Assembly (NCBI GenBank): GCA_017530365.1
Contig: JAFXMK010000011.1
Span: 186,001 to 250,000, forward strand
Source of the DNA: Bacteroidales bacterium
Lineage (GTDB): Bacteria; Bacteroidota; Bacteroidia; Bacteroidales; F082
Reading direction: 5' to 3'
DNA: 64,000 nucleotides
Made by a program: the position numbers and the translations under genes. The notes below the pieces were generated by a model, which saw only the letters and a list, made by a program, of their open reading frames with translations, was not told where the DNA came from and made no database searches. Every line of letters begins with the position of its first letter. Within the stretch, counting starts at the first letter, position 1. Shown here piece after piece: positions 1 through 64,000 of the stretch.

Positions 1-1147
1 CCACCAAAGCGGTGATCTTGTTCGGCTCGATGGTCATGTTGACATCAAACAAGGCCTGGTTGCCGTTGGGATAGGTGAAATCGACATGTTTCATCTCGAA
101 TTTTCCATGGATCTTTTCCGGCTTGTAATTGCCAGAAGGCTCGATGTCCTTCTCCGAATCGAGAATGGAGAAGAAGCCCTCGGCGTAGATCAAGGCGTCG
201 TTGACATCGTCGAAGATGCGCTGCAGCTGAGTGATGGGAGCGATGACGTTGCTGAACAGCATCACATGGTACATGATCTTACCGATGGTCATGCCCGGAT
301 AGCCTTTCAGCACCAGATAGGCGGTAAGGATGATGACCAAGACGGTGCCCACCTGCTTCACAAAGCTCTTGATGCCGTTGTAATAGAAGGCCACCCTACG
401 GGTCTTCATCTGGTTTTCCGTGACTTGGTTCTGGATGTCGAGCTGTTTCTGACCCTCGATCTGCTCACGATTGAAGCTCTTGATGACGTTGATGGAATCG
501 ATGATATTCTTGATGCCTTGGCTCTTGGTCTCCAGATGGGAACGCATCTCACGGCGCCAGCCTTTCAATCGACGGGCCTGACGATAGGTGATCCAAAAAT
601 AGATAGGCACAATACCCAAGGCCACCAATCCCACATAGACATTAGCGATGAACATCAAGATTAAGGCCAATAAAGCACTCGTAAACAACGGCAGCAGGTC
701 GATGAAGAAGTTCTGCACCGTACGAGAGAGGCTGCTCACACCTTGGTCGATACGGGCTTGAAGCTTACCCGTAGCGTTGTCACCAGAGTTGAAGAAAGCC
801 ATCTTGAAGGTAAGGACTTTCTCGATGACGCTTTGCGCCAAGTCGCGGCTGACGAAGATACGCATGCGTTCACCATAGTAGTTTTGGGCGAAGGTGATGA
901 GCGCGGAGAGGATTTCCTTACCCAACAGCACCACCGAGATGATGGTGACGATGCGAATCGCTTGGGCACCCCATTCCACGCCACCTGTTACCAATCCGTT
1001 GACCTGGTCAACCGTCCAGTCGAGCACGATAGCGTTAACCTGAGCCATCAGAGAGCCAACTAACGTAAGGACTAAAGTAATGAACACCAGCCATTTGTAC
1101 GGCTTCACAAATGGACTGACATTTTTAAAGAGTTGAAAGAGATTCAT
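1..1147 (-). CDS. ABC exporter, permease-ATPase fusion (C-terminal part beyond window)
   Basis: The frame opens at the ATG complementary to 1145-1147 and runs open to the window edge, giving 382 codons. Residues 1 to about 330 form a type I exporter transmembrane domain with hydrophobic stretches near residues 18-40, 65-90, 140-185 and 255-275. A cytoplasmic loop carries a helix like the usual IKSFNRE segment of this family. From about residue 350 the start of the nucleotide-binding domain is visible (FTYPNG, then the region just before Walker A); Walker A itself lies outside. The protein is expected to export a lipid, peptide or drug as a dimer in the inner membrane; the substrate cannot be told. 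It starts 3 nt after the U32 gene stop, so the two are probably co-transcribed. Confidence 0.9.
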   Translation of the reverse strand, partial: MNLFQLFKNVSPFVKPYKWLVFITLVLTLVGSLMAQVNAIVLDWTVDQVNGLVTGGVEWGAQAIRIVTIISVVLLGKEILSALITFAQNYYGERMRIFVSRDLAQSVIEKVLTFKMAFFNSGDNATGKLQARIDQGVSSLSRTVQNFFIDLLPLFTSALLALILMFIANVYVGLVALGIVPIYFWITYRQARRLKGWRREMRSHLETKSQGIKNIIDSINVIKSFNREQIEGQKQLDIQNQVTENQMKTRRVAFYYNGIKSFVKQVGTVLVIILTAYLVLKGYPGMTIGKIMYHVMLFSNVIAPITQLQRIFDDVNDALIYAEGFFSILDSEKDIEPSGNYKPEKIHGKFEMKHVDFTYPNGNQALFDVNMTIEPNKITALV

Positions 1148-1150
1148 AGT

Positions 1151-2896
1151 TTATTCAGTTGCACATACATACATGAGACATTTCTTGCAGTCGAATTCCA
1201 AACGGAAGATGTTTTCGCCATTGCGGATGTATAACGGACCGACGGGCTTACCTGTAATTTTTGGGCAAAGGCCGTTGGCATAGCGGATACAGTGGTGGCA
1301 AGTCATTAAAGGTGAGGGGTGAGAGGTGAGAGGTGAGAGGTTTTCTTGAGCAGACTTCTCAACTCTCACCTCTAACCTCTCACCTTTAACCACTATCTTC
1401 CCAACCAGTCCCCGTTTCAGTTCTCCTAAGACTGATGCTGGAATCAGATAGGGCTGAGATAGCTGAATGTCAATATTGACTGGGTTATAGATGGTGTCGC
1501 CCCATTGGGAGAGTTTCTTTCGGATGTTTTCGGTGGCCTTTTCTGGGTTGTTTGCCACTATCATTTCGAGGCCTTGGACAGAAGCAACCCAACTTGCCTT
1601 GTTCTGGATTGCTGTCAACTTATACCCATCTTCCAAGTCGGTCAACACCAAATCGATGTCGATCTTGCGGTTGCCCGTGGAAGCCTCCACTTGGCGTTGC
1701 CATTCGATGTCGTAGTTGCGATATATCTTAGAGCCCCTTGTGGCGCCATGGGGACGATTGCACGAAACCTTATTTCCATGAACCACGTCTGCTCTGATTC
1801 CTATTAGCTCGTCATTCTTATCCAAGAAACACAGTCCGTCGCCATTATGTAGCGTTTTGTCGGTCAAAATCTCCATCTGAACGGAGTTGCACCATTTGAC
1901 CTCGCCGATGTATTCTCCCATCGATTTGGGCGTGTTTGGCGAGCCGATATTAGGTTGGCGGCCATGGATGAAATAGTCGGTGAAACCGCGGTTGAACGAC
2001 TTCTCGGGATTGACTTCAAATGTATAGCTGCAATGACCAAGCGAAGCCTGTGCAAACTCGGGACGCCTCTCAAAGATGGCATCCAGTTGCTGACGATAGT
2101 ATGCCGTGATGTTCTTCACATAATCCGCATCCTTCAGCCGACCCTCGATCTTGAAACTGGTAATACCCGCATCCAACAACTCTTCCAGGTGTGCGCTGTT
2201 GTTCAAGTCCTTCAAGCAAAGGAGGTGTTTGCCCTTGATTATTGTTTTCCAATTGTCCTTACTCCACACTCCTAACTCCTCACTCCTCCCTTCAAGCAAG
2301 TCCCACGGCAGCCGACAAGGTTGCGCACAGGCTCCACGATTGGCTGAGCGGTTGCCGATATATTGGCTCAGATAACACTGGCCGCTGTGACTGACGCATA
2401 GCGATCCATGAACAAAGAACTCCAACGGGACAGTGGTTTGTTGGCGAATTTCACGAATTTGCTCAATAGAGAGTTCCCTGCCGAGAACCACCTGTTTGAA
2501 GCCAAGTTGTTCAAGCTCTTTTACCCTTTCCACCGTTAGGTTGTCGCACTGCGTACTGGCATGAAGCGGGATGGGCGGCAGATCGAGATGCAGCAGGTTC
2601 AGGTCCTGCACAATGAGTGCATCCACGCCGGCATTCCAGCAGTCCCAAGCCAACTGACGGGCTGGTTCCAACTCGTTCTCGTAAAGCAGGGTGTTCAAGG
2701 TGACATATACCTTTGCATCGAACAAAGCTGCATGACGGCAAAGCTTCTCGATGTCCTCGATGCTGTTTCCCGCCTTCTCACGGGCACCAAAGGCAGGTCC
2801 ACCGATATACACGGCATCGGCTCCATGGTTAATGGCTGCCAAGCCAACTTCAAGGTTCTTGGCAGGTGAAAGAAGTTCGATCGAAGTCATTTTCAT
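1151..2896 (-). CDS. U32 family peptidase-like protein (RlhA/YhbU type)
   Basis: 581 residues. The N-terminal part has the U32 barrel signature (ELLSPAKNLEVG, GADAVYIGG, VHGSLCVSHSGQCYLS) with the cysteine cluster around GACAQPCRLPWDL. The C-terminal tail carries two more cysteine pairs (CHHCIRYANGLCP and CKKCLMYVC). Family members act in tRNA or rRNA hydroxylation and probably bind an Fe-S cluster; true protease activity is doubtful. Two heptamer arrays lie in frame. One near residue 205 gives EELGVWS; a larger inverted pair near residues 505-530 gives RLEVRVEKS and LSPLTSHPSPL just before the last cysteines. The -7 element at 2902-2909 lies only 5 nt before this ATG, so translation may be leaderless or may use the second ATG at 2890. 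Confidence 0.88.
   Translation of the reverse strand: MKMTSIELLSPAKNLEVGLAAINHGADAVYIGGPAFGAREKAGNSIEDIEKLCRHAALFDAKVYVTLNTLLYENELEPARQLAWDCWNAGVDALIVQDLNLLHLDLPPIPLHASTQCDNLTVERVKELEQLGFKQVVLGRELSIEQIREIRQQTTVPLEFFVHGSLCVSHSGQCYLSQYIGNRSANRGACAQPCRLPWDLLEGRSEELGVWSKDNWKTIIKGKHLLCLKDLNNSAHLEELLDAGITSFKIEGRLKDADYVKNITAYYRQQLDAIFERRPEFAQASLGHCSYTFEVNPEKSFNRGFTDYFIHGRQPNIGSPNTPKSMGEYIGEVKWCNSVQMEILTDKTLHNGDGLCFLDKNDELIGIRADVVHGNKVSCNRPHGATRGSKIYRNYDIEWQRQVEASTGNRKIDIDLVLTDLEDGYKLTAIQNKASWVASVQGLEMIVANNPEKATENIRKKLSQWGDTIYNPVNIDIQLSQPYLIPASVLGELKRGLVGKIVVKGERLEVRVEKSAQENLSPLTSHPSPLMTCHHCIRYANGLCPKITGKPVGPLYIRNGENIFRLEFDCKKCLMYVCATE
1307..1389. repeat. Heptamer array, inverted pair, inside the U32 gene
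   Basis: On the + strand the left arm reads as successive GGTGAGA units (1311-1340). The right arm (1357-1389) reads as the complement, CTCTCAC and CTCTAAC units. About 18 nt separate the arms, so the RNA can fold into a long hairpin. The array is in frame and encodes about 28 residues that look inserted before the C-terminal cysteines. Confidence 0.8.
2261..2290. repeat. Heptamer array inside the U32 gene
   Basis: Four units on the + strand: ACTCCAC, ACTCCTA, ACTCCTC, ACTCCTC. The sense strand is purine-rich and encodes SEELGVWS. Same unit type as the right arm of the array in the YfcC gene. Confidence 0.75.
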
Positions 2897-2901
2897 GAAT
2901 G

Positions 2902-2909
2902 CAAAGATA
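2902..2909 (-). promoter_or_regulatory. -7 promoter element, U32 gene
   Basis: TATCTTTG on the minus strand matches the Bacteroidota consensus TAnnTTTG. It ends only 5 nt before the assigned ATG. Confidence 0.7.
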
Positions 2910-2917
2910 AAAATTTA

Positions 2918-2925
2918 TACTTTTG
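2918..2925 (+). promoter_or_regulatory. -7 promoter element, AlgX-like/MBOAT operon
   Basis: TACTTTTG matches TAnnTTTG and lies 12 nt upstream of the ATG at 2938. It supports that start over an in-frame codon at 2923 that lies inside the element. Confidence 0.7.
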
Positions 2926-2937
2926 CAAATCAAGAAT

Positions 2938-4329
2938 ATGAAAAGCCGTATTCCCCTCATATTATTTGTTTTGACTGCCCTTTTGCTCTTCGCCCCCATG
3001 TTGCAAGAGCATCTGCATCTCTTCAAGGTCAATCCATTGGTGGGTGTCGTAGAGAAAAAAACCAAACCCGCTTTTACCATCAAAAACTGGAAAAAACACG
3101 CCATTCAAGATTATGCACGGGATTACTTGAAACACCATGCCGGCTTTCGAGAACCCTTGACCCGTCTCTACAACCAATATCTATGGGACTTCTACCATTC
3201 TTCACCACAATTCCGCAATGGCCTGCTGATGCTTAGCGACGATGGATGGCTGTTTGAGACTGGCAATGTGGAAGAGTATTATGTGGGTAATGCTTTGTAT
3301 TATGCTAAGGACTCACTAGGCTTGGCTCAAAAACTAAGCGAAGAGGCATTCCGCATCTACCAGCTTCAGCATATATTAGCGTCATACGGAGTGCAACTCT
3401 TGGTCATGCTAGAGCCTGGCAAAGAACTGATCTATCCCGAGCATCTCCCTGAAAACAAAACCTTTAAAGGAGAGAAAAAAATAACGGCTTACGACTTCTA
3501 CCGTAACCGTTTCCAACAACTTGGCATCAACTGCTTCGATGTGGGCAGCTGGTTTTTGCAGATCAAAGATTCGGTGGATTATCCTTTGTATCCGCAGACG
3601 GGGACACACTGGAGCAATATTGCCTCCATGCATGTGGCCGACAGTCTGATCCATTATCTAGAGCAGCTTGGTGACTTCCGGATACGGCATTTTGACATCA
3701 GGGAAAAGAGCGAGAAGACTGTCGCACCCGACGACGATCTGGAGCAGCTGCTCAACCTGATCAGACCATTGAAAAAGGAACCCAATTACTATGCAGAGGT
3801 CACGCTGGAAGAAGATTCAAGTGCCTACAAGCCCAAGCTAATCACCATTGGCGACTCCTATTACTGGAATTTGCTTAACAACGCTTATTTCCATGTGATT
3901 TTCCGGGAAAGGCCATATTGGTATTATTACAGCACCGCCTATTACACAGGCGAACATCGCAACATCAACAATGTCGATGTGCTTGACGAGGTGCTCTCTT
4001 CAGATTTCGTGATGCTGGCATACAGCACACAACAGCTCTATAAAATGAGCAACGGTTTCTCCCAAGACTTGTTGATCCGCCTCTGTTGTGATGAAAACGA
4101 TATCGAAGCCGGGAAGCAAGCAGCAATTCGCCACATCATAAACACCCCAAAATGGCTTGAAGGCATCCGACAAAGGGCGGAGCTATACAACATCCCCGTT
4201 GATACAGTGATTTTGAAAGAAGCGGAGAACATCTTCCGCACAAACCCACATAACTATTTGCCTATATTTAAGGACAGCATACCGACAAAACGTTCCACCA
4301 AAGCTCAACAATATGGTATTCAGCAGTAA
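2938..4329 (+). CDS. AlgX/AlgJ-like (DHHW family) SGNH-type protein
   Basis: 463 residues from the ATG at 2938; an in-frame start at 2923 is rejected because it lies within the promoter element. Residues 1-25 form a signal anchor. The catalytic-like motifs of the AlgX/AlgJ/DltD group are present: GTHWSN near residue 222 and GDSYYWN near residue 303, preceded by LEPGKELIYP. In known systems such proteins pass O-acyl groups onto an exopolysaccharide or cell-wall polymer in the periplasm, after an MBOAT partner brings the acyl group across the membrane. The next gene is exactly such an MBOAT protein, overlapping by 17 nt. The acceptor polymer is not identified. Confidence 0.82.
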   Translation: MKSRIPLILFVLTALLLFAPMLQEHLHLFKVNPLVGVVEKKTKPAFTIKNWKKHAIQDYARDYLKHHAGFREPLTRLYNQYLWDFYHSSPQFRNGLLMLSDDGWLFETGNVEEYYVGNALYYAKDSLGLAQKLSEEAFRIYQLQHILASYGVQLLVMLEPGKELIYPEHLPENKTFKGEKKITAYDFYRNRFQQLGINCFDVGSWFLQIKDSVDYPLYPQTGTHWSNIASMHVADSLIHYLEQLGDFRIRHFDIREKSEKTVAPDDDLEQLLNLIRPLKKEPNYYAEVTLEEDSSAYKPKLITIGDSYYWNLLNNAYFHVIFRERPYWYYYSTAYYTGEHRNINNVDVLDEVLSSDFVMLAYSTQQLYKMSNGFSQDLLIRLCCDENDIEAGKQAAIRHIINTPKWLEGIRQRAELYNIPVDTVILKEAENIFRTNPHNYLPIFKDSIPTKRSTKAQQYGIQQ

Positions 4330-5722
4330 CATATTTCTTCTATACTTCATGCCGGTCTTCTTCCTGCTGTATTTTATCATGCCGAAGAAGGGCCGGAATT
4401 ATGTACTCTTGTTTGCTTCTTTGTTTTTCTACGCTTGGGGAGCGCCAGAATTCATCATACAGCTTTTAGTTTCCATCATTGCCAACTTTTATTTGGTTAG
4501 ATGGATGTGTCGTACTGACAAACCAAGTCTGAAAAAATGGCTCTGCGGCTTATCCATTTTCATCCCTATTGGGTTGTTGCTATTCTACAAATACGGCAAT
4601 TTTACGATGGAAAACCTAAATATTTTGAGGGGTTTCTTGGGTAAGGCACCTCACGAATGGAGACACATTTTGCTGCCCATTGGTATCAGCTTTTTCTCAT
4701 TCCAGAGTGTCACCTATACGCTCGACACCTATCGTGGCGTAAACAGACCGATGGAAAAGCTGAGCGAGTTCATGCTTTACATTACCATGTTCCCGCAATT
4801 GATCGCAGGTCCTATCGTCCGTTACTGCGATGTGGCCGACCAAATCCGCAACAGAGAGTCAAGTTATCCTGAACGTTTGCAGGGTTTCTACCGTTTCGTG
4901 ATCGGGTTGGCCAAGAAAATCCTCATAGCGGACGTCATCGGTGCCCAAGTGGACAGCGTGCTGAATGCGGCAGACTTTGCCACTGCCCTTCCTTCTTTGG
5001 ACTCAGGCACGGCTTGGATTATAGCTTTGGCTTATACCTTCCAGATTTATTTCGACTTTGCTGGTTATTCCGACATGGCCATTGGACTGGGTCGCATCAT
5101 GGGATTCAAGTTCCCCGAAAACTTCGACAATCCATACACCTCACGCTCTATCACTGAGTTCTGGCGCCGTTGGCATATCACCCTTGGGGCATTTATCATG
5201 AACTACCTCTACATTCCGTTGGGAGGCAATCGCAAAGGAAAAGGACGGATGTATCTCAACCTCTGGATCTGCTTTCTCCTCTCTGGACTATGGCATGGCG
5301 CCTCGTGGAACTTTGTCGTATGGGGCGCGTTCCATGGCTTCTTCATAATGTTTGAGAAGCTGATAAACAGAAAGTTATCAGTTCTTAGCACTTTTATACT
5401 TGTAATGATCGGCTGGGTATTTTTCCGTATTGAGAACATCGGACAGGCATGGTCGTTCATCATCCGTATGTTCAGCTTTGACTTCAGCTCGATAGCCCTC
5501 GCAGCCAACGCACAATTCTATGTCACCCTGATCGTTGCCGCAGTGTTCTCCTTCCTCACCATGACAAAGTTCGGCCGTAAGATCCAAGATAAAGTCTATT
5601 ACACTGACTACAGCAACGGGCAACATATCATAGCCTGGGTTGTATCCATTGCCGCTTTCCTGTTCTGCCTTGGCGCCCTCAATGCCACGGGCTTTAGTCC
5701 TTTCATCTATTTCAGATTCTAA
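4313..5722 (+). CDS. MBOAT family O-acyltransferase (AlgI/DltB-like)
   Basis: 469 residues, about ten membrane segments. The family core is clear: FPQLIAGPIVRY, FWRRWHITLG, YIPLGGNRKG near residue 298, and the conserved histidine in SGLWHGASWNF near residue 325. It should transfer an acyl group, typically acetyl, across the inner membrane to the AlgX-like protein encoded just upstream (17-nt overlap, translational coupling likely). The gene converges with the LtaS-like gene; the two stop codons overlap in the 4-nt sequence CTAA (5719-5722) with no terminator between them. Confidence 0.92.
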   Translation: MVFSSNIFLLYFMPVFFLLYFIMPKKGRNYVLLFASLFFYAWGAPEFIIQLLVSIIANFYLVRWMCRTDKPSLKKWLCGLSIFIPIGLLLFYKYGNFTMENLNILRGFLGKAPHEWRHILLPIGISFFSFQSVTYTLDTYRGVNRPMEKLSEFMLYITMFPQLIAGPIVRYCDVADQIRNRESSYPERLQGFYRFVIGLAKKILIADVIGAQVDSVLNAADFATALPSLDSGTAWIIALAYTFQIYFDFAGYSDMAIGLGRIMGFKFPENFDNPYTSRSITEFWRRWHITLGAFIMNYLYIPLGGNRKGKGRMYLNLWICFLLSGLWHGASWNFVVWGAFHGFFIMFEKLINRKLSVLSTFILVMIGWVFFRIENIGQAWSFIIRMFSFDFSSIALAANAQFYVTLIVAAVFSFLTMTKFGRKIQDKVYYTDYSNGQHIIAWVVSIAAFLFCLGALNATGFSPFIYFRF

Positions 5723-7737
5723 GGCATCAACACATCATGCTGCACCACAAAACGACTGACTGCTTCAAAGTCGTCCAATTCCGCTTTGTATTGCTGATAC
5801 AACTTTTCATTATTGATGGGATATCCTACAATAATAGGATCCATCTTAATCAAAGTGTTCCTGTTGATGAAATAACCGTCACTTAGATAATCCACCACGT
5901 CGCGGTTGTTACGCATAAAAGCCAGCTTTCGAGTGTTTCGGTATTCCGACACGGTATCGAACGACGTTCCCAGCCAATGGCAATGATCATCAATGATGTA
6001 ATCGTAATTGGCATTTAAATAGGCATTGAAAGACGGTGTGACATCTAGATGCGAGATCACCGCCTGCATGGTCTTGGGCTGTTTCACCAAAGGCGAATAG
6101 ACCACCATCGGGACGTTGTAGTAACGAAGTGTCATTCCCGGCAATACTGGAGCCATGCGATGGTCGCCAGTGATTATAAAAATCGTGTTGGCGAAGTCGG
6201 GACGCGAAGCATAATAGTCAAATAGGCGCTTGACACTCTGGTCCAAATAGAGAAAACAAGCGTAAATATTGAGGTTTTTCAACACATTGTCACGTTCCTT
6301 CTCGCTCAAATCGGGCGTCTGTTCCACCATGGACCGCACCTGTTGCTCATATTGTTCCAATCCATCAACCACAAAAGGCTCGTGAGTGGTCAATGTCAAA
6401 AAGATGTCGGCATGGGGTCGCTGTTCGTCAACAGATCTTTTATGACGTACAGCAAGATCAAACAATTGATCGTCATCCAAGCCCCAACGATAGTTTTCAG
6501 CCAACAACACATAATGAGCGGAATCGTTCACCACCAATTGGGGTTTAAAGAGATAGTCCACATGATTGTCCTTCATGAAGACATCGTAGTGGTCAAAGCT
6601 CTCGTCTCCCCCATAATAGAAGGATGAAGTGTAGTCATTACGTTCCAAGTCGAGCAGCAAAGAATGATGCTGTGGCATGGGTAACTGCCAAGTAAAGCCA
6701 TGCCTTCCGTGGGGTGCTGAAGCAAACAAGGATGGAAGTGCCCCAAAAGTTCGTTCTGCGGTGGAGAAACAATTAGGCCAGTATAGCCCTTCTGATGCAA
6801 GGCTGTCGATAAACGGGGTAAACGACAAAGCGGGATGGGTGACACCTGTCAAACGGCGACCCAAGCCTTCCACCACAATGAAGACCAAATTAGGCGGCAA
6901 GCCATCAGAAGTGGACTTCAAATATGGTCCCAACACATCGGGATCATTGGCTTTACGATACAAAGGATAACCAGGATGGTCGTATTCAAACTCGGGATGA
7001 AGAGCTTGATAGGCCTCCACCGCTTCAGCAGAGTAGGGATAACTATCGCCTTCGGCAGTATGTTTCATTTCCTTCCGATAATCAGCGATCTTGATCCAAG
7101 CATAGGATGGTTGGTTAACGGCAAGACAAAAGTCGCTATGGTTGGTATAGAAACTTTCGTTGCGAATCAATTGGGGATAACGGTCAAAGATAGTGGTTAT
7201 GATGGCAAGTATAATCAGGATGGATTGCGTCATCACTCCGTTCCTCGTAATGACGGATGTTTTCCGCCCTGCAAGCAACAATATCAACACCGGAAATCCG
7301 ACCAACAGCACGAACCACAGCACCTGGACAAACGAAATGGACGTGGTCGATGAAAAAACTGTCGTCTTGAGCTCTTCAGGGGAATAAACCAAAATCACAT
7401 GGTCCAGAGGCATGCCGAGGTTGCAATAGTATTCCGCCAACAAAGCCGAAACCACTGTATAGAGCACAATCAATCCTATGAAGACACCTTGGGCTGTCTT
7501 GGGGAAAAACCAATGTATCAACAGAAAGGGGATCAGCCCATAAGCCACGACACGGCACACCAACAATAAGTCGAACAGCGCACCCGACAATATGGTGAAG
7601 AACTGGTTAAGAGCAATGTCAAGCCGAAAATGAACCTCCAGGAAAAACCAAAGCCGCATGGCAACCAAGCACAACAGCAAAAACAGGTTTAGCCGCACCC
7701 ACTGTCTCAAGCCTTCTATGATCTTACCCTTATTCAT
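5719..7737 (-). CDS. LTA synthase-like sulfatase-superfamily membrane protein (first paralog)
   Basis: 672 residues from the ATG at 7735-7737, inside an 8-nt overlap ATGAATAA with the upstream paralog. Five hydrophobic segments fill residues 15-190. The alkaline phosphatase/sulfatase fold follows: PNLVFIVVEGLG near 290 (first metal site), STAERTFG near 330 with the likely threonine nucleophile, LTTHEPF, and TGDHRM near 524 (second metal site). Relatives are lipoteichoic acid synthases, phosphoethanolamine transferases and osmoregulated-glucan phosphoglycerol transferases. Gram-negative Bacteroidota lack LTA, so transfer of phosphoglycerol or phosphoethanolamine to an envelope glycan is the likelier role; that is inference. 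Confidence 0.85.
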   Translation of the reverse strand: MNKGKIIEGLRQWVRLNLFLLLCLVAMRLWFFLEVHFRLDIALNQFFTILSGALFDLLLVCRVVAYGLIPFLLIHWFFPKTAQGVFIGLIVLYTVVSALLAEYYCNLGMPLDHVILVYSPEELKTTVFSSTTSISFVQVLWFVLLVGFPVLILLLAGRKTSVITRNGVMTQSILIILAIITTIFDRYPQLIRNESFYTNHSDFCLAVNQPSYAWIKIADYRKEMKHTAEGDSYPYSAEAVEAYQALHPEFEYDHPGYPLYRKANDPDVLGPYLKSTSDGLPPNLVFIVVEGLGRRLTGVTHPALSFTPFIDSLASEGLYWPNCFSTAERTFGALPSLFASAPHGRHGFTWQLPMPQHHSLLLDLERNDYTSSFYYGGDESFDHYDVFMKDNHVDYLFKPQLVVNDSAHYVLLAENYRWGLDDDQLFDLAVRHKRSVDEQRPHADIFLTLTTHEPFVVDGLEQYEQQVRSMVEQTPDLSEKERDNVLKNLNIYACFLYLDQSVKRLFDYYASRPDFANTIFIITGDHRMAPVLPGMTLRYYNVPMVVYSPLVKQPKTMQAVISHLDVTPSFNAYLNANYDYIIDDHCHWLGTSFDTVSEYRNTRKLAFMRNNRDVVDYLSDGYFINRNTLIKMDPIIVGYPINNEKLYQQYKAELDDFEAVSRFVVQHDVLMP

Positions 7738-10132
7738 GAATGCCAACAAGCTGCAAACTGAAGTTGGAAATCAAAAATTCGATACGGTCACCGTTGACAA
7801 AATAACACATTACCTTGTCACCATCCGCAAAATGAACCTGTGACTTGTTAAGCGACTGGGTCATCGTAAAATGATGCCATTGGTCATAATACTCAAACCA
7901 ATCGTAATTGACCATCAAGGTCTTGAAGGCCTCACGGTTGCCATCAGGGTGTTCCAAGGCATAACCCAAGGAGATCTTCTTACCCCCATTATCCTGATGA
8001 GGAATGTAAATGTCAAAGTTGCAATAAACGACGACCGACTCCAGACTATCATATACTGGTTCCATGAACAAATTGAACGGATACTCCGTGTTCAACTTGA
8101 AGACATTGGATTCGTTCAACGTATCGAACGGGGTCGCTTGGGTGTGCAGGAGGACATAGTTGACCGATTGCGTGCTGTCAACCGACAACAACAGACGTTG
8201 CTTGTTTTCATCAAGCATTATCAAGGCGTCGTTGTTCATCACATAATCGTCCATGGCCTTGTAGTCGCTCATCAACTTGACAATTTGCTCCTCCTCCACG
8301 GGCGTTATGGTCAGACGATCGTTTTCATAACCAAATTTGTAGATTTTCCCCTCATCGTAGAAATAGTCCTTATAGATCATGTTGTCCATCTTGCGCGAGT
8401 TCTTCAGCTGCGGCGTGAAAGTGTTGGCACGGAAGGACGGCGACACGTCAAGACCGGTATTGATCCAACTGACGATGTTGGGAGATTTTACACCATAGTT
8501 TTCCTTCAACATGGCCAGAAATGAAGGTGTGATGTCGCGATGCGCCACCATAGCCGGAAAACGATGCGGTTCCTTGAGCATGGGCGACCAGATGATTAGC
8601 GGCACATGGTATTTGTCAAGCTCTTCCGACTGGGCATTGAAGCAATGGTCGCCAGTGATGACAAAGATGGTGTTCTCGTATTCCGGCATGTTTCGGTAAT
8701 CCGAGAAAAACTTCCGCAAGCAATCGTCGTAATACAAGTAAGAAGCATACATCTCGTACTGCGAAGGCTGTATGTCGTCCAACCTATGATAGTGTTTCAG
8801 TTTGTCAATATATGTTTGGGTATATCGTTCTTTGTCTGGATACTCAAAAGGATCGTGTGTGGTCAAGGTCAGGTAGATATCAAGATAAGGTGAGAGGTGA
8901 GAGGTGAGAGGTGTGAGGTTTCTTTTTTCCTTTAAGGATTCAGAAAACAGGTATTCGTCATAGAGACCCCAAGTGTTTTGCATCTCTGCCGGGTAAGCGC
9001 TATGGTCGGGCAGATAGCCTTCCACGCCCAAGTCATTCAAGAAGTAGCACATGTCGTCGAAACAAGTCCAGCCGCCATAGAAAAACGACGGATAGTAGCC
9101 GCTTTCTTTCAAGAGGCTGACCAGAGAGTAGAAACGCGGACAGTTGGACGACTGCATGAAGCCGCGTTTGCCAAAAGGCAGGCTTCCAAACAAGGAAGGG
9201 AGTACCGCGATGGTGCGTTGTGACGACGACATGCAGTTGAGCCAGCACAGGCTCTGATCGGCCAAGGAGTCCAAGAAAGGTGTAGCGGAAGGATACTTGC
9301 AGTTGTAGCCGCTGAATTCGCGACTCAAGCCCTCTGTGATGACAAACACCAGATTGGGCTTCTTGTCAGGATTCAGGTTGAAATACGACGACAAAACATC
9401 GGGCGATTGGTCCACATGGGCGAAAGGATAGCGGTAATCCACAAAATTGTCCTCAGGAAACATGGACTGGAATTCCAGGATGCGTCCCCGCTGTGCTTCC
9501 AAGTCTTTCGGGTTGAAACGGTTAAACAAAGCTTCTTTATCGAACAGGCTGCGCCAGAAGAATTCCTGTTTGTTGCATACCACGCCGTTAGCAGGTATCT
9601 TCCAGAAAAACAATGCGGCAACCGCCAAAGCCAACCACAAAAACAAGCCCCATCGCCCCACCTTAACTTCTCTTCTTGAAACAATCAAAAACAAGATTGG
9701 AATCCCCAGCAGACACACATAGCTCCACCACACAAATGAACCCGTTGATTGGGAGATATAGATCAACTCCTTGACAGAGTAGTCGAAGAAAAGCTTGTCG
9801 AGCGGGATGTAAGCCGAGATGAAATACATGATCATCGCGTTGGAGATCAGCAGCATCAGGGCGCCGATAATACGAAAGATCCATCGGGCGGCCTTTGACG
9901 ACCAACGATGAAGCAACAAATACAAAGGACAAAGCACCAATGCAAACTTGCTGAAAACCAAAATGTCGTAGCCATAGCCCAACAAACACTGGCAGAAGTG
10001 TTTCCCAACTTCTTGATGGTAATAGCCCAAAACAATGGCTTCGAACAACCTAACGGCCAAACCGAACACCAGCATCCAGAAAAGGAAACTCAGAAATCCT
10101 TTTATACCGTTTGATATTTTCTCTTTATTCAT
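7730..10132 (-). CDS. LTA synthase-like sulfatase-superfamily membrane protein (second paralog)
   Basis: 800 residues. Architecture as in the downstream paralog: membrane segments to about residue 190, PNLVFVITEGLS near 260, SSSQRTIAVLPSLFG near 302, LTTHDPF near 420, TGDHCFNA near 494. It has an extra C-terminal region of about 180 residues (from about 620), predicted beta-rich, that the paralog lacks. A heptamer array near residue 409 encodes LTPLTSHLSP directly before LDIYLTLTTHDPF; the paralog reads DEQRPHADIFLTLTTHEPF there without it, so the array looks inserted into a surface loop. First gene of a two-gene operon with its own divergent promoter. Confidence 0.85.
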   Translation of the reverse strand: MNKEKISNGIKGFLSFLFWMLVFGLAVRLFEAIVLGYYHQEVGKHFCQCLLGYGYDILVFSKFALVLCPLYLLLHRWSSKAARWIFRIIGALMLLISNAMIMYFISAYIPLDKLFFDYSVKELIYISQSTGSFVWWSYVCLLGIPILFLIVSRREVKVGRWGLFLWLALAVAALFFWKIPANGVVCNKQEFFWRSLFDKEALFNRFNPKDLEAQRGRILEFQSMFPEDNFVDYRYPFAHVDQSPDVLSSYFNLNPDKKPNLVFVITEGLSREFSGYNCKYPSATPFLDSLADQSLCWLNCMSSSQRTIAVLPSLFGSLPFGKRGFMQSSNCPRFYSLVSLLKESGYYPSFFYGGWTCFDDMCYFLNDLGVEGYLPDHSAYPAEMQNTWGLYDEYLFSESLKEKRNLTPLTSHLSPYLDIYLTLTTHDPFEYPDKERYTQTYIDKLKHYHRLDDIQPSQYEMYASYLYYDDCLRKFFSDYRNMPEYENTIFVITGDHCFNAQSEELDKYHVPLIIWSPMLKEPHRFPAMVAHRDITPSFLAMLKENYGVKSPNIVSWINTGLDVSPSFRANTFTPQLKNSRKMDNMIYKDYFYDEGKIYKFGYENDRLTITPVEEEQIVKLMSDYKAMDDYVMNNDALIMLDENKQRLLLSVDSTQSVNYVLLHTQATPFDTLNESNVFKLNTEYPFNLFMEPVYDSLESVVVYCNFDIYIPHQDNGGKKISLGYALEHPDGNREAFKTLMVNYDWFEYYDQWHHFTMTQSLNKSQVHFADGDKVMCYFVNGDRIEFLISNFSLQLVGIHE
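8884..8922. repeat. Heptamer array inside the LtaS-like gene
   Basis: The + strand shows GATAAGG then repeated GTGAGAG units and a GTGTGAG variant, all in 7-nt phase. It is antisense to the gene and encodes the loop TPLTSHLSP, which is absent from the neighbouring paralog. Confidence 0.82.
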
Positions 10133-10152
10133 TGCAGTTTATTATGAACGAC

Positions 10153-10160
10153 AAAAATAC
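10153..10160 (-). promoter_or_regulatory. -7 promoter element, LtaS-like operon
   Basis: Minus-strand TATTTTTG, 20 nt upstream of the ATG at 10132; back to back with the GDPD promoter. Confidence 0.65.
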
Positions 10161-10162
10161 AT

Positions 10163-10170
10163 AAATTTGC
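10163..10170 (+). promoter_or_regulatory. -7 promoter element, GDPD-like gene
   Basis: TAAATTTG, 21 nt upstream of the ATG at 10192. It supports that start over longer in-frame extensions that would overlap the LtaS-like gene. Confidence 0.65.
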
Positions 10171-10191
10171 AATTCCCAAAGAAACGAACCA

Positions 10192-10925
10192 TGAGAAAAG
10201 CATGTGTCATTTTAAGTATCGCACTGGTGATGTGTGTTTTCCATTGCTGTCATTCAAATAACAACGGGGATCAACTCCTTTTCCCGACAGAAAAGCAATG
10301 GGCTCACCGTGTTGACGACATTCCTATGGCGATTGAAAGGGAAAAATATTTTGAAGGCATCGAAGTGGATCTCGTTTATTCGCCACAAAGCAACAAATTA
10401 TTTGTGTGCCACAACGAAGAAGACACAACGAAACGTCTGGCTTTTGACAGATGGATGGAGGCGATGGCGCACCCCGAAAAACATTATTACTGGCTGGATG
10501 TCAAAAACTTGAACTATTTTACCGCCGACAGCATCTCCGTACTGATAAGACGCACACTTGAGCCCTATGGCCTCCTCAACAAGGCTTTCATCGAAAGCTT
10601 CGACACCGACGGCATCGTCAAGGCAAAAGATCACGGGTTGCATACATCGCTTTGGGTTGACAACTTTCACTGGTCCCACCTCGACACCCTCACCTGGTAC
10701 AACAAAGTGAAAGGCCAGATCGAAAAAGTGCAACCCGACTGCATCAGCTGTGAATACAGAATGTTCGGCGCTTTGACGACATTCTTTCCTGAACAGAACA
10801 TTTTGCTGTGGCATACTCCAGCCGAACTGACCCCGGAAAACGCTGAGCTAACGTATCAATTCACTCAGCATCCTTCTGTGAAAGTGGTGCTTGTGGATTA
10901 TGAGAAGCCTTCCCGATCTTATTGA
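10192..10925 (+). CDS. GDPD-like phosphodiesterase, probable lipoprotein
   Basis: 244 residues. The signal peptide ends at a cysteine pair (CVFHCCHS), so it is probably a lipoprotein. The GDPD/PLC-like phosphodiesterase pattern is visible: AHRVDD near residue 37 (the usual HRG has V for G), FEGIEVDLVY (E-x-D metal ligands), LFVCHNEED (second histidine), then YYWLDVK. This is closer to the divergent GDPD-like families than to classical GlpQ. It lies divergent from two LtaS-like transferases; turnover of glycerophosphodiester groups made by them is plausible but not shown. Confidence 0.72.
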
Positions 10926-11643
10926 GCTGCGCCACCAAAAACTCATAAAAAGGCTTCGCTGCCAATGCCACAGCCCATACTATCAACAAATAAACAAGGC
11001 CTGTGCACAGCGAAAAGCAGCATGGAAATCCCGCCGAAATAGGCTAAAGGACGGCTAAGCCAGCGCTTTTTGAACGGCAACGACTTTATTCACTGATAGG
11101 CAAACACCGCCATGACACACAATGAAAGGAAAGTGAATGGATAGAAACCCGGCGCAAACAATGAATCTTTTTGTTTTTGGAGAAGGCCAGCATGATGCCA
11201 AAACAGAACTCGGGCAAATGCCCCGGAGCGTTTTGCATAAGGATTTCCCCTTCATAAAGATGGATGTATTCCCGAAACAGAAAAATCAAGCCATTTGATT
11301 TCCTTCCTCTCCCAGAAACCTATTATTTTCCCTTCCATTACAATCTTTCCAAAGCAATAGAAGACCACACCCGTCAACAGCAGAGGATAGAGCTTCTTAA
11401 GGCGGTCAAGCACGAACGCGCCCCACGACTTGGGTTGGTTCATCATCGAAACGGCAAGGCCGAAACCGCTGACAAGAAGGAAAAGCTGCCAACCGTAGAA
11501 GGAGAACAGTTCATTTCGTTTTCCCCCGGCGAAGGCACAAGCCAATGGAAATAGTTATGTAAGACTATGCTCAGGATGGCAAAGCCTTTAATGATATTGG
11601 TATCACGCTTGGTATAACTATTCAATGACAACTTCATAGACAC
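10900..11643 (-). pseudogene. Acyltransferase-3 (OatA-like) remnant
   Basis: Three minus-strand reading frames together spell an acyltransferase-3 membrane protein. They give an N-terminus with RDTNIIKGFAILSIVLHN (from the ATG at 11637), then GWQLFLLVSGFGLAVSM and DRLKKLYPLLLTG in another frame, then APGHLPEFCFGIMLAF in a third. A tail with FYPFTFLCVMAVFAYQ, an in-frame stop, and YFGGISMLLFAVHRP follows. At least three frameshifts and one stop break it. At about 245 codons it is shorter than the usual 330-380, so a deletion is likely as well. The start overlaps the GH16 gene by about 20 nt, as the last gene of that operon. Sequencing error cannot be excluded, though several independent lesions favour decay. 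Confidence 0.75.
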
Positions 11644-13492
11644 GGCCTTCTATATCGGTTTTGTTATACGGGATTAACCCTTGTTCCCAGACGATGGGCG
11701 GCCACCATTCGGAATAGTGGTACTCCTGTGTGACAATGCATTTCATCTGGTTGTTGGGGATGTTGGTATGCTGGCTGTCCATGTAGCCCATCACCTCCAT
11801 ATGGTCGGGATCGGGACCAAGACGCCAGATAATCTCGGTAGGACGCCATTCGATTTCGTAATAGTACCACGGCTCCTTGAAGTCGCTGTTCGGCATGGGC
11901 GTACGGGTGGTCAGCGCCTTGTAGTTGGGATACCATCGCATGGTCTCAAATCGGCGCTTTTTGTCGTAATCAATGGTATCAAGTCCTCCTTTGAACATCG
12001 GGGGGTCAGTGGAAGCCAAGTCCCAGTTGGTGCAGCAGTACATCACGTCGTTGTTCAAAGTAGCGTCTTCTTCGCAGTTTTCCCTGTCGCCCCGGAACCA
12101 TTGGTAGTAACCCCAGGGCCAGTGCTTCGAGGCTTTAACGATTTCAATATCGATTTCAGAATAAGGATGGTACGGGGTTCGTTGCGGGTTTTCCGAGTCG
12201 TCCCACTTGGGGATGTAGCCACCATCTTTATAGCAAGGCCGGCGATTGTTCCATGATCCTCCGTCGGCATAGATGAGCCAGAAAGCGTATGTCAAGCCGT
12301 TCCAGATGTTCTCATCGTTGAGCATGACTGGGAACTTGATCTTGCCCCTGAACTTGCCGTATGTGAAGCCCAGTTTTGAGATGATGCCCGTGGATTCCTT
12401 TCGAAGATTGCCTTCGGTGCTGGCTGGGTTGATCAAGGTGATGTACTCGCCGTCGGGACTGACCTTCACGGTGGCGCCAGGCGTCTCGCTGACTACGGGA
12501 TAATCCATCATCAGCTCCGTTGAGTCGAAACGGGTCTTGTTGGCTTCGTATTCCTCGCGGGTGTAAGGGTCGTCGCCCACTACGTCTTTGATAACCGGTA
12601 TGTTGCGTAGTGTATATTGGCGGCTCACGTGGCTGAAAAACTGCTCGAACATGGGCGCCTTGAGCACCGCACGGGTCTTCAACATCCTGCCAGACTTACA
12701 AACTTTGATATGTTTGGAAGGATGTGTCTCAAACCAGCCGAAAGGATTCACCAACTTGCCGTTTTCATCCGAACGCCCGATAAATTGAATATAGTCAGGA
12801 ATCTCAGACAAGCCTTCTTCATCGCAAAGCACCAGCATGAAACTGTATTTTCCCGCTCGGGGACTGCGTTTCCAGCGGTGGTTGACAGCGTCCTTCAAAT
12901 CAATCTCCGCCATCCAGGCAGCATCGATCAGCATCTGGTCTTCAATACTGATGCGGTTGTTTATCGCCTTTCCAACAATGGAATTATACCATTGTTTGTC
13001 GTTGCTGATATTCTGAATCGCCGTGTTGATACGGGTTTTCCCGCTGGGATCTTCTGTTGCTGCCGTGCCATAATAGATTCTTTCGTCCCTCGGATTGCCT
13101 ACAATGCGAAGCGCATCCCTGACGATTCTCCGTTCAACAGGTTTAAAGCCGATATTTACATCTTCCCAACTGCCATAAAAGTTCTCCGAAGCCAACGCAC
13201 TGGTGTCGGGAAACTTATATGATTCATTCTGATAGTAAATCTTGTAATACAGACCTTTTTTCAAGGTAATAAAACGAAATTCGAAGACTCCCGACCCAGA
13301 TTTGGTCTGTTTGGCAGAAGGAAGACAAACACCGTTGTCAGCCGCGTTTTCCAGATCCATATCCAAACTGACGGTGTGGCCAAAACCAAAATTGGTCATA
13401 GGGCGGAAATGACGGTTTAAAGCCTGATGGATGCAAAACAAGGCGACAACCATGATCAGCAACAACCCGTATGAAAGCAAACGTCTTCTCAT
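11618..13492 (-). CDS. Glycoside hydrolase family 16-like protein
   Basis: 624 residues. A single hydrophobic segment (residues 5-25) anchors or exports the protein. Residues about 30-340 form an N-terminal region I do not recognise. The C-terminal part has the GH16 jelly-roll: YGKFRGKIKFP, then the catalytic ExDxE motif as SEIDIEI near residue 446, then YYEIEWRPTEIIWRLG near 540. GH16 enzymes cut beta-1,3/1,4-glucans, agar or related polymers; the substrate is not readable here. The start overlaps the CotH gene stop by 4 nt (ATGA), so translation is coupled. Confidence 0.82.
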   Translation of the reverse strand: MRRRLLSYGLLLIMVVALFCIHQALNRHFRPMTNFGFGHTVSLDMDLENAADNGVCLPSAKQTKSGSGVFEFRFITLKKGLYYKIYYQNESYKFPDTSALASENFYGSWEDVNIGFKPVERRIVRDALRIVGNPRDERIYYGTAATEDPSGKTRINTAIQNISNDKQWYNSIVGKAINNRISIEDQMLIDAAWMAEIDLKDAVNHRWKRSPRAGKYSFMLVLCDEEGLSEIPDYIQFIGRSDENGKLVNPFGWFETHPSKHIKVCKSGRMLKTRAVLKAPMFEQFFSHVSRQYTLRNIPVIKDVVGDDPYTREEYEANKTRFDSTELMMDYPVVSETPGATVKVSPDGEYITLINPASTEGNLRKESTGIISKLGFTYGKFRGKIKFPVMLNDENIWNGLTYAFWLIYADGGSWNNRRPCYKDGGYIPKWDDSENPQRTPYHPYSEIDIEIVKASKHWPWGYYQWFRGDRENCEEDATLNNDVMYCCTNWDLASTDPPMFKGGLDTIDYDKKRRFETMRWYPNYKALTTRTPMPNSDFKEPWYYYEIEWRPTEIIWRLGPDPDHMEVMGYMDSQHTNIPNNQMKCIVTQEYHYSEWWPPIVWEQGLIPYNKTDIEGRVYEVVIE

Positions 13493-15330
13493 TGTTTGAT
13501 TATTTTGGTGACATATTGATCCAGCTTTAACACGTAAACACCTGAAGGTAATGGAAGATCAAGTGTGATCATGTTTTTGTTGATATTCAACATGACCGTT
13601 TTGTGATAGACCTCCTGTCCTAGCATATTGAAAACACGCAATTCAGATAGTTTAGCCTTATCCGCCACATATTCCAAATACAAATGGTCGTTGAAAGGGT
13701 TAGGGTAGCAACTACAAACCCTTGTGATGTCCATGACATCGAAGGTGTTCATAAAACGATTCAACTTTCCAAGAATTGTATCGTTCAACGACTGAAGCAG
13801 ACCATCAACATGATTTACATCCATTTCCCATTTTTCGAAACTGGATGGAAAGCCAAAACGACTCGATTGAGAAGGCACTTCTGGCTCTACAAGGGCGCAA
13901 ACGGCATGGAAGCATGGCGCTATCCGATCATATCGCAAGTGGTCAGACAACAGTTGATGAAACCGATTTTTGAATCGATCCCTAAACTCATGGTTGTCCA
14001 ATAGTTTCCTAAAAAACAGCGTGGCTTGAAATGACGACGGATTGTTTCCATGAGCCTCTGGATTGGTATCCATCGCATTGGAGAAGATATCCCAGTTGCG
14101 GAAAAAACAGCCGTCACCGTCAAAGAAGATCCATCGCCACTGACCATTACCATGCTGCCAACAGCGAACATTGTTCTTGGGCCAGTCCACATTGGTGGAA
14201 TAGAGTTCAAAAATCTGATAATCGATGAAGTTGTCCACATCGATTCTTTCGCTTAAGAACCGATAGTTTTCTAGTAATGACAGATCGGCATCCAACACCC
14301 ACTGGAAGAGTTCGTTCCATTGGGAATCATCACCTTGATCCAAGAAGATCCACTGCTTGATAATGTTGAAGTCTTCTGGGGCAAACCCGAAATGGTCTTC
14401 CAAATAATGTTGATCAGGTGATTCCTCCAAGGCATAAATTCCCCAATATTCTCCATTCAAGAAAAGTACGGCTTGTCTAGAGGCCAGGCTTTCCAAGTTA
14501 AGATCGCGTGCCACTTGCTGTGCCAGATGGTCTTGTACGCCCGTTGTCATCCAATTACTGCATCGGAACGGTTTCAGACTTAAATGTTTATAGCTGTCAA
14601 TGGGAGCATTTTCAGGAAAGAAGAGGTGTTTGAACCGTTTTTTGCCATATTCTTCTCTGGCAAAAACCTTAAAACCCTTTTGTTGAAAACGCCTTGAGGC
14701 TCCACCGTGTGTACGCAATCCAGCCACCTGATTAATGCCACTGTTATCGGTCTCATAAAACTCAATGTTGCAAACCCTTTCCCATTCTGGTCCTTTGCAG
14801 AAATAATTCCCAGTCCAATCGAGCAAGTTGGGGCTTTGATAACACCCTGGGACCATGATTCCATGATAATAGTTGAAGAGGCCTGTGGAATCAGAACATA
14901 GTGAGATCACAGGCAATCCGTGGGTATCACAGTTCAGTGAATGGATGAAATAACTGTTAGTTGCCACCTCGCTGATACAGTTTTCGTCCTCATCGAACAC
15001 GGCAGCACGTATCACGATGCAGTGTTGGATACTATCGGGATAAAACATCTGCCCTTCAGGAGCCACCTGAATGGTATAAATATCGGAGGTGGAATAAAGA
15101 CTTTCGTCCAACAGCAACGGTCCAGTGTAAAGTCTAGACTGTGCTGTTGGACGATTGCCATTAGTGGTGAAACGGATGTGATGTTGCTGATAGAAAGGGA
15201 AGATTTCGAGAACGGGCGAAGTCTCGTAAAAGCCTCCTGACACCGAGAAACAAGCCTTCTCGGCGGGTTGACTTATACCGAAAAACGGCATAAGAAGGAG
15301 GGCTGTTATCAGCAATAATCTATCTTTCAA
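13489..15330 (-). CDS. CotH kinase-family protein with T9SS sorting domain
   Basis: 613 residues from a TTG start (15328-15330) lying within a heptamer array; the next ATG (codon 14) would cut the signal peptide. Order: signal peptide; a chitobiase C-terminal-like domain (FTTNGNRPTAQSRLYTGP); CotH kinase domain from about residue 190 (LRTHGGASRRFQQKGFK, FLNGEYWGIYALEE, IFFDGDG); and a C-terminal T9SS sorting domain (CYPNPFNDHLYLEY, VFNMLGQEVY, SGVYVLKLD). It should be exported to the cell surface. CotH kinases are protein kinases in spore coats, but bacterial surface versions have unknown targets. Confidence 0.87.
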   Translation of the reverse strand: MKDRLLLITALLLMPFFGISQPAEKACFSVSGGFYETSPVLEIFPFYQQHHIRFTTNGNRPTAQSRLYTGPLLLDESLYSTSDIYTIQVAPEGQMFYPDSIQHCIVIRAAVFDEDENCISEVATNSYFIHSLNCDTHGLPVISLCSDSTGLFNYYHGIMVPGCYQSPNLLDWTGNYFCKGPEWERVCNIEFYETDNSGINQVAGLRTHGGASRRFQQKGFKVFAREEYGKKRFKHLFFPENAPIDSYKHLSLKPFRCSNWMTTGVQDHLAQQVARDLNLESLASRQAVLFLNGEYWGIYALEESPDQHYLEDHFGFAPEDFNIIKQWIFLDQGDDSQWNELFQWVLDADLSLLENYRFLSERIDVDNFIDYQIFELYSTNVDWPKNNVRCWQHGNGQWRWIFFDGDGCFFRNWDIFSNAMDTNPEAHGNNPSSFQATLFFRKLLDNHEFRDRFKNRFHQLLSDHLRYDRIAPCFHAVCALVEPEVPSQSSRFGFPSSFEKWEMDVNHVDGLLQSLNDTILGKLNRFMNTFDVMDITRVCSCYPNPFNDHLYLEYVADKAKLSELRVFNMLGQEVYHKTVMLNINKNMITLDLPLPSGVYVLKLDQYVTKIIKQ

Positions 15331-15362
15331 TTTCCGTTTCCCACTTTCAGAGTTCAGTTCTC
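15324..15362. repeat. Heptamer array at the S46-CotH gene junction
   Basis: On the minus strand, directly after the S46 stop codon, come AGAACTG, AACTCTG, AAAGTGG, GAAACGG and AAATTGA in exact 7-nt steps. The last unit contains the TTG start of the CotH gene. Confidence 0.68.
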
Positions 15363-17576
15363 TTATTCTTCCTCTTCCCTAATCGGCTGAGGCTCGCTCT
15401 TGCGGATGTCGAGCTCATCGATGAGGTTGGTGGCGCCAGCGTACTTGTCGATGATGAAGAGCACGTAACGGGCATCCACGTTGATGGTGCGCTGGAGGCG
15501 AGGTTCAAAGTTGACGTCGCCGCTCATGGCTTCCCAGTTGCCGTCGAAGGCCAGACCGATGAGTTCACCCTTGCCGTTCATGATGGGGCTGCCGGAGTTA
15601 CCACCCGTGATGTCGTTGGTGGAGAGGAAGCACACGATGAGGTCGCCGTTTTCGTTGGCATACGGACCGAAGTCTTTCTTCTCGATGAGTTCGATGAGGT
15701 GTTTTGGAGCGTCAAACTCATAGTCGCCAGGCACATATTTCTCGAGGATACCGTTGGCGGTGCACACATAGTCGTAATGCACTGCGTCGGCGGGCATGTA
15801 GTCCTGCACTGAGCCATAGCTCATACGCATGGTAGAGTTGGCATCAGGATAGAGGCTCTTGTTGGGCTGTTTGTCGGCATAGTATTCGCGCAGACCTTTG
15901 ACGAAGAGGTGGTCGTTCTCTTGAACGGTTGTGTTGGCCTTACGGTAAGCTGGGGCAGCCTGCATGAGGACCTCGGTCAGCTGTTGGCTGATCTGGAAGG
16001 CATAGTCCTTTTCCATCTTCTTGGCCTTGGGATTGGCGATGAAAGCCTTCATGCTCTCAGGGGTGGCGAAGATGGAGTTGGCATAGACGTAATCGGCAAA
16101 AGCGTCGATGTCGCCCTTGAACTTCTTGTCGATGACCTTGCTGTAGAACTCAGGAAGCTCCTCAGCCTTGAAGGCATTGCGATACAGCTTCAGCATCTCA
16201 GCGAACATCTTGTGTTCCACCTGAGGATTGGTCTCGGCAAACATGCCATCGATATCCATGGCTTGAAGCTCCATGGCAGCGGCAGCTTTCAAATCTTTGT
16301 CATCACCTGTTGCAGCCATATAGTAGCCGGTGAAAGCGGATGACAGGCCCACAGGACCCACCTGAGCGATGAAATTGGGATAGAAGAGAGATTTGGCAAC
16401 ACCAGCCATATCTTCATAAGCTTTCTTGAGGTTCGGCAGGACTTCACCATATTCGGCCTTACGGGCAGTGCTTTCGTTCACCCATTGTTTGAATCTGTTT
16501 TCCAAGGTGACCTTGGCTTCGCTGACTTTGTTCTTGCGGAGCATGGTACACTGGCCGATGAAGTTCTTCCAAGTGTTGGCCAGACCAGCGTGGTTGTCGG
16601 CATACATCAGGTTGATGGCGTCGTCTTTCTGCATAAACTCATCCATCACTTCGAGCTCCTTGCCGAAAACGTCGATGATGATGGGATAGAAGGTGTCCAC
16701 GTTGTAGTCGATGCCGTAGCTCGACATGTAGCGCTCGGTGCTACCCGGGAAGCCCCAGATCATGGTGAAATCATCCTGTTTCACACCATCGAGGCTGATG
16801 GGGAGGTGGTGCTTGGGAACCAGCGGCACGTTGTCCTTGCTGTAGGCTGCAGGTTTACCGTCTTTGTCGGCATAGACACGGAAGATGCTGAAGTCACCGG
16901 TATGACGGGGCCACATCCAGTTGTCGGTGTCGCCGCCGAACTTACCGATGGAAGAGTTGGCAACGCCAACGAGACGCACGTCGGTATAGACTTGATACAC
17001 GAACATGTAATACTCATTGCCTTCGAAGAAACCTTTGATGACAGGGTTGTATTTGCCGTCTTCAGAAGCTGCATTTTCCAATTCCTTGATCTTGGCGCTG
17101 ATGGCCTTGTTACGGGCTTGCCAATCCATATCGTCGGTCACGACACCGAGGATATCCTTGGTAACGTCTTCCATACGGATGAGGAAAGAGGCGGTCATCT
17201 CAGGAGCGGGTAGTTCTTCGCTGAAGTTCTTTGCCCAGAAGCCGTCCTTCAGATAGTCGTGCTCCACGGAGCTGAGTTTTTGGATGGCACTGTAACCGCA
17301 GTGGTGGTTGGTGAAGAGCAGGCCCTTCTCAGAGACGATCTCACCGGTGCAGAAAAAGCCGCGAGGTTTGGGTTCGCTACCCAGACCAACGATGGCGTCT
17401 TTCAGGCTGCTGTGGTTGATACTGTACAATTCTTCGGGAGTCAGCTGAAGACCCATCTTCTGCATATCCACATAGTTCAAACGCTCCACGAACATTGGGA
17501 GCCACATGCCTTCATCGGCACGCACTCTGCCAACCATAGCCAGGATGGCGAGAGCAAAAACGAGTAGTTTTTTCAT
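15363..17576 (-). CDS. S46 family dipeptidyl-peptidase, DPP7 type
   Basis: 737 residues, signal peptide 1-20. The S46 catalytic triad is visible: His in FTNHHCGYS near residue 90, Asp in DNWMWPRHTGDFS near 220, Ser in GGNSGSP near 661. Eighteen residues after the serine stands Gly (LAFDGNWE). In this family Gly at that site goes with DPP7 (hydrophobic P1) and Arg with DPP11 (acidic P1), so DPP7-like specificity is predicted. These periplasmic enzymes release dipeptides for growth on proteins. The gene follows an M49-like peptidase and is separated from it by a heptamer array. Confidence 0.93.
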   Translation of the reverse strand: MKKLLVFALAILAMVGRVRADEGMWLPMFVERLNYVDMQKMGLQLTPEELYSINHSSLKDAIVGLGSEPKPRGFFCTGEIVSEKGLLFTNHHCGYSAIQKLSSVEHDYLKDGFWAKNFSEELPAPEMTASFLIRMEDVTKDILGVVTDDMDWQARNKAISAKIKELENAASEDGKYNPVIKGFFEGNEYYMFVYQVYTDVRLVGVANSSIGKFGGDTDNWMWPRHTGDFSIFRVYADKDGKPAAYSKDNVPLVPKHHLPISLDGVKQDDFTMIWGFPGSTERYMSSYGIDYNVDTFYPIIIDVFGKELEVMDEFMQKDDAINLMYADNHAGLANTWKNFIGQCTMLRKNKVSEAKVTLENRFKQWVNESTARKAEYGEVLPNLKKAYEDMAGVAKSLFYPNFIAQVGPVGLSSAFTGYYMAATGDDKDLKAAAAMELQAMDIDGMFAETNPQVEHKMFAEMLKLYRNAFKAEELPEFYSKVIDKKFKGDIDAFADYVYANSIFATPESMKAFIANPKAKKMEKDYAFQISQQLTEVLMQAAPAYRKANTTVQENDHLFVKGLREYYADKQPNKSLYPDANSTMRMSYGSVQDYMPADAVHYDYVCTANGILEKYVPGDYEFDAPKHLIELIEKKDFGPYANENGDLIVCFLSTNDITGGNSGSPIMNGKGELIGLAFDGNWEAMSGDVNFEPRLQRTINVDARYVLFIIDKYAGATNLIDELDIRKSEPQPIREEEE

Positions 17577-17601
17577 TTAAAGATTTAATAATTGTTGATT
17601 T

Positions 17602-17633
17602 AACTTTTATCTTTTATCTCTTATCTTTTATCT
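17602..17633. repeat. Heptamer array at the M49-S46 gene junction
   Basis: CTTTTAT, CTTTTAT, CTCTTAT, CTTTTAT on the + strand. These 32 nt are identical to 24592-24623, 7 kb away. On the minus strand the array supplies the TAA stop of the M49-like gene (17628-17630). Confidence 0.87.
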
Positions 17634-19262
17634 TAACAACACTTCCGGTCCCATGTTGTAATAAATGTCCACTGGGATGCCGGCTTGGTTCACGCGGTCG
17701 AGATCAGCTTGCAGTTCCGGCTTGATGACGGTCATCTCACCCATCCAAGCTTTGGCAGCTTCATAGTCGCCATTGCCTTGGCAAACGAGGATGTCGCCAG
17801 CGAGTTTCTCCACGGCTACCTTCATCTTCTCGAAGTCGATGGCGTATTGGCCCTGTTCATTGCGGGTGAAGGCGCCTTCTTTCTCGAAATAGTTGAACTC
17901 AAGCATGTTGGCCTTGCCGTGGGCGCTAGCGGCGCCGAAACGCACGGAGCGGAAGATGCCAGCGAGGAAGGTGGTGTAGTTGTCCTCCATGGTGGTGTTG
18001 GTATATTCACCCATCTCGGCAAGTTTGGTCACGAGGAACAGGCCCAGCACATCGGCTTTGGCCTCTTCGATGGCATTGTATTGGTTGCCTAGGGCGCTAT
18101 GGACGGAGCCATTGCCTGTGATGGTGTTCTTGATGCCCATGCCGTGAGCGGTTTCGTGGAACATCACGTTGGCGAAGAAAGCATCGAACTTGATATGGTC
18201 TTGCGATTCGGGCGTCATTAGGGTTGAGGCGATGGGGACGAGGATGTTCTCGAACTTGGCCTGCATGGCGTTTTTCAGTTGGAGCTTGCGGGTACCGCGT
18301 TGGAGTTGCACGCGCTCATCGTTGGGCAGGTTGATAGCGATGGTTTTACTGTTGGCATTGCAGTCGCCAGCGTAATAGACGGCATCGTAAGCGGCGAGAT
18401 CGACATCCGATCCGGGCACTTCTTTCTTGTATTCTTCCGGCACGGGAAGTTGCTTCTGAAGTTCAGGAACGAACTGGGCATAGCGGGCCAGTTGCTTGGT
18501 CCACTCCTGATCCTTGATGAGGATGAAAGCCTCATGGGAAGCCTTGATGCCATAGCGAGCATCGGTGTAGTTCTCGATGGGTCCGATCACCATGTCGATG
18601 TTGTTGTTGCGGACATCCATCCAGCGCATGTCGCTTTCCAGATAATCGTCCGTACGGAGGGCTTTGGCGCGGAGTCTCAGGTACTCGGCGAATTCTTCAT
18701 CGCCGGCCAGCTCGGAGGCGTCATCCAACAGGGAGGCAGCCTTCTTGATCTGTTCTTCGAAATAGTCGTGATACCACACACATTTCAGGGCGCCGTTTTC
18801 GTCACGGACGATCATGGTGTATTGGCTGGTCTTGTTCGGATCGTCGAAGGCGTTCCATTCTTCTTCCGTCATATCCTGAGGATAGAACTGGGCGCCGGCA
18901 GGTTTTTCACCGATGCCTTCCACGAAGGATTTGTTGCCGTCGAGGCCGTCCCAAGGACCGTAAGTGATGCAGGCAAACTTCTGCAGGTCGGGGTCGCTGA
19001 TCTTGGCCATCAGCTCTTCCTTGTCACCGTAATTCTCTTTCCAGAAAAGGTCTTCCATGATGTCGGCTGCTTCGAAAAGCAGGGGCAGCATTTCCTTTTC
19101 ATTTTCGCTCAGATGGCTGATATCCGTGGTCAAGGTATATTCGGCATATTTGTCGATCAACTTGGGTTGTGGTTTTTCCACGGGTTGTTGCTTGGGAGCG
19201 TTGGTGCAGGCCGATGCCACCAGGGCTGCTGCAACGACAATAGTCAAAGTTTTGATTTTCAT
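17628..19262 (-). CDS. M49-like zinc dipeptidyl-peptidase, lipoprotein
   Basis: 544 residues. The signal peptide ends in the lipobox LVASAC. The zinc site is HETAHG near residue 369, with the downstream ligand motif EEAKAD near 401, both typical of M49 (DPP III). Classical DPP III has HExxGH, one residue longer; this protein has HExxH followed by GMG, like the shorter-motif branch known from plant NUDIX-linked members. The enzyme probably cuts dipeptides from oligopeptides in the periplasm or at the outer membrane. It is the first gene of the operon leading into the S46 peptidase, with its own promoter at 19302-19309. The last codon and stop (AGA TAA) come from the heptamer array. Confidence 0.82.
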   Translation of the reverse strand: MKIKTLTIVVAAALVASACTNAPKQQPVEKPQPKLIDKYAEYTLTTDISHLSENEKEMLPLLFEAADIMEDLFWKENYGDKEELMAKISDPDLQKFACITYGPWDGLDGNKSFVEGIGEKPAGAQFYPQDMTEEEWNAFDDPNKTSQYTMIVRDENGALKCVWYHDYFEEQIKKAASLLDDASELAGDEEFAEYLRLRAKALRTDDYLESDMRWMDVRNNNIDMVIGPIENYTDARYGIKASHEAFILIKDQEWTKQLARYAQFVPELQKQLPVPEEYKKEVPGSDVDLAAYDAVYYAGDCNANSKTIAINLPNDERVQLQRGTRKLQLKNAMQAKFENILVPIASTLMTPESQDHIKFDAFFANVMFHETAHGMGIKNTITGNGSVHSALGNQYNAIEEAKADVLGLFLVTKLAEMGEYTNTTMEDNYTTFLAGIFRSVRFGAASAHGKANMLEFNYFEKEGAFTRNEQGQYAIDFEKMKVAVEKLAGDILVCQGNGDYEAAKAWMGEMTVIKPELQADLDRVNQAGIPVDIYYNMGPEVLLR

Positions 19263-19301
19263 ACTATTAGTTTTAATTTACCGATTTCAAAAATAAGCAT
19301 G

Positions 19302-19309
19302 CAAAGTTA
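19302..19309 (-). promoter_or_regulatory. -7 promoter element, peptidase operon
   Basis: Minus-strand TAACTTTG, 39 nt upstream of the M49-like ATG at 19262. Probably drives M49 - S46 - CotH - GH16. Confidence 0.65.
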
Positions 19310-19345
19310 CATCATTTTTTGTAATATTGCAAATCATTTAAAGCC

Positions 19346-20983
19346 ATGAAAAAACGTAAGGTTCCGCATACTTTTGTCATTGTATTTTGCTGCATCCTCA
19401 TCGCCGCCATGATGACGTGGTTCATCAAGCCTGGGAAATACGTTTCGGAGCAGGTGGGGGGCGAATCGGTGATGACGTTTTACTACCAGGACGAGTTGCC
19501 TGAGCAGTATGCCTCGGAATTCCATGCCGAGCCCCAGACTTGGCAAGTGTTCGGAGCTTTGTTCAAGGGTTTTGAGAAACAGAGCGGCATCATCGTGTTC
19601 ATCCTGATTGTCGGCGGTGCCTTTTGGATCATGAACAAGAGCCGCGCCATCGACACGGGCATCATGGCGTTTTTGGGGTTTACCCAACGGTTGGAGCGCA
19701 GGAAGTGGATTCGGAAGATCGGGGTCAACAATATCATCATCACGATGGTCATGATCTTATTCAGCTTGTTCGGATCGGTGTTCGGGATGAGCGAGGAGAC
19801 CATCGCCTTCACCTTGATCATCATCCCACTAGCCATCTCCATGGGATACGACTCCATCGTGGGCGTCTGCATGGTGTATGTGGCGGCTCACATCGGCTTC
19901 TCGGGCGCCATGCTCAACCCATTCACTATCGGCATCGCACAGGGCATTGCCGACATCCCTCTGTTTTCAGGCATCGGCTACCGTTTGGTCTGCTGGATCA
20001 TTTTGACCATCATCGGGATCGTCTTTGTGCTGCTTTATGCGAAAAAGGTGAAGAAGAACCCAATGTCATCCATCGTGTACAAGGATGACGAATATTGGAG
20101 AAGTCAAAAGACAGAAGTCGGAAATCAGCATAGCGACAAGGACAAAATACTCCCCACTCCCCACTCCTCACTCCTCACTAAATGGCTCGTTTATGGCTTC
20201 ATCGTGGCGGTTTTGTTGTTCTGCGCCATCCGTTATCCCATGACAACGATGAAAATCGGCAACAGCACCTCTACCCTACCCTTGTTGCCCATTGGCGCCG
20301 GGTTGTTTGCCTTGATCGGATTCTTCGCCTTGAGGAAATCGACGCCCTACTTCATCTTGACCTTGCTGTTCGGCACTGTGTATTACCTCATCGTGGGCGT
20401 GTTGGGTTATGGTTGGTACATCATGGAGATTGCCACGCTGTTCCTCTTCATGGGAGTGTGCAGTGGTTTCGCTATCGGAAAGAGTGCCAGCGACATCGCC
20501 AAACTGTTTCTTGAGGGCATGGGCGACATCCTTTCGGCAGCTATTGTGGTGGGCTTGGCGGCGGGCATCGTCATTGTGTTGCAGGACGGTGGCATCATCG
20601 ACACCATCCTTTATGGTTTGTCCAAGTCGATGAACAACCTTGGAACGATAGCCTCCACCGAGATCATGTACGGCATCCAGACATTGATCAACATTGTGAT
20701 TCCGTCGGGATCGGCCAAGGCTGCTATCACCATGCCTATTATGGCGCCTTTCAGTGATTTGATTGGGATCTCGCGTCAAACGACGGTGATGGCCTTCCAG
20801 TTCGGCGATGGCTTCACCAATATGATTACTCCTACTTCAGGTGTGCTCATCGCCACCTTGGGTGTGGCCCGCATCCCATGGGAAAAATGGGTGCGTTTCA
20901 TCTGGAAATTCATCTTGTTGCTGGTGGTCATCGGGGCATTACTGCTGATTCCAACGGTGACGATGAGTCTGAACGGGTTTTAA
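19346..20983 (+). CDS. YfcC/DcuC-type carrier
   Basis: 545 residues, about 12 membrane segments. The N-terminus MKKRKVPHTFVIVFCC and the motifs SEETIAFTLIIIPLA, HIGFSGAMLNPFTIGIAQ and the C-terminal SGSAKAAITMPIMAP, FGDGFTNMITPTSG are typical of the YfcC branch of the C4-dicarboxylate/short-chain-fatty-acid/basic-amino-acid carriers. The substrate is uncertain; members include arginine/ornithine exchangers. A cytoplasmic loop near residues 250-278 is made of an inverted pair of heptamer arrays (QKTEVGNQ then LPTPHSSLLT). No good TAnnTTTG lies upstream; a weak match is TAATATTG near 19322. Confidence 0.88.
   Translation: MKKRKVPHTFVIVFCCILIAAMMTWFIKPGKYVSEQVGGESVMTFYYQDELPEQYASEFHAEPQTWQVFGALFKGFEKQSGIIVFILIVGGAFWIMNKSRAIDTGIMAFLGFTQRLERRKWIRKIGVNNIIITMVMILFSLFGSVFGMSEETIAFTLIIIPLAISMGYDSIVGVCMVYVAAHIGFSGAMLNPFTIGIAQGIADIPLFSGIGYRLVCWIILTIIGIVFVLLYAKKVKKNPMSSIVYKDDEYWRSQKTEVGNQHSDKDKILPTPHSSLLTKWLVYGFIVAVLLFCAIRYPMTTMKIGNSTSTLPLLPIGAGLFALIGFFALRKSTPYFILTLLFGTVYYLIVGVLGYGWYIMEIATLFLFMGVCSGFAIGKSASDIAKLFLEGMGDILSAAIVVGLAAGIVIVLQDGGIIDTILYGLSKSMNNLGTIASTEIMYGIQTLINIVIPSGSAKAAITMPIMAPFSDLIGISRQTTVMAFQFGDGFTNMITPTSGVLIATLGVARIPWEKWVRFIWKFILLLVVIGALLLIPTVTMSLNGF
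20098..20180. repeat. Heptamer array, inverted pair, inside the YfcC-type gene
   Basis: The left arm (20101-20129) has AGTCAAA, AGACAGA, AGTCGGA and AATCAGC. The right arm (20150-20180) has CTCCCCA twice and CTCCTCA twice, whose complement is AGTGGGG and AGTGAGG. About 20 nt separate them. The total is in frame. Confidence 0.8.
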
Positions 20984-21121
20984 TCACTTGCTCCATTTCG
21001 TACAGGTATTGCAGTTTTTCGGAGTCCTGCGCTGACCGAAACGATCTTGGCTGCGGCAGCTTTCAAAGGCTATCGCCGTGATTAAAACCAGGAGGATTAT
21101 AACGATTCTTTTTCTTTTCAT
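20984..21121 (-). CDS. Small 45-residue lipoprotein
   Basis: The ATG (21119-21121) overlaps the EnvC-like gene stop by 4 nt (ATGA), which supports translation. The product has a basic start (MKRKR), a hydrophobic stretch, and FESC as a lipobox-like site near residue 21. A short polar tail follows with two further cysteines (NCNTCTKW) and the stop TGA at 20984-20986. It closes the flippase - dut - TPR - DUF4292 - EnvC operon. No function recognised; a small outer-membrane or periplasmic partner of EnvC is conceivable. The paired cysteines suggest a metal site or disulfide. Confidence 0.7.
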   Translation of the reverse strand: MKRKRIVIILLVLITAIAFESCRSQDRFGQRRTPKNCNTCTKWSK

Positions 21122-22374
21122 CTTGATAACCATTGTGAGGGATTCAACGTTTCCGTGCCGTGCCGCAGTTCGAAGTGGATCTCGGTCTTCCCTTCCGAAC
21201 GGTCAGTGTGCACCTTGCCAATGTTTTGCTTGGTCTTTACCTTATCACCACGATTCACATACACCTCATCCAACTGGGAATACACCGTGAAATAGTCGCC
21301 ATGACGGATGATGACACCGATGTTGGAAGCAGAAGGCTTCACCACCGATACCACCACGCCTTCGAATACACAACGAGCCTTGGCATTCTCAGCCGTTGCA
21401 ATATCTATGCCGTTGTTGGTCACCGTGACCTTGCTCGACACCGAAGAGGTGTGCTTGCCGAAAGAACTGGAAATCATGCCTCGCTCCACGGGCCAAGGCA
21501 GTTTGCCCTTGTTGGCCGAAAAACTCGTTGACAACGCCTTTTCCGACGGCGTAAGGGCCATCTTGTCGGGTTTGGCAGTCGTTCCTTTCTTGGTATTGCT
21601 GGCGGCGTTCTTGGCTTCTTTGGCAGCCCGCTCGTTGGCTTTCCTGATCTCCTCTGCGATGATCTTATCGATCTCTTTCTGGAACTTCTTCGCCTGAGCC
21701 TGCTTGTCCTTGATGTTCTGCTGTATCTTGTTTTCCTGCTTCTTCAGCTGCTTGACCTGGGCATTGAGTTCTTCCTTCTCCGTAACCAAAGCATCCTTCT
21801 GCGCCTTTTCTTCTGCCAACAAAGCGGCTTGTTCTTCACGGGCTTTCCTATTGGCTTCCACCTCATCGCTCACCTTCTTCTGAGTACTGGAAATCTGGTT
21901 CATCTTGGTCTTGCGTGCATCGGTAAACTGCTGGATGTAACGCAAACGTTGGAAAGCCTGATTGAAATCTTCCGAGGCAAAAAGAAACTCCAATTGGTCG
22001 TAATGGTTCCTGTTTTTATACGCAAACACCACCATTTTTGAATATTCGCCGCGCAGCTTTCCAAGCTCGCCATTCAGCTTTTTGATATTGTTCTCCCCTT
22101 GGTTGATGGATTCATCGAGCAACTTGATCTGTTCGTTGCAGGCATTGATCAGCTTTTGGCGGTTTTGGATTTTCTTGTCGAGCAGATTCACTTGATTCAG
22201 TGTCACTTCCTTGTTCTTGGAAGTCTCTTTCAGCAGTTTGTTGGCCGTCTCGATCTCTTTTTGCAGCGACTTGATCTGCTTTTCAAGCGAAGCTTTGGTG
22301 CGCTGGGAATAGCCGCCCAACGAAAGGAGCAGCATCAGCAACAAGGTGATCCCAAATCTCAACTTTTGCTTCAT
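21118..22374 (-). CDS. EnvC-like murein hydrolase activator (M23/LytM domain)
   Basis: 418 residues: signal peptide 1-22, a long coiled coil (about 25-255), then a LytM domain from about 300 (GIDIATAENAKARCVFEG, VIIRHGDYFTVYSQL, EIHFELRHG). Active M23 peptidases have HxxxD and HxH zinc ligands. Here the first histidine is Asn (NGID) and the HxH reads EIH, so the domain is probably catalytically dead and acts as an amidase activator, as EnvC does in other bacteria. Start and stop both overlap neighbours by 4 nt (ATGA), so it is embedded in a tightly coupled operon. Confidence 0.88.
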   Translation of the reverse strand: MKQKLRFGITLLLMLLLSLGGYSQRTKASLEKQIKSLQKEIETANKLLKETSKNKEVTLNQVNLLDKKIQNRQKLINACNEQIKLLDESINQGENNIKKLNGELGKLRGEYSKMVVFAYKNRNHYDQLEFLFASEDFNQAFQRLRYIQQFTDARKTKMNQISSTQKKVSDEVEANRKAREEQAALLAEEKAQKDALVTEKEELNAQVKQLKKQENKIQQNIKDKQAQAKKFQKEIDKIIAEEIRKANERAAKEAKNAASNTKKGTTAKPDKMALTPSEKALSTSFSANKGKLPWPVERGMISSSFGKHTSSVSSKVTVTNNGIDIATAENAKARCVFEGVVVSVVKPSASNIGVIIRHGDYFTVYSQLDEVYVNRGDKVKTKQNIGKVHTDRSEGKTEIHFELRHGTETLNPSQWLSR

Positions 22375-22895
22375 AGCTTGATCCTTTCGTATTTCTTGTT
22401 GATCTTCATCGGGAAGGTGGTCGGTTCATCCCAATGGATATCGGAGTATTGAATTTTAGCCAAATAAGGACCAAATTGGACAACCACAGCGTCGCTGGTT
22501 CCGTTGCCCAGTAACATCGCCTGCAGCGCTTGTAGAGACGGTGCGTGCACCGTCTGTTCCAAGGAAGAAACAGGTTCCGCCAAATAGGTTTGGTCCATTC
22601 TGTTAATCAAAATCACGGAATCTTGGGTGATCAATGCCCGTAGGTTTTCGATGCCCATCAAGGCGGAAGCCGAGATCCAGATGGTACTGTCGCGACGCAT
22701 CCGGAGCGTTCCTGAAAAAGGAAACTCTCCACTTTCCACTTTCAACTCCCCACTCATTTTGGCGCTCATCCACTCATAATGTGCAGCATGCGCCATGGGC
22801 GAGACCAGTTTCTTCTTGGCAGTACACGACGAGGCCTGCAACAGTCCAACCATTGCCAACACAACCCATCCGATCGTCAGTCTTCCTTTATTCAT
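22371..22895 (-). CDS. DUF4292 lipoprotein
   Basis: 174 residues, shorter than the roughly 250 usual for DUF4292. The N-terminal signal peptide ends at a lipobox-like SSC near residue 24. The core reads GTLRMRRDSTIWISASALMGIENLRALITQDSVILINRMDQTY in pieces typical of the family. Two repeat-derived stretches are in frame: a heptamer array near residues 47-57 (GELKVESGEF) and a 20-nt palindrome near 114-120 (TVHAPSL). It overlaps the TPR gene by 8 nt (ATGAATAA) and the EnvC gene by 4 nt. The role is unknown; the constant neighbourhood suggests envelope biogenesis. Confidence 0.8.
   Translation of the reverse strand: MNKGRLTIGWVVLAMVGLLQASSCTAKKKLVSPMAHAAHYEWMSAKMSGELKVESGEFPFSGTLRMRRDSTIWISASALMGIENLRALITQDSVILINRMDQTYLAEPVSSLEQTVHAPSLQALQAMLLGNGTSDAVVVQFGPYLAKIQYSDIHWDEPTTFPMKINKKYERIKL
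22536..22555. repeat. 20-nt perfect palindromic element inside the DUF4292 gene
   Basis: AGACGGTGC and GCACCGTCT are separated by GT and preceded by TTGTAG. The GTAGAGACG head is typical of dispersed palindromic units seen in several phyla. Here it lies within coding sequence, in frame. Confidence 0.65.
22724..22755. repeat. Heptamer array inside the DUF4292 gene
   Basis: In sense orientation: AGTGGGG, AGTTGAA, AGTGGAA, AGTGGAG, AGTTTCC, all in 7-nt phase, encoding the GELKVESGEF stretch. Confidence 0.78.
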
Positions 22896-24564
22896 ACAAG
22901 GTCTTGTCGTTCAACTTCTGTTCCAAAAACTTTGAACCACCCCCAGCCTTAGCGGCTTTGCCCCAGTAAGTAACCGCATCTGCGGTTTTGCCCAACTTGA
23001 AGAGGATGTCGCCATAATGCTCGTAATTGGAGCCAGATGGATTCTTGTCCATATCCAAGCATTTCTTCATAGCCTTCTCCGCATCTTGATAACGTCCCAG
23101 CTTATAAAGCACCCAGGCGTAAGTGTCGGCATAATAGATGGATTTTGGATCCAACTCGACGGCATGGGTAGCCATCTGAAGGGCTTTGTCGAGTTCCGAG
23201 CCTTGCAAGGAGAGATAGTAGGCGTAGTTGTTCAGCACCAAGGCATTGTCGGGATCGAAGTTCAGCACACGGTCGTAGGCTTGATATGATTTCTCCGCCT
23301 CGCCTATTGAATGGTAAAGATCGCCGAGATAACTATCGAAATCGGCCAATAGCTTTTTATCCACCACGAACTTACGTCCCTTTTCAAAATAAGAGATAGC
23401 TTCCTCATCCTGTTTGTTATATGCGTGAGAAACACCGGCAAACCAATAAAACACAGGCTGTGTAGGATAGAACTGAAGGGCTTGCAGGGAGTGCTTCTTG
23501 AGGGAATCCACCTCCTGCAAGGGGCCATCGCTAAGCACCACATATTGCCAAGCGGCAAAATTGGAGGGATCGTACTTCAAGGCCTTCATGGCATAGTCGC
23601 GACAAGGACGGTATTCCTCGCGATTGATATAATACGAAGCCAGGACCAGGTAACCCATCTTGTTGTCGGGATAATTCTCGATGAAAGCATTGCCTACCTG
23701 CAGCGCTTGCCGGTCAATGTCTTTTGAGTCTTGAAACTTATTGAACCAATAGTCGTAAATATTGGCTTTGGTATTGAAGTCTAGGTTTTTGTTCTTAATA
23801 GCAGCGATCAACTCATCGAAAGCCTTGCCCATGTCGCCGTTTTTCTCGTAATACTCTAGCAACGAAATGTTGATGTAAGGATCGGTGGGGTCGATGGACT
23901 TGATTTGTTCATACAGTTTCACGGCGTCCTTTTCCTTTTTGTTCTCCATATAGACTTTGGCCAACATGTGGTAGTAACGCGTGTTTTCAGGGTTCTCGGC
24001 AATCAACCGCTTTAGCTCGGCGATCATTTCCTTGGTCTTGTTCTGCCTTTTGAGGATTTCAATACGCTGTTCGCACACCAAAGCGTTGAAACCTGCCTGT
24101 TTTTCGAGAAGGTCAAGTTTTTCGAGTGCCTTATCGTAGTTTTCCGAGACCAGACACACATCGATCAGTTCGGTAAGGATGTTGACGTCACCGGGATATT
24201 TTTCAACTAGCGATTCATAGATTTTGATGAATTCGTCGAACTGTTGGTGATTACGGTAAAACAAGGCCAGACGCATCTGGTACCATTTGTTTTCCGGGTC
24301 GAGGTCGGCCGCCTTCTTGATCATGACGAAGCCATCCTCTACCCTACCCGCCTTGACGTATTGCTCGCTCAGCTCAAACATACTAGCGGCATCGTTGGGC
24401 ATGAATTTCAAGGCATCCTCAAAGTTCTTGATGGCGCCTTCAACATCTTCCTTGTATTTGCATTCGAGTCCTTTTGAGAAATAGGTTGCATTTTTGCGTT
24501 TGTCCACCTGCGCAAACCCCGCAAAGGAAACAACCAACAACAATATGATTAATAATCTTTTCAT
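22888..24564 (-). CDS. Tetratricopeptide-repeat protein, secreted
   Basis: 558 residues: signal peptide ending FAGFAQ, then about a dozen TPR units across the rest (for example NFEDALKFMPNDAASMF and YQAYDRVLNFDPDNALVLNNYAYYL). TPR proteins act as scaffolds. The operon position between dut and DUF4292, with EnvC behind, suggests a periplasmic or outer-membrane assembly role. The start follows the dut stop by about 50 nt, filled with a heptamer array and a small AGCCC-TTCG-GGCT hairpin. Confidence 0.87.
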   Translation of the reverse strand: MKRLLIILLLVVSFAGFAQVDKRKNATYFSKGLECKYKEDVEGAIKNFEDALKFMPNDAASMFELSEQYVKAGRVEDGFVMIKKAADLDPENKWYQMRLALFYRNHQQFDEFIKIYESLVEKYPGDVNILTELIDVCLVSENYDKALEKLDLLEKQAGFNALVCEQRIEILKRQNKTKEMIAELKRLIAENPENTRYYHMLAKVYMENKKEKDAVKLYEQIKSIDPTDPYINISLLEYYEKNGDMGKAFDELIAAIKNKNLDFNTKANIYDYWFNKFQDSKDIDRQALQVGNAFIENYPDNKMGYLVLASYYINREEYRPCRDYAMKALKYDPSNFAAWQYVVLSDGPLQEVDSLKKHSLQALQFYPTQPVFYWFAGVSHAYNKQDEEAISYFEKGRKFVVDKKLLADFDSYLGDLYHSIGEAEKSYQAYDRVLNFDPDNALVLNNYAYYLSLQGSELDKALQMATHAVELDPKSIYYADTYAWVLYKLGRYQDAEKAMKKCLDMDKNPSGSNYEHYGDILFKLGKTADAVTYWGKAAKAGGGSKFLEQKLNDKTLYE

Positions 24565-24591
24565 CTACCGAGCTTTGAGCCCTTCGGGCTA

Positions 24592-24627
24592 AACTTTTAT
24601 CTTTTATCTCTTATCTTTTATCTCTTC
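24592..24627. repeat. Heptamer array at the dut-TPR junction
   Basis: CTTTTAT/CTCTTAT units. The first 32 nt are identical to 17602-17633. On the minus strand the array forms the last codon and TAA stop of dut (24618-24620), the same arrangement as in the M49-like gene. Confidence 0.87.
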
Positions 24628-25055
24628 CCTGTGTGTCCAAATCCGCCTTCCCCTCGTTCTGTCTCAGAAAGGACTTCCACCTGTACCGGCTCAACTTGCT
24701 CGCATCGGGCAATGATCAATTGGGCGATACGGTCGCCACTGTTGATGACGAAGGGTTTGTCAGACAGGTTGATCAAGATCACGCACACCTGTCCCCGATA
24801 ATCGGCATCGATGGTGCCTGGTGAGTTAAGCACGGTGATGCCGCTCTTGATGGCCAGTCCACTACGGGGACGCACTTGTCCTTCGTAGCCCTCGGGAATC
24901 TCCATGTAAAGGCCTGTAGGCACAAGACCACGCTGCATGGGTTCGAGGGTGACGGGGCCTTCGGGCAAGTAAGCGCGGAGGTCCATGCCAGCAGAGTTGA
25001 CGGTCTCATACGCTGGCAAAGGATTGTTCGACTGATTGACTATTCTGAGTTTCAT
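24618..25055 (-). CDS. dut: dUTP diphosphatase (dUTPase)
   Basis: 145 residues, normal for the trimeric dUTPase. All five motifs are visible: GMDLRAY (I), RSGLAIK (II), [11 protein letters not shown] with the catalytic Asp (III), GDRIAQLII (IV), and the C-terminal [12 protein letters not shown] (V, closing the active site). It hydrolyses dUTP to dUMP and pyrophosphate. It is encoded 27 nt after the flippase. The final Arg codon and stop come from a heptamer array; this adds no residues beyond motif V. Confidence 0.96.
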
Positions 25056-25082
25056 ATCGGCGAATTTTACGAATTATATGAA

Positions 25083-26594
25083 TTATGGATTTTTCTTTTT
25101 CAACAATTTACTATTTACAACATTCCTTACGCCTTTCACCAAATCCTTTTCCCTCCAGCAAATGAAGGCGAAGAACAGCAACAACAAGCCAGTGTTGATC
25201 ACTAAAGTCCATGCCGTGCTTTCGATATGAATGAGTTTTTGCGCGTAAAACAAGGCGGTTGTAACAGCGAGATACATCAAGGCCGAGTTGAGGTCGTAAG
25301 GGATGGGAGCTTTCTTTTGGCCCACAAAATATGACAAGATCATACAGGTGCCATAACCGGCGAAACCGCCCCAAGCGCAGGCCATATAGCCGTATTTCGG
25401 CACGAAGATGAAGTTGATGGCCAACAACACCGCACAACCAATGGCACTGAAGACGGCGCCCCACCAGGTTTCGTCGATGAGTTTGTACCAGAACGAGAGG
25501 TTGAAATAGATACCCATAAAAATCTCGGCCATCATCACGATGGGCACTACGCGTAGGCCCTCCCAATAGTCGCTCTTGATGATGTGCTTGAGAATCGGCA
25601 TGTACATCACCACCGCGAGGAAAGCAAACAAAGTGAAAATGATGAAGTATTTCATCACCTTGGCTTGGGTTTCCTTGTCGGCGGTATCGCGCTTGCCACC
25701 AAAGACGAAGGGTTCGTAGGCGTAACGGAAAGCCTGGGTGATCATCGCCATAATCATCGCAATTTTGACGCAGGCGCCGTAGATGCCTAGCTGCACATCA
25801 CCTTCTTCACCAGGAACGATGAAACGATAGCAGATCTTGTCGGCCACTTGGTTGAGGATGCCCGCCAAACCTAAAAGTAGCAGCGGCCAGGTATAGCGCA
25901 GCATTTGTTTCAGCATCTTAAGGTCAATGCCAAAACGCAGCTTCTTGATTTCCGGGATGAAACCAAGGGTAATCAAACCCGTGCAGATGAGGTTGACAAT
26001 AAAAATATAGCCGACTTGGTAGCTGTTCTCATACCAGCCCATCAAACCGGGATGGTTCTCTTTCAACCCAGGCGCAACCAAGAAGATGAACAAATTCAAC
26101 CCAATATTGAGGAAGATGAACAGAAGCTTCAGCGTGGCGAACTTGACGGCTTTGTTTTCATAGCGCAGCCGTGCAAACAGAATTGCCTGGAAGGCGTCCA
26201 ACGCTACGATAATGGCCATGATTTCCACAAATTCCGGATGGGCTTCATAATGCAAACCATTCGAGATGGGCTTCAGAAATACGCTGACCAAGATCACAAA
26301 CAACAATGAAACCAGCCCTACTGCCAGACCTGAAGTGGAAAAGGCTTTGTTTGGATCGACACCTTCCTTGTTGGAAAAGCGGAAGAAAGTTGTCTCCATG
26401 CCGAAGGTTAATATGACAAGGAGCAAGGCGGTATAGGCGTAAAGATTTGTGACGATACCATAGCCTCCTGATTCTGCGGCGATTTTGTAGGTATAAAGAG
26501 GCACCAACAGGTAGTTCAAGAACCTGCCGATGATACTGCTCAAGCCGTAGATGGCCGTTTGCTTTGCCAAGGATCCTAATCTGTTTTCTGCCAT
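25083..26594 (-). CDS. Polysaccharide flippase (MATE/Wzx-like, MurJ-superfamily)
   Basis: 503 residues, 12-14 membrane segments, starting MAENRLGSLAKQTAIYGLSSIIGRFLNYLLVPLYT in pieces typical of the oligosaccharide flippase fold. It probably moves lipid-linked oligosaccharides across the inner membrane. First gene of the operon leading to dut, the TPR protein, DUF4292, EnvC and the small lipoprotein; promoter at 26620-26627. The 27-nt gap to dut holds three related 9-nt units (AATTCATAT, AATTCGTAA, AATTCGCCG on the minus strand). Confidence 0.88.
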   Translation of the reverse strand: MAENRLGSLAKQTAIYGLSSIIGRFLNYLLVPLYTYKIAAESGGYGIVTNLYAYTALLLVILTFGMETTFFRFSNKEGVDPNKAFSTSGLAVGLVSLLFVILVSVFLKPISNGLHYEAHPEFVEIMAIIVALDAFQAILFARLRYENKAVKFATLKLLFIFLNIGLNLFIFLVAPGLKENHPGLMGWYENSYQVGYIFIVNLICTGLITLGFIPEIKKLRFGIDLKMLKQMLRYTWPLLLLGLAGILNQVADKICYRFIVPGEEGDVQLGIYGACVKIAMIMAMITQAFRYAYEPFVFGGKRDTADKETQAKVMKYFIIFTLFAFLAVVMYMPILKHIIKSDYWEGLRVVPIVMMAEIFMGIYFNLSFWYKLIDETWWGAVFSAIGCAVLLAINFIFVPKYGYMACAWGGFAGYGTCMILSYFVGQKKAPIPYDLNSALMYLAVTTALFYAQKLIHIESTAWTLVINTGLLLLFFAFICWREKDLVKGVRNVVNSKLLKKKNP

Positions 26595-26619
26595 GGGTGG
26601 GGGTTTGTTGTTTCTAACG

Positions 26620-26627
26620 CAAAAATA
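26620..26627 (-). promoter_or_regulatory. -7 promoter element, flippase-dut operon
   Basis: Minus-strand TATTTTTG, 25 nt upstream of the ATG at 26594. Confidence 0.65.
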
Positions 26628-26648
26628 GTATTATTATTTGGTCGCATT

Positions 26649-29600
26649 TCAAACAATTGGCAATTCAATGACAAACTCGGCTCCTTTTCCTTCCTCACTT
26701 TCGAAGGAAATAGTCCCTCCAGCAGCTTGTACAATGTTGTAGGTCAAGGAAAGACCCACTCCCGAACCGCCGGCTTTGGTAGTGAAATTGGGGAGAAATA
26801 TCATCTTCTTGTCTTCTTCCTTGATGCCTTTGCCATTGTCTTTGACGCTGATGACAAACTGTTTTTCCTCTGCTTTCAGATTCACATCGATATGACCATC
26901 GGGATTAGTTCCGATGGCTTGGGTGGCGTTTTTGATGAGGTTGCTAATGGCGCTATTGAGGTTGGTTTTGTCTCCATTGAAGGTATAATCCTTTGCAGCA
27001 TCATAATTGAAATGGAACTCGATATTCTCTTCGTTGTTGTATAGATTCACCACATTGCCAACCAACTCAGCCAAATCCATCGGTTGTGGATTATTTACGG
27101 GAAGTTTGGCATATTGTGAGAACGAAGAGGCAATATCGGAGAGGGTGTCGATCTGTTCCAGAAGCGTATTGGTGGTGCGCTGTATTCGGTCATCCACCCC
27201 ACCCTCTTGTTGTTGTGCTGTCCGTTGCAGCATCTGTACACTAAGGCGCATGGGAGTTAGTGAATTCTTGATTTCATGGGCCACCTGTCGCGCCACACCA
27301 CGCCATGCAGATTCTGCAGTAGTACGCCGCAACTCATTAGCGCTCTTTTCAAGCTCAACTACCAACTGATTGTACTGATTGATCAAGGCACCAATCTCAT
27401 CCTTGCTGTTCCAATCCAGTTTTTCGTTCGATGTATTGATATCTATCAAACGCATTTTTTCCTGAAGTCTGATCAGCGGATGAGTAACGCTATGAGTGAC
27501 GACCAATACGATAGGCAAGAACACGAAGAAAATGAGCAGAATAATGTTGATATAGGTTAAGATATAATTGAAAATCTCCGATTGAAGATCTGACTTGCCT
27601 GCATAATATGGAGTGTTCAGGTAAGCCAATGTGTTGCCATAATCATCTTGAATGGCTATATAAGCAGATTGGTATTCGGCTTTACCGAGTTTCTCTTCAT
27701 GAATATAGTACAAGCTTGTCTCGCCATGCATGTGATGGAACGCTTCTGCGTTCATCAAAGAAGACTGCAGGTGAAGATCGAGGATTTCCGGACTGGTTGT
27801 GGCCAACAGTTTTCCATCAAGACCGTAGATGTTGATATCCGTAAAGAAGGTTTCGGAATATCGTTTGAGAATTTTATCCAATTCATACTTAAATCCAGGT
27901 TGTTTCAAGAAAGAGAAGTCAACCTCGCTGGTGATGTCAAGCATGAGTGTGCGTGTACGCTCGAAATGGTAATCACTGGCTTTTTGAGAATACTGGCCGC
28001 GCAAATAGAGAACGGACACCGGGCCCACCACTAGAAATGAAACCCCTAATGCAATCAGCACGATCATCTGGAATTTGTAACTCAGGGTATTCCATATCGT
28101 TTTATTGTAATTTCCACCACCCACAAAATAAACCAGCAAAAAAAGAATCAACTGGAAAAAGAAGAAAACAACAAAAGGTGCTGTACTAGTCATCCAGTCC
28201 CTTCGTGGGGTGGTAATGGCCAACACCTTCGATTCATCCGCCTGATAAGTATAATGCTTCAGCCTTCTTCCGTAACTAAAGTCGTTAATATAGTGCTTAT
28301 ATCCTGAAAGATAACTAGGATAGACGTATGAACCATATTTATAAATAAGCAAGCTGTCGCAATAACAGGCTACGGAATAATTTAATGGCAGTTTGTTTTG
28401 ACTGCTTTGAAGTAATTTTGGCAACCCAAATCCCGGAGGGGCGATGGGTTTAGAAAACTCGATATACAGCATCTGATCAGCCACGATTGTATCATCAAGA
28501 AGGATGTTGATCATGGACAAATAGGAAGGGTCGAGCGAGTTGTAGTCCAAAAAACACAGGCCATGTCCAAGGTCTTCGCCATCGTTCAAGTTGATTTTTT
28601 CCATGAAATAGCTTTTGCAGTCCGTGATAATACCCGCAGGTTGAACTTCCAATTCTAGATCAGGGGTACATAACGTCAACGAAACTTCGTATTGATTCAT
28701 TACTGAATCGAAAAGAAAACTGCGCATATAGTCTTGTGCCACTTCATCCATGATATCATTGGAAAGGACTGTGGTAAAAAACGTAGTATCCGTTTCAGCA
28801 ACAGAGAGAAATTTATAATAAGACTGCTCGAATTCATAGTCACGTTCGTTGGAGAGTTCTTTCGCCAATTCTTGAATCTGCTGGTTCTCAAAACGAGTAC
28901 TTTCCCGGTCATAAAGCAAAGTAAGCAACACCCCTACAAGCACAAACTGAGACAACATCAACAAAACTTTGTTCTTGTTTTGAATCCACGGACCGAAAAA
29001 CTTCAGAAAGAGCAGCATGACGGTAACCAAAGCCAGCATGCTCAAGAACAAAGCCACAAAACAATAATCAAGTCGCATGGATGAAGGAATGAAGAATTCC
29101 TGGCTGAAAAAGTATTGGAAAAGCCGTCTAAACGCCAACGCCCCAAGCCCTAAAACAAGTATATAGCACAACACTGGAAACCACATACCATATCGAGGCT
29201 GACGCAGTTTCTTATCGAGGCGACTGATGCTAATCATCCTATAACAAAACAGGTAGATACAAAGCATCATGATCAAGACACATACTACCAAAAGAGGTAC
29301 ATTCAACGTTTTTCCAGCCCGAGGATAATCCATTGACAGATACGACAACAGTTTTCCTGAGGAAGAATATAAGGGAAAAACATTATCGGATTTAGAAGCA
29401 GTAAAGTTGACTTTATGATTACCGAGAACAGGTTGAAAACGATTGCTAAAATATTTATTTTCAATCGGATAAGTAGTATTTAACAAGGAAAAAAGATAAA
29501 TGCTATAGGAATCTTTAGTAAATGAAGACACAAGATAATCACCAGTCCCAAGGCTAAGAATTGTATCTTGTGCTGACATAAATCGTTTACGTAAAACTTT

Positions 29601-29912
29601 CGGCTCAATAGCATTTGAACTCCAATAAACAATAGAATCTTGACTAAAAACATAAACTCCAACAGAATTCGGAAGATCAAAATCAATTGTTTTCTGACTG
29701 ATGGACTTGTCAAAAGAAGAAGTTAGCTGATTTTTAGTCTGTTGGATTAAATCTTCTTGTTTAACAATTACTTTCTGAACACGATTAGCAAATAGTTTCT
29801 TAGAGTTTTCGCTGAAAGAAAAAACATGAAACAAAACAAATACACCGAGGATTAGGAACAATCCAGCAGTGAATAAAAGAAAAAACCGGGGCTTATTTTT
29901 AATACTATTCAT
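26649..29912 (-). CDS. NtrY-like membrane sensor histidine kinase
   Basis: 1087 residues. Membrane segments near residues 8-28, 205-225, 240-350 (several), 590-650 and 780-800 surround two large extracytoplasmic regions. HAMP linker near 814 (VTHSVTHPLIRL), phospho-accepting histidine near 878 in VAHEIKNSLTPM, N box NLIKNATQAI near 995, G1 DNGKGI near 1026, F box FLPNFTTKAG, G2 GSGVGLSL near 1053. The H box is of the NtrY/PAS-kinase type. No response regulator is nearby. It overlaps the methyltransferase by 8 nt (ATGAATAG). The first 600 nt are clearly more AT-rich than the kinase core. Confidence 0.9.
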   Translation of the reverse strand: MNSIKNKPRFFLLFTAGLFLILGVFVLFHVFSFSENSKKLFANRVQKVIVKQEDLIQQTKNQLTSSFDKSISQKTIDFDLPNSVGVYVFSQDSIVYWSSNAIEPKVLRKRFMSAQDTILSLGTGDYLVSSFTKDSYSIYLFSLLNTTYPIENKYFSNRFQPVLGNHKVNFTASKSDNVFPLYSSSGKLLSYLSMDYPRAGKTLNVPLLVVCVLIMMLCIYLFCYRMISISRLDKKLRQPRYGMWFPVLCYILVLGLGALAFRRLFQYFFSQEFFIPSSMRLDYCFVALFLSMLALVTVMLLFLKFFGPWIQNKNKVLLMLSQFVLVGVLLTLLYDRESTRFENQQIQELAKELSNERDYEFEQSYYKFLSVAETDTTFFTTVLSNDIMDEVAQDYMRSFLFDSVMNQYEVSLTLCTPDLELEVQPAGIITDCKSYFMEKINLNDGEDLGHGLCFLDYNSLDPSYLSMINILLDDTIVADQMLYIEFSKPIAPPGFGLPKLLQSSQNKLPLNYSVACYCDSLLIYKYGSYVYPSYLSGYKHYINDFSYGRRLKHYTYQADESKVLAITTPRRDWMTSTAPFVVFFFFQLILFLLVYFVGGGNYNKTIWNTLSYKFQMIVLIALGVSFLVVGPVSVLYLRGQYSQKASDYHFERTRTLMLDITSEVDFSFLKQPGFKYELDKILKRYSETFFTDINIYGLDGKLLATTSPEILDLHLQSSLMNAEAFHHMHGETSLYYIHEEKLGKAEYQSAYIAIQDDYGNTLAYLNTPYYAGKSDLQSEIFNYILTYINIILLIFFVFLPIVLVVTHSVTHPLIRLQEKMRLIDINTSNEKLDWNSKDEIGALINQYNQLVVELEKSANELRRTTAESAWRGVARQVAHEIKNSLTPMRLSVQMLQRTAQQQEGGVDDRIQRTTNTLLEQIDTLSDIASSFSQYAKLPVNNPQPMDLAELVGNVVNLYNNEENIEFHFNYDAAKDYTFNGDKTNLNSAISNLIKNATQAIGTNPDGHIDVNLKAEEKQFVISVKDNGKGIKEEDKKMIFLPNFTTKAGGSGVGLSLTYNIVQAAGGTISFESEEGKGAEFVIELPIV

Positions 29913-30786
29913 CCAACAAGTTTTGAAAACGATAAACCAAACTTGAATACATCCCAGAACGCCGTGCTTTAATATTGGATTTCAACCCGATCCAAAAACC
30001 ACGAAGCAAAGGCAAGGAATGATCAAGATAACGCTCACTGAGATAAGATATATAATAGGCATCCCAATTAAGCTTTTGAATATCAACAAATATCATACCT
30101 AGAGAAGTAAAAATAGATTGAATTACATCTGAACTGAAATGATTCAGATGACGAGGAACGTCCCAGGCAGCCCAATATTTATTATAATATTGAGAATCAA
30201 ATGATTGGAAGTTTGGAAGTGCAATTATCAAACGACCACTAGGTTTCAAAAGCCGTTTCAATTCAGATGTCTGAGATTTCAGATCATCTACGTGCTCGAG
30301 CACATGCCACATAGTAATTACATCAAAGAAATGATCAGGCAAAGAATGAGAATCAGAAGGATCTAAAAGTGTTATTCCCAACCTTTCTTGAGCAATCTTT
30401 TTAGCATCTTTAGATGGTTCAATACCAGTTATTTCCCAACCAGCATTCTTAACATTTAAGAGAAAATCGCCAACTCCGCATCCAATATCCAACAAACGTC
30501 CTTTCTCAAGTCCACTTAAGGCAATTTGAACTTTACGTTTGATATTGAAAGATTTAACAGTTTCATAAACATGCGGAATAAACCCTTTCTTGTTTTCTTG
30601 ATGGCTATAATAATTATCCGATTGATAGTATCTCCCAATTTCTTCAGAAGAAGGACGAGGAGCTGTAAAAAGCAAGCCACAATGATCACATTGATAAATC
30701 CGAAAGTCTTCCTTTGTCAAGAAAAAATCTTTGACTTCCATATAAAGATGATCCGTATTTTTTTCGCACCAAGGACAAGTTTTCAT
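29905..30786 (-). CDS. Class I SAM-dependent methyltransferase with N-terminal zinc ribbon
   Basis: 293 residues. Two CxxC pairs (CPWC at 4-7, CDHC at 34-37) form a small zinc ribbon. The SAM-binding motif I is LLDIGCGVGDFLLN near 100, followed by ITGIEPS and MWHVLEHVDD. This layout is typical of methyltransferases near polysaccharide or tRNA-modification genes; the substrate is not identified. It sits between mnmG and the kinase. The GC content is very low here (one 60-nt line near 30061 has 16 G/C). Confidence 0.85.
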   Translation of the reverse strand: MKTCPWCEKNTDHLYMEVKDFFLTKEDFRIYQCDHCGLLFTAPRPSSEEIGRYYQSDNYYSHQENKKGFIPHVYETVKSFNIKRKVQIALSGLEKGRLLDIGCGVGDFLLNVKNAGWEITGIEPSKDAKKIAQERLGITLLDPSDSHSLPDHFFDVITMWHVLEHVDDLKSQTSELKRLLKPSGRLIIALPNFQSFDSQYYNKYWAAWDVPRHLNHFSSDVIQSIFTSLGMIFVDIQKLNWDAYYISYLSERYLDHSLPLLRGFWIGLKSNIKARRSGMYSSLVYRFQNLLDE

Positions 30787-30792
30787 AAGGTA

Positions 30793-30808
30793 AATTTCAC
30801 GTGAAACA
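30793..30808. promoter_or_regulatory. parS-like palindrome downstream of mnmG
   Basis: AATTTCACGTGAAACA matches the general bacterial parS consensus TGTTTCACGTGAAACA at 14 of 16 positions, with a perfect 12-nt core. It lies in the 27-nt gap between mnmG and the methyltransferase. Confidence 0.6.
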
Positions 30809-30813
30809 ATGAG

Positions 30814-32688
30814 TTATCTTCCTAAAAATATGGCTAATACAGAAATATCTGCTGGAGAAATGCCGCTAATTCTACTAGCCTGTCCCAGCGTTTCAGGTTT
30901 GTAGCGATTCAGTTTTTCACGAGCCTCGAACGACAAAGAAGTCAAAGAGTGATAATCAAAATCTACAGGTAGCTTAACATAATCTAAACGATTTAGTTTT
31001 TCAGCAAGATCATATTCTTTATTGATGTAGCCATCATATTTGATTAAGATTTCGGCTTCTTGAACACATTCACGAACAAAGCGGTCGGATAAATCGTATT
31101 TCGAAGCCAAGAAATCAATCCCAGAAATCATGTCAAAGAGATTCAATTGTGGACGCAACAAGATATAACCAAGTCGAGCCCTTTGAGAAATAGGCGTTGT
31201 GCCATGTGATTCCAAAAAACCATTGATTTCATCTGGAGTAACGCTAGTTTCATTTAAGAAAACTATTATTTTATCAACAACTTCTTTCTTTGCTAGATAC
31301 TGTTGATACCTATCTGCAGTTGCGAGTCCAAGATGATAAGAGCGTTCCGTGAGTCGGGAATCAGCATTATCTTGACGCAATAAGATACGATACTCGGCTC
31401 TACTGGTGAACATCCTATAAGGTTCATCCACTCCTTTCGTGACAAGGTCATCAATCAACACCCCAATATAAGCCTCGGAACGCGAGAGAACCAGAGGATC
31501 ATCATCATGAATTAGAAGATGTGCATTGATACCAGCCATTAAGCCTTGACAAGCCGCCTCTTCATAACCGGTAGTTCCATTGATTTGGCCAGCAAAGAAA
31601 AGACCATGAATTGCACGGGTTTCCAAAGAATGGTGTAATTGAACGGGTGGAAAATAATCGTATTCTATTGCATAGCCTGGCCTGAATACTTTAGCGTTTT
31701 CAAACCCTTCGATAGCACGAAGAGCTTCAATTTGGATATAATCAGGCAATGAAGAACTAAAACCGTTGAGATAATACTCTTGTGTCGTCCAACCCTCTGG
31801 TTCAACAAACAATTGATGTGAATCCTTATTAGAAAAACGTTCGATCTTATCCTCAATACTTGGACAATAACGCGGACCGATCCCTTGGATACGGCCTGCA
31901 AACATTGGAGAGTATTTAAATCCCTTCCTTAGAATGTCATGGACCGTTTTGGAAGTACGAGCGATATAGCAACTCCTTTGCTTGGTAATGGGCACATGCT
32001 GAAGATAAGAGAAACCGGTTATCTCGTCATCGCCAGGTTGTTCGACAAGTTTAGAAAAGTTTATAGTTCTACCATCGATACGAACAGGAGTACCCGTCTT
32101 AAGTCGCTTTACTTCGAAACCACGCTTTTTCAATACTTCAGATATACCACGGCTTGCAGCTTCACCCATACGACCACCAGAAAAATGCATTTCGCCTATA
32201 TGAATCAATCCATTCAGAAAAGTACCATTTGTAAGAATGACAGTTTTTGAATAGACATCGCCACCCATATAAGTGTGTACACCACAGACACAATCACCGT
32301 TAAAAAGCAAACCATCTACTGAATCTTGCCAAAAGTCAAGATTAGGAACATTCTCCAAAACCGATCGCCATTCAGCAGAAAACATCATCTTGTCACTTTG
32401 ACACCTAGGACTCCACATGGCCGGACCTTTCGATCGATTAAGCATACGGAATTGAATCATCGTCTTATCAGAGACAATGCCAGAACAGCCTCCAAGAGCA
32501 TCGATCTCACGAACTATTTGACCTTTGGCAATACCGCCCATAGCAGGATTACATGACATGGAAGCAAAAAGCCTTAGGTCCATCGTTACCAAAAGCACTT
32601 TGTTTCCTAAACGCGCCCCAGCTGCTGCCGCTTCACAACCAGCATGACCCGCTCCAACAACGATTATATCATATTTTTCAAACAGCAT
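30814..32688 (-). CDS. mnmG: tRNA uridine-5-carboxymethylaminomethyl modification enzyme MnmG (GidA)
   Basis: 624 residues, the normal length. FAD-binding GAGHAGCEAA at residues 12-21, and the family signatures CNPAMGGIAKGQ, FLNGLIHIGE, GPRYCPSIEDKI and GYEEAACQGLMAG are all present. With MnmE it modifies the wobble uridine of several tRNAs. In many bacteria this gene lies near the replication origin and the parAB/parS region. Here it is flanked on both sides by parS-like palindromes. It follows ybeY by 37 nt. Confidence 0.97.
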   Translation of the reverse strand: MLFEKYDIIVVGAGHAGCEAAAAGARLGNKVLLVTMDLRLFASMSCNPAMGGIAKGQIVREIDALGGCSGIVSDKTMIQFRMLNRSKGPAMWSPRCQSDKMMFSAEWRSVLENVPNLDFWQDSVDGLLFNGDCVCGVHTYMGGDVYSKTVILTNGTFLNGLIHIGEMHFSGGRMGEAASRGISEVLKKRGFEVKRLKTGTPVRIDGRTINFSKLVEQPGDDEITGFSYLQHVPITKQRSCYIARTSKTVHDILRKGFKYSPMFAGRIQGIGPRYCPSIEDKIERFSNKDSHQLFVEPEGWTTQEYYLNGFSSSLPDYIQIEALRAIEGFENAKVFRPGYAIEYDYFPPVQLHHSLETRAIHGLFFAGQINGTTGYEEAACQGLMAGINAHLLIHDDDPLVLSRSEAYIGVLIDDLVTKGVDEPYRMFTSRAEYRILLRQDNADSRLTERSYHLGLATADRYQQYLAKKEVVDKIIVFLNETSVTPDEINGFLESHGTTPISQRARLGYILLRPQLNLFDMISGIDFLASKYDLSDRFVRECVQEAEILIKYDGYINKEYDLAEKLNRLDYVKLPVDFDYHSLTSLSFEAREKLNRYKPETLGQASRISGISPADISVLAIFLGR

Positions 32689-32698
32689 CTTTCATAAT

Positions 32699-32714
32699 TG
32701 TTTCACACGAAACA
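32699..32714. promoter_or_regulatory. Degenerate parS-like palindrome upstream of mnmG
   Basis: TGTTTCACACGAAACA: 14 of 16 positions match TGTTTCACGTGAAACA, but the two mismatches fall in the centre. It lies in the ybeY-mnmG gap. Confidence 0.45.
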
Positions 32715-32725
32715 AACGTGTAATA

Positions 32726-33157
32726 TTATTGATTATCAATGTTTTCAAACAACTTTAAACACAATTCTTCTTGAGAACGCATCTTCAAACGGTCACTCTC
32801 TGTCTGATCATCAAAACCCGTCAAATGCAAAACACCATGAATCATAACACGAAGTAATTCATTGTCAAAAGAACGTCCAAAGTTAAAACAATTCTCGGCA
32901 ACACGGTCCAAACTAATACAAAACTCACTAGAAATATACACGTTACACTCATCCAGAGGAAAAGTAACAATATCCGTGTAAAAATCATGTCCAAGACGCT
33001 CTCTATTGATGTTCAAAAGAGCTTCATCACTACAAAACAAATAATGTAACTCACCAACCTTAAACCCAGCAGAGTCAATAACACTGGTAATCCAACACCT
33101 AACTCGATCCCAATCCAAAGTGGGCATCATAACATCAATAGTGCGAAACTGAATCAT
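32726..33157 (-). CDS. ybeY: Endoribonuclease YbeY (rRNA maturation)
   Basis: 143 residues. The zinc motif reads HGVLHLTGFDDQ; in most bacteria it is HGxLHLxGYDH, so the third histidine is replaced by Asp. Such a change is, to my recollection, common in this phylum and does not imply loss of function. It processes 16S rRNA 3' ends and takes part in ribosome quality control. It begins 1 nt after the DUF4175 stop and is followed by mnmG, an order typical of Bacteroidota. Confidence 0.9.
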   Translation of the reverse strand: MIQFRTIDVMMPTLDWDRVRCWITSVIDSAGFKVGELHYLFCSDEALLNINRERLGHDFYTDIVTFPLDECNVYISSEFCISLDRVAENCFNFGRSFDNELLRVMIHGVLHLTGFDDQTESDRLKMRSQEELCLKLFENIDNQ

Positions 33158-33158
33158 T

Positions 33159-36100
33159 TCAAAGACGGCTTTTCTTTAAATAATAATCATTAATCTTAGA
33201 CTTGAAATATGGATTGAATTGAATGGGGTTCTTCTTCAAAAATTCACGATTCTTCTTTAATTGTTGTTCATGAAACAAGTCTTCAACATTACGATCAAAC
33301 TTGGAACCCTTATATTCATTGGACTTACGTTTCTCCTCTTGTTCACGTTTTTGCTGAGCCTTTTCCGATTCCAACATTCGAGAAACAATTTGCCGATTTT
33401 GTTCAACAGTCTTACGGTTGACCCTCTTGTTAACAATATCCTCTTCGAGCTTTTCCATGTCTTTAATGATCTGGTTTAATCCATCATCACCAAGTTGACC
33501 GTTCTTTTTCATTTCGTTCAACATCTGCTGCATACCCTGACGAATCATTTCTTGCTCGGCGGCCATACGCGCCAGTTCTTCAGCTTGGTCAGAAGGCATG
33601 CCCTGTTGACCATTTTGCTGCATCTGTTGCTGCATCTTCTTTAACTGCTCACCAAGCTGTTCTTGAAGTTGTTTCATCTGTTGCATGTTTTGACTTTGCT
33701 TACCAGAATTGGATTTACTGCGTTTCATAGAATTACCAGATCCCATCATGGAATTTTCCATTTCCCGAAGAGATTCAGCCAACAACAAAGCCAAATTGTT
33801 CATGGAACGCAAAGTGTTCTGTTGATTATTGATGGCAGAAGGAATCCGCAAGTCATTCATGTACTTCAAAGCAAGAGAAGTCTGATTGTCAATGGTGGCA
33901 ATTTCATCAAACACAAAGTTCTGCACCGCTGGTTGACGCAAAGCCAAAGCCTTAAGAGAATCACGAACCATGCTGAAATTGGACGACAATTCCTTTTGCA
34001 GGGCAATTTTATCGCTTAAGGAAGGATCGTCAGTTTGCATCCGACCCAATTCAGACATCAAACTTTCTTGTTGATGGGAAGCGCGGATCACATTCTCAAG
34101 AAGAATCCTTACCAAACGGGCGTCTTCAGCCATTTGCTCATCGCCTGAGGATTGCATTTGCATCATCATGGAATTTGCCATCTCTTGCATCTTACTACCA
34201 GCATCCTTTTTCTTCTGTTGAGAATTTCCATTATCGGGTTTTTCACCATTTTCCATCGATGAAGCATCGTCCAAATCCTGCTCAATTTGCTCTTCTATTT
34301 GTTCGTCTATTTGAATATTGAAAGGATCTACCAATTGCTCGTTCTTTTGTTGAAGACTATCTAATGCTTCCATCATATCCTTAAACTCCTTCTTAGCCTC
34401 TTCAGCGGAAAGATTATCTGTTTCATTTTTAAGATCATCACCAAGTTTATTCAATTGATCAAACAACTCGTTCAGTTCTTTTTCCATCTTTAATTGTTCC
34501 AACAAAGACAGATTTCGATCCAACAGATCCTGCATCTTTTGGTTATCCTTCTTCATATCCTGCAGAAGTTGCTGCATGCGGTCGCGAGGCATTTCATCTA
34601 ACAACTGATCAATCTCCTCCATAAGTTTCTTCAGTTCTTCGGGAATCACCTCTTCAAACAATTCATTGATCTTTTCTTGTTTTTTCAGTAATTCTTCATT
34701 GGCCAAATCGTGATCTTTCATGAAATTATTCAAGCTTTGCTGCTCCTCTTGAAGCTTGTTCCATTCCTCCTGAATCTCAGATTGCTTTTCAAGAAGCTCC
34801 TTCATTTTCTCTTTATCAGACCAATCCAAGTCCTTTTTTGAAGCCAACTCTTGGAGCATTTTCTCAATATCTTCCCTAAGCTTGGAAACGTCTTCTGACC
34901 TATTGGACATCTTTTCAAGAATTTCGTTTTGGGTTTGATCAGCAACCGAATCCAACACTGCCGTAGATGGTTTAAAATAAGAGAAAGTTTCAGAACGCTT
35001 CGACTTGGGACCGTGAAATCCATCATTATCCCAAACCTCAAAATACACCTCAATGGATTGCCCAGGCAAAATACCCAAGCTATCCATATTAAAATGATGG
35101 AAAAATGAAGTCCGATTGGTAGATTTGTCAAACGCAATAGGAATAACAAGTTGACGATCAACAGGTTGCTTTATGTCACAATGAAAGACAAGTTTCGTGA
35201 AACCATAGTCATCAGCAAGCAAACCAGAATAATAGACGACACTCGAAAAGGGTTCTTCATACGACTCAACCCTAATGTCGGGATAAGTGTCAGGAAGCAC
35301 ATCGATAGTGAATCTCAAGGGATCAAATTTACTAGACCATTGGTTACGGCAAAGCAAATCAAAACCCGTTGTGAAGGCTGCAGTCATGTTAAACAAAGCT
35401 TGATTGTCGCCAAGGGAAAGCATCTGAATAATGGAGTCGCGGGCAACAAAAACACTGTCACAATCTCGGACAAAGAACGTGAAATACAACCGCGACCCTT
35501 GCGGTACCATCAGTCTTGTTTTGCCTTCGAATTCTTCAGCTGAGCGATGGATATAACTAGGGTAAACAACATTACAGCGATAAGAAAGCAGGGTGGGAGT
35601 AGGGTGGATATTGATCGGGATCGGTTTGCTGATATAGTTACCGCCCACTACCTGAAACGAAACATCATGAAACAAATTCTTAAAGGTATAATTGAAATCG
35701 TTGGTGGATGTCTTTGAAAAAGCTTGTTGACCCAAAGCGCTTTTCACATAAAACACATCAGGAATTCTAGAACCTTCTACATGAATCGAAAAAGTAACAT
35801 CGGTACCTTGGACAGCTTCGATGGCTTCTTGAGAAAGGGTGACTTCAAAAGGTAAAGGCTTTTCAAAATCCTGCTCGTAATTGATGATACGTTGCGCTGG
35901 TTGAAGTGCATATTTCGGCAAGAAAACCATCAACAGAACCAAAACCAGTAAAAGTGCTAGAAAAACATACAAATAGCGCAAATTGCCTCTTAAGTCAACT
36001 GCATCAGAGAAATGAATAGGTCTCAATTGTTGGGTGCGTTGTTCAATGGTTGCCAACAGCAACTCTTGGTTCGATTCAGTGGCAGTATTCGACAGCTGGA

Positions 36101-36440
36101 AAGTATTTAACAATTTATCCTGCACTTCAGGAAAGAACTTACCAATCAACAATGCCGCCTGTTCAAGTGACATTTTCTTTCGAAAACGTATCAAGTTGAC
36201 CGATGGTATAATGAAATATACCACCAACACGACAGCACTGCCCAATAACAACAATAAGAACAAAACAAACCTGACACGGGAAGAAAACCATGAAAAAAAC
36301 TCCAAGGTATTTACCAAAAGGTAAAACACGATCCATAAGGCAGCGCCTATCAAAACACCTTGAATAAGACGATTGATATAGAACTTCCTAACGAAACGTT
36401 CGGTTTTCTCAATTAAAACATGTTCGGCCGACATGGGCAA
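33159..36440 (-). CDS. DUF4175 family large membrane/coiled-coil protein
   Basis: 1093 residues (an in-frame ATG two codons later, 36434, is equally possible). Two membrane segments near residues 27-80 and one near 160 are followed by a beta-rich extracytoplasmic part to about 500. A very long charged coiled coil follows (about 520-1050), rich in Glu, Lys, Gln and Met (for example QMKQLQEQLGEQLKKMQQQM). This matches DUF4175, of unknown function. First gene of the ybeY - mnmG - methyltransferase - kinase operon; promoter at 36455-36462. Confidence 0.83.
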   Translation of the reverse strand: MPMSAEHVLIEKTERFVRKFYINRLIQGVLIGAALWIVFYLLVNTLEFFSWFSSRVRFVLFLLLLLGSAVVLVVYFIIPSVNLIRFRKKMSLEQAALLIGKFFPEVQDKLLNTFQLSNTATESNQELLLATIEQRTQQLRPIHFSDAVDLRGNLRYLYVFLALLLVLVLLMVFLPKYALQPAQRIINYEQDFEKPLPFEVTLSQEAIEAVQGTDVTFSIHVEGSRIPDVFYVKSALGQQAFSKTSTNDFNYTFKNLFHDVSFQVVGGNYISKPIPINIHPTPTLLSYRCNVVYPSYIHRSAEEFEGKTRLMVPQGSRLYFTFFVRDCDSVFVARDSIIQMLSLGDNQALFNMTAAFTTGFDLLCRNQWSSKFDPLRFTIDVLPDTYPDIRVESYEEPFSSVVYYSGLLADDYGFTKLVFHCDIKQPVDRQLVIPIAFDKSTNRTSFFHHFNMDSLGILPGQSIEVYFEVWDNDGFHGPKSKRSETFSYFKPSTAVLDSVADQTQNEILEKMSNRSEDVSKLREDIEKMLQELASKKDLDWSDKEKMKELLEKQSEIQEEWNKLQEEQQSLNNFMKDHDLANEELLKKQEKINELFEEVIPEELKKLMEEIDQLLDEMPRDRMQQLLQDMKKDNQKMQDLLDRNLSLLEQLKMEKELNELFDQLNKLGDDLKNETDNLSAEEAKKEFKDMMEALDSLQQKNEQLVDPFNIQIDEQIEEQIEQDLDDASSMENGEKPDNGNSQQKKKDAGSKMQEMANSMMMQMQSSGDEQMAEDARLVRILLENVIRASHQQESLMSELGRMQTDDPSLSDKIALQKELSSNFSMVRDSLKALALRQPAVQNFVFDEIATIDNQTSLALKYMNDLRIPSAINNQQNTLRSMNNLALLLAESLREMENSMMGSGNSMKRSKSNSGKQSQNMQQMKQLQEQLGEQLKKMQQQMQQNGQQGMPSDQAEELARMAAEQEMIRQGMQQMLNEMKKNGQLGDDGLNQIIKDMEKLEEDIVNKRVNRKTVEQNRQIVSRMLESEKAQQKREQEEKRKSNEYKGSKFDRNVEDLFHEQQLKKNREFLKKNPIQFNPYFKSKINDYYLKKSRL

Positions 36441-36454
36441 AAAATATCAGGATG

Positions 36455-36462
36455 CAAAGATA
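36455..36462 (-). promoter_or_regulatory. -7 promoter element, DUF4175-ybeY-mnmG operon
   Basis: Minus-strand TATCTTTG, 14 nt upstream of the ATG at 36440; divergent from the BACON gene promoter. Confidence 0.68.
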
Positions 36463-36483
36463 GCTGATTTCTATTAATTAATG

Positions 36484-36491
36484 TATTTTTG
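36484..36491 (+). promoter_or_regulatory. -7 promoter element, BACON lipoprotein gene
   Basis: TATTTTTG, 27 nt before the ATG at 36519. It rules out an upstream TTG start at 36489, which lies inside the element. Confidence 0.68.
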
Positions 36492-36518
36492 CAGCAAAAC
36501 ACTAAAGAATCCAATCAG

Positions 36519-37340
36519 ATGAAAAAATGCACTTTGTGGACCATCATGTTGATTCTCACCCTAATGGTATGTTCAACATCTTGCGGCAAACGACAACACA
36601 TCACAGTTTCCAAGGAAAACCTTTCCTACGCATCGCAGGGAGGCAAAGATTTCTTTCAGATTAAAGCAGATTGTGACTGGACCATTGAGAAAAACTCCTC
36701 TCAGGACTGGTATTCCATCAATCCAACATCTGGAAGCAACGATGCAATTGTTGAAATAACCATCAGTCCCAATGATTCCCATAACGACCGAAGCGACATG
36801 TTAACGGTGATTTCCACCAATGGAAGAACCAAAGTTAGAATCCCCATTATCCAAACCAATATTGACATTAACAAAATCATCAACAAGGTTTGGTTTACCT
36901 GGTTTTATGAGCGTTGGAACACCGACTTTTACAATAATTACATTGAAGAATCATACAGGACTTGGAGATACTATGCTGAACCAGAATATGAGAATTGGTT
37001 CTTCTATTTCATGAATGACGGCACCGGCTACCAGATTCGCACGCATCGAAACGACACCATTTATTACGCTTACAATTACAACTATTTTCCCGATGGCGAT
37101 AGTCTTTATATCAACTTCAATACTACAAGCGATTCCGTTTCAGAAGATTATCACGCCACCATCTATGAATTGAATAGGGAACGTTTCGTTTTCCTCAACG
37201 AATACCGGCCACATCAATTTGAAAAGATCAACACGGCAAATGTGTCAACCAACAATAGAGAAGAGTTCAAGATCAATCCGAAAAAAGTGGCACTCAAACC
37301 CAAGGGAGCTCTGATTCAAGTGAACGACAATGCCCGATAA
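36519..37340 (+). CDS. BACON-domain lipoprotein
   Basis: 273 residues. The signal peptide ends at a lipoprotein-type cysteine near residue 22 (STSCGK). Residues about 25-110 form a BACON domain (LSYASQGGKDFFQIKADCDW, then ITISPND and VRIPIIQTN). The remaining 160 residues look like a lipocalin-type barrel (WFYFMNDGTGY, FEKINTAN), which I do not assign. BACON domains are carbohydrate or mucin-binding accessory domains of Bacteroidota surface proteins. It overlaps the next gene by 11 nt. Confidence 0.82.
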   Translation: MKKCTLWTIMLILTLMVCSTSCGKRQHITVSKENLSYASQGGKDFFQIKADCDWTIEKNSSQDWYSINPTSGSNDAIVEITISPNDSHNDRSDMLTVISTNGRTKVRIPIIQTNIDINKIINKVWFTWFYERWNTDFYNNYIEESYRTWRYYAEPEYENWFFYFMNDGTGYQIRTHRNDTIYYAYNYNYFPDGDSLYINFNTTSDSVSEDYHATIYELNRERFVFLNEYRPHQFEKINTANVSTNNREEFKINPKKVALKPKGALIQVNDNAR

Positions 37341-38742
37341 ACTACATCGACATTTTCAATGGGTAGGTGTGGCCATCTACCTGTTGTCACTGCTTATTGT
37401 GAGCGTTTGGCTGAGGCCTTTCGCCTTGAAACCATTGTGGATGGCTTGGGGAATTGGAACCGTCTGCTTCTTTTTTCTTACTACATGGTTTTTCCACAAA
37501 CAGTGGCGCCATGATGCCCCGAAGAAATTCATCCGTAAGGTGTTTTGGACCGCATTGGGTATCAGAGTAGTATATGTTGGAGCCATCATACTTTATTACT
37601 ATTATCAAACCGGACTCGCCATGGAGTACCACGCGGCCGACAGCATGAGATATCACCAATGGGCCATCGCTTTGGCCAAATTGGCGAGAGAAGGGGAGTT
37701 CAGCATTATATTCCGTTGGCTCAATGCCAATACCATGGGCTTTTCCGACCAAGGATACGTACTTTACCTGACTACATTATACACCTGTTTTGACAACAAC
37801 ATTTTAGGGCCGCGTTTGCTGAAAGCACTCATGAGCGCCTATATGTGCGTGGCTATTTACAAGCTCGCTTCAAGAAGTTTGGGCGAAAAAACAGGACGGC
37901 TGGCAGCAGTCATGGCGGTATTCCTTCCTCATTTTATCCATTACACGGGAACCTACCTGAAGGAAATTGAACTGATCTTTTTGACCACCTTGGCTTTGGA
38001 ACGGATGGACTATCTCGTCCGCAGCAAACGCTATACCTTCTGGAACATCGCATTTCCAATTCTCTTAACCGCTTTGACTTTCGGCTTCAGGACAATCGTA
38101 GGGATGATACTTATCCTTTGTTTCATCCTATTCATCCTGTTTCAGGAGCGTCCGTTGATGACTAGACAAGCTAAGATCATCACGATAGGGGCGGTTGTTA
38201 TGGTCTCCCTAGTGTTTTTGTTTACCCCTATTGGCGAGGAGATGCTGATCATGTTCAGGATCAATTTCCTCACAGGAGAGGTGCTGCCTATCAAATATGA
38301 ACAAATGGGGTTAAAGTATGCCGAGTATGCAAGCGGAAAGTACTTGGCTCCAGGATTCTTTACCTTGCCATTGACCAATTTGGTGGAGGTTGCCAATGAA
38401 AACCAAAAGATGATGAACGGCACCTTTTTTGTCAAAAACTATCTTGCGTTCTTTGCCTTGTGGTGCATCATTGTTGCAATTAGAGAAAAGAAGTGGAGAA
38501 ATTTCAGCTTGATAGGGTCATTTGCATTGATCTATGCTTTTTGCATAGCCTTCTCCTTTGCCTTCAACAGCGAGAGATACCATCTGCCGGTGATGCCTTG
38601 TTTGATCATTATGGCGGCCTTTGCCATGACGCATTTCCGAAAAAAAGACTTTGCCGCGTTTTACACCTACAGCGGCTTGTTGGTCATTGCGATAGTTGCC
38701 TGGAATTGCATCAAATTGGCTGGAAGAGGATTATTTTTTTAA
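37330..38742 (+). CDS. Multi-pass membrane protein, GT-C glycosyltransferase-like
   Basis: 470 residues with about ten hydrophobic helices. After helix 3 comes an extracytoplasmic loop with acidic residues (EYHAADSMRYHQWA near residue 98), where GT-C transferases such as ArnT/PMT keep their catalytic Asp or Glu. A conserved-looking FNSERYHLPVMP lies near the end, as in that superfamily. Transfer of a sugar from a lipid carrier is probable, but the family is not certain. The 11-nt overlap with the BACON lipoprotein gene suggests co-translation. Confidence 0.7.
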   Translation: MPDKLHRHFQWVGVAIYLLSLLIVSVWLRPFALKPLWMAWGIGTVCFFFLTTWFFHKQWRHDAPKKFIRKVFWTALGIRVVYVGAIILYYYYQTGLAMEYHAADSMRYHQWAIALAKLAREGEFSIIFRWLNANTMGFSDQGYVLYLTTLYTCFDNNILGPRLLKALMSAYMCVAIYKLASRSLGEKTGRLAAVMAVFLPHFIHYTGTYLKEIELIFLTTLALERMDYLVRSKRYTFWNIAFPILLTALTFGFRTIVGMILILCFILFILFQERPLMTRQAKIITIGAVVMVSLVFLFTPIGEEMLIMFRINFLTGEVLPIKYEQMGLKYAEYASGKYLAPGFFTLPLTNLVEVANENQKMMNGTFFVKNYLAFFALWCIIVAIREKKWRNFSLIGSFALIYAFCIAFSFAFNSERYHLPVMPCLIIMAAFAMTHFRKKDFAAFYTYSGLLVIAIVAWNCIKLAGRGLFF

Positions 38743-38771
38743 GGAATTGTTGCGGATAAGGTAATATTGTG

Positions 38772-38779
38772 TATCTTTG
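38772..38779 (+). promoter_or_regulatory. -7 promoter element, tRNA-Cys
   Basis: TATCTTTG, 11 nt upstream of the mature tRNA 5' end. Confidence 0.68.
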
Positions 38780-38790
38780 CAGCCACAAAA

Positions 38791-38861
38791 GGTACCTTGC
38801 CCGAGCGGTTAGGGATCGGTCTGCAAAACCGGGGACGGCGGTTCGAATCCGCCAGGTACCT
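38791..38861 (+). tRNA. tRNA-Cys (anticodon GCA)
   Basis: A 7-bp acceptor stem GGTACCT/AGGTACC, anticodon loop with GCA, T arm GGCGG-TTCGAAT-CCGCC, and discriminator T as expected for cysteine. The CCA end is not encoded. Confidence 0.96.
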
Positions 38862-38864
38862 CTG

Positions 38865-38893
38865 AAAGTCTGTCGTTTGGCAGACTTTTTTTG
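38865..38893 (+). terminator. Rho-independent terminator of tRNA-Cys
   Basis: AAAGTCTG and CAGACTTT form an 8-bp stem with loop TCGTTTGG, followed by a T run. Confidence 0.85.
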
Positions 38894-38926
38894 TTCAAAA
38901 ACAAACTAAAAGAGCGATTTTTTAGT

Positions 38927-38934
38927 TATATTTG
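38927..38934 (+). promoter_or_regulatory. -7 promoter element directly before the coiled-coil protein ATG
   Basis: TATATTTG ends 5 nt before the ATG at 38939, so transcription would begin at or next to the start codon. Confidence 0.6.
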
Positions 38935-38938
38935 AAAA

Positions 38939-39913
38939 ATGAGAAAACACAGCCATTATATCATCCTGATTTGTATATTGCTTACGGTTGCCTTGTGCCA
39001 AGCACAGGAACCGAACATTCAGCAAAACGACACAATTCAGAACATCTTGCAAAAGGATGTGGATAGCTTGACGTTAGTCAACAAAGAGCTCCGAGGTCAA
39101 TTGAACCAGCTGGAGTCGCAATTGGAACGACTAGAAGAGCGACAAAAGTTTTTCGAGGAAAAAGAGTCGTTTTATAAAGTGGAGGCCCTGAGAGACCTGC
39201 GCGAAAACAACGAGAAACTACTTCGAGAAAAAGACAAATACCAACGGCTGAGCGACTCATTGCAACTTAGGTTGAATGAGACCGAGAAGGTAATCATCCG
39301 AACCAACGAAGAGCTGAAATACACCCAGCAGCGAGCCAAGGATGCCGAAGCCAGGATCAGCAATGCAACAGCACGAAAGAAAAAGGTCTGTGCCATACAA
39401 GGCATTGCCATGAAGACCTTCCGTACCCCGAGTTGGTCACTGGCACCTGACAAAATCGTTGATGAAGAAGGCAACGTGAGGGTAGGCTACAAGATTGTCA
39501 ATAAGAATGGGGGAGAAGTGGAGTTCGACTATACCGCCGGTGCCTACGTGATGCTATGGGATTTGACCCGAAAACCCAAGCCAATTGAGATTGACACTGT
39601 AAGCAAGAAACACTTGGAAATCAAAAGATTTGATCAGGATTTTTCCTATAGCATTGGCCTTTATGTGGGCTTTGGCGGAAGCAACCTATTCAAGAACTTT
39701 TATGTAGGGCCTTCTTTCAAGTTTCTCGATTTCTTCCACCTTACTGCAGGCGTCAATGTCTGTGAATACGAGATGTTGACGGGTACTTACCAAGAAGGGG
39801 ACGAGCTGCCGGCAGGTTTTTCGTTATCCGACCAAATCTCTAAGGTATGGAAACCAAAGCCTTTTGTCAGCCTCTCATTCGACTTGGATTTTATTTCATA
39901 CATCAAAAAATAA
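38939..39913 (+). CDS. Secreted coiled-coil protein of unknown function
   Basis: 324 residues. Signal peptide ends at ALCQAQ (residue 23). A long coiled coil occupies about 40-145 (LRGQLNQLESQLERLEERQ). A basic stretch ARKKKVC follows, then a C-terminal domain (about 155-324) with beta-rich segments. I do not recognise the family. It stands alone between two tRNA genes, with its own promoter 5 nt before the ATG and a strong terminator behind it. Confidence 0.8.
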   Translation: MRKHSHYIILICILLTVALCQAQEPNIQQNDTIQNILQKDVDSLTLVNKELRGQLNQLESQLERLEERQKFFEEKESFYKVEALRDLRENNEKLLREKDKYQRLSDSLQLRLNETEKVIIRTNEELKYTQQRAKDAEARISNATARKKKVCAIQGIAMKTFRTPSWSLAPDKIVDEEGNVRVGYKIVNKNGGEVEFDYTAGAYVMLWDLTRKPKPIEIDTVSKKHLEIKRFDQDFSYSIGLYVGFGGSNLFKNFYVGPSFKFLDFFHLTAGVNVCEYEMLTGTYQEGDELPAGFSLSDQISKVWKPKPFVSLSFDLDFISYIKK

Positions 39914-39939
39914 AAAAACCCCGAAAATTCGGGGTTTTT
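39914..39939. terminator. Bidirectional terminator
   Basis: AAAAACCCCGAA and TTCGGGGTTTTT with loop AA form a symmetric hairpin with A and T flanks; it serves the coiled-coil gene and the tRNA-Thr on the other strand. Confidence 0.9.
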
Positions 39940-39947
39940 CCATCAGG

Positions 39948-40020
<73 letters not shown>

Positions 40021-40031
40021 TTTTGCGGCTG

Positions 40032-40039
40032 CAAAGATA
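40032..40039 (-). promoter_or_regulatory. -7 promoter element, tRNA-Thr
   Basis: Minus-strand TATCTTTG, 11 nt upstream of the tRNA 5' end, the same spacing as for tRNA-Cys. Confidence 0.68.
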
Positions 40040-40079
40040 ACAATTCTTGCGAACACGACAAGATTTAATCAAAAATCTT

Positions 40080-42281
40080 TTACGCTTTCCGTTTCTTTTT
40101 CGTAGCTTTTCTCCTTGTTTCTTCGAGGATTATCTCGAAATCCATTTGGCGTTTCAGAAGGTTTACATTCTTAACGATAACCTTCACTTCGTCACCAAGC
40201 TGCAGGACGCGTCCCGATTCTTGGCCAATCACCCTGAAGTTTTCCTCATCAAGGTAATAATAGTCACCTGGCATGTCGTCGTAACGGACCAAACCCTCAC
40301 ATTTGTTGCCTTTCAACTCCACATACACCCCCCATTTGCTCACGCCGGAAATCAAGCCCTCAAACATCTGACCTATCTTGTCTTGTAAATACTCAGCCTG
40401 TTTGTACTTCACACTCTGGCGTTCCATTTCCTCGGCTTGCTTTTCCATTTCACTGGTATGGACACAATACTCCTCATACTCCTTCTTATCAACTGAACCT
40501 TGATTTTCGATAAGATAACGTTCAATAAGGCGATGTACCATCAAGTCAGGATAACGGCGGATGGGCGAAGTGAAGTGCGTATAATAATCGAACGAAAGTC
40601 CATAGTGACCGATGTTGTCGGTGCTATAGACTGCTTTGGCCATGGTACGGATCGCCACGGTCTCGATAAGGTTCTTTTCACCTTTGCCTTCAACATCCTC
40701 AAACAGTTTATTGTACGACTTCACCAACTTGGAACGTGTGCTGATATCCATAGTATAGCCCAAACGCGAGATCAACCGAAGGAAGTTGTTCAGCTTTTCA
40801 GGATTCGGCTCGTCATGAACACGATAAACAAACGTGAAGTTATGCCATTTGCTGTCAGACTTGCCGAAAGTTTCGGCCACCGTGCGGTTGGCTAGCAGCA
40901 TGAAATCCTCGATCAACTCGTGCGATTCGTTTTGAACCCTGATATAAGTATCAATGGGTTTCCCATGCTCATCCAAGATGAATTTCACTTCCTCAGTATG
41001 GAAGTTCAAGCTACCTTGAGCCTTACGTTTCTCGCGCAACTTGGTAGCCAAATGATGGAAAGTCAAGATCTGGTCCTTGTAATCGCCATCACCACCTTCA
41101 ATCATGGCTTGAACCTCTTCGTAGGCATAACGGCGACATGATTTAATGATGGTTTTGCCAATCCAATGATTCAGTACGTTGGCGTTGTCATCCATCTCGA
41201 AGACCGCTGAAAAGGTCAGCTTTTCCTCATTGGGACGTAAGGAACACACGTTGTTGCAAAGCTTTTCGGGCAACATGGGAATGGTGCGATCCACCAAATA
41301 AACCGAAGTACCGCGATTGTAGGCCTCCTCGTCAATAGCAGAGCCCGGCTTCACATAGTGGGAAACATCGGCGATATGCACCCCCACCTCCCAATGACCA
41401 TTCGGAAGTTTCTGCAAAGAAATAGCGTCATCAAAGTCCTTGGCATCGGCCGGGTCGATCGTGATAGTGAAGACATCCCTAAAATCCTTGCGACTTCTAA
41501 CTTCCGATTTCTGTATTCTCGAAGGAATGGCTACCGCTTCCTTTTCCACCTCTTTCGGGAACTCAACCGGGTAGTCATGGGCCAACAGGATAGATTCCAT
41601 CTCCACATTATTTTCACCGGGATTGCCAAGCACGCGCACAATCTCTCCAAAAGGATTTCCAGAGTTTTCCGGCCAATCTACCAGATGGACCACTACTTTT
41701 TGACCGTTCTTGGCACCGTTCAGCTCACCTTTCGGAACGAAGATATCCACTGGAATCGAATCCATGTCTGGCACAACAAACACATAGCCATGCGAAATAT
41801 GTAACACCCCGACAAAGTCAGTGTGTTTGCGCTGCAGCACTTCAACGATTTCACCTTCCGGTTTCTTGTCCTTACGCTTTGGGAACATGGCGACTTTCAC
41901 TCGGTCACCATGCAAAGCACGTCCCGTATTGTTGGAAGCAATGAAGACGTCTTCTCCCGATTCATCGTCAAGGATCACGTATGCCTTGCCTGTGGATTTC
42001 ATATCCACCGTTCCTTCCACATATTGTTTCTTAGGACCAAATTCTTCAAGATAAGCAGGGTTAAGCACATAACGGTAAGGTCTTTCCTCCATGAGTTTCC
42101 CTTCCTCAAAGAGGTCAATCAGAATATGGTAGACAACATCCTTTCCAGCAGCATCGCGGATGCCGAGAATCTTACAAATCTGCTTGTAATTCATCGGCTT
42201 GAAAGGGGTTTCTCCGAAGATGCTAAGAATCGCATTGGTGAAAACTGTTAATTTATTTTCAAGTTTTTTCTTTTTTCCCAT
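40080..42281 (-). CDS. rnr: Ribonuclease R
   Basis: 733 residues: N-terminal helix-turn-helix-like region, cold-shock domains (about 70-230), RNB catalytic domain with the metal-binding motif DPADAKDFDDAISL near 280, TSPIRRYPDL near 560, and a C-terminal S1 domain (MFEGLISGVSKWGVYVEL). It degrades structured RNA 3' to 5'. A heptamer array encodes IQKSEVRSRK just before the RNB core, lengthening the linker between cold-shock and RNB domains. The promoter is at 42336-42343, with a 5' leader of about 50 nt. Confidence 0.95.
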   Translation of the reverse strand: MGKKKKLENKLTVFTNAILSIFGETPFKPMNYKQICKILGIRDAAGKDVVYHILIDLFEEGKLMEERPYRYVLNPAYLEEFGPKKQYVEGTVDMKSTGKAYVILDDESGEDVFIASNNTGRALHGDRVKVAMFPKRKDKKPEGEIVEVLQRKHTDFVGVLHISHGYVFVVPDMDSIPVDIFVPKGELNGAKNGQKVVVHLVDWPENSGNPFGEIVRVLGNPGENNVEMESILLAHDYPVEFPKEVEKEAVAIPSRIQKSEVRSRKDFRDVFTITIDPADAKDFDDAISLQKLPNGHWEVGVHIADVSHYVKPGSAIDEEAYNRGTSVYLVDRTIPMLPEKLCNNVCSLRPNEEKLTFSAVFEMDDNANVLNHWIGKTIIKSCRRYAYEEVQAMIEGGDGDYKDQILTFHHLATKLREKRKAQGSLNFHTEEVKFILDEHGKPIDTYIRVQNESHELIEDFMLLANRTVAETFGKSDSKWHNFTFVYRVHDEPNPEKLNNFLRLISRLGYTMDISTRSKLVKSYNKLFEDVEGKGEKNLIETVAIRTMAKAVYSTDNIGHYGLSFDYYTHFTSPIRRYPDLMVHRLIERYLIENQGSVDKKEYEEYCVHTSEMEKQAEEMERQSVKYKQAEYLQDKIGQMFEGLISGVSKWGVYVELKGNKCEGLVRYDDMPGDYYYLDEENFRVIGQESGRVLQLGDEVKVIVKNVNLLKRQMDFEIILEETRRKATKKKRKA
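41494..41521. repeat. Heptamer array inside rnr
   Basis: In sense: GAATACA, GAAATCG, GAAGTTA, GAAGTCG in 7-nt phase. In frame, in the linker before the RNB domain. Confidence 0.68.
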
Positions 42282-42335
42282 GTCAAATTTGCTTCAAAAA
42301 GTGCGTTTTTATTTCATTTATTAAAATTCAACTTG

Positions 42336-42343
42336 CAAAAATA
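42336..42343 (-). promoter_or_regulatory. -7 promoter element, rnr
   Basis: Minus-strand TATTTTTG, 54 nt upstream of the ATG at 42281. Confidence 0.62.
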
Positions 42344-42426
42344 ATGAAATCAACTGATTACGTTGTTGATATTTTTGTTGATATAAAAATCAAGGATTCT
42401 TTTTATAGGCTAACATGTTTTTACTT

Positions 42427-42434
42427 TACCTTTG
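42427..42434 (+). promoter_or_regulatory. -7 promoter element, nrdDG
   Basis: TACCTTTG. The leader to the ATG at 42504 is about 65 nt. I see no clear regulator site in it; the AT-rich 42360-42420 region upstream could hold one. Confidence 0.62.
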
Positions 42435-42503
42435 CATAACAAGGTCCCAACGGGAAATCACGAGATACATTTTTTTACAAACCATTGTAAACTAGCACAT
42501 TAT

Positions 42504-44615
42504 ATGAGCAACGGCGGATTGTACATTACAAAAAGAGACGGTCGTGAAGAGGCTTTCTCCGTAGAGAAAATCAAGAACGCAATCAGCAAGGCTTTTTTAG
42601 CATCGGGCTTCTACGCCACCGACGATGACCTCAACTCCATCTTGAGTCGGGTGAGGATCACCAGTGGCATCACGGTGGAGGAAATCCAAAACCAGGTAGA
42701 AACCGCACTGATGGCCGAGCAGTATTACACGGTGGCGAAGAACTACATCCTTTACCGCCAAAAGCATACTGAAGACCGTGAAATCCGCGAGAAGATCGAT
42801 TTCCTGAGCAACTATGTCAACGCTTCCAACGCTGCCACTGGCTCCAAGTTCGATGCCAACGCCAACGTGGAAAAGAAAAACATCGCCACCCTTATCGGTG
42901 AGTTGCCCAAATCAAGCTTCATCCGTATCAACCGTCGCCTGCTCACCGACCGGATCAAGGAGGTTTATGGCAAAGAACTTGCCGACCGCTACATGTATCT
43001 GCTCAACAACCACTTCATCTACAAAAACGATGAAACGTCGTTGGCCAACTATTGTGCTTCCATTACCATGTATCCCTGGTTGAACGAAGGAACCAGCTCC
43101 ATTGGCGGCAACTCAACCGCACCTACCAAGCTCCGTTCCTTCTGCGGTGGCTTCATCAACATGGTGTTCATGGTGTCGTCGCAACTGTCAGGAGCAACGG
43201 CTACGCCAGAGTTCTTGATGTACATGAACTATTTCATCGGGTTGGATTACGGCAAGGACTACTACAAACGCGCTGATGAGATTGTCGATTTCTCACTGAA
43301 ACCGAGATCCATCGACAAAGTCATCACTGACTGTTTCCAGCAGATCGTCTATTCGCTCAACCAACCAGCAGGTGCACGCAACTACCAATCGGTGTTCTGG
43401 AACATTGCCTACTACGACAGGTATTATTTCGAGTCGTTGTTTGGGAACTTCTACTTCCCCGACGGGTCACAACCTGATTGGGAGTCGCTGAGCTGGCTAC
43501 AGAAACGTTTCATGAAGTGGTTCAACGCCGAGCGCACCAAGAGCGTGCTTACCTTCCCCGTCGAGACCATGGCGCTGTTGTCGAAAGACGGCGACGTCAT
43601 CGACCAGGAATGGGGCGACTTCACCGCCGAGATGTATGCTGAAGGCCACTCCTTCTTCACTTATCTCAGCGACAATGCCGATTCCCTGTCATCCTGCTGC
43701 CGTCTGCGCAACGAGATCCAGGACAACGGCTTCAGCTATACCCTTGGCGCCGGCGGTGTCTCCACCGGCTCCAAGAGTGTGCTAACCATCAATCTGAACC
43801 GTTGCGTCCAGTATGCCGCACGTAACAACATGCATTACCTCACCTTCCTTGAGGAGATCGTTGATCTCTGCCACAAAGTGCAGATCTGCTACAACGAAAA
43901 CCTCAAAGACTTGCAAAAGAAAGGCATGTTGCCGTTGTTCGACGCCGGTTACATCAACCTGTCACGCCAGTACCTCACCATCGGTGTAAATGGACTGGTG
44001 GAAGCTGCAGAGTTCCTCAAGATCCCGATCACCGACAATCCTGACTATGAGCATTTTGTGCAGGAGGTACTCGGTCTCATTGAGAAATACAACAAGAAGT
44101 ATTACTCGAAGCAAGACGGCTTGATGTTCAACTGCGAGATGATTCCCGCGGAGAACGTGGGTGTGAAACATGCCAAGTGGGACAAGGAAGACGGCTACGA
44201 GGTGCACCGCGACTGCTACAACAGCTATTTCTACATCGTGGAAGACCCCAACACCAATGTGCTCGACAAGTTCCGCCTGCATGGAGCAAAGTACATCAAA
44301 CATTTAACCGGAGGCTCGGCGCTGCACTGCAACCTCGAGGAACACCTCAGCAAGGAACAGTACCGCCAGCTACTCCGTGTCGCAGCTAGGGAAGGCTGCA
44401 ACTATTTTACCTTCAACATCCCCAACACTGTCTGCAACGACTGTGGCCATATCGATAAACGCTATTTGAAAGAATGTCCGGTTTGCCACAGCAAAAATAT
44501 AGATTACCTGACCCGTATTATTGGTTATCTGAAACGAATTAGTAATTTCTCCGAAGCACGACAGGAAGAGGCATCCAGAAGGTATTATAGCAAAAAGGAG
44601 ATTGACAGATGCTAA
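42504..44615 (+). CDS. nrdD: Anaerobic ribonucleoside-triphosphate reductase
   Basis: 703 residues from the ATG at 42504; an earlier in-frame start at 42432 lies within the promoter element and is rejected. N-terminal ATP cone (TKRDGREEAFSVEKIKNAI), ten-stranded barrel core, C-terminal zinc site (CNDC near 644, CPVC near 658) and the glycyl-radical loop RIIGYL with Gly near 675. It makes dNTPs from NTPs without oxygen, activated by NrdG encoded next (7-nt overlap). Its presence fits an anaerobic lifestyle. Confidence 0.95.
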   Translation: MSNGGLYITKRDGREEAFSVEKIKNAISKAFLASGFYATDDDLNSILSRVRITSGITVEEIQNQVETALMAEQYYTVAKNYILYRQKHTEDREIREKIDFLSNYVNASNAATGSKFDANANVEKKNIATLIGELPKSSFIRINRRLLTDRIKEVYGKELADRYMYLLNNHFIYKNDETSLANYCASITMYPWLNEGTSSIGGNSTAPTKLRSFCGGFINMVFMVSSQLSGATATPEFLMYMNYFIGLDYGKDYYKRADEIVDFSLKPRSIDKVITDCFQQIVYSLNQPAGARNYQSVFWNIAYYDRYYFESLFGNFYFPDGSQPDWESLSWLQKRFMKWFNAERTKSVLTFPVETMALLSKDGDVIDQEWGDFTAEMYAEGHSFFTYLSDNADSLSSCCRLRNEIQDNGFSYTLGAGGVSTGSKSVLTINLNRCVQYAARNNMHYLTFLEEIVDLCHKVQICYNENLKDLQKKGMLPLFDAGYINLSRQYLTIGVNGLVEAAEFLKIPITDNPDYEHFVQEVLGLIEKYNKKYYSKQDGLMFNCEMIPAENVGVKHAKWDKEDGYEVHRDCYNSYFYIVEDPNTNVLDKFRLHGAKYIKHLTGGSALHCNLEEHLSKEQYRQLLRVAAREGCNYFTFNIPNTVCNDCGHIDKRYLKECPVCHSKNIDYLTRIIGYLKRISNFSEARQEEASRRYYSKKEIDRC

Positions 44616-45109
44616 AATACGCAAATTACGATATTGTATTTCAAGAAGTTCCTGACGAGGTGACCTTGGCCATCAACATCAGCAATTGTCCAAACCAGTG
44701 TGTGGGCTGTCACAGCAAATACCTCTGGGAGGATAGGGGAGAGACCCTCGACAAGGAATCGCTTGACAAACTGGTGGATCAATACCGCACTGGCATCACC
44801 TGTGTGTGTTTCATGGGTGGCGACGCTGATCCTTACGACGTGGCCAACCTCGCCATGCATGTCAAAAACAAATACAAAGACATGAAAACCGCTTGGTATT
44901 CCGGCAAAAATGAGCTGCCTGATGCTTTCCACGCAGAGACTTTCGACTATATTAAAACCGGTCGCTACGATGAAAAGTACGGCCCCTTGAACTCCCTTAC
45001 TACCAACCAGCGCATGATCAAGCGATTGGCTGACGGACGAATTAAGGACATCACTAGCAGGTTTCAGAAGCAAGAAGCAAGAAAACAGGAGACCGATGTC
45101 AGTATATAA
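44609..45109 (+). CDS. nrdG: Anaerobic RNR-activating radical-SAM protein
   Basis: 166 residues. Radical-SAM cluster motif CPNQCVGC (the CxxxCxxC form, residues about 28-35), followed by FMGGDADP, the usual GGE-like motif. It generates the glycyl radical on NrdD. The last 15 residues (FQKQEARKQETDVSI) are encoded by a heptamer array and look like an added tail. Confidence 0.92.
   Translation: MLKYANYDIVFQEVPDEVTLAINISNCPNQCVGCHSKYLWEDRGETLDKESLDKLVDQYRTGITCVCFMGGDADPYDVANLAMHVKNKYKDMKTAWYSGKNELPDAFHAETFDYIKTGRYDEKYGPLNSLTTNQRMIKRLADGRIKDITSRFQKQEARKQETDVSI
45064..45100. repeat. Heptamer array at the nrdG 3' end
   Basis: AGAAGCA twice, AGAAAAC, AGGAGAC in 7-nt steps, encoding the charged tail QKQEARKQET. 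Confidence 0.65.
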
Positions 45110-45110
45110 A

Positions 45111-45144
45111 ATTAGGGCTGCCACAAAAAAGTGACAGCCCTAAT
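45111..45144. terminator. Terminator hairpin between nrdG and the T9SS protein
   Basis: ATTAGGGCTGCCAC pairs with GTGACAGCCCTAAT (one G-T pair) around an A6 loop; serves two converging genes. Confidence 0.82.
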
Positions 45145-45161
45145 CATTTGGTGTGATGGTT

Positions 45162-47498
45162 TTACTTAACCATCAGCTTCTGGGTTTCAACAGCACCTTT
45201 TTCATTGGTGACGTTTACAAGATACAGACCTTTGTTCCAGCTTGAAGCATCAATGTTGACAACTTTGTTGCCTTGCTGTTCAAAGACTTTCTGACCGACA
45301 AGGTTATAAATCTCTACCTTAACTAAGTTAGCGCCTTCCACAGTGAAGTTGCCTGAGGCGGGATTAGGATAGACCCTGGTCTCGGCTGACAATTCTGTGA
45401 CGTTTAACACTTCACCATCAACTTCAACCATTAAGACCGTGGTTCCAGCATCAGTTTCAACTAAAATGGAAGCGGTAGCAACACTCTTGGCCGGAAGAGG
45501 ATTGTTGGGTTCTATTCTGAAACCATACATCTCACCAACTGCCAAGGTGTAAGGTAACTCTTCAGCAGTGATCAACAGATAAGGAACGCCTGTTTCATTC
45601 TCAGCTTCAGTAACTGAAAGAATCTCGATAGGAGTTTCGGTTTCGTAGTTGGCGTTAATCACATGCACCTCAGCAGATGGAGCATTGGGAGTCAGGGCAA
45701 TGTTTTCTTCGACGGCAACCAAACCATGATCCACGGGGATTTCGGGTTGAATAACCGATGACATGACTGAAGTCTTCGCATCAGGATATAAGGCCACCAC
45801 ACCCGCAACATAATACTCATCGGGTTCAATGTCAAATGAATAATTGGTTTCCGTGGTGTTTTCAAGTATAACCTCACCATTGAGATACACATCATAACCA
45901 ACAGGATTGCCTTCGGCAGGAGCATTCCAAGTAACTTCCATGGTGCCATCCTCATTTCTAATCATGGCCAGATTTTCAACGGGATAGGGGTGAACATTGG
46001 TGTATTCGTATGCAAAATGGCTGTTGTAAATCTCTTTTGAGGTATAATCCTGAACCCAAATGGAAACTTCAAGATCGCTCATTTCTTCCACATGCGTTGA
46101 TGACATGTCTTGCGAGAATTCCAAATGTTGAAGCTCATTGGTGGTAAAGTTAACAATTGTTCCAGCTGCGCTAGGCAACATCTTCATCATGACATGATGA
46201 AATGAAGTTTCACCATTACTACCTACATTGTTGTGAGTAACCTTTTCATTGACTGACACATAGATACGAGCCTGGGTATCAAAATAAGGCATAACGTCAA
46301 CCTTTACGTTAACAATATTACCCTCGACGGTAAACGAACCCCTAACATCCATGAACGACGGGGTGTTGGCTTCATTGTTAAAGATAGTCTGATTGACACT
46401 CGTTTCCAACGCATCGAGGAAAACATCCGGAACAGCATTCACTCCGTAATACTGACGGCGCGTACCACCTTCAGCAGTATAGTATGGATCACCGGGTTGG
46501 GGCCAGTTCATTTGATATTTAGTATAGGTAAAACGACCAGGATTATTGTTGCAGAAGGTCAGCATTTGGTTGTTCACACTGACACAAGGACTGCATGTTG
46601 ATGATGAGAAATGCTCGATCATTGGGATTCTGGCAACAGCCATCGGGGTCGTTGTAATAGATTTATCATAGTAATTGTTAGTATCATCGTCATCACTATC
46701 TCCATTTACATTTTCAATAGTGAAAGAAACAAAATAATCTCCTGGTATCAACTGAGCGGGAGTGGTAAAAATAATAACACCCGGATTGAGGGATGCAATA
46801 TTCACGTTAATCGTTTCGGTAACAGGTTCCATCCCACGAACTTGGTAGGTAGCCTCTACAGAAGAAACAATCTCATTACCATAATTGAACACATTAAATC
46901 CCATTTCAACATTGCCACATGTAGTAACATTGGGAAGTGTGGAAGAAACAATGCCAAGATCAAGGTTTTCCAAAACAAAAACCTCGATGTTATCAAAATA
47001 CCAATTGTTGATGTTGTAGGAATTGCCGGTATAGAAAATACAGAATTTCACATTCTCTTTGTTCATATCGGGAGTTGTGATCGTTTGTAAGACCGACCAT
47101 GAGCCATTGGAGGAATACGTCTGGCTCCAACCAACATTCCAAGTAGCACCGTTATCTGAAGTGGTAGCGATACCGAGCGTATGACCGCCTTGGTAGTTGT
47201 CAAGCGAATGCTTGAACATAAAGTTGACTGACTCAATACCAGTCAGATCAACAGCGGGAGATACAAAACGGGAGGTGCCATTAAATTGGGGCTCCCAAGA
47301 TAAGACCAATTCATTGGCTATACCACCAGCATTATTAGTAGAGGAAATGGACCAGTTGCCAGTACCTGAACCAGCAGTGCTCCAACCTGCAGGCATAGTA
47401 GAGCCATCAAATGACTCCTTAAGTAGCGCAGCACGATTTTGTGCCATGGTGGTCAACCCTAATAGGATGACTAAGGAGAGCAGTAAAACTTTTTTCAT
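45162..47498 (-). CDS. Omp28-like surface protein with T9SS sorting domain
   Basis: 778 residues from the ATG at 47498 (MKKVLLLS); a longer frame upstream covers the promoter and the ABC gene end and is rejected. Signal peptide ends at TTMAQ. Then a cleaved-adhesin/MAM-like domain (SFDGSTMPAGWST), a CARDB-like segment, an Omp28/thioredoxin-like domain near 310-510 (CSPC motif after IEHFSSST), a fibronectin-III-like domain (PVENLAMIRNEDGTMEVTW), and a C-terminal T9SS domain (VYPNPASGNFTVEG, KGLYLVNVT). Probably a cell-surface protein in peptide uptake or adhesion. Confidence 0.87.
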   Translation of the reverse strand: MKKVLLLSLVILLGLTTMAQNRAALLKESFDGSTMPAGWSTAGSGTGNWSISSTNNAGGIANELVLSWEPQFNGTSRFVSPAVDLTGIESVNFMFKHSLDNYQGGHTLGIATTSDNGATWNVGWSQTYSSNGSWSVLQTITTPDMNKENVKFCIFYTGNSYNINNWYFDNIEVFVLENLDLGIVSSTLPNVTTCGNVEMGFNVFNYGNEIVSSVEATYQVRGMEPVTETINVNIASLNPGVIIFTTPAQLIPGDYFVSFTIENVNGDSDDDDTNNYYDKSITTTPMAVARIPMIEHFSSSTCSPCVSVNNQMLTFCNNNPGRFTYTKYQMNWPQPGDPYYTAEGGTRRQYYGVNAVPDVFLDALETSVNQTIFNNEANTPSFMDVRGSFTVEGNIVNVKVDVMPYFDTQARIYVSVNEKVTHNNVGSNGETSFHHVMMKMLPSAAGTIVNFTTNELQHLEFSQDMSSTHVEEMSDLEVSIWVQDYTSKEIYNSHFAYEYTNVHPYPVENLAMIRNEDGTMEVTWNAPAEGNPVGYDVYLNGEVILENTTETNYSFDIEPDEYYVAGVVALYPDAKTSVMSSVIQPEIPVDHGLVAVEENIALTPNAPSAEVHVINANYETETPIEILSVTEAENETGVPYLLITAEELPYTLAVGEMYGFRIEPNNPLPAKSVATASILVETDAGTTVLMVEVDGEVLNVTELSAETRVYPNPASGNFTVEGANLVKVEIYNLVGQKVFEQQGNKVVNIDASSWNKGLYLVNVTNEKGAVETQKLMVK

Positions 47499-47539
47499 GA
47501 TAGTAAAATATTTGGTTAATACTAAGATCTTATTCCACG

Positions 47540-47547
47540 CAAAAATA
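47540..47547 (-). promoter_or_regulatory. -7 promoter element, Omp28-like gene
   Basis: Minus-strand TATTTTTG, 41 nt upstream of the ATG at 47498, just before the ABC gene stop. Confidence 0.62.
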
Positions 47548-47553
47548 ATCAAA

Positions 47554-49269
47554 TCATTGAATTCCAGGCAAAGCTGCAATTAATTTTTTCGTGTAATCAT
47601 TCTGCGGATGTTCGAAAAGCTCATCAGCATCATTGTATTCAACAGGTTTACCGTTGTACATCACCAATACACGGTCGCTCATAAAACGCACCACGCTGAG
47701 ATCGTGAGAGATGAAGATATAGGTGAGATGCCGCTCTTCCTTCAGGCGGTTGAGCAGGTTGAGCACCTGAGCCTGCACCGAAACGTCCAGTGCCGACACC
47801 GACTCGTCGCAAATCACTAAACGCGGATTGACAGCCAAAGCCCTGGCAATACAGATACGCTGTCGTTGACCGCCTGAAAACTCATGCGGATAACGGTCGT
47901 AATGAATCGCTTCCAAGCCAACTTGCTCCAGCAACTCACACACCAGTTGACGGCACTTCTTCCGGTCCGTTTCAATACCATGCACCTTCATCGGCTCCGC
48001 GATGGCTTCACCGATTCTTATCCTAGGATTTAAAGAAGAGTAGGGATCCTGAAACACAATCTGAGCCTGCTTGCGAAAGTCACGAAGTCTGGCCTGATCC
48101 AACGCCGTGACTTCCATACCGTCAAAGAACACCTTGCCGCCCGTAGGCTCCACCAAACGAAGGATGCTTCTACCCAAAGTGGTCTTGCCACAACCCGACT
48201 CACCAACCAACCCCAACGTCTCACCTTCAAACACCTCCAAGCTCACATTATCAACGGCTTTCACATGGTCGTAAACCCGACCGAAGACACCCTTTTTCAA
48301 AGGATACCAGGTTTGAAGATGCTCTACTTTTAAGATAGGATCACGCGCATATAAGGCATTCAGATGCTGACGCCTTTCTTCGTTGGTGATTTGCAACTCT
48401 CGCAAGATCTGATCCTTGCCTCCAGCCCATTGTCCATCAAGAAATTCCTTTACGATAGGCAGCTTCTTGAGTCGGATCTTCATCGGGGGGCGGCAAGCCA
48501 GAAGGCCTTTGGTATAAGGATGTTGCGGATGTTCAAGTACTTCCTTGACCCAGCCCCTCTCAAGGATCTCCCCGTTATGCATCACCACCACGTCATCGGC
48601 AATCTCCGAGACAACGCCAAGGTCATGAGTGATGAACACCATACCCATGCCGGTATCTTGCTGCAGCTTCCGTAAGAGCTTGAGGATCTCTTTCTGCACC
48701 GTGACATCCAAGGCGGTAGTAGGCTCGTCGGCAATAAGAATCTGAGGGTTACAGGCGATGGCCATGGCAATCATGACACGCTGTTTCTGTCCGCCGCTGA
48801 GTTCGTGGGGATAGCTGTCGTAAATGGCTTCAGGCCGCGGCAACATCACCTGACGGAACAGCGAGATCACCCGGTCGCGAGCCGCCTTCTTGGTCACCTT
48901 CTCATGTTGACGGATCATTTCAGAAACCTGATAACCACAGCGATAAACAGGATTCAAGGAGGTCATCGGTTCCTGGAAGATCATGGCAATGCGCTTGCCT
49001 CGAACTTCGGCCATCTGCTTCTCACTGAAATCTTTGATATCCATGCCTTCAAGCAACATCGCATCCGCTTTCACACGGCTCTGCTTGCCATTGAGCAAAT
49101 GCATCACCGAAAGGTTGCTCACCGACTTGCCCGAACCCGACTCGCCAACAATACCTAAAGTGCGCCCCGCAACGACATCGAAATCGATGCCATGCACCAC
49201 CTCAATCCACTCGTCATCACGAAGGAAATCGATTTTCAGGTTTCTTATTGCTAACAGGGGTTGCTCCAT
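47554..49269 (-). CDS. Peptide ABC transporter ATPase with two NBDs
   Basis: 571 residues holding two complete nucleotide-binding domains. NBD1 has GESGSGKS, then LSGGQKQRV and [14 protein letters not shown]2 has GESGCGKTT, then FSGGQRQRI and [11 protein letters not shown]. This fused layout is that of YejF/GsiA-type dipeptide or oligopeptide importers. Permease and binding-protein genes are not in the window. Its promoter is at 49284-49291. Confidence 0.93.
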
Positions 49270-49283
49270 ACTTTATCAAGGAG

Positions 49284-49291
49284 CAAAGATA
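49284..49291 (-). promoter_or_regulatory. -7 promoter element, peptide ABC ATPase
   Basis: Minus-strand TATCTTTG, 14 nt upstream of the ATG at 49269; lies between the ABC gene and the comF stop. Confidence 0.66.
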
Positions 49292-49299
49292 AGAAAAAA

Positions 49300-49995
49300 T
49301 CAGTTGCCAGCACATGCCGCTGTCGCACAACTGATGGTAACGTCTGGCACCGCTGACAGCTTCAAGGCGCAGGCCTCTATAGTGGCACCTGTAGTCAGCA
49401 CGTCATCGACAAGCAACACATACTTGCCTACAAGCAGCTCAGCATGGCGTAACTCAAAGATGTCCTTTACGTTTTCCCAACGCTCTTCCTTGGTTTTATG
49501 CGTCTGGGTGGCCGTGTTTACTGTTCTAATCAAAAACTTATCACCTATAGGAATACCAGTAACTTCATTAATACCTTGAGCAATCATCATGCTTTGGTTA
49601 TAGCCACGTTGTTTTTCCTTTTTGGGATGCAACGGCACAGGAATCAAGTAATCCAATCCGTGAAACAAAGGCGCTTCTCTAATGGTTTTACCCAGTTCCT
49701 GGCCAAGAAACACACCCGCATCGCCATTGCCTTTGTACTTCAATTCATGGATCAAATGCTGGACTTTGCCTTCTTTTGAGAAGAAATAGCAAGCTGTAAC
49801 CGCTTTAAGTGGTACTTTACCATAAAACAAACGGGCTTGGGGATTGTCCTCGTTGAGTTCATACCCTGTTTTAGGCAAGAGACTTCGGCAGCGAGTGCAT
49901 ACCAGTTTTTCCCATTTGAACAATGAAGCGCCACAAGCCGCGCATACTGAAGGATATAACAATCCAATAAGAGAATCGATAAAATTAATTTTCAT
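49300..49995 (-). CDS. ComF family phosphoribosyltransferase-like protein
   Basis: 231 residues. N-terminal zinc ribbon (CAACGASLFKWEKLVCTRC, residues about 18-36) and C-terminal phosphoribosyltransferase fold with the PRPP loop VLLVDDVLTTGAT near residue 198. ComF proteins act in DNA uptake with PriA-like helicases; the exact reaction is unknown. Promoter at 50015-50022. Confidence 0.88.
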   Translation of the reverse strand: MKINFIDSLIGLLYPSVCAACGASLFKWEKLVCTRCRSLLPKTGYELNEDNPQARLFYGKVPLKAVTACYFFSKEGKVQHLIHELKYKGNGDAGVFLGQELGKTIREAPLFHGLDYLIPVPLHPKKEKQRGYNQSMMIAQGINEVTGIPIGDKFLIRTVNTATQTHKTKEERWENVKDIFELRHAELLVGKYVLLVDDVLTTGATIEACALKLSAVPDVTISCATAACAGN

Positions 49996-50014
49996 ATATA
50001 GCTGAATAATTCCG

Positions 50015-50022
50015 CAAAGATA
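50015..50022 (-). promoter_or_regulatory. -7 promoter element, comF
   Basis: Minus-strand TATCTTTG, 19 nt upstream of the ATG at 49995. Confidence 0.65.
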
Positions 50023-50027
50023 GGAAT

Positions 50028-50726
50028 TTAATTCACACTATCATATTTATATTCACTATAATCTATGGAATAATCCAAGGAGTCGGGGAGGAGTTCATCG
50101 GTACGACCCTGCTCTCTCAAGATTTCATTGAACATTCGACGATTACGAAGCAGCTTTTTCTGCCTTCTGGCACTGGCATTGAACTGGTCGTACAAATATT
50201 GAATGGGACTGGCGGTAAAGCCACCATTTTCGAAGTTGAAATAGGGGTTACGCTTTCGGTTGGTCTTCATGCCTGCCAATTCCTCGTTAAGCCTCTGTAT
50301 CTCACGTGGCATAGGTTTCGAAGGCATATCGATAATCATCTGTTTAAAGGTCTTGTAATCATAGAAAGGCCAGATGGTAACTTCCTTCAGCGTGATCGTG
50401 TCACGATGGAGCACGATAACCATGGTATCTTGGCTCGCTTTCGTGGAATCCACGGGAATTAATCGACGCTGATATCCGATACAACTGACCCAAAGGGTAT
50501 CGACCGATTTGGTGGGAATGAGAAACACACCGTCGAGGTTTGAGATGGTGCCACAATGCGCCATCTTACTGATTACATGGGTGTTTCTAACAGGCTTTAA
50601 ACTGTCTGAGACAACGATTTTACCCAAAATAGGAAACCTATCGCGCAGTGATACAGCGTCCTCCTCTTGGGAGAATGCCTTGAAAGAAATCAACAGCAGC
50701 ACTATGAAGGGTAAAAAACGTTTCAA
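50028..50726 (-). CDS. Secreted protein with carboxypeptidase-regulatory-like domain
   Basis: 232 residues from a TTG start (50724-50726). An in-frame stop lies 24 nt upstream and no later Met precedes the signal peptide, so TTG is needed. After the signal peptide (KAFSQ), residues about 30-110 form a CarboxypepD_reg-like domain (ILGKIVVSDSLKPVRNTHV, GVFLIPT, GYQRR). The tail is basic and helical (FNASARRQKKLLRNRRMF). Such proteins are common in Bacteroidota envelopes; the function is unknown. No TAnnTTTG is visible immediately upstream. Confidence 0.78.
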   Translation of the reverse strand: MKRFLPFIVLLLISFKAFSQEEDAVSLRDRFPILGKIVVSDSLKPVRNTHVISKMAHCGTISNLDGVFLIPTKSVDTLWVSCIGYQRRLIPVDSTKASQDTMVIVLHRDTITLKEVTIWPFYDYKTFKQMIIDMPSKPMPREIQRLNEELAGMKTNRKRNPYFNFENGGFTASPIQYLYDQFNASARRQKKLLRNRRMFNEILREQGRTDELLPDSLDYSIDYSEYKYDSVN

Positions 50727-50782
50727 GAGATCGGATTTGAGTGGCTAAAATATGACATTTCAACGTTCAATGATTTCAAATA

Positions 50783-51352
50783 TTATATCGAACTGCCAAC
50801 AACCGCTTTCTCCAACCGTTTGTACCATTCTTCCCCGAACTTTCTCACCAAAGGACCTTTGAGGAACTTCCACAACGGGATGCCTTCTTTCTCGCCTTTG
50901 CGCTTGGCGGGCACGCACACACTCCATTCGTGATAAAGGATATGTGTGAAACCATCTTTTTCCACTAGGCGGATAGGGTAGAGGTGGCAAGAAATAGGTT
51001 TCCAAAAGTCGCATTTGCCCTCCAAGTAGGCTTTCTCAATGGCGCAGAGAGCAGTGCCGTTCTCATGGAAATAGACAAAGGCACACTCAGCGCCATTGAC
51101 CAAAGGCGTGACAAGTTCGCCCGTGTCATCGTAATCATAAACATCGGTTTCTTCGACGACTTTGATGCCTTCGGGGCGCATATACGGCTTGATGGCTTCG
51201 AGGTTGTCTTCAATCTGCTCTATTTCAGAGGCTTCGAGAGGTGCACCGGCATCGCCAGCCACACAACACCAGCCTTTGCAGCGCGGCAGGCAGCAACAGA
51301 ACTGTGCATTCAGGAATTCGTCAGTGACGACGACATTGTCGAGGATAATCAT
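50783..51352 (-). CDS. DUF3109 family cysteine-rich protein
   Basis: 189 residues. Cysteines cluster near the start (FCCCLPRCKGWCC, residues 19-30) and recur later (CAI, CDF, CHLYP, CVP), the pattern of YkgJ/DUF3109 proteins thought to hold an Fe-S cluster or zinc. Function unknown. The -7 element ends 5 nt before the ATG, so the mRNA is probably leaderless. Confidence 0.88.
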   Translation of the reverse strand: MIILDNVVVTDEFLNAQFCCCLPRCKGWCCVAGDAGAPLEASEIEQIEDNLEAIKPYMRPEGIKVVEETDVYDYDDTGELVTPLVNGAECAFVYFHENGTALCAIEKAYLEGKCDFWKPISCHLYPIRLVEKDGFTHILYHEWSVCVPAKRKGEKEGIPLWKFLKGPLVRKFGEEWYKRLEKAVVGSSI

Positions 51353-51356
51353 GCTG

Positions 51357-51364
51357 CAAAATTA
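51357..51364 (-). promoter_or_regulatory. -7 promoter element directly before the DUF3109 ATG
   Basis: Minus-strand TAATTTTG, separated from the ATG (51350-51352) by only 4 nt. Confidence 0.6.
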
Positions 51365-51404
51365 ATTTTTTTCTAAAAACGCTTGTCATGTAAAACAAAA
51401 GTTG

Positions 51405-51429
51405 TAACTTTGCAGCGCAAAGTACTTTA
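51405..51429 (+). promoter_or_regulatory. Promoter plus palindromic operator, membrane protein/regulator operon
   Basis: The -7 element TAACTTTG (51405-51412) is embedded in the perfect palindrome ACTTTGC-AGC-GCAAAGT (51407-51423). A third half-site ACTTTA follows directly. The layout TAACTTTG, five free bases, CAAAGTACTTTA is repeated exactly at 52364-52388 before creD. Confidence 0.78.
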
Positions 51430-51435
51430 AAAACC

Positions 51436-52038
51436 ATGGAAAACAAGGAAGCTCTCAATACGCTGAACGACATCAAGGATATGATGGAGCGTTCGTCCAA
51501 ATTCAAGGCTATCAGTGGATTATCAATTGTCATTGTGGGAATTTTGGCCTCACTGGTGTCGGCTTACATCTATTTCTTCTTGGGCGATTACCACATTAAT
51601 ACCCCTTACAAGTGGCGCACTACTATTGTTGTGGCTCTTGTACTTTTGGTTGTGGCCTTCTTGACGGTGTTCCTCATGGCCTATTTGAAGGCCAAGCGTC
51701 ATCAGCTTCGCTTCACCATGGATGCGACGATGCGTCGCCTGCTGGTCAATTTCTTTGTGCCGATGCTTGCCGGTGGTTTGCTTTGTATGGCCTTGCTGTT
51801 GCAGCAACACTATGGCCTAGTCTCGTCAATAACGCTGATATTCTATGGCTTGTCACTCATTAGCGCCAGCCATTTCAGCTATCCCGCTTTGCGCTATTTG
51901 GGTTATGCCGAGTTGGCCTTGGGCCTCATCGATTGCTTCTTGGTCGATTACGCCCTGCTGACTTGGTTCATCGGCTTCGGGGTGCTGCACATCGTTTTCG
52001 GAATCGTTTTCATGCTGAAATATGAAAGGAGCAAGTGA
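51436..52038 (+). CDS. Six-helix membrane protein of unknown function
   Basis: 200 residues. A short soluble start (MENKEALNTLNDIKDMMERSS) precedes about six hydrophobic helices. No catalytic motif is recognised. It is followed after 3 nt by a winged-helix regulator and then creD, an order I recall from other Bacteroidales; a sensory or regulatory role for the membrane protein is possible. Confidence 0.75.
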   Translation: MENKEALNTLNDIKDMMERSSKFKAISGLSIVIVGILASLVSAYIYFFLGDYHINTPYKWRTTIVVALVLLVVAFLTVFLMAYLKAKRHQLRFTMDATMRRLLVNFFVPMLAGGLLCMALLLQQHYGLVSSITLIFYGLSLISASHFSYPALRYLGYAELALGLIDCFLVDYALLTWFIGFGVLHIVFGIVFMLKYERSK

Positions 52039-52041
52039 GCC

Positions 52042-52341
52042 ATGATTGCCAATTTGGATGGTTTGAACAAGGCTTTTGAGAGCAAGATCAGGCTCGGCAT
52101 CATGTCGGTGCTGATGGCCAACGAGTCGGTCGACTTCACCACGATGAAGTCACTGCTCGAACTCACCGACGGCAACCTGGCCAGCCATGCCCGCAGCCTT
52201 GAGGAGTTGGGTTACATCCGCTGCGAGAAGAAATTCATCGGACGCAAACCCAACACGAGTTATGCCATAACGGATTTGGGAAGGGCTACGTTTTCGGCAC
52301 ATATTCAAGCACTTGCCTCATTTGTCAATAGCCAGCAATAA
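52042..52341 (+). CDS. Winged-helix transcriptional regulator
   Basis: 99 residues, one winged-helix DNA-binding domain of the HTH_34 type (SVLMANESVDFTTMKSLL, then LTDGNLASHARSLEELGYI as recognition helix, and a wing with KFIGRKPNTSYAITDLG). The small size and layout fit a dimeric repressor. The palindromes overlapping the promoters before its own operon and before creD are natural candidate binding sites. Confidence 0.87.
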   Translation: MIANLDGLNKAFESKIRLGIMSVLMANESVDFTTMKSLLELTDGNLASHARSLEELGYIRCEKKFIGRKPNTSYAITDLGRATFSAHIQALASFVNSQQ

Positions 52342-52363
52342 CAGACTCTTTTTTTTGATACAT

Positions 52364-52388
52364 TAACTTTGAAATTCAAAGTACTTTA
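52364..52388 (+). promoter_or_regulatory. Promoter plus palindromic operator, creD
   Basis: TAACTTTG (52364-52371) within the palindrome ACTTTGAA-A-TTCAAAGT (52366-52382), again followed by ACTTTA. Same arrangement as at 51405-51429; only the five central bases differ. Confidence 0.78.
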
Positions 52389-52419
52389 TAAGATAAATAA
52401 ACCTTTAAAACTAAACATC

Positions 52420-53772
52420 ATGACAACAGAAAATAACATGGAAGTCTTGGAAATCCAAGACGAAGAGCCCAAAAGCAAAGAAAACAAGAGACAAACCGAA
52501 AAGAAAGCCCGTCCGGGTTTGAAACTTTTGCTCATCGCGGGGATGTGCGTAGCATTTCTCATCCCACAACTCCTTTTGAAGAATCTGGTTTCGGAACGCA
52601 AAAGCACGGAAAGCCTCGCCGAAAATGAGGTCTTCGAGAAATGGGCAGGACCACAAACGGTCACAGGACCCGTGATCAAGGTCTATTATTCTGAAGAGAA
52701 AGACAACAAAAAAGAAACCTACGCCAAGATTGTGTTGCCCGAGCAACTGGATGTGAAAGGCGACGTGAAGACCAAACTCTTGAAACGCGGCATCTACGAC
52801 TTCACCGTATACGAAACTGCTCTTGACCTTACGGGGCAGTTCAAGTTACCCAATGACTTCGAGAAAATGCTGGATGGACATGAATGGTGTTTCGAGAAAG
52901 CCAAAATCGTTGTTGGCCTGCCCAACCTGCGCGGTTTGAGCGATAATGTGACGCTTAAATTTGGTGGAATAACCTACGACATGGTTGCTGAAACGGGTAA
53001 CTTGAAAGGCCTGTCTTGTGAGGTTGACCTTTCGCGGGTTTTGGAGGGCGAAACCGTTGATTTTTCGTTGGTTTTACCTTTCAAAGGCGCAGGAGATCTT
53101 ATGTTTGCGCCTTTCGGACAAACTACTACGGTCAGCCTGACCTCGGATTGCGCAACGCCGAGTTTCACGGGCTATTATCTGCCCGACGAACGTCAGGTGA
53201 CCGACACAGGCTTCCAAGCCGAATGGAAAGTGTTGGCCATCAACCGAGACTATCCACAAGTTCTCAATGATTCATTCTTTGAGTATAGAACTGAATTCGG
53301 CTATTCTTCTTTCGGTGTGGAACTGAAAGTGCCAGTGGAGCAATACCTCCAAACCGATCGCGCTATCAAGTATGCCTTTCTTATTATCCTCCTCACTTTT
53401 GCTGCGGTCTTTTTCGTAGAGATGCGCAAGGCCAAGCCTATCCACCCCGTACAATACCTGCTCATCGGCATCGCGCTCATTGTGTTTTACACCTTGCTGC
53501 TGTCGTTCTCCGAGCACATGAATTTCGGGCTTTCCTACCTCATTGCCTGTGTGATGACCATCGCAATGATTGTAGTATTTATGGCCTCGATCACGAAGGA
53601 CAAAAAGACCGCCTTGGGTATTGGCCTTTTGCTGGCTGTACTCTACGCTTTTGTCTATGTCTTGCTACAATTGGAAAGTTATGCCCTGTTGGTGGGAAGT
53701 GTCGGCCTCTTCATTATTTTGGGAATTGCCATGTTTGCGACACAAAAGATTGATTGGTACAAGAAAAAATAG
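52420..53772 (+). CDS. creD: CreD-like inner membrane protein
   Basis: 450 residues from the ATG at 52420; an earlier in-frame start at 52369 overlaps the promoter and is rejected. A charged N-terminus precedes one membrane helix (about 32-52), a large periplasmic part (ENEVFEKWAGPQTVTGPVI, FKGAGDLMFAPFGQTT) and a C-terminal bundle of helices (about 325-450), the CreD layout. CreD belongs to the CreBC stress regulon in Enterobacteria; here it is under a palindrome shared with the winged-helix operon instead. Confidence 0.9.
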   Translation: MTTENNMEVLEIQDEEPKSKENKRQTEKKARPGLKLLLIAGMCVAFLIPQLLLKNLVSERKSTESLAENEVFEKWAGPQTVTGPVIKVYYSEEKDNKKETYAKIVLPEQLDVKGDVKTKLLKRGIYDFTVYETALDLTGQFKLPNDFEKMLDGHEWCFEKAKIVVGLPNLRGLSDNVTLKFGGITYDMVAETGNLKGLSCEVDLSRVLEGETVDFSLVLPFKGAGDLMFAPFGQTTTVSLTSDCATPSFTGYYLPDERQVTDTGFQAEWKVLAINRDYPQVLNDSFFEYRTEFGYSSFGVELKVPVEQYLQTDRAIKYAFLIILLTFAAVFFVEMRKAKPIHPVQYLLIGIALIVFYTLLLSFSEHMNFGLSYLIACVMTIAMIVVFMASITKDKKTALGIGLLLAVLYAFVYVLLQLESYALLVGSVGLFIILGIAMFATQKIDWYKKK

Positions 53773-53778
53773 AGAATC

Positions 53779-54540
53779 ATGAAACACTTCTTTTTAAAAT
53801 ACTGGTGGATTTTTCCCATGGCGTTAGGTGTCTTTATGTTTTCGCTGGCAGCGTTATTTACCACCTGACTTCCTGTTCTTGAAGACATCGTCGCTATTTT
53901 GCTTATGGTAACAATCATTGCTCTTGTCGTTTCGTGGGTAATCTTGCTCATTAACAAGAAATGGTGGCAATGTCTTACATCCATAACGGGTTCTATCATG
54001 GTGGTATGCCTGCTTTGGTTTCCACTCGTAATTGGAGCCATGCATGGACCATACCATGACGGTTTCGGCAAAAAGCATAAAATACCCGAAGGTTTGGAAT
54101 ATCATCTCCCTTTGGGTTATACCGATGAGAACGGACGCAAAGACCTGTTCAATTTCCCTGGTGACACGCTTGATGTTGCCGAGATAGATAGCCTAAATCC
54201 AGATACATATCTTCAAATCTAGAATGATTTCCAAGGTGGGAGGTACATATATAGCTTCTATTATGGCCCATTGCCTCAAGGCGAGATATTTCTTCGTTGC
54301 TTCGAGGTAACCCAAAATATTCCTTTGTCGGAAAAGGCAATATCAGAACAGAGCGCTGTTAAGATTGGGAAAACCAGTATTTTCCACCAACTTGTGTATA
54401 AGCAAGGATTTACGATTTATGAGGGAGATTGGGAAGATTACTATGCTGCCCGTATTGAGGTCTGGCATAGAAATGCAAGTACTGGAGAAGAAACTAAACT
54501 ATTAGAAAAGATTTATCGCGTTGAAGGTTGGATGAGATAA
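53779..54540 (+). pseudogene. Membrane protein gene broken by two in-frame stop codons
   Basis: One frame runs from the ATG at 53779 to the TAA at 54538, 253 codons, interrupted by TGA at codon 30 (53866-53868) and TAG at codon 148 (54220-54222). No frameshift is needed. The conceptual product has two or three N-terminal helices (ILLMVTIIALVVSWVILL, MVVCLLWFPLVIGAM), then a soluble part (PLGYTDENGRKDLFNFPG, FYYGPLPQGEIFLRCFEVTQ). Both stops are one G-to-A step from TGG. TGA is a normal stop elsewhere in this window. It follows creD by 6 nt. The family is unknown to me. Confidence 0.78.
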
Positions 54541-54549
54541 GAAAATGAG

Positions 54550-54557
54550 TAATTTTG
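54550..54557 (+). promoter_or_regulatory. -7 promoter element, argF
   Basis: TAATTTTG. If used, the 5' leader of argF is about 170 nt and contains the whole repeat element at 54571-54693. Confidence 0.6.
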
Positions 54558-54570
54558 CCGCGAATTTTAA

Positions 54571-54693
54571 GGCCGATGGCTTATGGCTAATGGCCGATGG
54601 CAGCTACCAACGTTGAGGAGATTGCGGATCAAGTCCGCAATGACGCCTTGGAATAGAGCTGCCATAGGCCATAGGCTATCGGCCATAAGCCAA
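54571..54693. repeat. Composite inverted-repeat element in the argF leader
   Basis: The left arm (54571-54606) has GGCCGAT, GGCTTAT, GGCTAAT and GGCCGAT units. The right arm (54657-54693) is its inverted copy with one unit more. Between them lies a second palindrome, ATTGCGGA-TCAAG-TCCGCAAT (54621-54641), of the widespread GTCATTGCGGAxTTGATCCGCAAT-like type. The ends are symmetrical, as in a MITE-like element; no target-site duplication was established. Confidence 0.8.
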
Positions 54694-54732
54694 TCTTTGA
54701 ATATTTAATCTTAAATCTTTAAATCATAAATT

Positions 54733-55734
54733 ATGGCATTTAACCTCAGAAACAGAAACTTCCTGAAGTTGTTGGACTTCACTCCGGAAGAGATTAAGTT
54801 CTTACTGAAACTTGCTGCCGACCTGAAGGCCGCCAAGTATGCAGGCACCGAACAACCCAAACTGACGGGCAAGAACATTGCCCTCATCTTCGAAAAGACC
54901 TCGACCCGCACCCGCTGCGCCTTCGAGGTTGGCGCCAAGGACCAAGGTGCTCATGTCACCTATCTCGGCCCCACTGGCTCACAAATCGGCATCAAGGAAT
55001 CGATGGCTGACACCGCCCGCGTGCTGGGTCGTATGTTCGACGGCATCGAGTACCGTGGCTTCGACCAGGCCACAGTCGAGGAACTGGCCAAATATGCCGG
55101 CGTCCCCGTGTGGAACGGTCTTACCGCCGAAGCTCACCCCACTCAGATTCTGGCCGACTTCCTCACCATCCAGGAGCATACCGACAAGCCCCTCAACCAG
55201 GTGAAGTTCGCTTATATCGGCGATGCCCGTTACAATATGGGCAACAGCCTGATGGTCGGTGGTGTGAAGATGGGTATGGATATCCGCATTATCGCCCCCA
55301 AGAAACTGCAGCCTGCCAAAGATCTTGTCAAGAAGTGCCAGGAAATCGCCAAGGAAACCGGCGCCAAGCTTACCGTCACCGACGACGTGGAGAAGGGCGT
55401 GAAGGGTCTTGACTTCATCTACACCGACATCTGGGTATCGATGGGCGAGCCCGACAGCGTGTGGAAAGAGCGTATCAATATGCTGATGCCCTATCAGGTT
55501 AACGCAGAACTGATGAAAAAGACAGGAAACCCCAAGTGCAAGTTTATGCACTGCCTTCCTTCGTATCACAATCTGGAGACCAAGGCCGGCCGCGACGTTT
55601 ATGAGAAGTTCGGCTTGAACGGTATCGAGGTCACCGAGGACGTATTCGAAAGCGAGAACAGCATCGTCTTCGACGAAGCCGAGAACCGTATGCACACCAT
55701 CAAGGCTGTGATGGTTGCCACATTGGGCGACTAA
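54733..55734 (+). CDS. argF: Ornithine carbamoyltransferase
   Basis: 333 residues. Carbamoyl-phosphate site [13 protein letters not shown] near 58, [11 protein letters not shown] near 136, and the ornithine-side motif MHCLPSYH near 275 are all present; the last is often HCLPAFH. It condenses carbamoyl phosphate with ornithine to citrulline, or runs in reverse in arginine breakdown. The leader before the ATG has 7-nt phased AT-rich units (CTTAAAT, CTTTAAA, TCATAAA). Confidence 0.95.
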
Positions 55735-55753
55735 GCAAGATGTTGCATATTAA

Positions 55754-55789
55754 AAAAGTAGCGACGCGAAAATTCGCGTCGCTACTTTT
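55754..55789. terminator. Terminator / palindromic unit after argF
   Basis: A perfect 17-bp inverted repeat: AAAAGTAGCGACGCGAA, loop AA, TTCGCGTCGCTACTTTT, flanked by A and T runs. It serves argF and the converging gene. The GTAGCGACGCG head resembles the dispersed GTAGAGACG palindromes. Confidence 0.87.
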
Positions 55790-55804
55790 ATTTTTCAAAC
55801 AGGA

Positions 55805-56770
55805 TTATTTGGGGTCAAAGAACTCATAGAGGAACAAAGCCCCGAAACGAGGATCCAGAGAATCCGGGAATTCTCCTATGGACTGACCTTTTGCGTTATA
55901 AACCTTGAACTTTGAACCGACATGTTGAACCTCACCTAAAGTAACATGCCGTGCGCCATAAAAGGTACAGTTATCATTCTTTTGAAAAAACTCATAAGCA
56001 TTGATGGAGCCAAGAAAATCAATAGAAGCATTACCATTTATTTCAGCCTCGCCCCGGTAATCTGTGACAACATTGACCGCTTTTATACATCCATTTGATC
56101 CTGTTTTTCCTTCGGTATAAACGAAAATATTATCACCTTCAAGTCTGGCTTTTCCTATACGTTTCCTATTGGAATAAGCATATACTTCACTTCCTGATAT
56201 CTCGATGTTATCAGCCATCAAACCTTTGCGGAAGCCAGAGGACGTCACCGTTGTTTGCTGTTGATTCTTCTTTTTTGCAGCCTGTTTTAATTGATTAATT
56301 TGATCACCGCCCCAATGAAAGCAGAAAACCAGGAAAGTCAACACATCTTGATCCATGGGAGCAGAAAACCTAATCACAGGTGTATCCATTATTGACACTT
56401 GTGAATCCAAGATATTACCGACAACTTCATTGTTCCACAACACCAAGTATGAAGAACGTATGATGTTTTCCGTAACATTGGATTTCCAACTTCCGTCCTT
56501 CTGCTTGGAACCCAGCACCGATCCTTCTTTGGTGATTACTTTTCCATCATCGGTAAAGGTTAAAGATTGGTGTTGTCCGGCATAAGGACCTTCATTGTAA
56601 ACAGATGTCAAGGTGTAAACTCTGGTTTTGGGATTCCAAACGCCAAGCTGGGTGCCCTTGCGTATGAAGGTGATTTCAACTTCTCCTGCTGCAGGAGTGA
56701 TTTTGTTTTCTTGTGCTTTAACTCCAGTCAAGAAAGAAAGCAACATTAAGCAAATAATCGTCTTTTTCAT
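55805..56770 (-). CDS. Secreted protein of unknown function
   Basis: 321 residues. Signal peptide ends at TGVKAQ (residue 20). The remainder is rich in beta strands (EITFIRKGTQLGVWNPKTRVYTL in pieces; VEITFIR, HQSLTFTDDGKVITKEG, IEISGSEVYAYSNRKRIGKARLEGDNIFVYTEG). A Lys/Gln-rich segment (QAAKKKNQQQ) lies near 165. No family recognised. Ten nt after the M28 gene stop, so probably the third gene of the tsaB operon. Confidence 0.75.
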   Translation of the reverse strand: MKKTIICLMLLSFLTGVKAQENKITPAAGEVEITFIRKGTQLGVWNPKTRVYTLTSVYNEGPYAGQHQSLTFTDDGKVITKEGSVLGSKQKDGSWKSNVTENIIRSSYLVLWNNEVVGNILDSQVSIMDTPVIRFSAPMDQDVLTFLVFCFHWGGDQINQLKQAAKKKNQQQTTVTSSGFRKGLMADNIEISGSEVYAYSNRKRIGKARLEGDNIFVYTEGKTGSNGCIKAVNVVTDYRGEAEINGNASIDFLGSINAYEFFQKNDNCTFYGARHVTLGEVQHVGSKFKVYNAKGQSIGEFPDSLDPRFGALFLYEFFDPK

Positions 56771-56780
56771 GTTTAGTTAT

Positions 56781-58004
56781 TTAAAGAATTACAACTTTTT
56801 CAGTGCTAACACTGCCATCACGATGTGTCACCCGAACAAAATAAATCCCTGAAACCAAAGCACCAACATCAATCATACATTCATCTTGATCAGCATAAGA
56901 CTGGAGTAGGATCCTTTGACCTAAAAAATTATAAACCTCAAGCTGCTGGATGGATTCCCCCTTTACGGTAAGCGTTTCCGAAACAGGATTAGGATAGACT
57001 ATCAGATGTTCCGAATCAACTTCTTCAACTGAAGTGTCAATGAGTCCAGCAAGTGTGGCTACCAATCCCAGATTGAGTTCCGTAAAACGTTTTGCTTGGT
57101 CCATATTATTGACACTTACGCCTAAAATGTCATTGGGAGTATGGATGAAAGGCGAACTGTCATGAACATCCTCAAAAGTATGGACTGCGGCATATCCGCT
57201 ACGGTTAAACGAAGAATAATCACTGTCACCCCAAGTAAGCCAATTCTGACGAATGGGCATGTCGGGATAATAGATTTCACTGAAATTGAAAACGTAATTG
57301 GCAATGAGGGAATCGCGGGTAGTGTACATAAGATGCACATGTATGTCGGAGCCTTCCTTAAGGTAACCTATCATGTCGAGGTTGAAATAGCCCACAATAT
57401 CCACCAGTCGTTCTGCGCAATCTTTGGCGTAGGCCTCACTACCTTTCAAACCGATTTCTTCTGCAGCCCAATTGCAATACATGATGGATCTCTCAAACTT
57501 GCATTTACTGAGTAGCCTTGTCATTTCCAGAACACCAGCCACACCCGATGCGTTGTCGTCAGCTCCAGGAGCCCGAAGAGAATCGGGATGACCTGGACTG
57601 AGGTTATAGGAATCATAATGTGCTCCGCAAACCACATATTCATCAGGATAAACAAGTCCTTTTTGAACAGCAATGACATTGTCGGAAGTCTCATACAGGC
57701 TGTCATGATACGACACCACAAAATCATGTAGCGACACCGAGTCTATGCCCAAATCACGATAAGTCTCACAAAGCCAATCCTGAACCTCATAGACCATGCG
57801 GCTATCCCAACGACGGGTATGATACGACTGCAAATGATCTATAGTTGCAGTTAGGCTGTCAACCGATACCTGATTGATCAAATTGCGTATCCTTGCGTCT
57901 TCCTGTTCAATTACAGGATAGGTATGCTCAAACAAGTGAGTCACCTGTGCTTTTGCATTCAGCACCACGAACCCAATAACGAATAAAAAAACGACTCTTC
58001 TCAT
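56781..58004 (-). CDS. M28 family aminopeptidase-like protein with T9SS sorting domain
   Basis: 407 residues: signal peptide ending NAKAQ, M28 catalytic domain with the zinc ligands in GAHYDSYN near 132, PGADDNASGVAGVLEM near 150, and NWAAEEIGLKGSEAYA near 180, then a C-terminal T9SS domain (VYPNPVSETLTVKG, GIYFVRVTHRDG). A secreted zinc aminopeptidase at the cell surface is likely. The ATG directly follows a heptamer array after tsaB. Confidence 0.9.
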   Translation of the reverse strand: MRRVVFLFVIGFVVLNAKAQVTHLFEHTYPVIEQEDARIRNLINQVSVDSLTATIDHLQSYHTRRWDSRMVYEVQDWLCETYRDLGIDSVSLHDFVVSYHDSLYETSDNVIAVQKGLVYPDEYVVCGAHYDSYNLSPGHPDSLRAPGADDNASGVAGVLEMTRLLSKCKFERSIMYCNWAAEEIGLKGSEAYAKDCAERLVDIVGYFNLDMIGYLKEGSDIHVHLMYTTRDSLIANYVFNFSEIYYPDMPIRQNWLTWGDSDYSSFNRSGYAAVHTFEDVHDSSPFIHTPNDILGVSVNNMDQAKRFTELNLGLVATLAGLIDTSVEEVDSEHLIVYPNPVSETLTVKGESIQQLEVYNFLGQRILLQSYADQDECMIDVGALVSGIYFVRVTHRDGSVSTEKVVIL

Positions 58005-58035
58005 TTTTCAATTTTCAATTTTCAACTTTCAGCTC
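58005..58035. repeat. Heptamer array at the tsaB-M28 junction
   Basis: Minus strand: AGCTGAA, AGTTGAA, AATTGAA, AATTGAA, then AAATG with the M28 start. It fills the whole gap and provides the A-rich leader of the M28 gene. Confidence 0.82.
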
Positions 58036-58036
58036 C

Positions 58037-58744
58037 CTACAATCCTTTCACATGCGGCTTGCCTGCCACAAAATCTTTCAGATAAAACGGCTCAAAATAA
58101 GCTACATCCACGAAATCGCCAGCCTTTAAAGCCTTGTCGGCCAAAGGAGCCATGAAAGCGGCAGAGGGTTCGAAATCATCCACGATATGGATTTGTGGGT
58201 GCTCCTTGAAGAGTTCGTGCAGCTTAGGTGCCCCGTCGCCGAATAGCCAAACACGTGAAGGTAAAAGGTGAGAGATAAGAGACGAAAGGTAAATATCATC
58301 GTCAAACACCACCGCCTCTGTATCTTGGATTCGGTTCAGTTGCGCATCGAAAACGGCGCAATATACTTCCATGCGACGGGCGTCGATCATGGGAATGAAC
58401 AAATCGGTCGACTGGACATCGTCACCCAAACGCTGGTGCATGCCGTAAGCCATGGCATGCAAAGTGTCAACCGCCATCAAAGGCAGACCTGCAGCATAAC
58501 AAACCCCTTTGGCGGTACTGACACCAATGCGCAAACCTGTGTAAGAACCCGGACCTTGGCTCACCGCCACGGCATCCAGCTGAGGATAACTGACGCCTGT
58601 TTCATCCATCACTTCCTTGATGAAAGTAGTGATTTTCTCGGAATGAGCATTTTGACCTTTACACTCTCGTAACGCCAGATTTTGGATCCCATCGTTCAAC
58701 GCTACCGAACACGTGGGGGTCGCTGTTTCAAGACACAATATCAT
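58037..58744 (-). CDS. tsaB: tRNA threonylcarbamoyladenosine biosynthesis protein TsaB
   Basis: 235 residues from the ATG at 58742-58744 (MILCLETATPTCSVALN); a longer upstream frame covers the promoter region and is rejected. Signature VSQGPGSYTGLRIGVSTAKG near 70. It pairs with TsaD in t6A synthesis on ANN-decoding tRNAs. A heptamer array encodes SSLISHLLPS near residue 156, inside the C-terminal lobe. Confidence 0.93.
   Translation of the reverse strand: MILCLETATPTCSVALNDGIQNLALRECKGQNAHSEKITTFIKEVMDETGVSYPQLDAVAVSQGPGSYTGLRIGVSTAKGVCYAAGLPLMAVDTLHAMAYGMHQRLGDDVQSTDLFIPMIDARRMEVYCAVFDAQLNRIQDTEAVVFDDDIYLSSLISHLLPSRVWLFGDGAPKLHELFKEHPQIHIVDDFEPSAAFMAPLADKALKAGDFVDVAYFEPFYLKDFVAGKPHVKGL
58259..58293. 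repeat. Heptamer array inside tsaB
   Basis: + strand: GGTAAAA, GGTGAGA, GATAAGA, GACGAAA, GGTAAAT in exact 7-nt steps. In frame and antisense, encoding LSSLISHLLPS. Confidence 0.78.
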
Positions 58745-58764
58745 ATTTAATAATATTTTTTTTG

Positions 58765-58772
58765 CAAAGTTA
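58765..58772 (-). promoter_or_regulatory. -7 promoter element, tsaB operon
   Basis: Minus-strand TAACTTTG, 20 nt before the ATG at 58744. Confidence 0.66.
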
Positions 58773-58785
58773 AGAAATAACATTG

Positions 58786-58793
58786 TATTTTTG
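58786..58793 (+). promoter_or_regulatory. -7 promoter element, galE operon
   Basis: TATTTTTG, 21 nt before the ATG at 58815; divergent from the tsaB promoter. Confidence 0.66.
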
Positions 58794-58814
58794 TTGCTTG
58801 GAAAAATTTGATTT

Positions 58815-59840
58815 ATGAGAATTTTAGTCACTGGAGGTACTGGATACATTGGTTCACATACGCTTGTAGAGCTTTATGCCGCTGGCCATGAGACCGTTGT
58901 GGTTGATAATTTATCCAACTCCAATCCGGTTGCTTTGGAAAGAGTAGAAGCTCTTGTCGGAAAAAAGATTCCGTTTTATCAACTGGATATCCGGGATCGC
59001 GAGAGCCTTGACCGGATGATGGAGCAAAACCATTTCGATGCCTGCATCCATTTCGCAGGCTTGAAAGCAGTGGGAGAGTCCGTGGAAAAGCCTTGGGAAT
59101 ATTACGAAAACAACATTGGAGGCACGCTCACGCTTCTCGATGTGATGCGTCGTCATGGCTGTAAAAACATCATCTTCTCTTCATCAGCCACGGTGTATGG
59201 TGATCCGGCGATGATACCAATCACGGAAGCTTGTCCAAAAGGTGAATGCACCAATCCCTACGGCAAAACCAAAAGCATGCTGGAGGAAATCATGATGGAC
59301 ATGCAAAAAGCCGACAAGGAATGGAACGTCGTCCTGCTTCGCTATTTCAACCCTATCGGCGCCCATCCAAGCGGAACCATCGGGGAGAATCCCAACGGCA
59401 TCCCAAACAACCTGATGCCTTACGTCACGCAGGTGGCTGTTGGTAAACGCCCAGAACTAGGTGTCTTTGGCAACGATTATGACACACCTGACGGCACAGG
59501 GGTCCGCGACTATATTCATGTGGTGGACCTAGCCAAAGGACATGTGGCCGCCTTGCAAGCCATCGAGAGAAAATGCGGTTGTGCTATCTATAACCTGGGA
59601 ACGGGTCAAGGATATTCCGTACTTCAACTGGTAAAAACGTTTGAAAAAGTCAACGACATCAAAATCCCATATAGCATCAAACCTCGTCGCGCAGGCGATA
59701 TAGCCACCTGCTACTCCGATCCCGCCAAAGCGGAAAAAGAACTCGGCTGGAAAGCAGAACGTGGACTGGAGGACATGTGCCGTGACTCATGGAACTGGCA
59801 ACGGAATAACCCGGAAGGGTATGGGGGAGTTGAAAGTTAA
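58815..59840 (+). CDS. galE: UDP-glucose 4-epimerase
   Basis: 341 residues. NAD-binding TGGTGYIGSHT at residues 6-16, SSSATVYG near 122, catalytic YxxxK as NPYGKTKSM near 148, and the tail motif YSDPAKAEKELGW. It interconverts UDP-Glc and UDP-Gal (or the N-acetyl forms). The last residues VES and the stop come from a heptamer array that continues to the next ATG. Confidence 0.94.
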   Translation: MRILVTGGTGYIGSHTLVELYAAGHETVVVDNLSNSNPVALERVEALVGKKIPFYQLDIRDRESLDRMMEQNHFDACIHFAGLKAVGESVEKPWEYYENNIGGTLTLLDVMRRHGCKNIIFSSSATVYGDPAMIPITEACPKGECTNPYGKTKSMLEEIMMDMQKADKEWNVVLLRYFNPIGAHPSGTIGENPNGIPNNLMPYVTQVAVGKRPELGVFGNDYDTPDGTGVRDYIHVVDLAKGHVAALQAIERKCGCAIYNLGTGQGYSVLQLVKTFEKVNDIKIPYSIKPRRAGDIATCYSDPAKAEKELGWKAERGLEDMCRDSWNWQRNNPEGYGGVES

Positions 59841-59856
59841 AAGTTGAAAGTTTAAC
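59828..59856. repeat. Heptamer array at the galE-DUF4954 junction
   Basis: AGTTGAA, AGTTAAA, AGTTGAA, AGTTTAA. The second unit holds the galE stop (TAA, 59838-59840) and the array ends 2 nt before the next ATG (59858). Confidence 0.85.
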
Positions 59857-59857
59857 T

Positions 59858-62065
59858 ATGGATAAAGTAACACTATTACCTTACGACAGGATTTACAAAA
59901 ATTTCATCGACGAGAAGTACCTCCACGATGGACATGATGAGTATTACTATCGTAACCAACAAGTCAAGAAACCTACCAACGGTTGGCGTCATCTTCATTC
60001 CGAAGAGATCGAGCGTTTGGTAAAGAACAGCAACACCTCGACCAACTGGGACGAGATCTGGGTCACTGACGATTTCGACACCAATATGATACGCAACAAC
60101 CATTTCTTTGGGATGTGCCGTATCGGAAGGGTGGCTAACGAGATCCTCCAATACCACGACCTGCGTGTTCCTGTTGGCATCACCGATAGCAGCATCATTT
60201 CTTGCGACATCGGCGATAACGTAGCCATCCACGACGTACATTACATGGCCAACTACATCATCGGCGACAAATGTATCCTATTCAACATCCAAGAAATCTC
60301 TACCACTGACCACTCCAAGTTTGGAAACGGTGTCATCAAAGAAGGAGAACCTGAAGATGTTAGGGTTTGGCTCGAAGTGATGAACGAGAATGGCGGCCGC
60401 AAGATCCTGCCTTTCGACGGTATGATCACCGCCGATGCCTATCTTTGGGCTAAGTATATCGACGACAAACCGCTCCAGCAAAGGTTGTTCGACATTACCA
60501 ACAATGCGTTTGACTCGCACCGTGGCTATTACGGAACCGTTGGCGAGTCGTCCGTGATCAAAAACTGCTGGATCCTGAAAGACGCCAAAATCGGTCCTTT
60601 CTGCTACATTAAAGGAGCCAGCAAACTCAAGAACATCACCATCAACTCTTCTGAAGAAGAGCCTTCACAAGTCGGCGAAGGTGTCATCTTGGTAAACGGC
60701 ATCACGGGGTACGGATGCCATATCTTCTATTCCGTGGTGGCAGTGAGATTTGTGTTGGGCGACAACTGTAACCTGAAGTATGGCGCCCGACTGATCTATT
60801 CCGTGTTGGGCGACAACTCCACCATCTCCTGCTGCGAGGTGCTCAACAACCTGATCTTCCCATCACACGAACAGCACCACAACAACTCATTCCTGATCTC
60901 TGCCTGTGTGATGGGACAGAGCAACATGGCGGCAGGTGCCACCTTGGGATCCAACCACAACAGTCGCGCTACCGACGGAGAGATCGTCGCCAGCCGTGGC
61001 TTCTGGCCAGGTCTTTGCTCCAGCATCAAGCATTCTTCCAAGTTTGCATCGTTTACCCTGCTTTCGAAGGCCGACTACCCCAACGAGATGAACATCATGC
61101 TCCCGTTCTGCCTGGTCAACAACAACGCCAAAACCAACGAGCTGGAGATCATGCCTGCCTACTGGTGGATGTACAATATGTTCGCCATCGCGCGCAACAC
61201 CTCGAAATACCAGAAACGCGATGTCCGCAAGCGCAAGATCCAAAATATCGAATTCGAGACCTTTGCGCCTGATACCATGGAGGAAACCATAGAGGCTCGC
61301 AAACTGCTTGAAGTCTGGGTGGCCAAAGCCTATCTCCGCTCCCAAGGAGAGAATCCCGACACGCACGAATACTACGATCTCAGGACCGTTGGCAAAAACT
61401 TACTCGATCATGAACCTGAAGTGTGCAAAAAGCTCGAAGTGTTTGGTGAAAACATCGAGAAGAGCAAACGCTGCACCCGTATCCTGAAAGCCTACGAAGC
61501 TTATCATGCCTACGGCGACATGCTGGTGTATTACGCCGTGAAGAATATCGTGCACTACCTGGAAAACCATGAGGAAGCCAGCATCGAGAACCTCAGCCGT
61601 ATGATGAAAGGCAAACGGCTTCGCAAATGGATCAACCTCGGCGGACAAACCATGCCCGAGGAAGATGTTGACCAGCTGCGCGATGATATCAAAAACGAGG
61701 TGCTCAACAGCTGGGAAGAAATCCATCACCGCTATAACGAACTTTGGGACCACTACAAGATGGAGAAACTCCGTCACGCCTATTTCTCACTGATGTTCCT
61801 CTACAAGGACGAGACCGACGTACTTACCCATGAGATGTGGGAAGAATGCCTAGACAAAGCAGTCCGTATCCAGCAGTACATCTGTGACCAAGTGTATGAA
61901 TCCCGGAAAAAAGACTACGAAAACCCCATCCGAAGCGCCACCTTCCGTAACGAAGAAGAGAAAATCGCCGTGGTGGGCCGAATCGAAGATGTCTCTTTCG
62001 TCAAACAAATCAAAAAAGAAACAGAGGAATTCATTGCCTCTATTAACAAAATCCGTAATTCTTAA
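59858..62065 (+). CDS. DUF4954 family left-handed beta-helix protein
   Basis: 735 residues. A hexapeptide-like beta-helix region lies from about 105 to 370 (ITDSSIISCDIGDNVAIHDV, AKIGPFCYIKGASKLKNITI, VLGDNSTISCCEVLNNLIFP in pieces). The C-terminal half is mostly helical (about 430-735). DUF4954 proteins resemble sugar-phosphate nucleotidyl- or acyltransferases but lack an assigned reaction. Placed between galE and nagB, an amino-sugar or nucleotide-sugar role is likely. The last codons and stop lie in a heptamer array. Confidence 0.82.
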   Translation: MDKVTLLPYDRIYKNFIDEKYLHDGHDEYYYRNQQVKKPTNGWRHLHSEEIERLVKNSNTSTNWDEIWVTDDFDTNMIRNNHFFGMCRIGRVANEILQYHDLRVPVGITDSSIISCDIGDNVAIHDVHYMANYIIGDKCILFNIQEISTTDHSKFGNGVIKEGEPEDVRVWLEVMNENGGRKILPFDGMITADAYLWAKYIDDKPLQQRLFDITNNAFDSHRGYYGTVGESSVIKNCWILKDAKIGPFCYIKGASKLKNITINSSEEEPSQVGEGVILVNGITGYGCHIFYSVVAVRFVLGDNCNLKYGARLIYSVLGDNSTISCCEVLNNLIFPSHEQHHNNSFLISACVMGQSNMAAGATLGSNHNSRATDGEIVASRGFWPGLCSSIKHSSKFASFTLLSKADYPNEMNIMLPFCLVNNNAKTNELEIMPAYWWMYNMFAIARNTSKYQKRDVRKRKIQNIEFETFAPDTMEETIEARKLLEVWVAKAYLRSQGENPDTHEYYDLRTVGKNLLDHEPEVCKKLEVFGENIEKSKRCTRILKAYEAYHAYGDMLVYYAVKNIVHYLENHEEASIENLSRMMKGKRLRKWINLGGQTMPEEDVDQLRDDIKNEVLNSWEEIHHRYNELWDHYKMEKLRHAYFSLMFLYKDETDVLTHEMWEECLDKAVRIQQYICDQVYESRKKDYENPIRSATFRNEEEKIAVVGRIEDVSFVKQIKKETEEFIASINKIRNS

Positions 62066-62094
62066 TTCTAACTTTGAATTCTAAATTCTAAAAA
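62056..62094. repeat. Heptamer array at the DUF4954-nagB junction
   Basis: AATTCTT, AATTCTA, ACTTTG, AATTCTA, AATTCTA (one unit is 6 nt). It holds the stop TAA of the upstream gene (62063-62065) and ends 2 nt before the nagB ATG (62097). Confidence 0.8.
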
Positions 62095-62096
62095 AT

Positions 62097-63859
<1,763 letters not shown>

Positions 63860-63869
63860 CATGTGACCC

Positions 63870-64000
63870 ATGATGAGATTTATCCTGATCAAGATCTGTA
63901 ATTTTCTCTTCGGCAAACAAGCCAACAACTCGTTGCCTCGTTATTGGGTGTTGTTGTTCGATATTGTCGTGCTCTTCTTCGCCTATACCCTCTCCATGTT
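63870..64000 (+). CDS. CapD/WbpM-like nucleotide-sugar epimerase/dehydratase (N-terminal part)
   Basis: Opens at the ATG at 63870 (or the adjacent ATG at 63873) and runs off the window after 43 codons. The visible part reads LPRYWVLLFDIVVLFFAYTLSM, split here as PRYWVLLFDIVV and LFFAYTLSM, the first membrane helix typical of CapD/FlaA1-type polysaccharide biosynthesis proteins. Assignment rests on this helix and the preceding sugar genes only. Confidence 0.6.
   Translation, partial: MMRFILIKICNFLFGKQANNSLPRYWVLLFDIVVLFFAYTLSM

What the first reader, a model, noticed from the sequence alone, without database searches (positions are those of the whole stretch)
1307..62094. A dispersed family of degenerate 7-nt repeat arrays, at about 15 loci in 64 kb
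Seen directly: arrays with strict 7-nt phase at 1307-1389, 2261-2290, 8884-8922, 15324-15362, 17602-17633, 20098-20180, 22724-22755, 24592-24627, 41494-41521, 45064-45100, 54571-54693, 58005-58035, 58259-58293, 59828-59856 and 62056-62094. In purine-rich orientation the units are GGTGAGA, AGTGAGG, AGTTGAA, AGTGGAA, AAAGATA and AATTGAA. Neighbouring units in one array share bases, while arrays differ, so each locus looks locally amplified rather than copied whole, except the two AAAGATA arrays that share 32 identical nt. Cyanobacterial STRR heptanucleotide repeats are the closest known analogue; I know of no named family in Bacteroidota. Mechanism and function are unknown; slippage, or insertion followed by amplification, is inference.
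Basis: partly seen in the sequence, partly recalled or inferred. Interest (0 to 1): 0.88.

Follow-up and report, generated by a model that had tools for sequence, protein, structure and literature searches.

The report
Mobile-looking seven-letter hairpin DNA repeats
A group of rumen gut bacteria carries many short DNA stretches built from about four copies of a purine-rich seven-letter unit, often as facing pairs that form hairpins, and these look like small copied elements that settle at gene ends and even inside protein genes.

Summary
Strict period-7 arrays exceed chance in the window (11 versus 0.0 in 20 shuffles), with at most 1 at any other period, and recur in the genome and in related rumen Bacteroidales.

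Arrays fall into sequence families amplified species by species. In the AGTKAGG family 17 of 22 arms end GGAGT|A and length varies by whole heptads. Two arrays face empty, heptad-free sites in relatives. Neighbouring arrays form purine-to-pyrimidine pairs: 39, against 0 of opposite polarity. About 40% lie inside ORFs (crude calls). In operons they lie on the upstream stop codon, mostly purine-sense and unpaired.

Best explanation: non-autonomous, REPIN-like hairpin elements copied by an unknown enzyme, altered by heptad slippage, then filtered by selection on reading frame and operon structure. Against it: no enzyme found, no clear target duplication, and another family shows no single fixed end. 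Closest kinds: GGGAATC heptads of Xanthomonas/Nostoc, TAACTGA repeats, REPINs, Rickettsia palindromic elements; none is met fully.

The parts
1304..1347 (+). purine arm (GGTGAGA family) of a heptad hairpin inside the U32 peptidase gene 1151-2896(-)
1351..1397 (-). pyrimidine arm of the same hairpin; with 1304-1347 read in frame as KIVVKGERLEVRVEKSAQENLSPLTSHPSPLM, residues 500-531
   Evidence: (RNA fold -57.9 kcal/mol, z -9.1)
2253..2297 (-). solo array (AGTKAGG family) in frame in the same U32 gene (residues 200-215); array at this site in G034 and G008, none in G020, G023, G010 and G031
8882..8929 (+). solo array (GGTGAGA family), in frame in the sulfatase gene 7730-10132(-), residues 402-417 (LTPLTSHLSP)
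15324..15362 (-). decayed array in an operon spacer; orthologous sites in five relatives hold period-7 arrays, mostly of other heptads
17591..17638 (-). solo AGATAAA-family array, purine-sense, containing the stop codon of the M49 peptidase gene 17628-19262(-)
20099..20128 (+). purine arm (AGTCAGA-like) of a mixed-family pair, in frame in the DcuC-family transporter gene 19346-20983(+)
20142..20184 (-). pyrimidine arm (AGTKAGG family) of the same pair; the pair does not fold better than shuffles (z +0.6)
22720..22757 (-). array in frame in the DUF4292 gene 22371-22895(-) (MSGELKVESGEFP); same place, other heptads in G008 and G023
24587..24633 (-). solo AGATAAA-family array sharing 32 identical nt with 17591, purine-sense, containing the stop codon of the dUTPase gene 24618-25055(-)
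45065..45095 (+). short weak array (AGAAGCA); longer at the orthologous site of G034
54567..54606 (+). left arm (GGCTTAT-like heptads) of a long inverted pair upstream of the carbamoyltransferase gene 54733-55734
   Evidence: (whole 54567-54693 folds at -68.9 kcal/mol, z -7.6)
54656..54693 (-). right arm of the same inverted pair
54695..54734 (+). weak AT-rich array (AATCTTA) directly after the pair
57993..58040 (-). solo GAAAATT-family array filling an operon spacer, purine-sense
58258..58285 (+). weak array in frame in the TsaD-like (PF00814) gene 58037-58849(-); stronger GGTGAGA array at the orthologous site of G020
59823..59860 (+). solo GAAAGTT-family array containing the stop codon of the NAD-dependent epimerase gene 58815-59840; nine AGATAAA-like heptads at the same site in G023
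62047..62097 (+). degenerate AATTCTA array in an operon spacer (looser threshold only)

Best explanation
The arrays are members of many small, non-autonomous dispersed repeat families. The basic piece is about 3-5 purine-rich heptads plus a few bases (about 24-40 nt, most often 31 nt in the best-defined family). It is found alone, or as a convergent doublet: purine arm, short loop, pyrimidine arm, about 70-110 nt, usually able to fold back as a hairpin. Shown: the families, their species-specific abundance, the purine-to-pyrimidine polarity of doublets, a fixed terminus in one family, arrays facing heptad-free sites in relatives, and copy-number change by whole heptads. Inferred: the pieces are copied through the genome in trans by an unidentified enzyme, perhaps acting on the single-stranded hairpin as proposed for REPINs, and solo arms are broken or partial doublets. 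After arrival, slippage changes the number of heptads. Selection then keeps what a site tolerates: inside genes, copies whose sense strand is open, as extra residues in linkers; in operons, unpaired purine-sense copies lying on the upstream stop codon, since the purine strand of many families carries stops in every frame; hairpins mostly inside genes and between convergent genes, where in one case one stands in place of a terminator-like hairpin.
For: Period 7 stands out in all six genomes of the clade (9.5-34.6 arrays per 100 kb, some G000 stretches chosen for hits). Family abundance as overlapping 21-nt exact matches in 60 genomes (a long array counts several times; G010's 25 GARAACG matches come from few places): GARAACG 145 in G008, 109 in G023, 40 in G020, 25 in G010, 4 in G034, 2 in G000, 0 in the other 54, reversed control 4 in G009 and 0 elsewhere; GARAGGT 216 in G010, 41 in G004, 32 in G020, 23 in G034, 8 in G000, 3 in G045, 0 in the other 54; AGTKAGG 111 in G034, 50 in G008, 48 in G000, 33 in G013, 7 in G020, 0-3 elsewhere, 0 in G023 and G010. 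Of 53 adjacent arms within 40 nt: 39 Pu-Py, 0 Py-Pu, 7 Pu-Pu, 7 Py-Py; arm units agree within 1 base in 28 of 39 against 33% for arms drawn from the same genome. Fixed end: 17 of 22 AGTKAGG arms end GGAGT, all 17 followed by A (three G034/G000 orthologous pairs are counted twice); orthologues L345/L349 and L337/L354 differ by one and two heptads. A 37-nt array in G023 where G000, G034 and G008 share one heptad-free sequence; an array of about 27 nt (by eye) in G008 against empty G000 and G034. Hairpins in 4 of 61 co-directional spacers against 9 of 20 convergent or divergent and 23 of 72 gene-internal loci; co-directional solo arrays 50 purine-sense to 6. Stop codon of a same-strand ORF inside 60 of 91 operon or 3'-end arrays, against 374 of 951 random placements in co-directional spacers. 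In 9 MBOAT proteins the tree groups by gene while linker heptads of G008 (3 copies) and G010 (3 copies) group by species.
Against: No mobilising gene was found. Y1 transposases occur in 47 of 60 relatives and reverse transcriptases in 34 of 60, by eye not tracking the arrays, and the two RAYT loci inspected are flanked by other repeats. No clear target-site duplication at the clean insertions. The GARAACG family shows no single fixed start or end in G008 and G023, so a bounded piece is shown for one family only. At the site of the 37-nt G023 insertion G010 has a different heptad hairpin, so loss of an ancestral array in the empty species is not excluded. Doublet arms are not closer to the family pattern than solo arms (29 vs 26 arms, 0.969 vs 0.960, p = 0.30), unlike REPINs. 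11 of 39 doublets have arms differing by 2 or more bases. Arrays often occupy the same site in several species with different heptads, which simple copying does not predict. Reversed-pattern controls are not empty for AGTKAGG (19 in G034, 8 in G008, 5 in G000) and GARAGGT (29 in G010), because the reversed units are themselves heptads of this kind. Many arrays have no readable orthologous site (42 of 67 for G000 to G034).
Confidence: 0.57

Rival explanations
1. Local replication slippage only. A 7-nt misalignment step, perhaps set by the polymerase footprint (the idea of Mrazek et al. 2007, not read, as cited in PMC4679880 and PMC4692102), amplifies resident purine-rich 7-mers wherever constraint is weak; pairing comes from template switching.
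For: Strict period 7; unit number differs by whole heptads between orthologues; variable, weakly constrained sites; no single fixed end in the GARAACG family.
Against: Many copies of one heptad in one species and none in its relatives; a fixed terminus at unlinked loci; two empty sites without a seed unit; 39:0 polarity.
Confidence: 0.17
2. Ectopic gene conversion (concerted evolution). Array sites are old; dispersed arrays within one genome overwrite each other, so the species' dominant heptad spreads over pre-existing sites.
For: Same site, different heptads between species at the U32 linker, the DcuC loop, DUF4292 and the 15324 and 24587 spacers; MBOAT linkers sort by species, not by gene, and one composite linker is shared between different paralogues; mixed-family pairs; G010 has another hairpin at the G023 insertion site.
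Against: G008 keeps an AGTKAGG array at the 2253 site although GAAAACG/GAGAACG make up 24 of its 32 arrays; heptad-free sites in relatives; arms share little sequence across families.
Confidence: 0.18
3. Selected regulatory motifs. Heptads bind an RNA- or DNA-binding protein at gene ends, as proposed for TAACTGA repeats (PMC4679880), and are kept by function.
For: Operon arrays are purine-sense 50:6, lie on the upstream stop (median -4 nt) and in 40 of 72 cases end within 20 nt of the next ATG; a hairpin stands where three relatives have a terminator-like hairpin.
Against: About 40% lie inside ORFs; heptads change between species at one site; orientation is also explained by stop codons in the purine strand. 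Expression was not tested.
Confidence: 0.08

Closest known systems
GGGAATC / GGGGA(C/T)T heptad repeats of Xanthomonas and Nostoc (Rehm et al. 2015, PMC4692102; section 10 and passages read)
   Same: Dispersed 7-nt tandem repeats, most often four units; 70 and 75 convergent inverted pairs in two xanthomonads; closer to the upstream gene; mostly between the same genes in two relatives with length and sequence variation.
   Different: One G-rich heptad there, 89-93% intergenic, G-quadruplex forming; here many purine-rich families, about 40% inside ORFs. Doublets of the Xanthomonas and Nostoc heptads were not found in the held sequence of the six genomes.
TAACTGA direct repeats of Beggiatoaceae, cyanobacteria and five Bacteroidetes (MacGregor 2015, PMC4679880; abstract, section 12 and passages read)
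   Same: Heptamer tandem repeats, mostly intergenic and in one orientation; some of its Bacteroidetes regions also hold other heptamer repeats.
   Different: Single heptamer, in its main genome mostly just upstream of start codons; here its doublet was found 3 times in held G034 sequence and 0 times in the other five genomes.
Cyanobacterial STRR heptanucleotide repeats
   Same: Dispersed heptanucleotide tandem repeats.
   Different: Original paper not read; sequences not compared here.
REPINs (Bertels and Rainey 2011, PMC3116915; passages read)
   Same: Short units found as singlets and as inverted doublets that form hairpins (93% inverted there); several families per genome.
   Different: Each REP is a palindrome and is linked to a RAYT gene; two solo heptad arrays tested do not fold and the two RAYT loci inspected carry other repeats.
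Rickettsia palindromic elements (Delihas review PMC2229807; passages read)
   Same: Hairpin elements found in frame in conserved protein genes.
   Different: 105-146 bp elements there; here tandem heptads of changing sequence.

Membership tests
Dispersed heptanucleotide repeats (STRR / GGGAATC / TAACTGA kind) | strict 7-nt tandem arrays, above chance, dispersed over the genome | tested here: met
Dispersed heptanucleotide repeats (STRR / GGGAATC / TAACTGA kind) | the named heptads themselves | tested here: not met
   GGGNATC and GGGGA(C/T)T doublets 0 in the window and in the held sequence of six genomes; TAACTGA doublet 0 in the window, 3 in G034, 0 in the other five
Dispersed heptanucleotide repeats (STRR / GGGAATC / TAACTGA kind) | predominantly intergenic | tested here: not met
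   88 of 207 arrays are internal to ORFs (crude ORF calls)
REPIN | inverted doublets of fixed polarity forming hairpins | tested here: met
   39 Pu-Py, 0 Py-Pu; 2 of 3 window pairs folded beat all shuffles, 1 does not
REPIN | each unit is itself a palindrome | tested here: not met
   two solo window arrays have no stable fold of their own (0 and -3.3 kcal/mol, neither better than shuffles)
REPIN | same units flank a RAYT gene | tested here: not met
   2 RAYT loci inspected, no heptad arrays in 450 nt each side; the other matches were not inspected
REPIN | doublets better conserved than singlets | tested here: not met
   29 paired vs 26 solo arms of one family in two genomes, p = 0.30
Rickettsia palindromic element / MITE | in-frame copies in conserved protein genes | tested here: met
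   U32, MBOAT, sulfatase, DcuC, DUF4292
Rickettsia palindromic element / MITE | target-site duplication | tested here: inconclusive
   no clear duplication at the clean insertions, at most 2 nt by eye
Rickettsia palindromic element / MITE | one fixed element sequence | tested here: not met
   many heptad families with a shared architecture

The most novel reading that the evidence does not exclude
There is an unrecognised class of mobile DNA whose identity is an architecture, not a sequence: about four purine-rich heptads, doubled convergently. An unknown enzyme writes or copies the heptads, for example by template-directed repeat synthesis of the purine strand followed by fold-back copying (which would give the 39:0 polarity), so that sequence changes between lineages while period, length and polarity persist, possibly from Bacteroidota to Xanthomonas and cyanobacteria.
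Probability: 0.1. Interest if true: 0.92.

Novelty: new variant of a known kind. Interest (0 to 1): 0.62.

Why it matters
Heptads are reported as the most abundant class of long simple repeats in most bacterial genomes rich in them (2007 survey as cited in PMC4679880), and the two heptad papers seen here leave their function and spread open. This lineage shows them in many parallel families and in several stages (doublets, solo arms, heptad-number variants, empty sites), often inside ORFs. It offers a natural system in which spread, slippage and conversion can be separated, and it shows how a repeat can add linker peptides and stop codons to ordinary genes.

Tried and rejected
RAYT/REP origin: two RAYT loci (L019, L267) are flanked by their own palindromes, not heptads. 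Reverse transcriptase link: RVT_1 was not found in G010, the densest genome, though that genome is 84% complete. Protein-level conservation as the cause: rejected for most sites because orthologues carry other bases; kept open for 41494. Known RNA families: two tRNAs only, at gathering thresholds. Doublets as the better conserved unit: not supported. Reversed patterns as negative controls: weak for two families, because the reverse of the unit is itself a rotation of the family or another heptad of this kind. Other periods: some period-8 and period-9 arrays exist in own and related contigs, not followed. Paper searches: peptides SPLTSHL, GERLEVR, FFILHSS, FILHSSF, NEELRIK, ERLEVRG gave 0 papers; heptanucleotide, heptamer or 7-bp repeats with Bacteroidetes or Flavobacteria gave one relevant paper; some searches returned further listings, of which only the papers cited were opened. 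PMC4666352 (intrastrand triplex repeats, passages read) has no mention of Bacteroid or heptamer and was set aside. Sampling limits: own-genome stretches L022-L028 were chosen for GGTGAGA hits and the 14 short G034 stretches for similarity to one hairpin, so the G000 density and the G034 row of the first end-length table are biased; searches are freer of this (one search used 20 windows picked from the pattern places listed, requiring 21 exact nt). A few fetched stretches read as N (G022, G050, G054). ORF calls are crude (longest ORF >= 90 aa).

Full report
What was checked. The window is part of a 2.67 Mb, 50-contig genome assembly of unnamed origin, 88% complete.

The arrays are real. A scan of self-match at lag p finds 11 strong arrays at period 7 in the window and none in 20 dinucleotide shuffles, with at most 1 at any other period from 4 to 30. 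In 13 other own-genome stretches (234 kb) there are 14, shuffles 0; p8 has 5, p9 and p21 have 4. The syntenic stretches of G034, G020, G008, G023 and G010 hold 17, 7, 26, 24 and 21 arrays at period 7 and at most 1 at any other period; the 17.7 kb held of G031 has 1. Elsewhere in the genus the density falls to 14 per 362 kb (p8 8, p9 6) and 24 per 538 kb (p9 6 next). In other families of the order period 7 no longer stands out: 3 per 261 kb, where p10 has 8, and 6 per 367 kb, where p11 and p12 have 5 each. So this is a lineage-specific expansion.

They belong to families. In the purine-rich strand 144 of 207 arrays have six or seven purines per heptad, against 15% of random 7-mers. Typical units are GAGAGGT, GAAAACG, GAGGAGT, GATAAAA, GAAAGTT and GAAAGTG. 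Exact 21-nt patterns, counted with overlaps in 60 genomes, show species-specific abundance: GARAACG 145 in G008 and 109 in G023 but 2 in the window's genome and 0 outside six genomes; GARAGGT 216 in G010 and 41 in G004; AGTKAGG 111 in G034, 48 in G000, 33 in G013 and 0 in G023 and G010. Outside this genus GGTGAGA in near-triplicate (20 nt) was found in 6 of the 394 other genomes of the phylum sample. The AGTKAGG element has a defined end: in 20 windows taken from the pattern list, 17 of 22 arms end at GGAGT and all 17 are followed by A. Arms starting at AGT mostly measure 24, 31 or 38 nt and arms starting two bases earlier mostly 26, 33 or 40, that is, whole-heptad steps, with a few in between. 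Orthologous copies in G034 and G000 differ by one (L345/L349) and two heptads (L337/L354). In the GARAACG family, by contrast, starts and ends fall in several phases. So one family shows both a bounded dispersed piece and slippage within it.

They pair in one polarity. Of 53 neighbouring arms within 40 nt in six genomes, 39 are purine then pyrimidine, none the reverse, 7 and 7 are same-sense (perhaps split arrays). Arm units match within one base in 28 of 39, against 33% for arms drawn from the same genome. The pair at 1304-1397 folds at -57.9 kcal/mol (z -9.1) and 54567-54693 at -68.9 (z -7.6), but the mixed-family pair at 20099-20184 does not fold better than shuffles. Purine-then-pyrimidine pairs were also seen by eye at 3 of 7 loci outside the genus that were found with the GGTGAGA and GARAGGT patterns (L330, L207, L208).

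Insertion. In G023 a 37-nt array lies where G000, G034 and G008 have the same uninterrupted, heptad-free sequence (G020 is also empty); in G008 an array of about 27 nt lies where G000 and G034 are empty. No clear target duplication is visible. G010 has a different heptad hairpin at the first site, so the site is used repeatedly or an older array was lost. In another case a G023 hairpin stands between convergent genes where G000, G034 and G020 have a terminator-like hairpin.

Same sites, other heptads. At the U32 peptidase linker, the DcuC-like transporter loop, the DUF4292 protein and several operon spacers, relatives also have period-7 arrays but often with other heptads. Between syntenic stretches the close pair largely agrees: G000 to G034 9 of 9 readable sites have an array within one base per unit (1 unreadable); G034 to G000 8 within one base, 1 different, 1 without array, 5 unreadable. 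G000 to G023 gives 6 arrays of different unit, 1 without array and 3 unreadable. In nine MBOAT proteins found by motif, the tree (438 columns, linker removed) groups by gene, while the linker heptads of three G008 copies are all of one family and those of three G010 copies all of another; the single G000 and G020 copies examined are empty. One G023 copy shares a composite linker with a different paralogue of G008, so conversion between paralogues probably also happens. Against universal overwriting, G008 keeps an AGTKAGG array at the 2253 site.

Where they sit. With crude ORF calls, 88 of 207 arrays are internal to ORFs, 57 between co-directional genes, 23 at 3' ends, 19 between convergent genes, 11 at 5' ends, 6 between divergent genes, 3 at edges. 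By locus (192 loci), hairpins make up 4 of 61 co-directional, 9 of 20 convergent or divergent and 23 of 72 internal loci; solo co-directional arrays are purine-sense 50 to 6. Co-directional arrays begin at the upstream stop (median -4 nt; 62 of 72 within 20 nt), and 40 of 72 end within 20 nt of the next ATG. In 60 of 91 operon or 3'-end arrays a same-strand stop codon lies inside the array, against 374 of 951 random placements (the two sets are not defined identically). 30 of 58 purine-sense operon arrays have no open frame in sense, whereas gene-internal arrays are open by definition and 22 of 51 pyrimidine-sense ones would be closed in the other orientation. Reading-frame selection therefore explains much of the orientation.

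Reading. The simplest account is a set of REPIN-like, non-autonomous hairpin elements made of heptads, copied by an unknown enzyme, altered by slippage and filtered by selection. The enzyme is missing: Y1 transposases and reverse transcriptases do not, by eye, track the arrays, and two RAYT genes carry other repeats. Prior art covers much of the pattern: Xanthomonas GGGAATC repeats also have mostly four units, convergent pairs and closeness to the upstream gene (PMC4692102, section 10 read), and TAACTGA repeats occur in five Bacteroidetes (PMC4679880). What seems new here is the number of parallel families, the absolute polarity, the in-frame copies inside many genes, and the heptad turnover at shared sites; the novelty claim rests on the paper searches only.

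Noticed in passing
L348 (loop of its hairpin); U32 genes of L039, L040 and other species: Other short sequences share the same protein linkers and even a heptad hairpin's loop (GTCATTGCGAGGAGCGGAGCAA); peptides such as SWIASAKGLAMT and RDARPCVST recur in U32 linkers of related species.
   Followed up: no
L019:17703-18047 and L267:6114-6458: RAYT-type transposase genes flanked by their own repeats, candidate REP families of this genus.
   Followed up: partly
L237:8347-8590 and 11201-11450: A ~245-nt inverted pair that matches many places in G034, G020, G008 and G023 on both strands.
   Followed up: no
L037 (own contig C11) and L236:1718-1763: Period-8 arrays of CAACTGAA-like units.
   Followed up: no
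G023 contig C4 59101-59163 (in L161): A heptad hairpin stands where three relatives have a terminator-like hairpin between convergent genes.
   Followed up: partly
window 41494-41521: Weak period-7 stretch in an RNase R gene, similar in three relatives; ordinary coding or an old fixed copy.
   Followed up: partly
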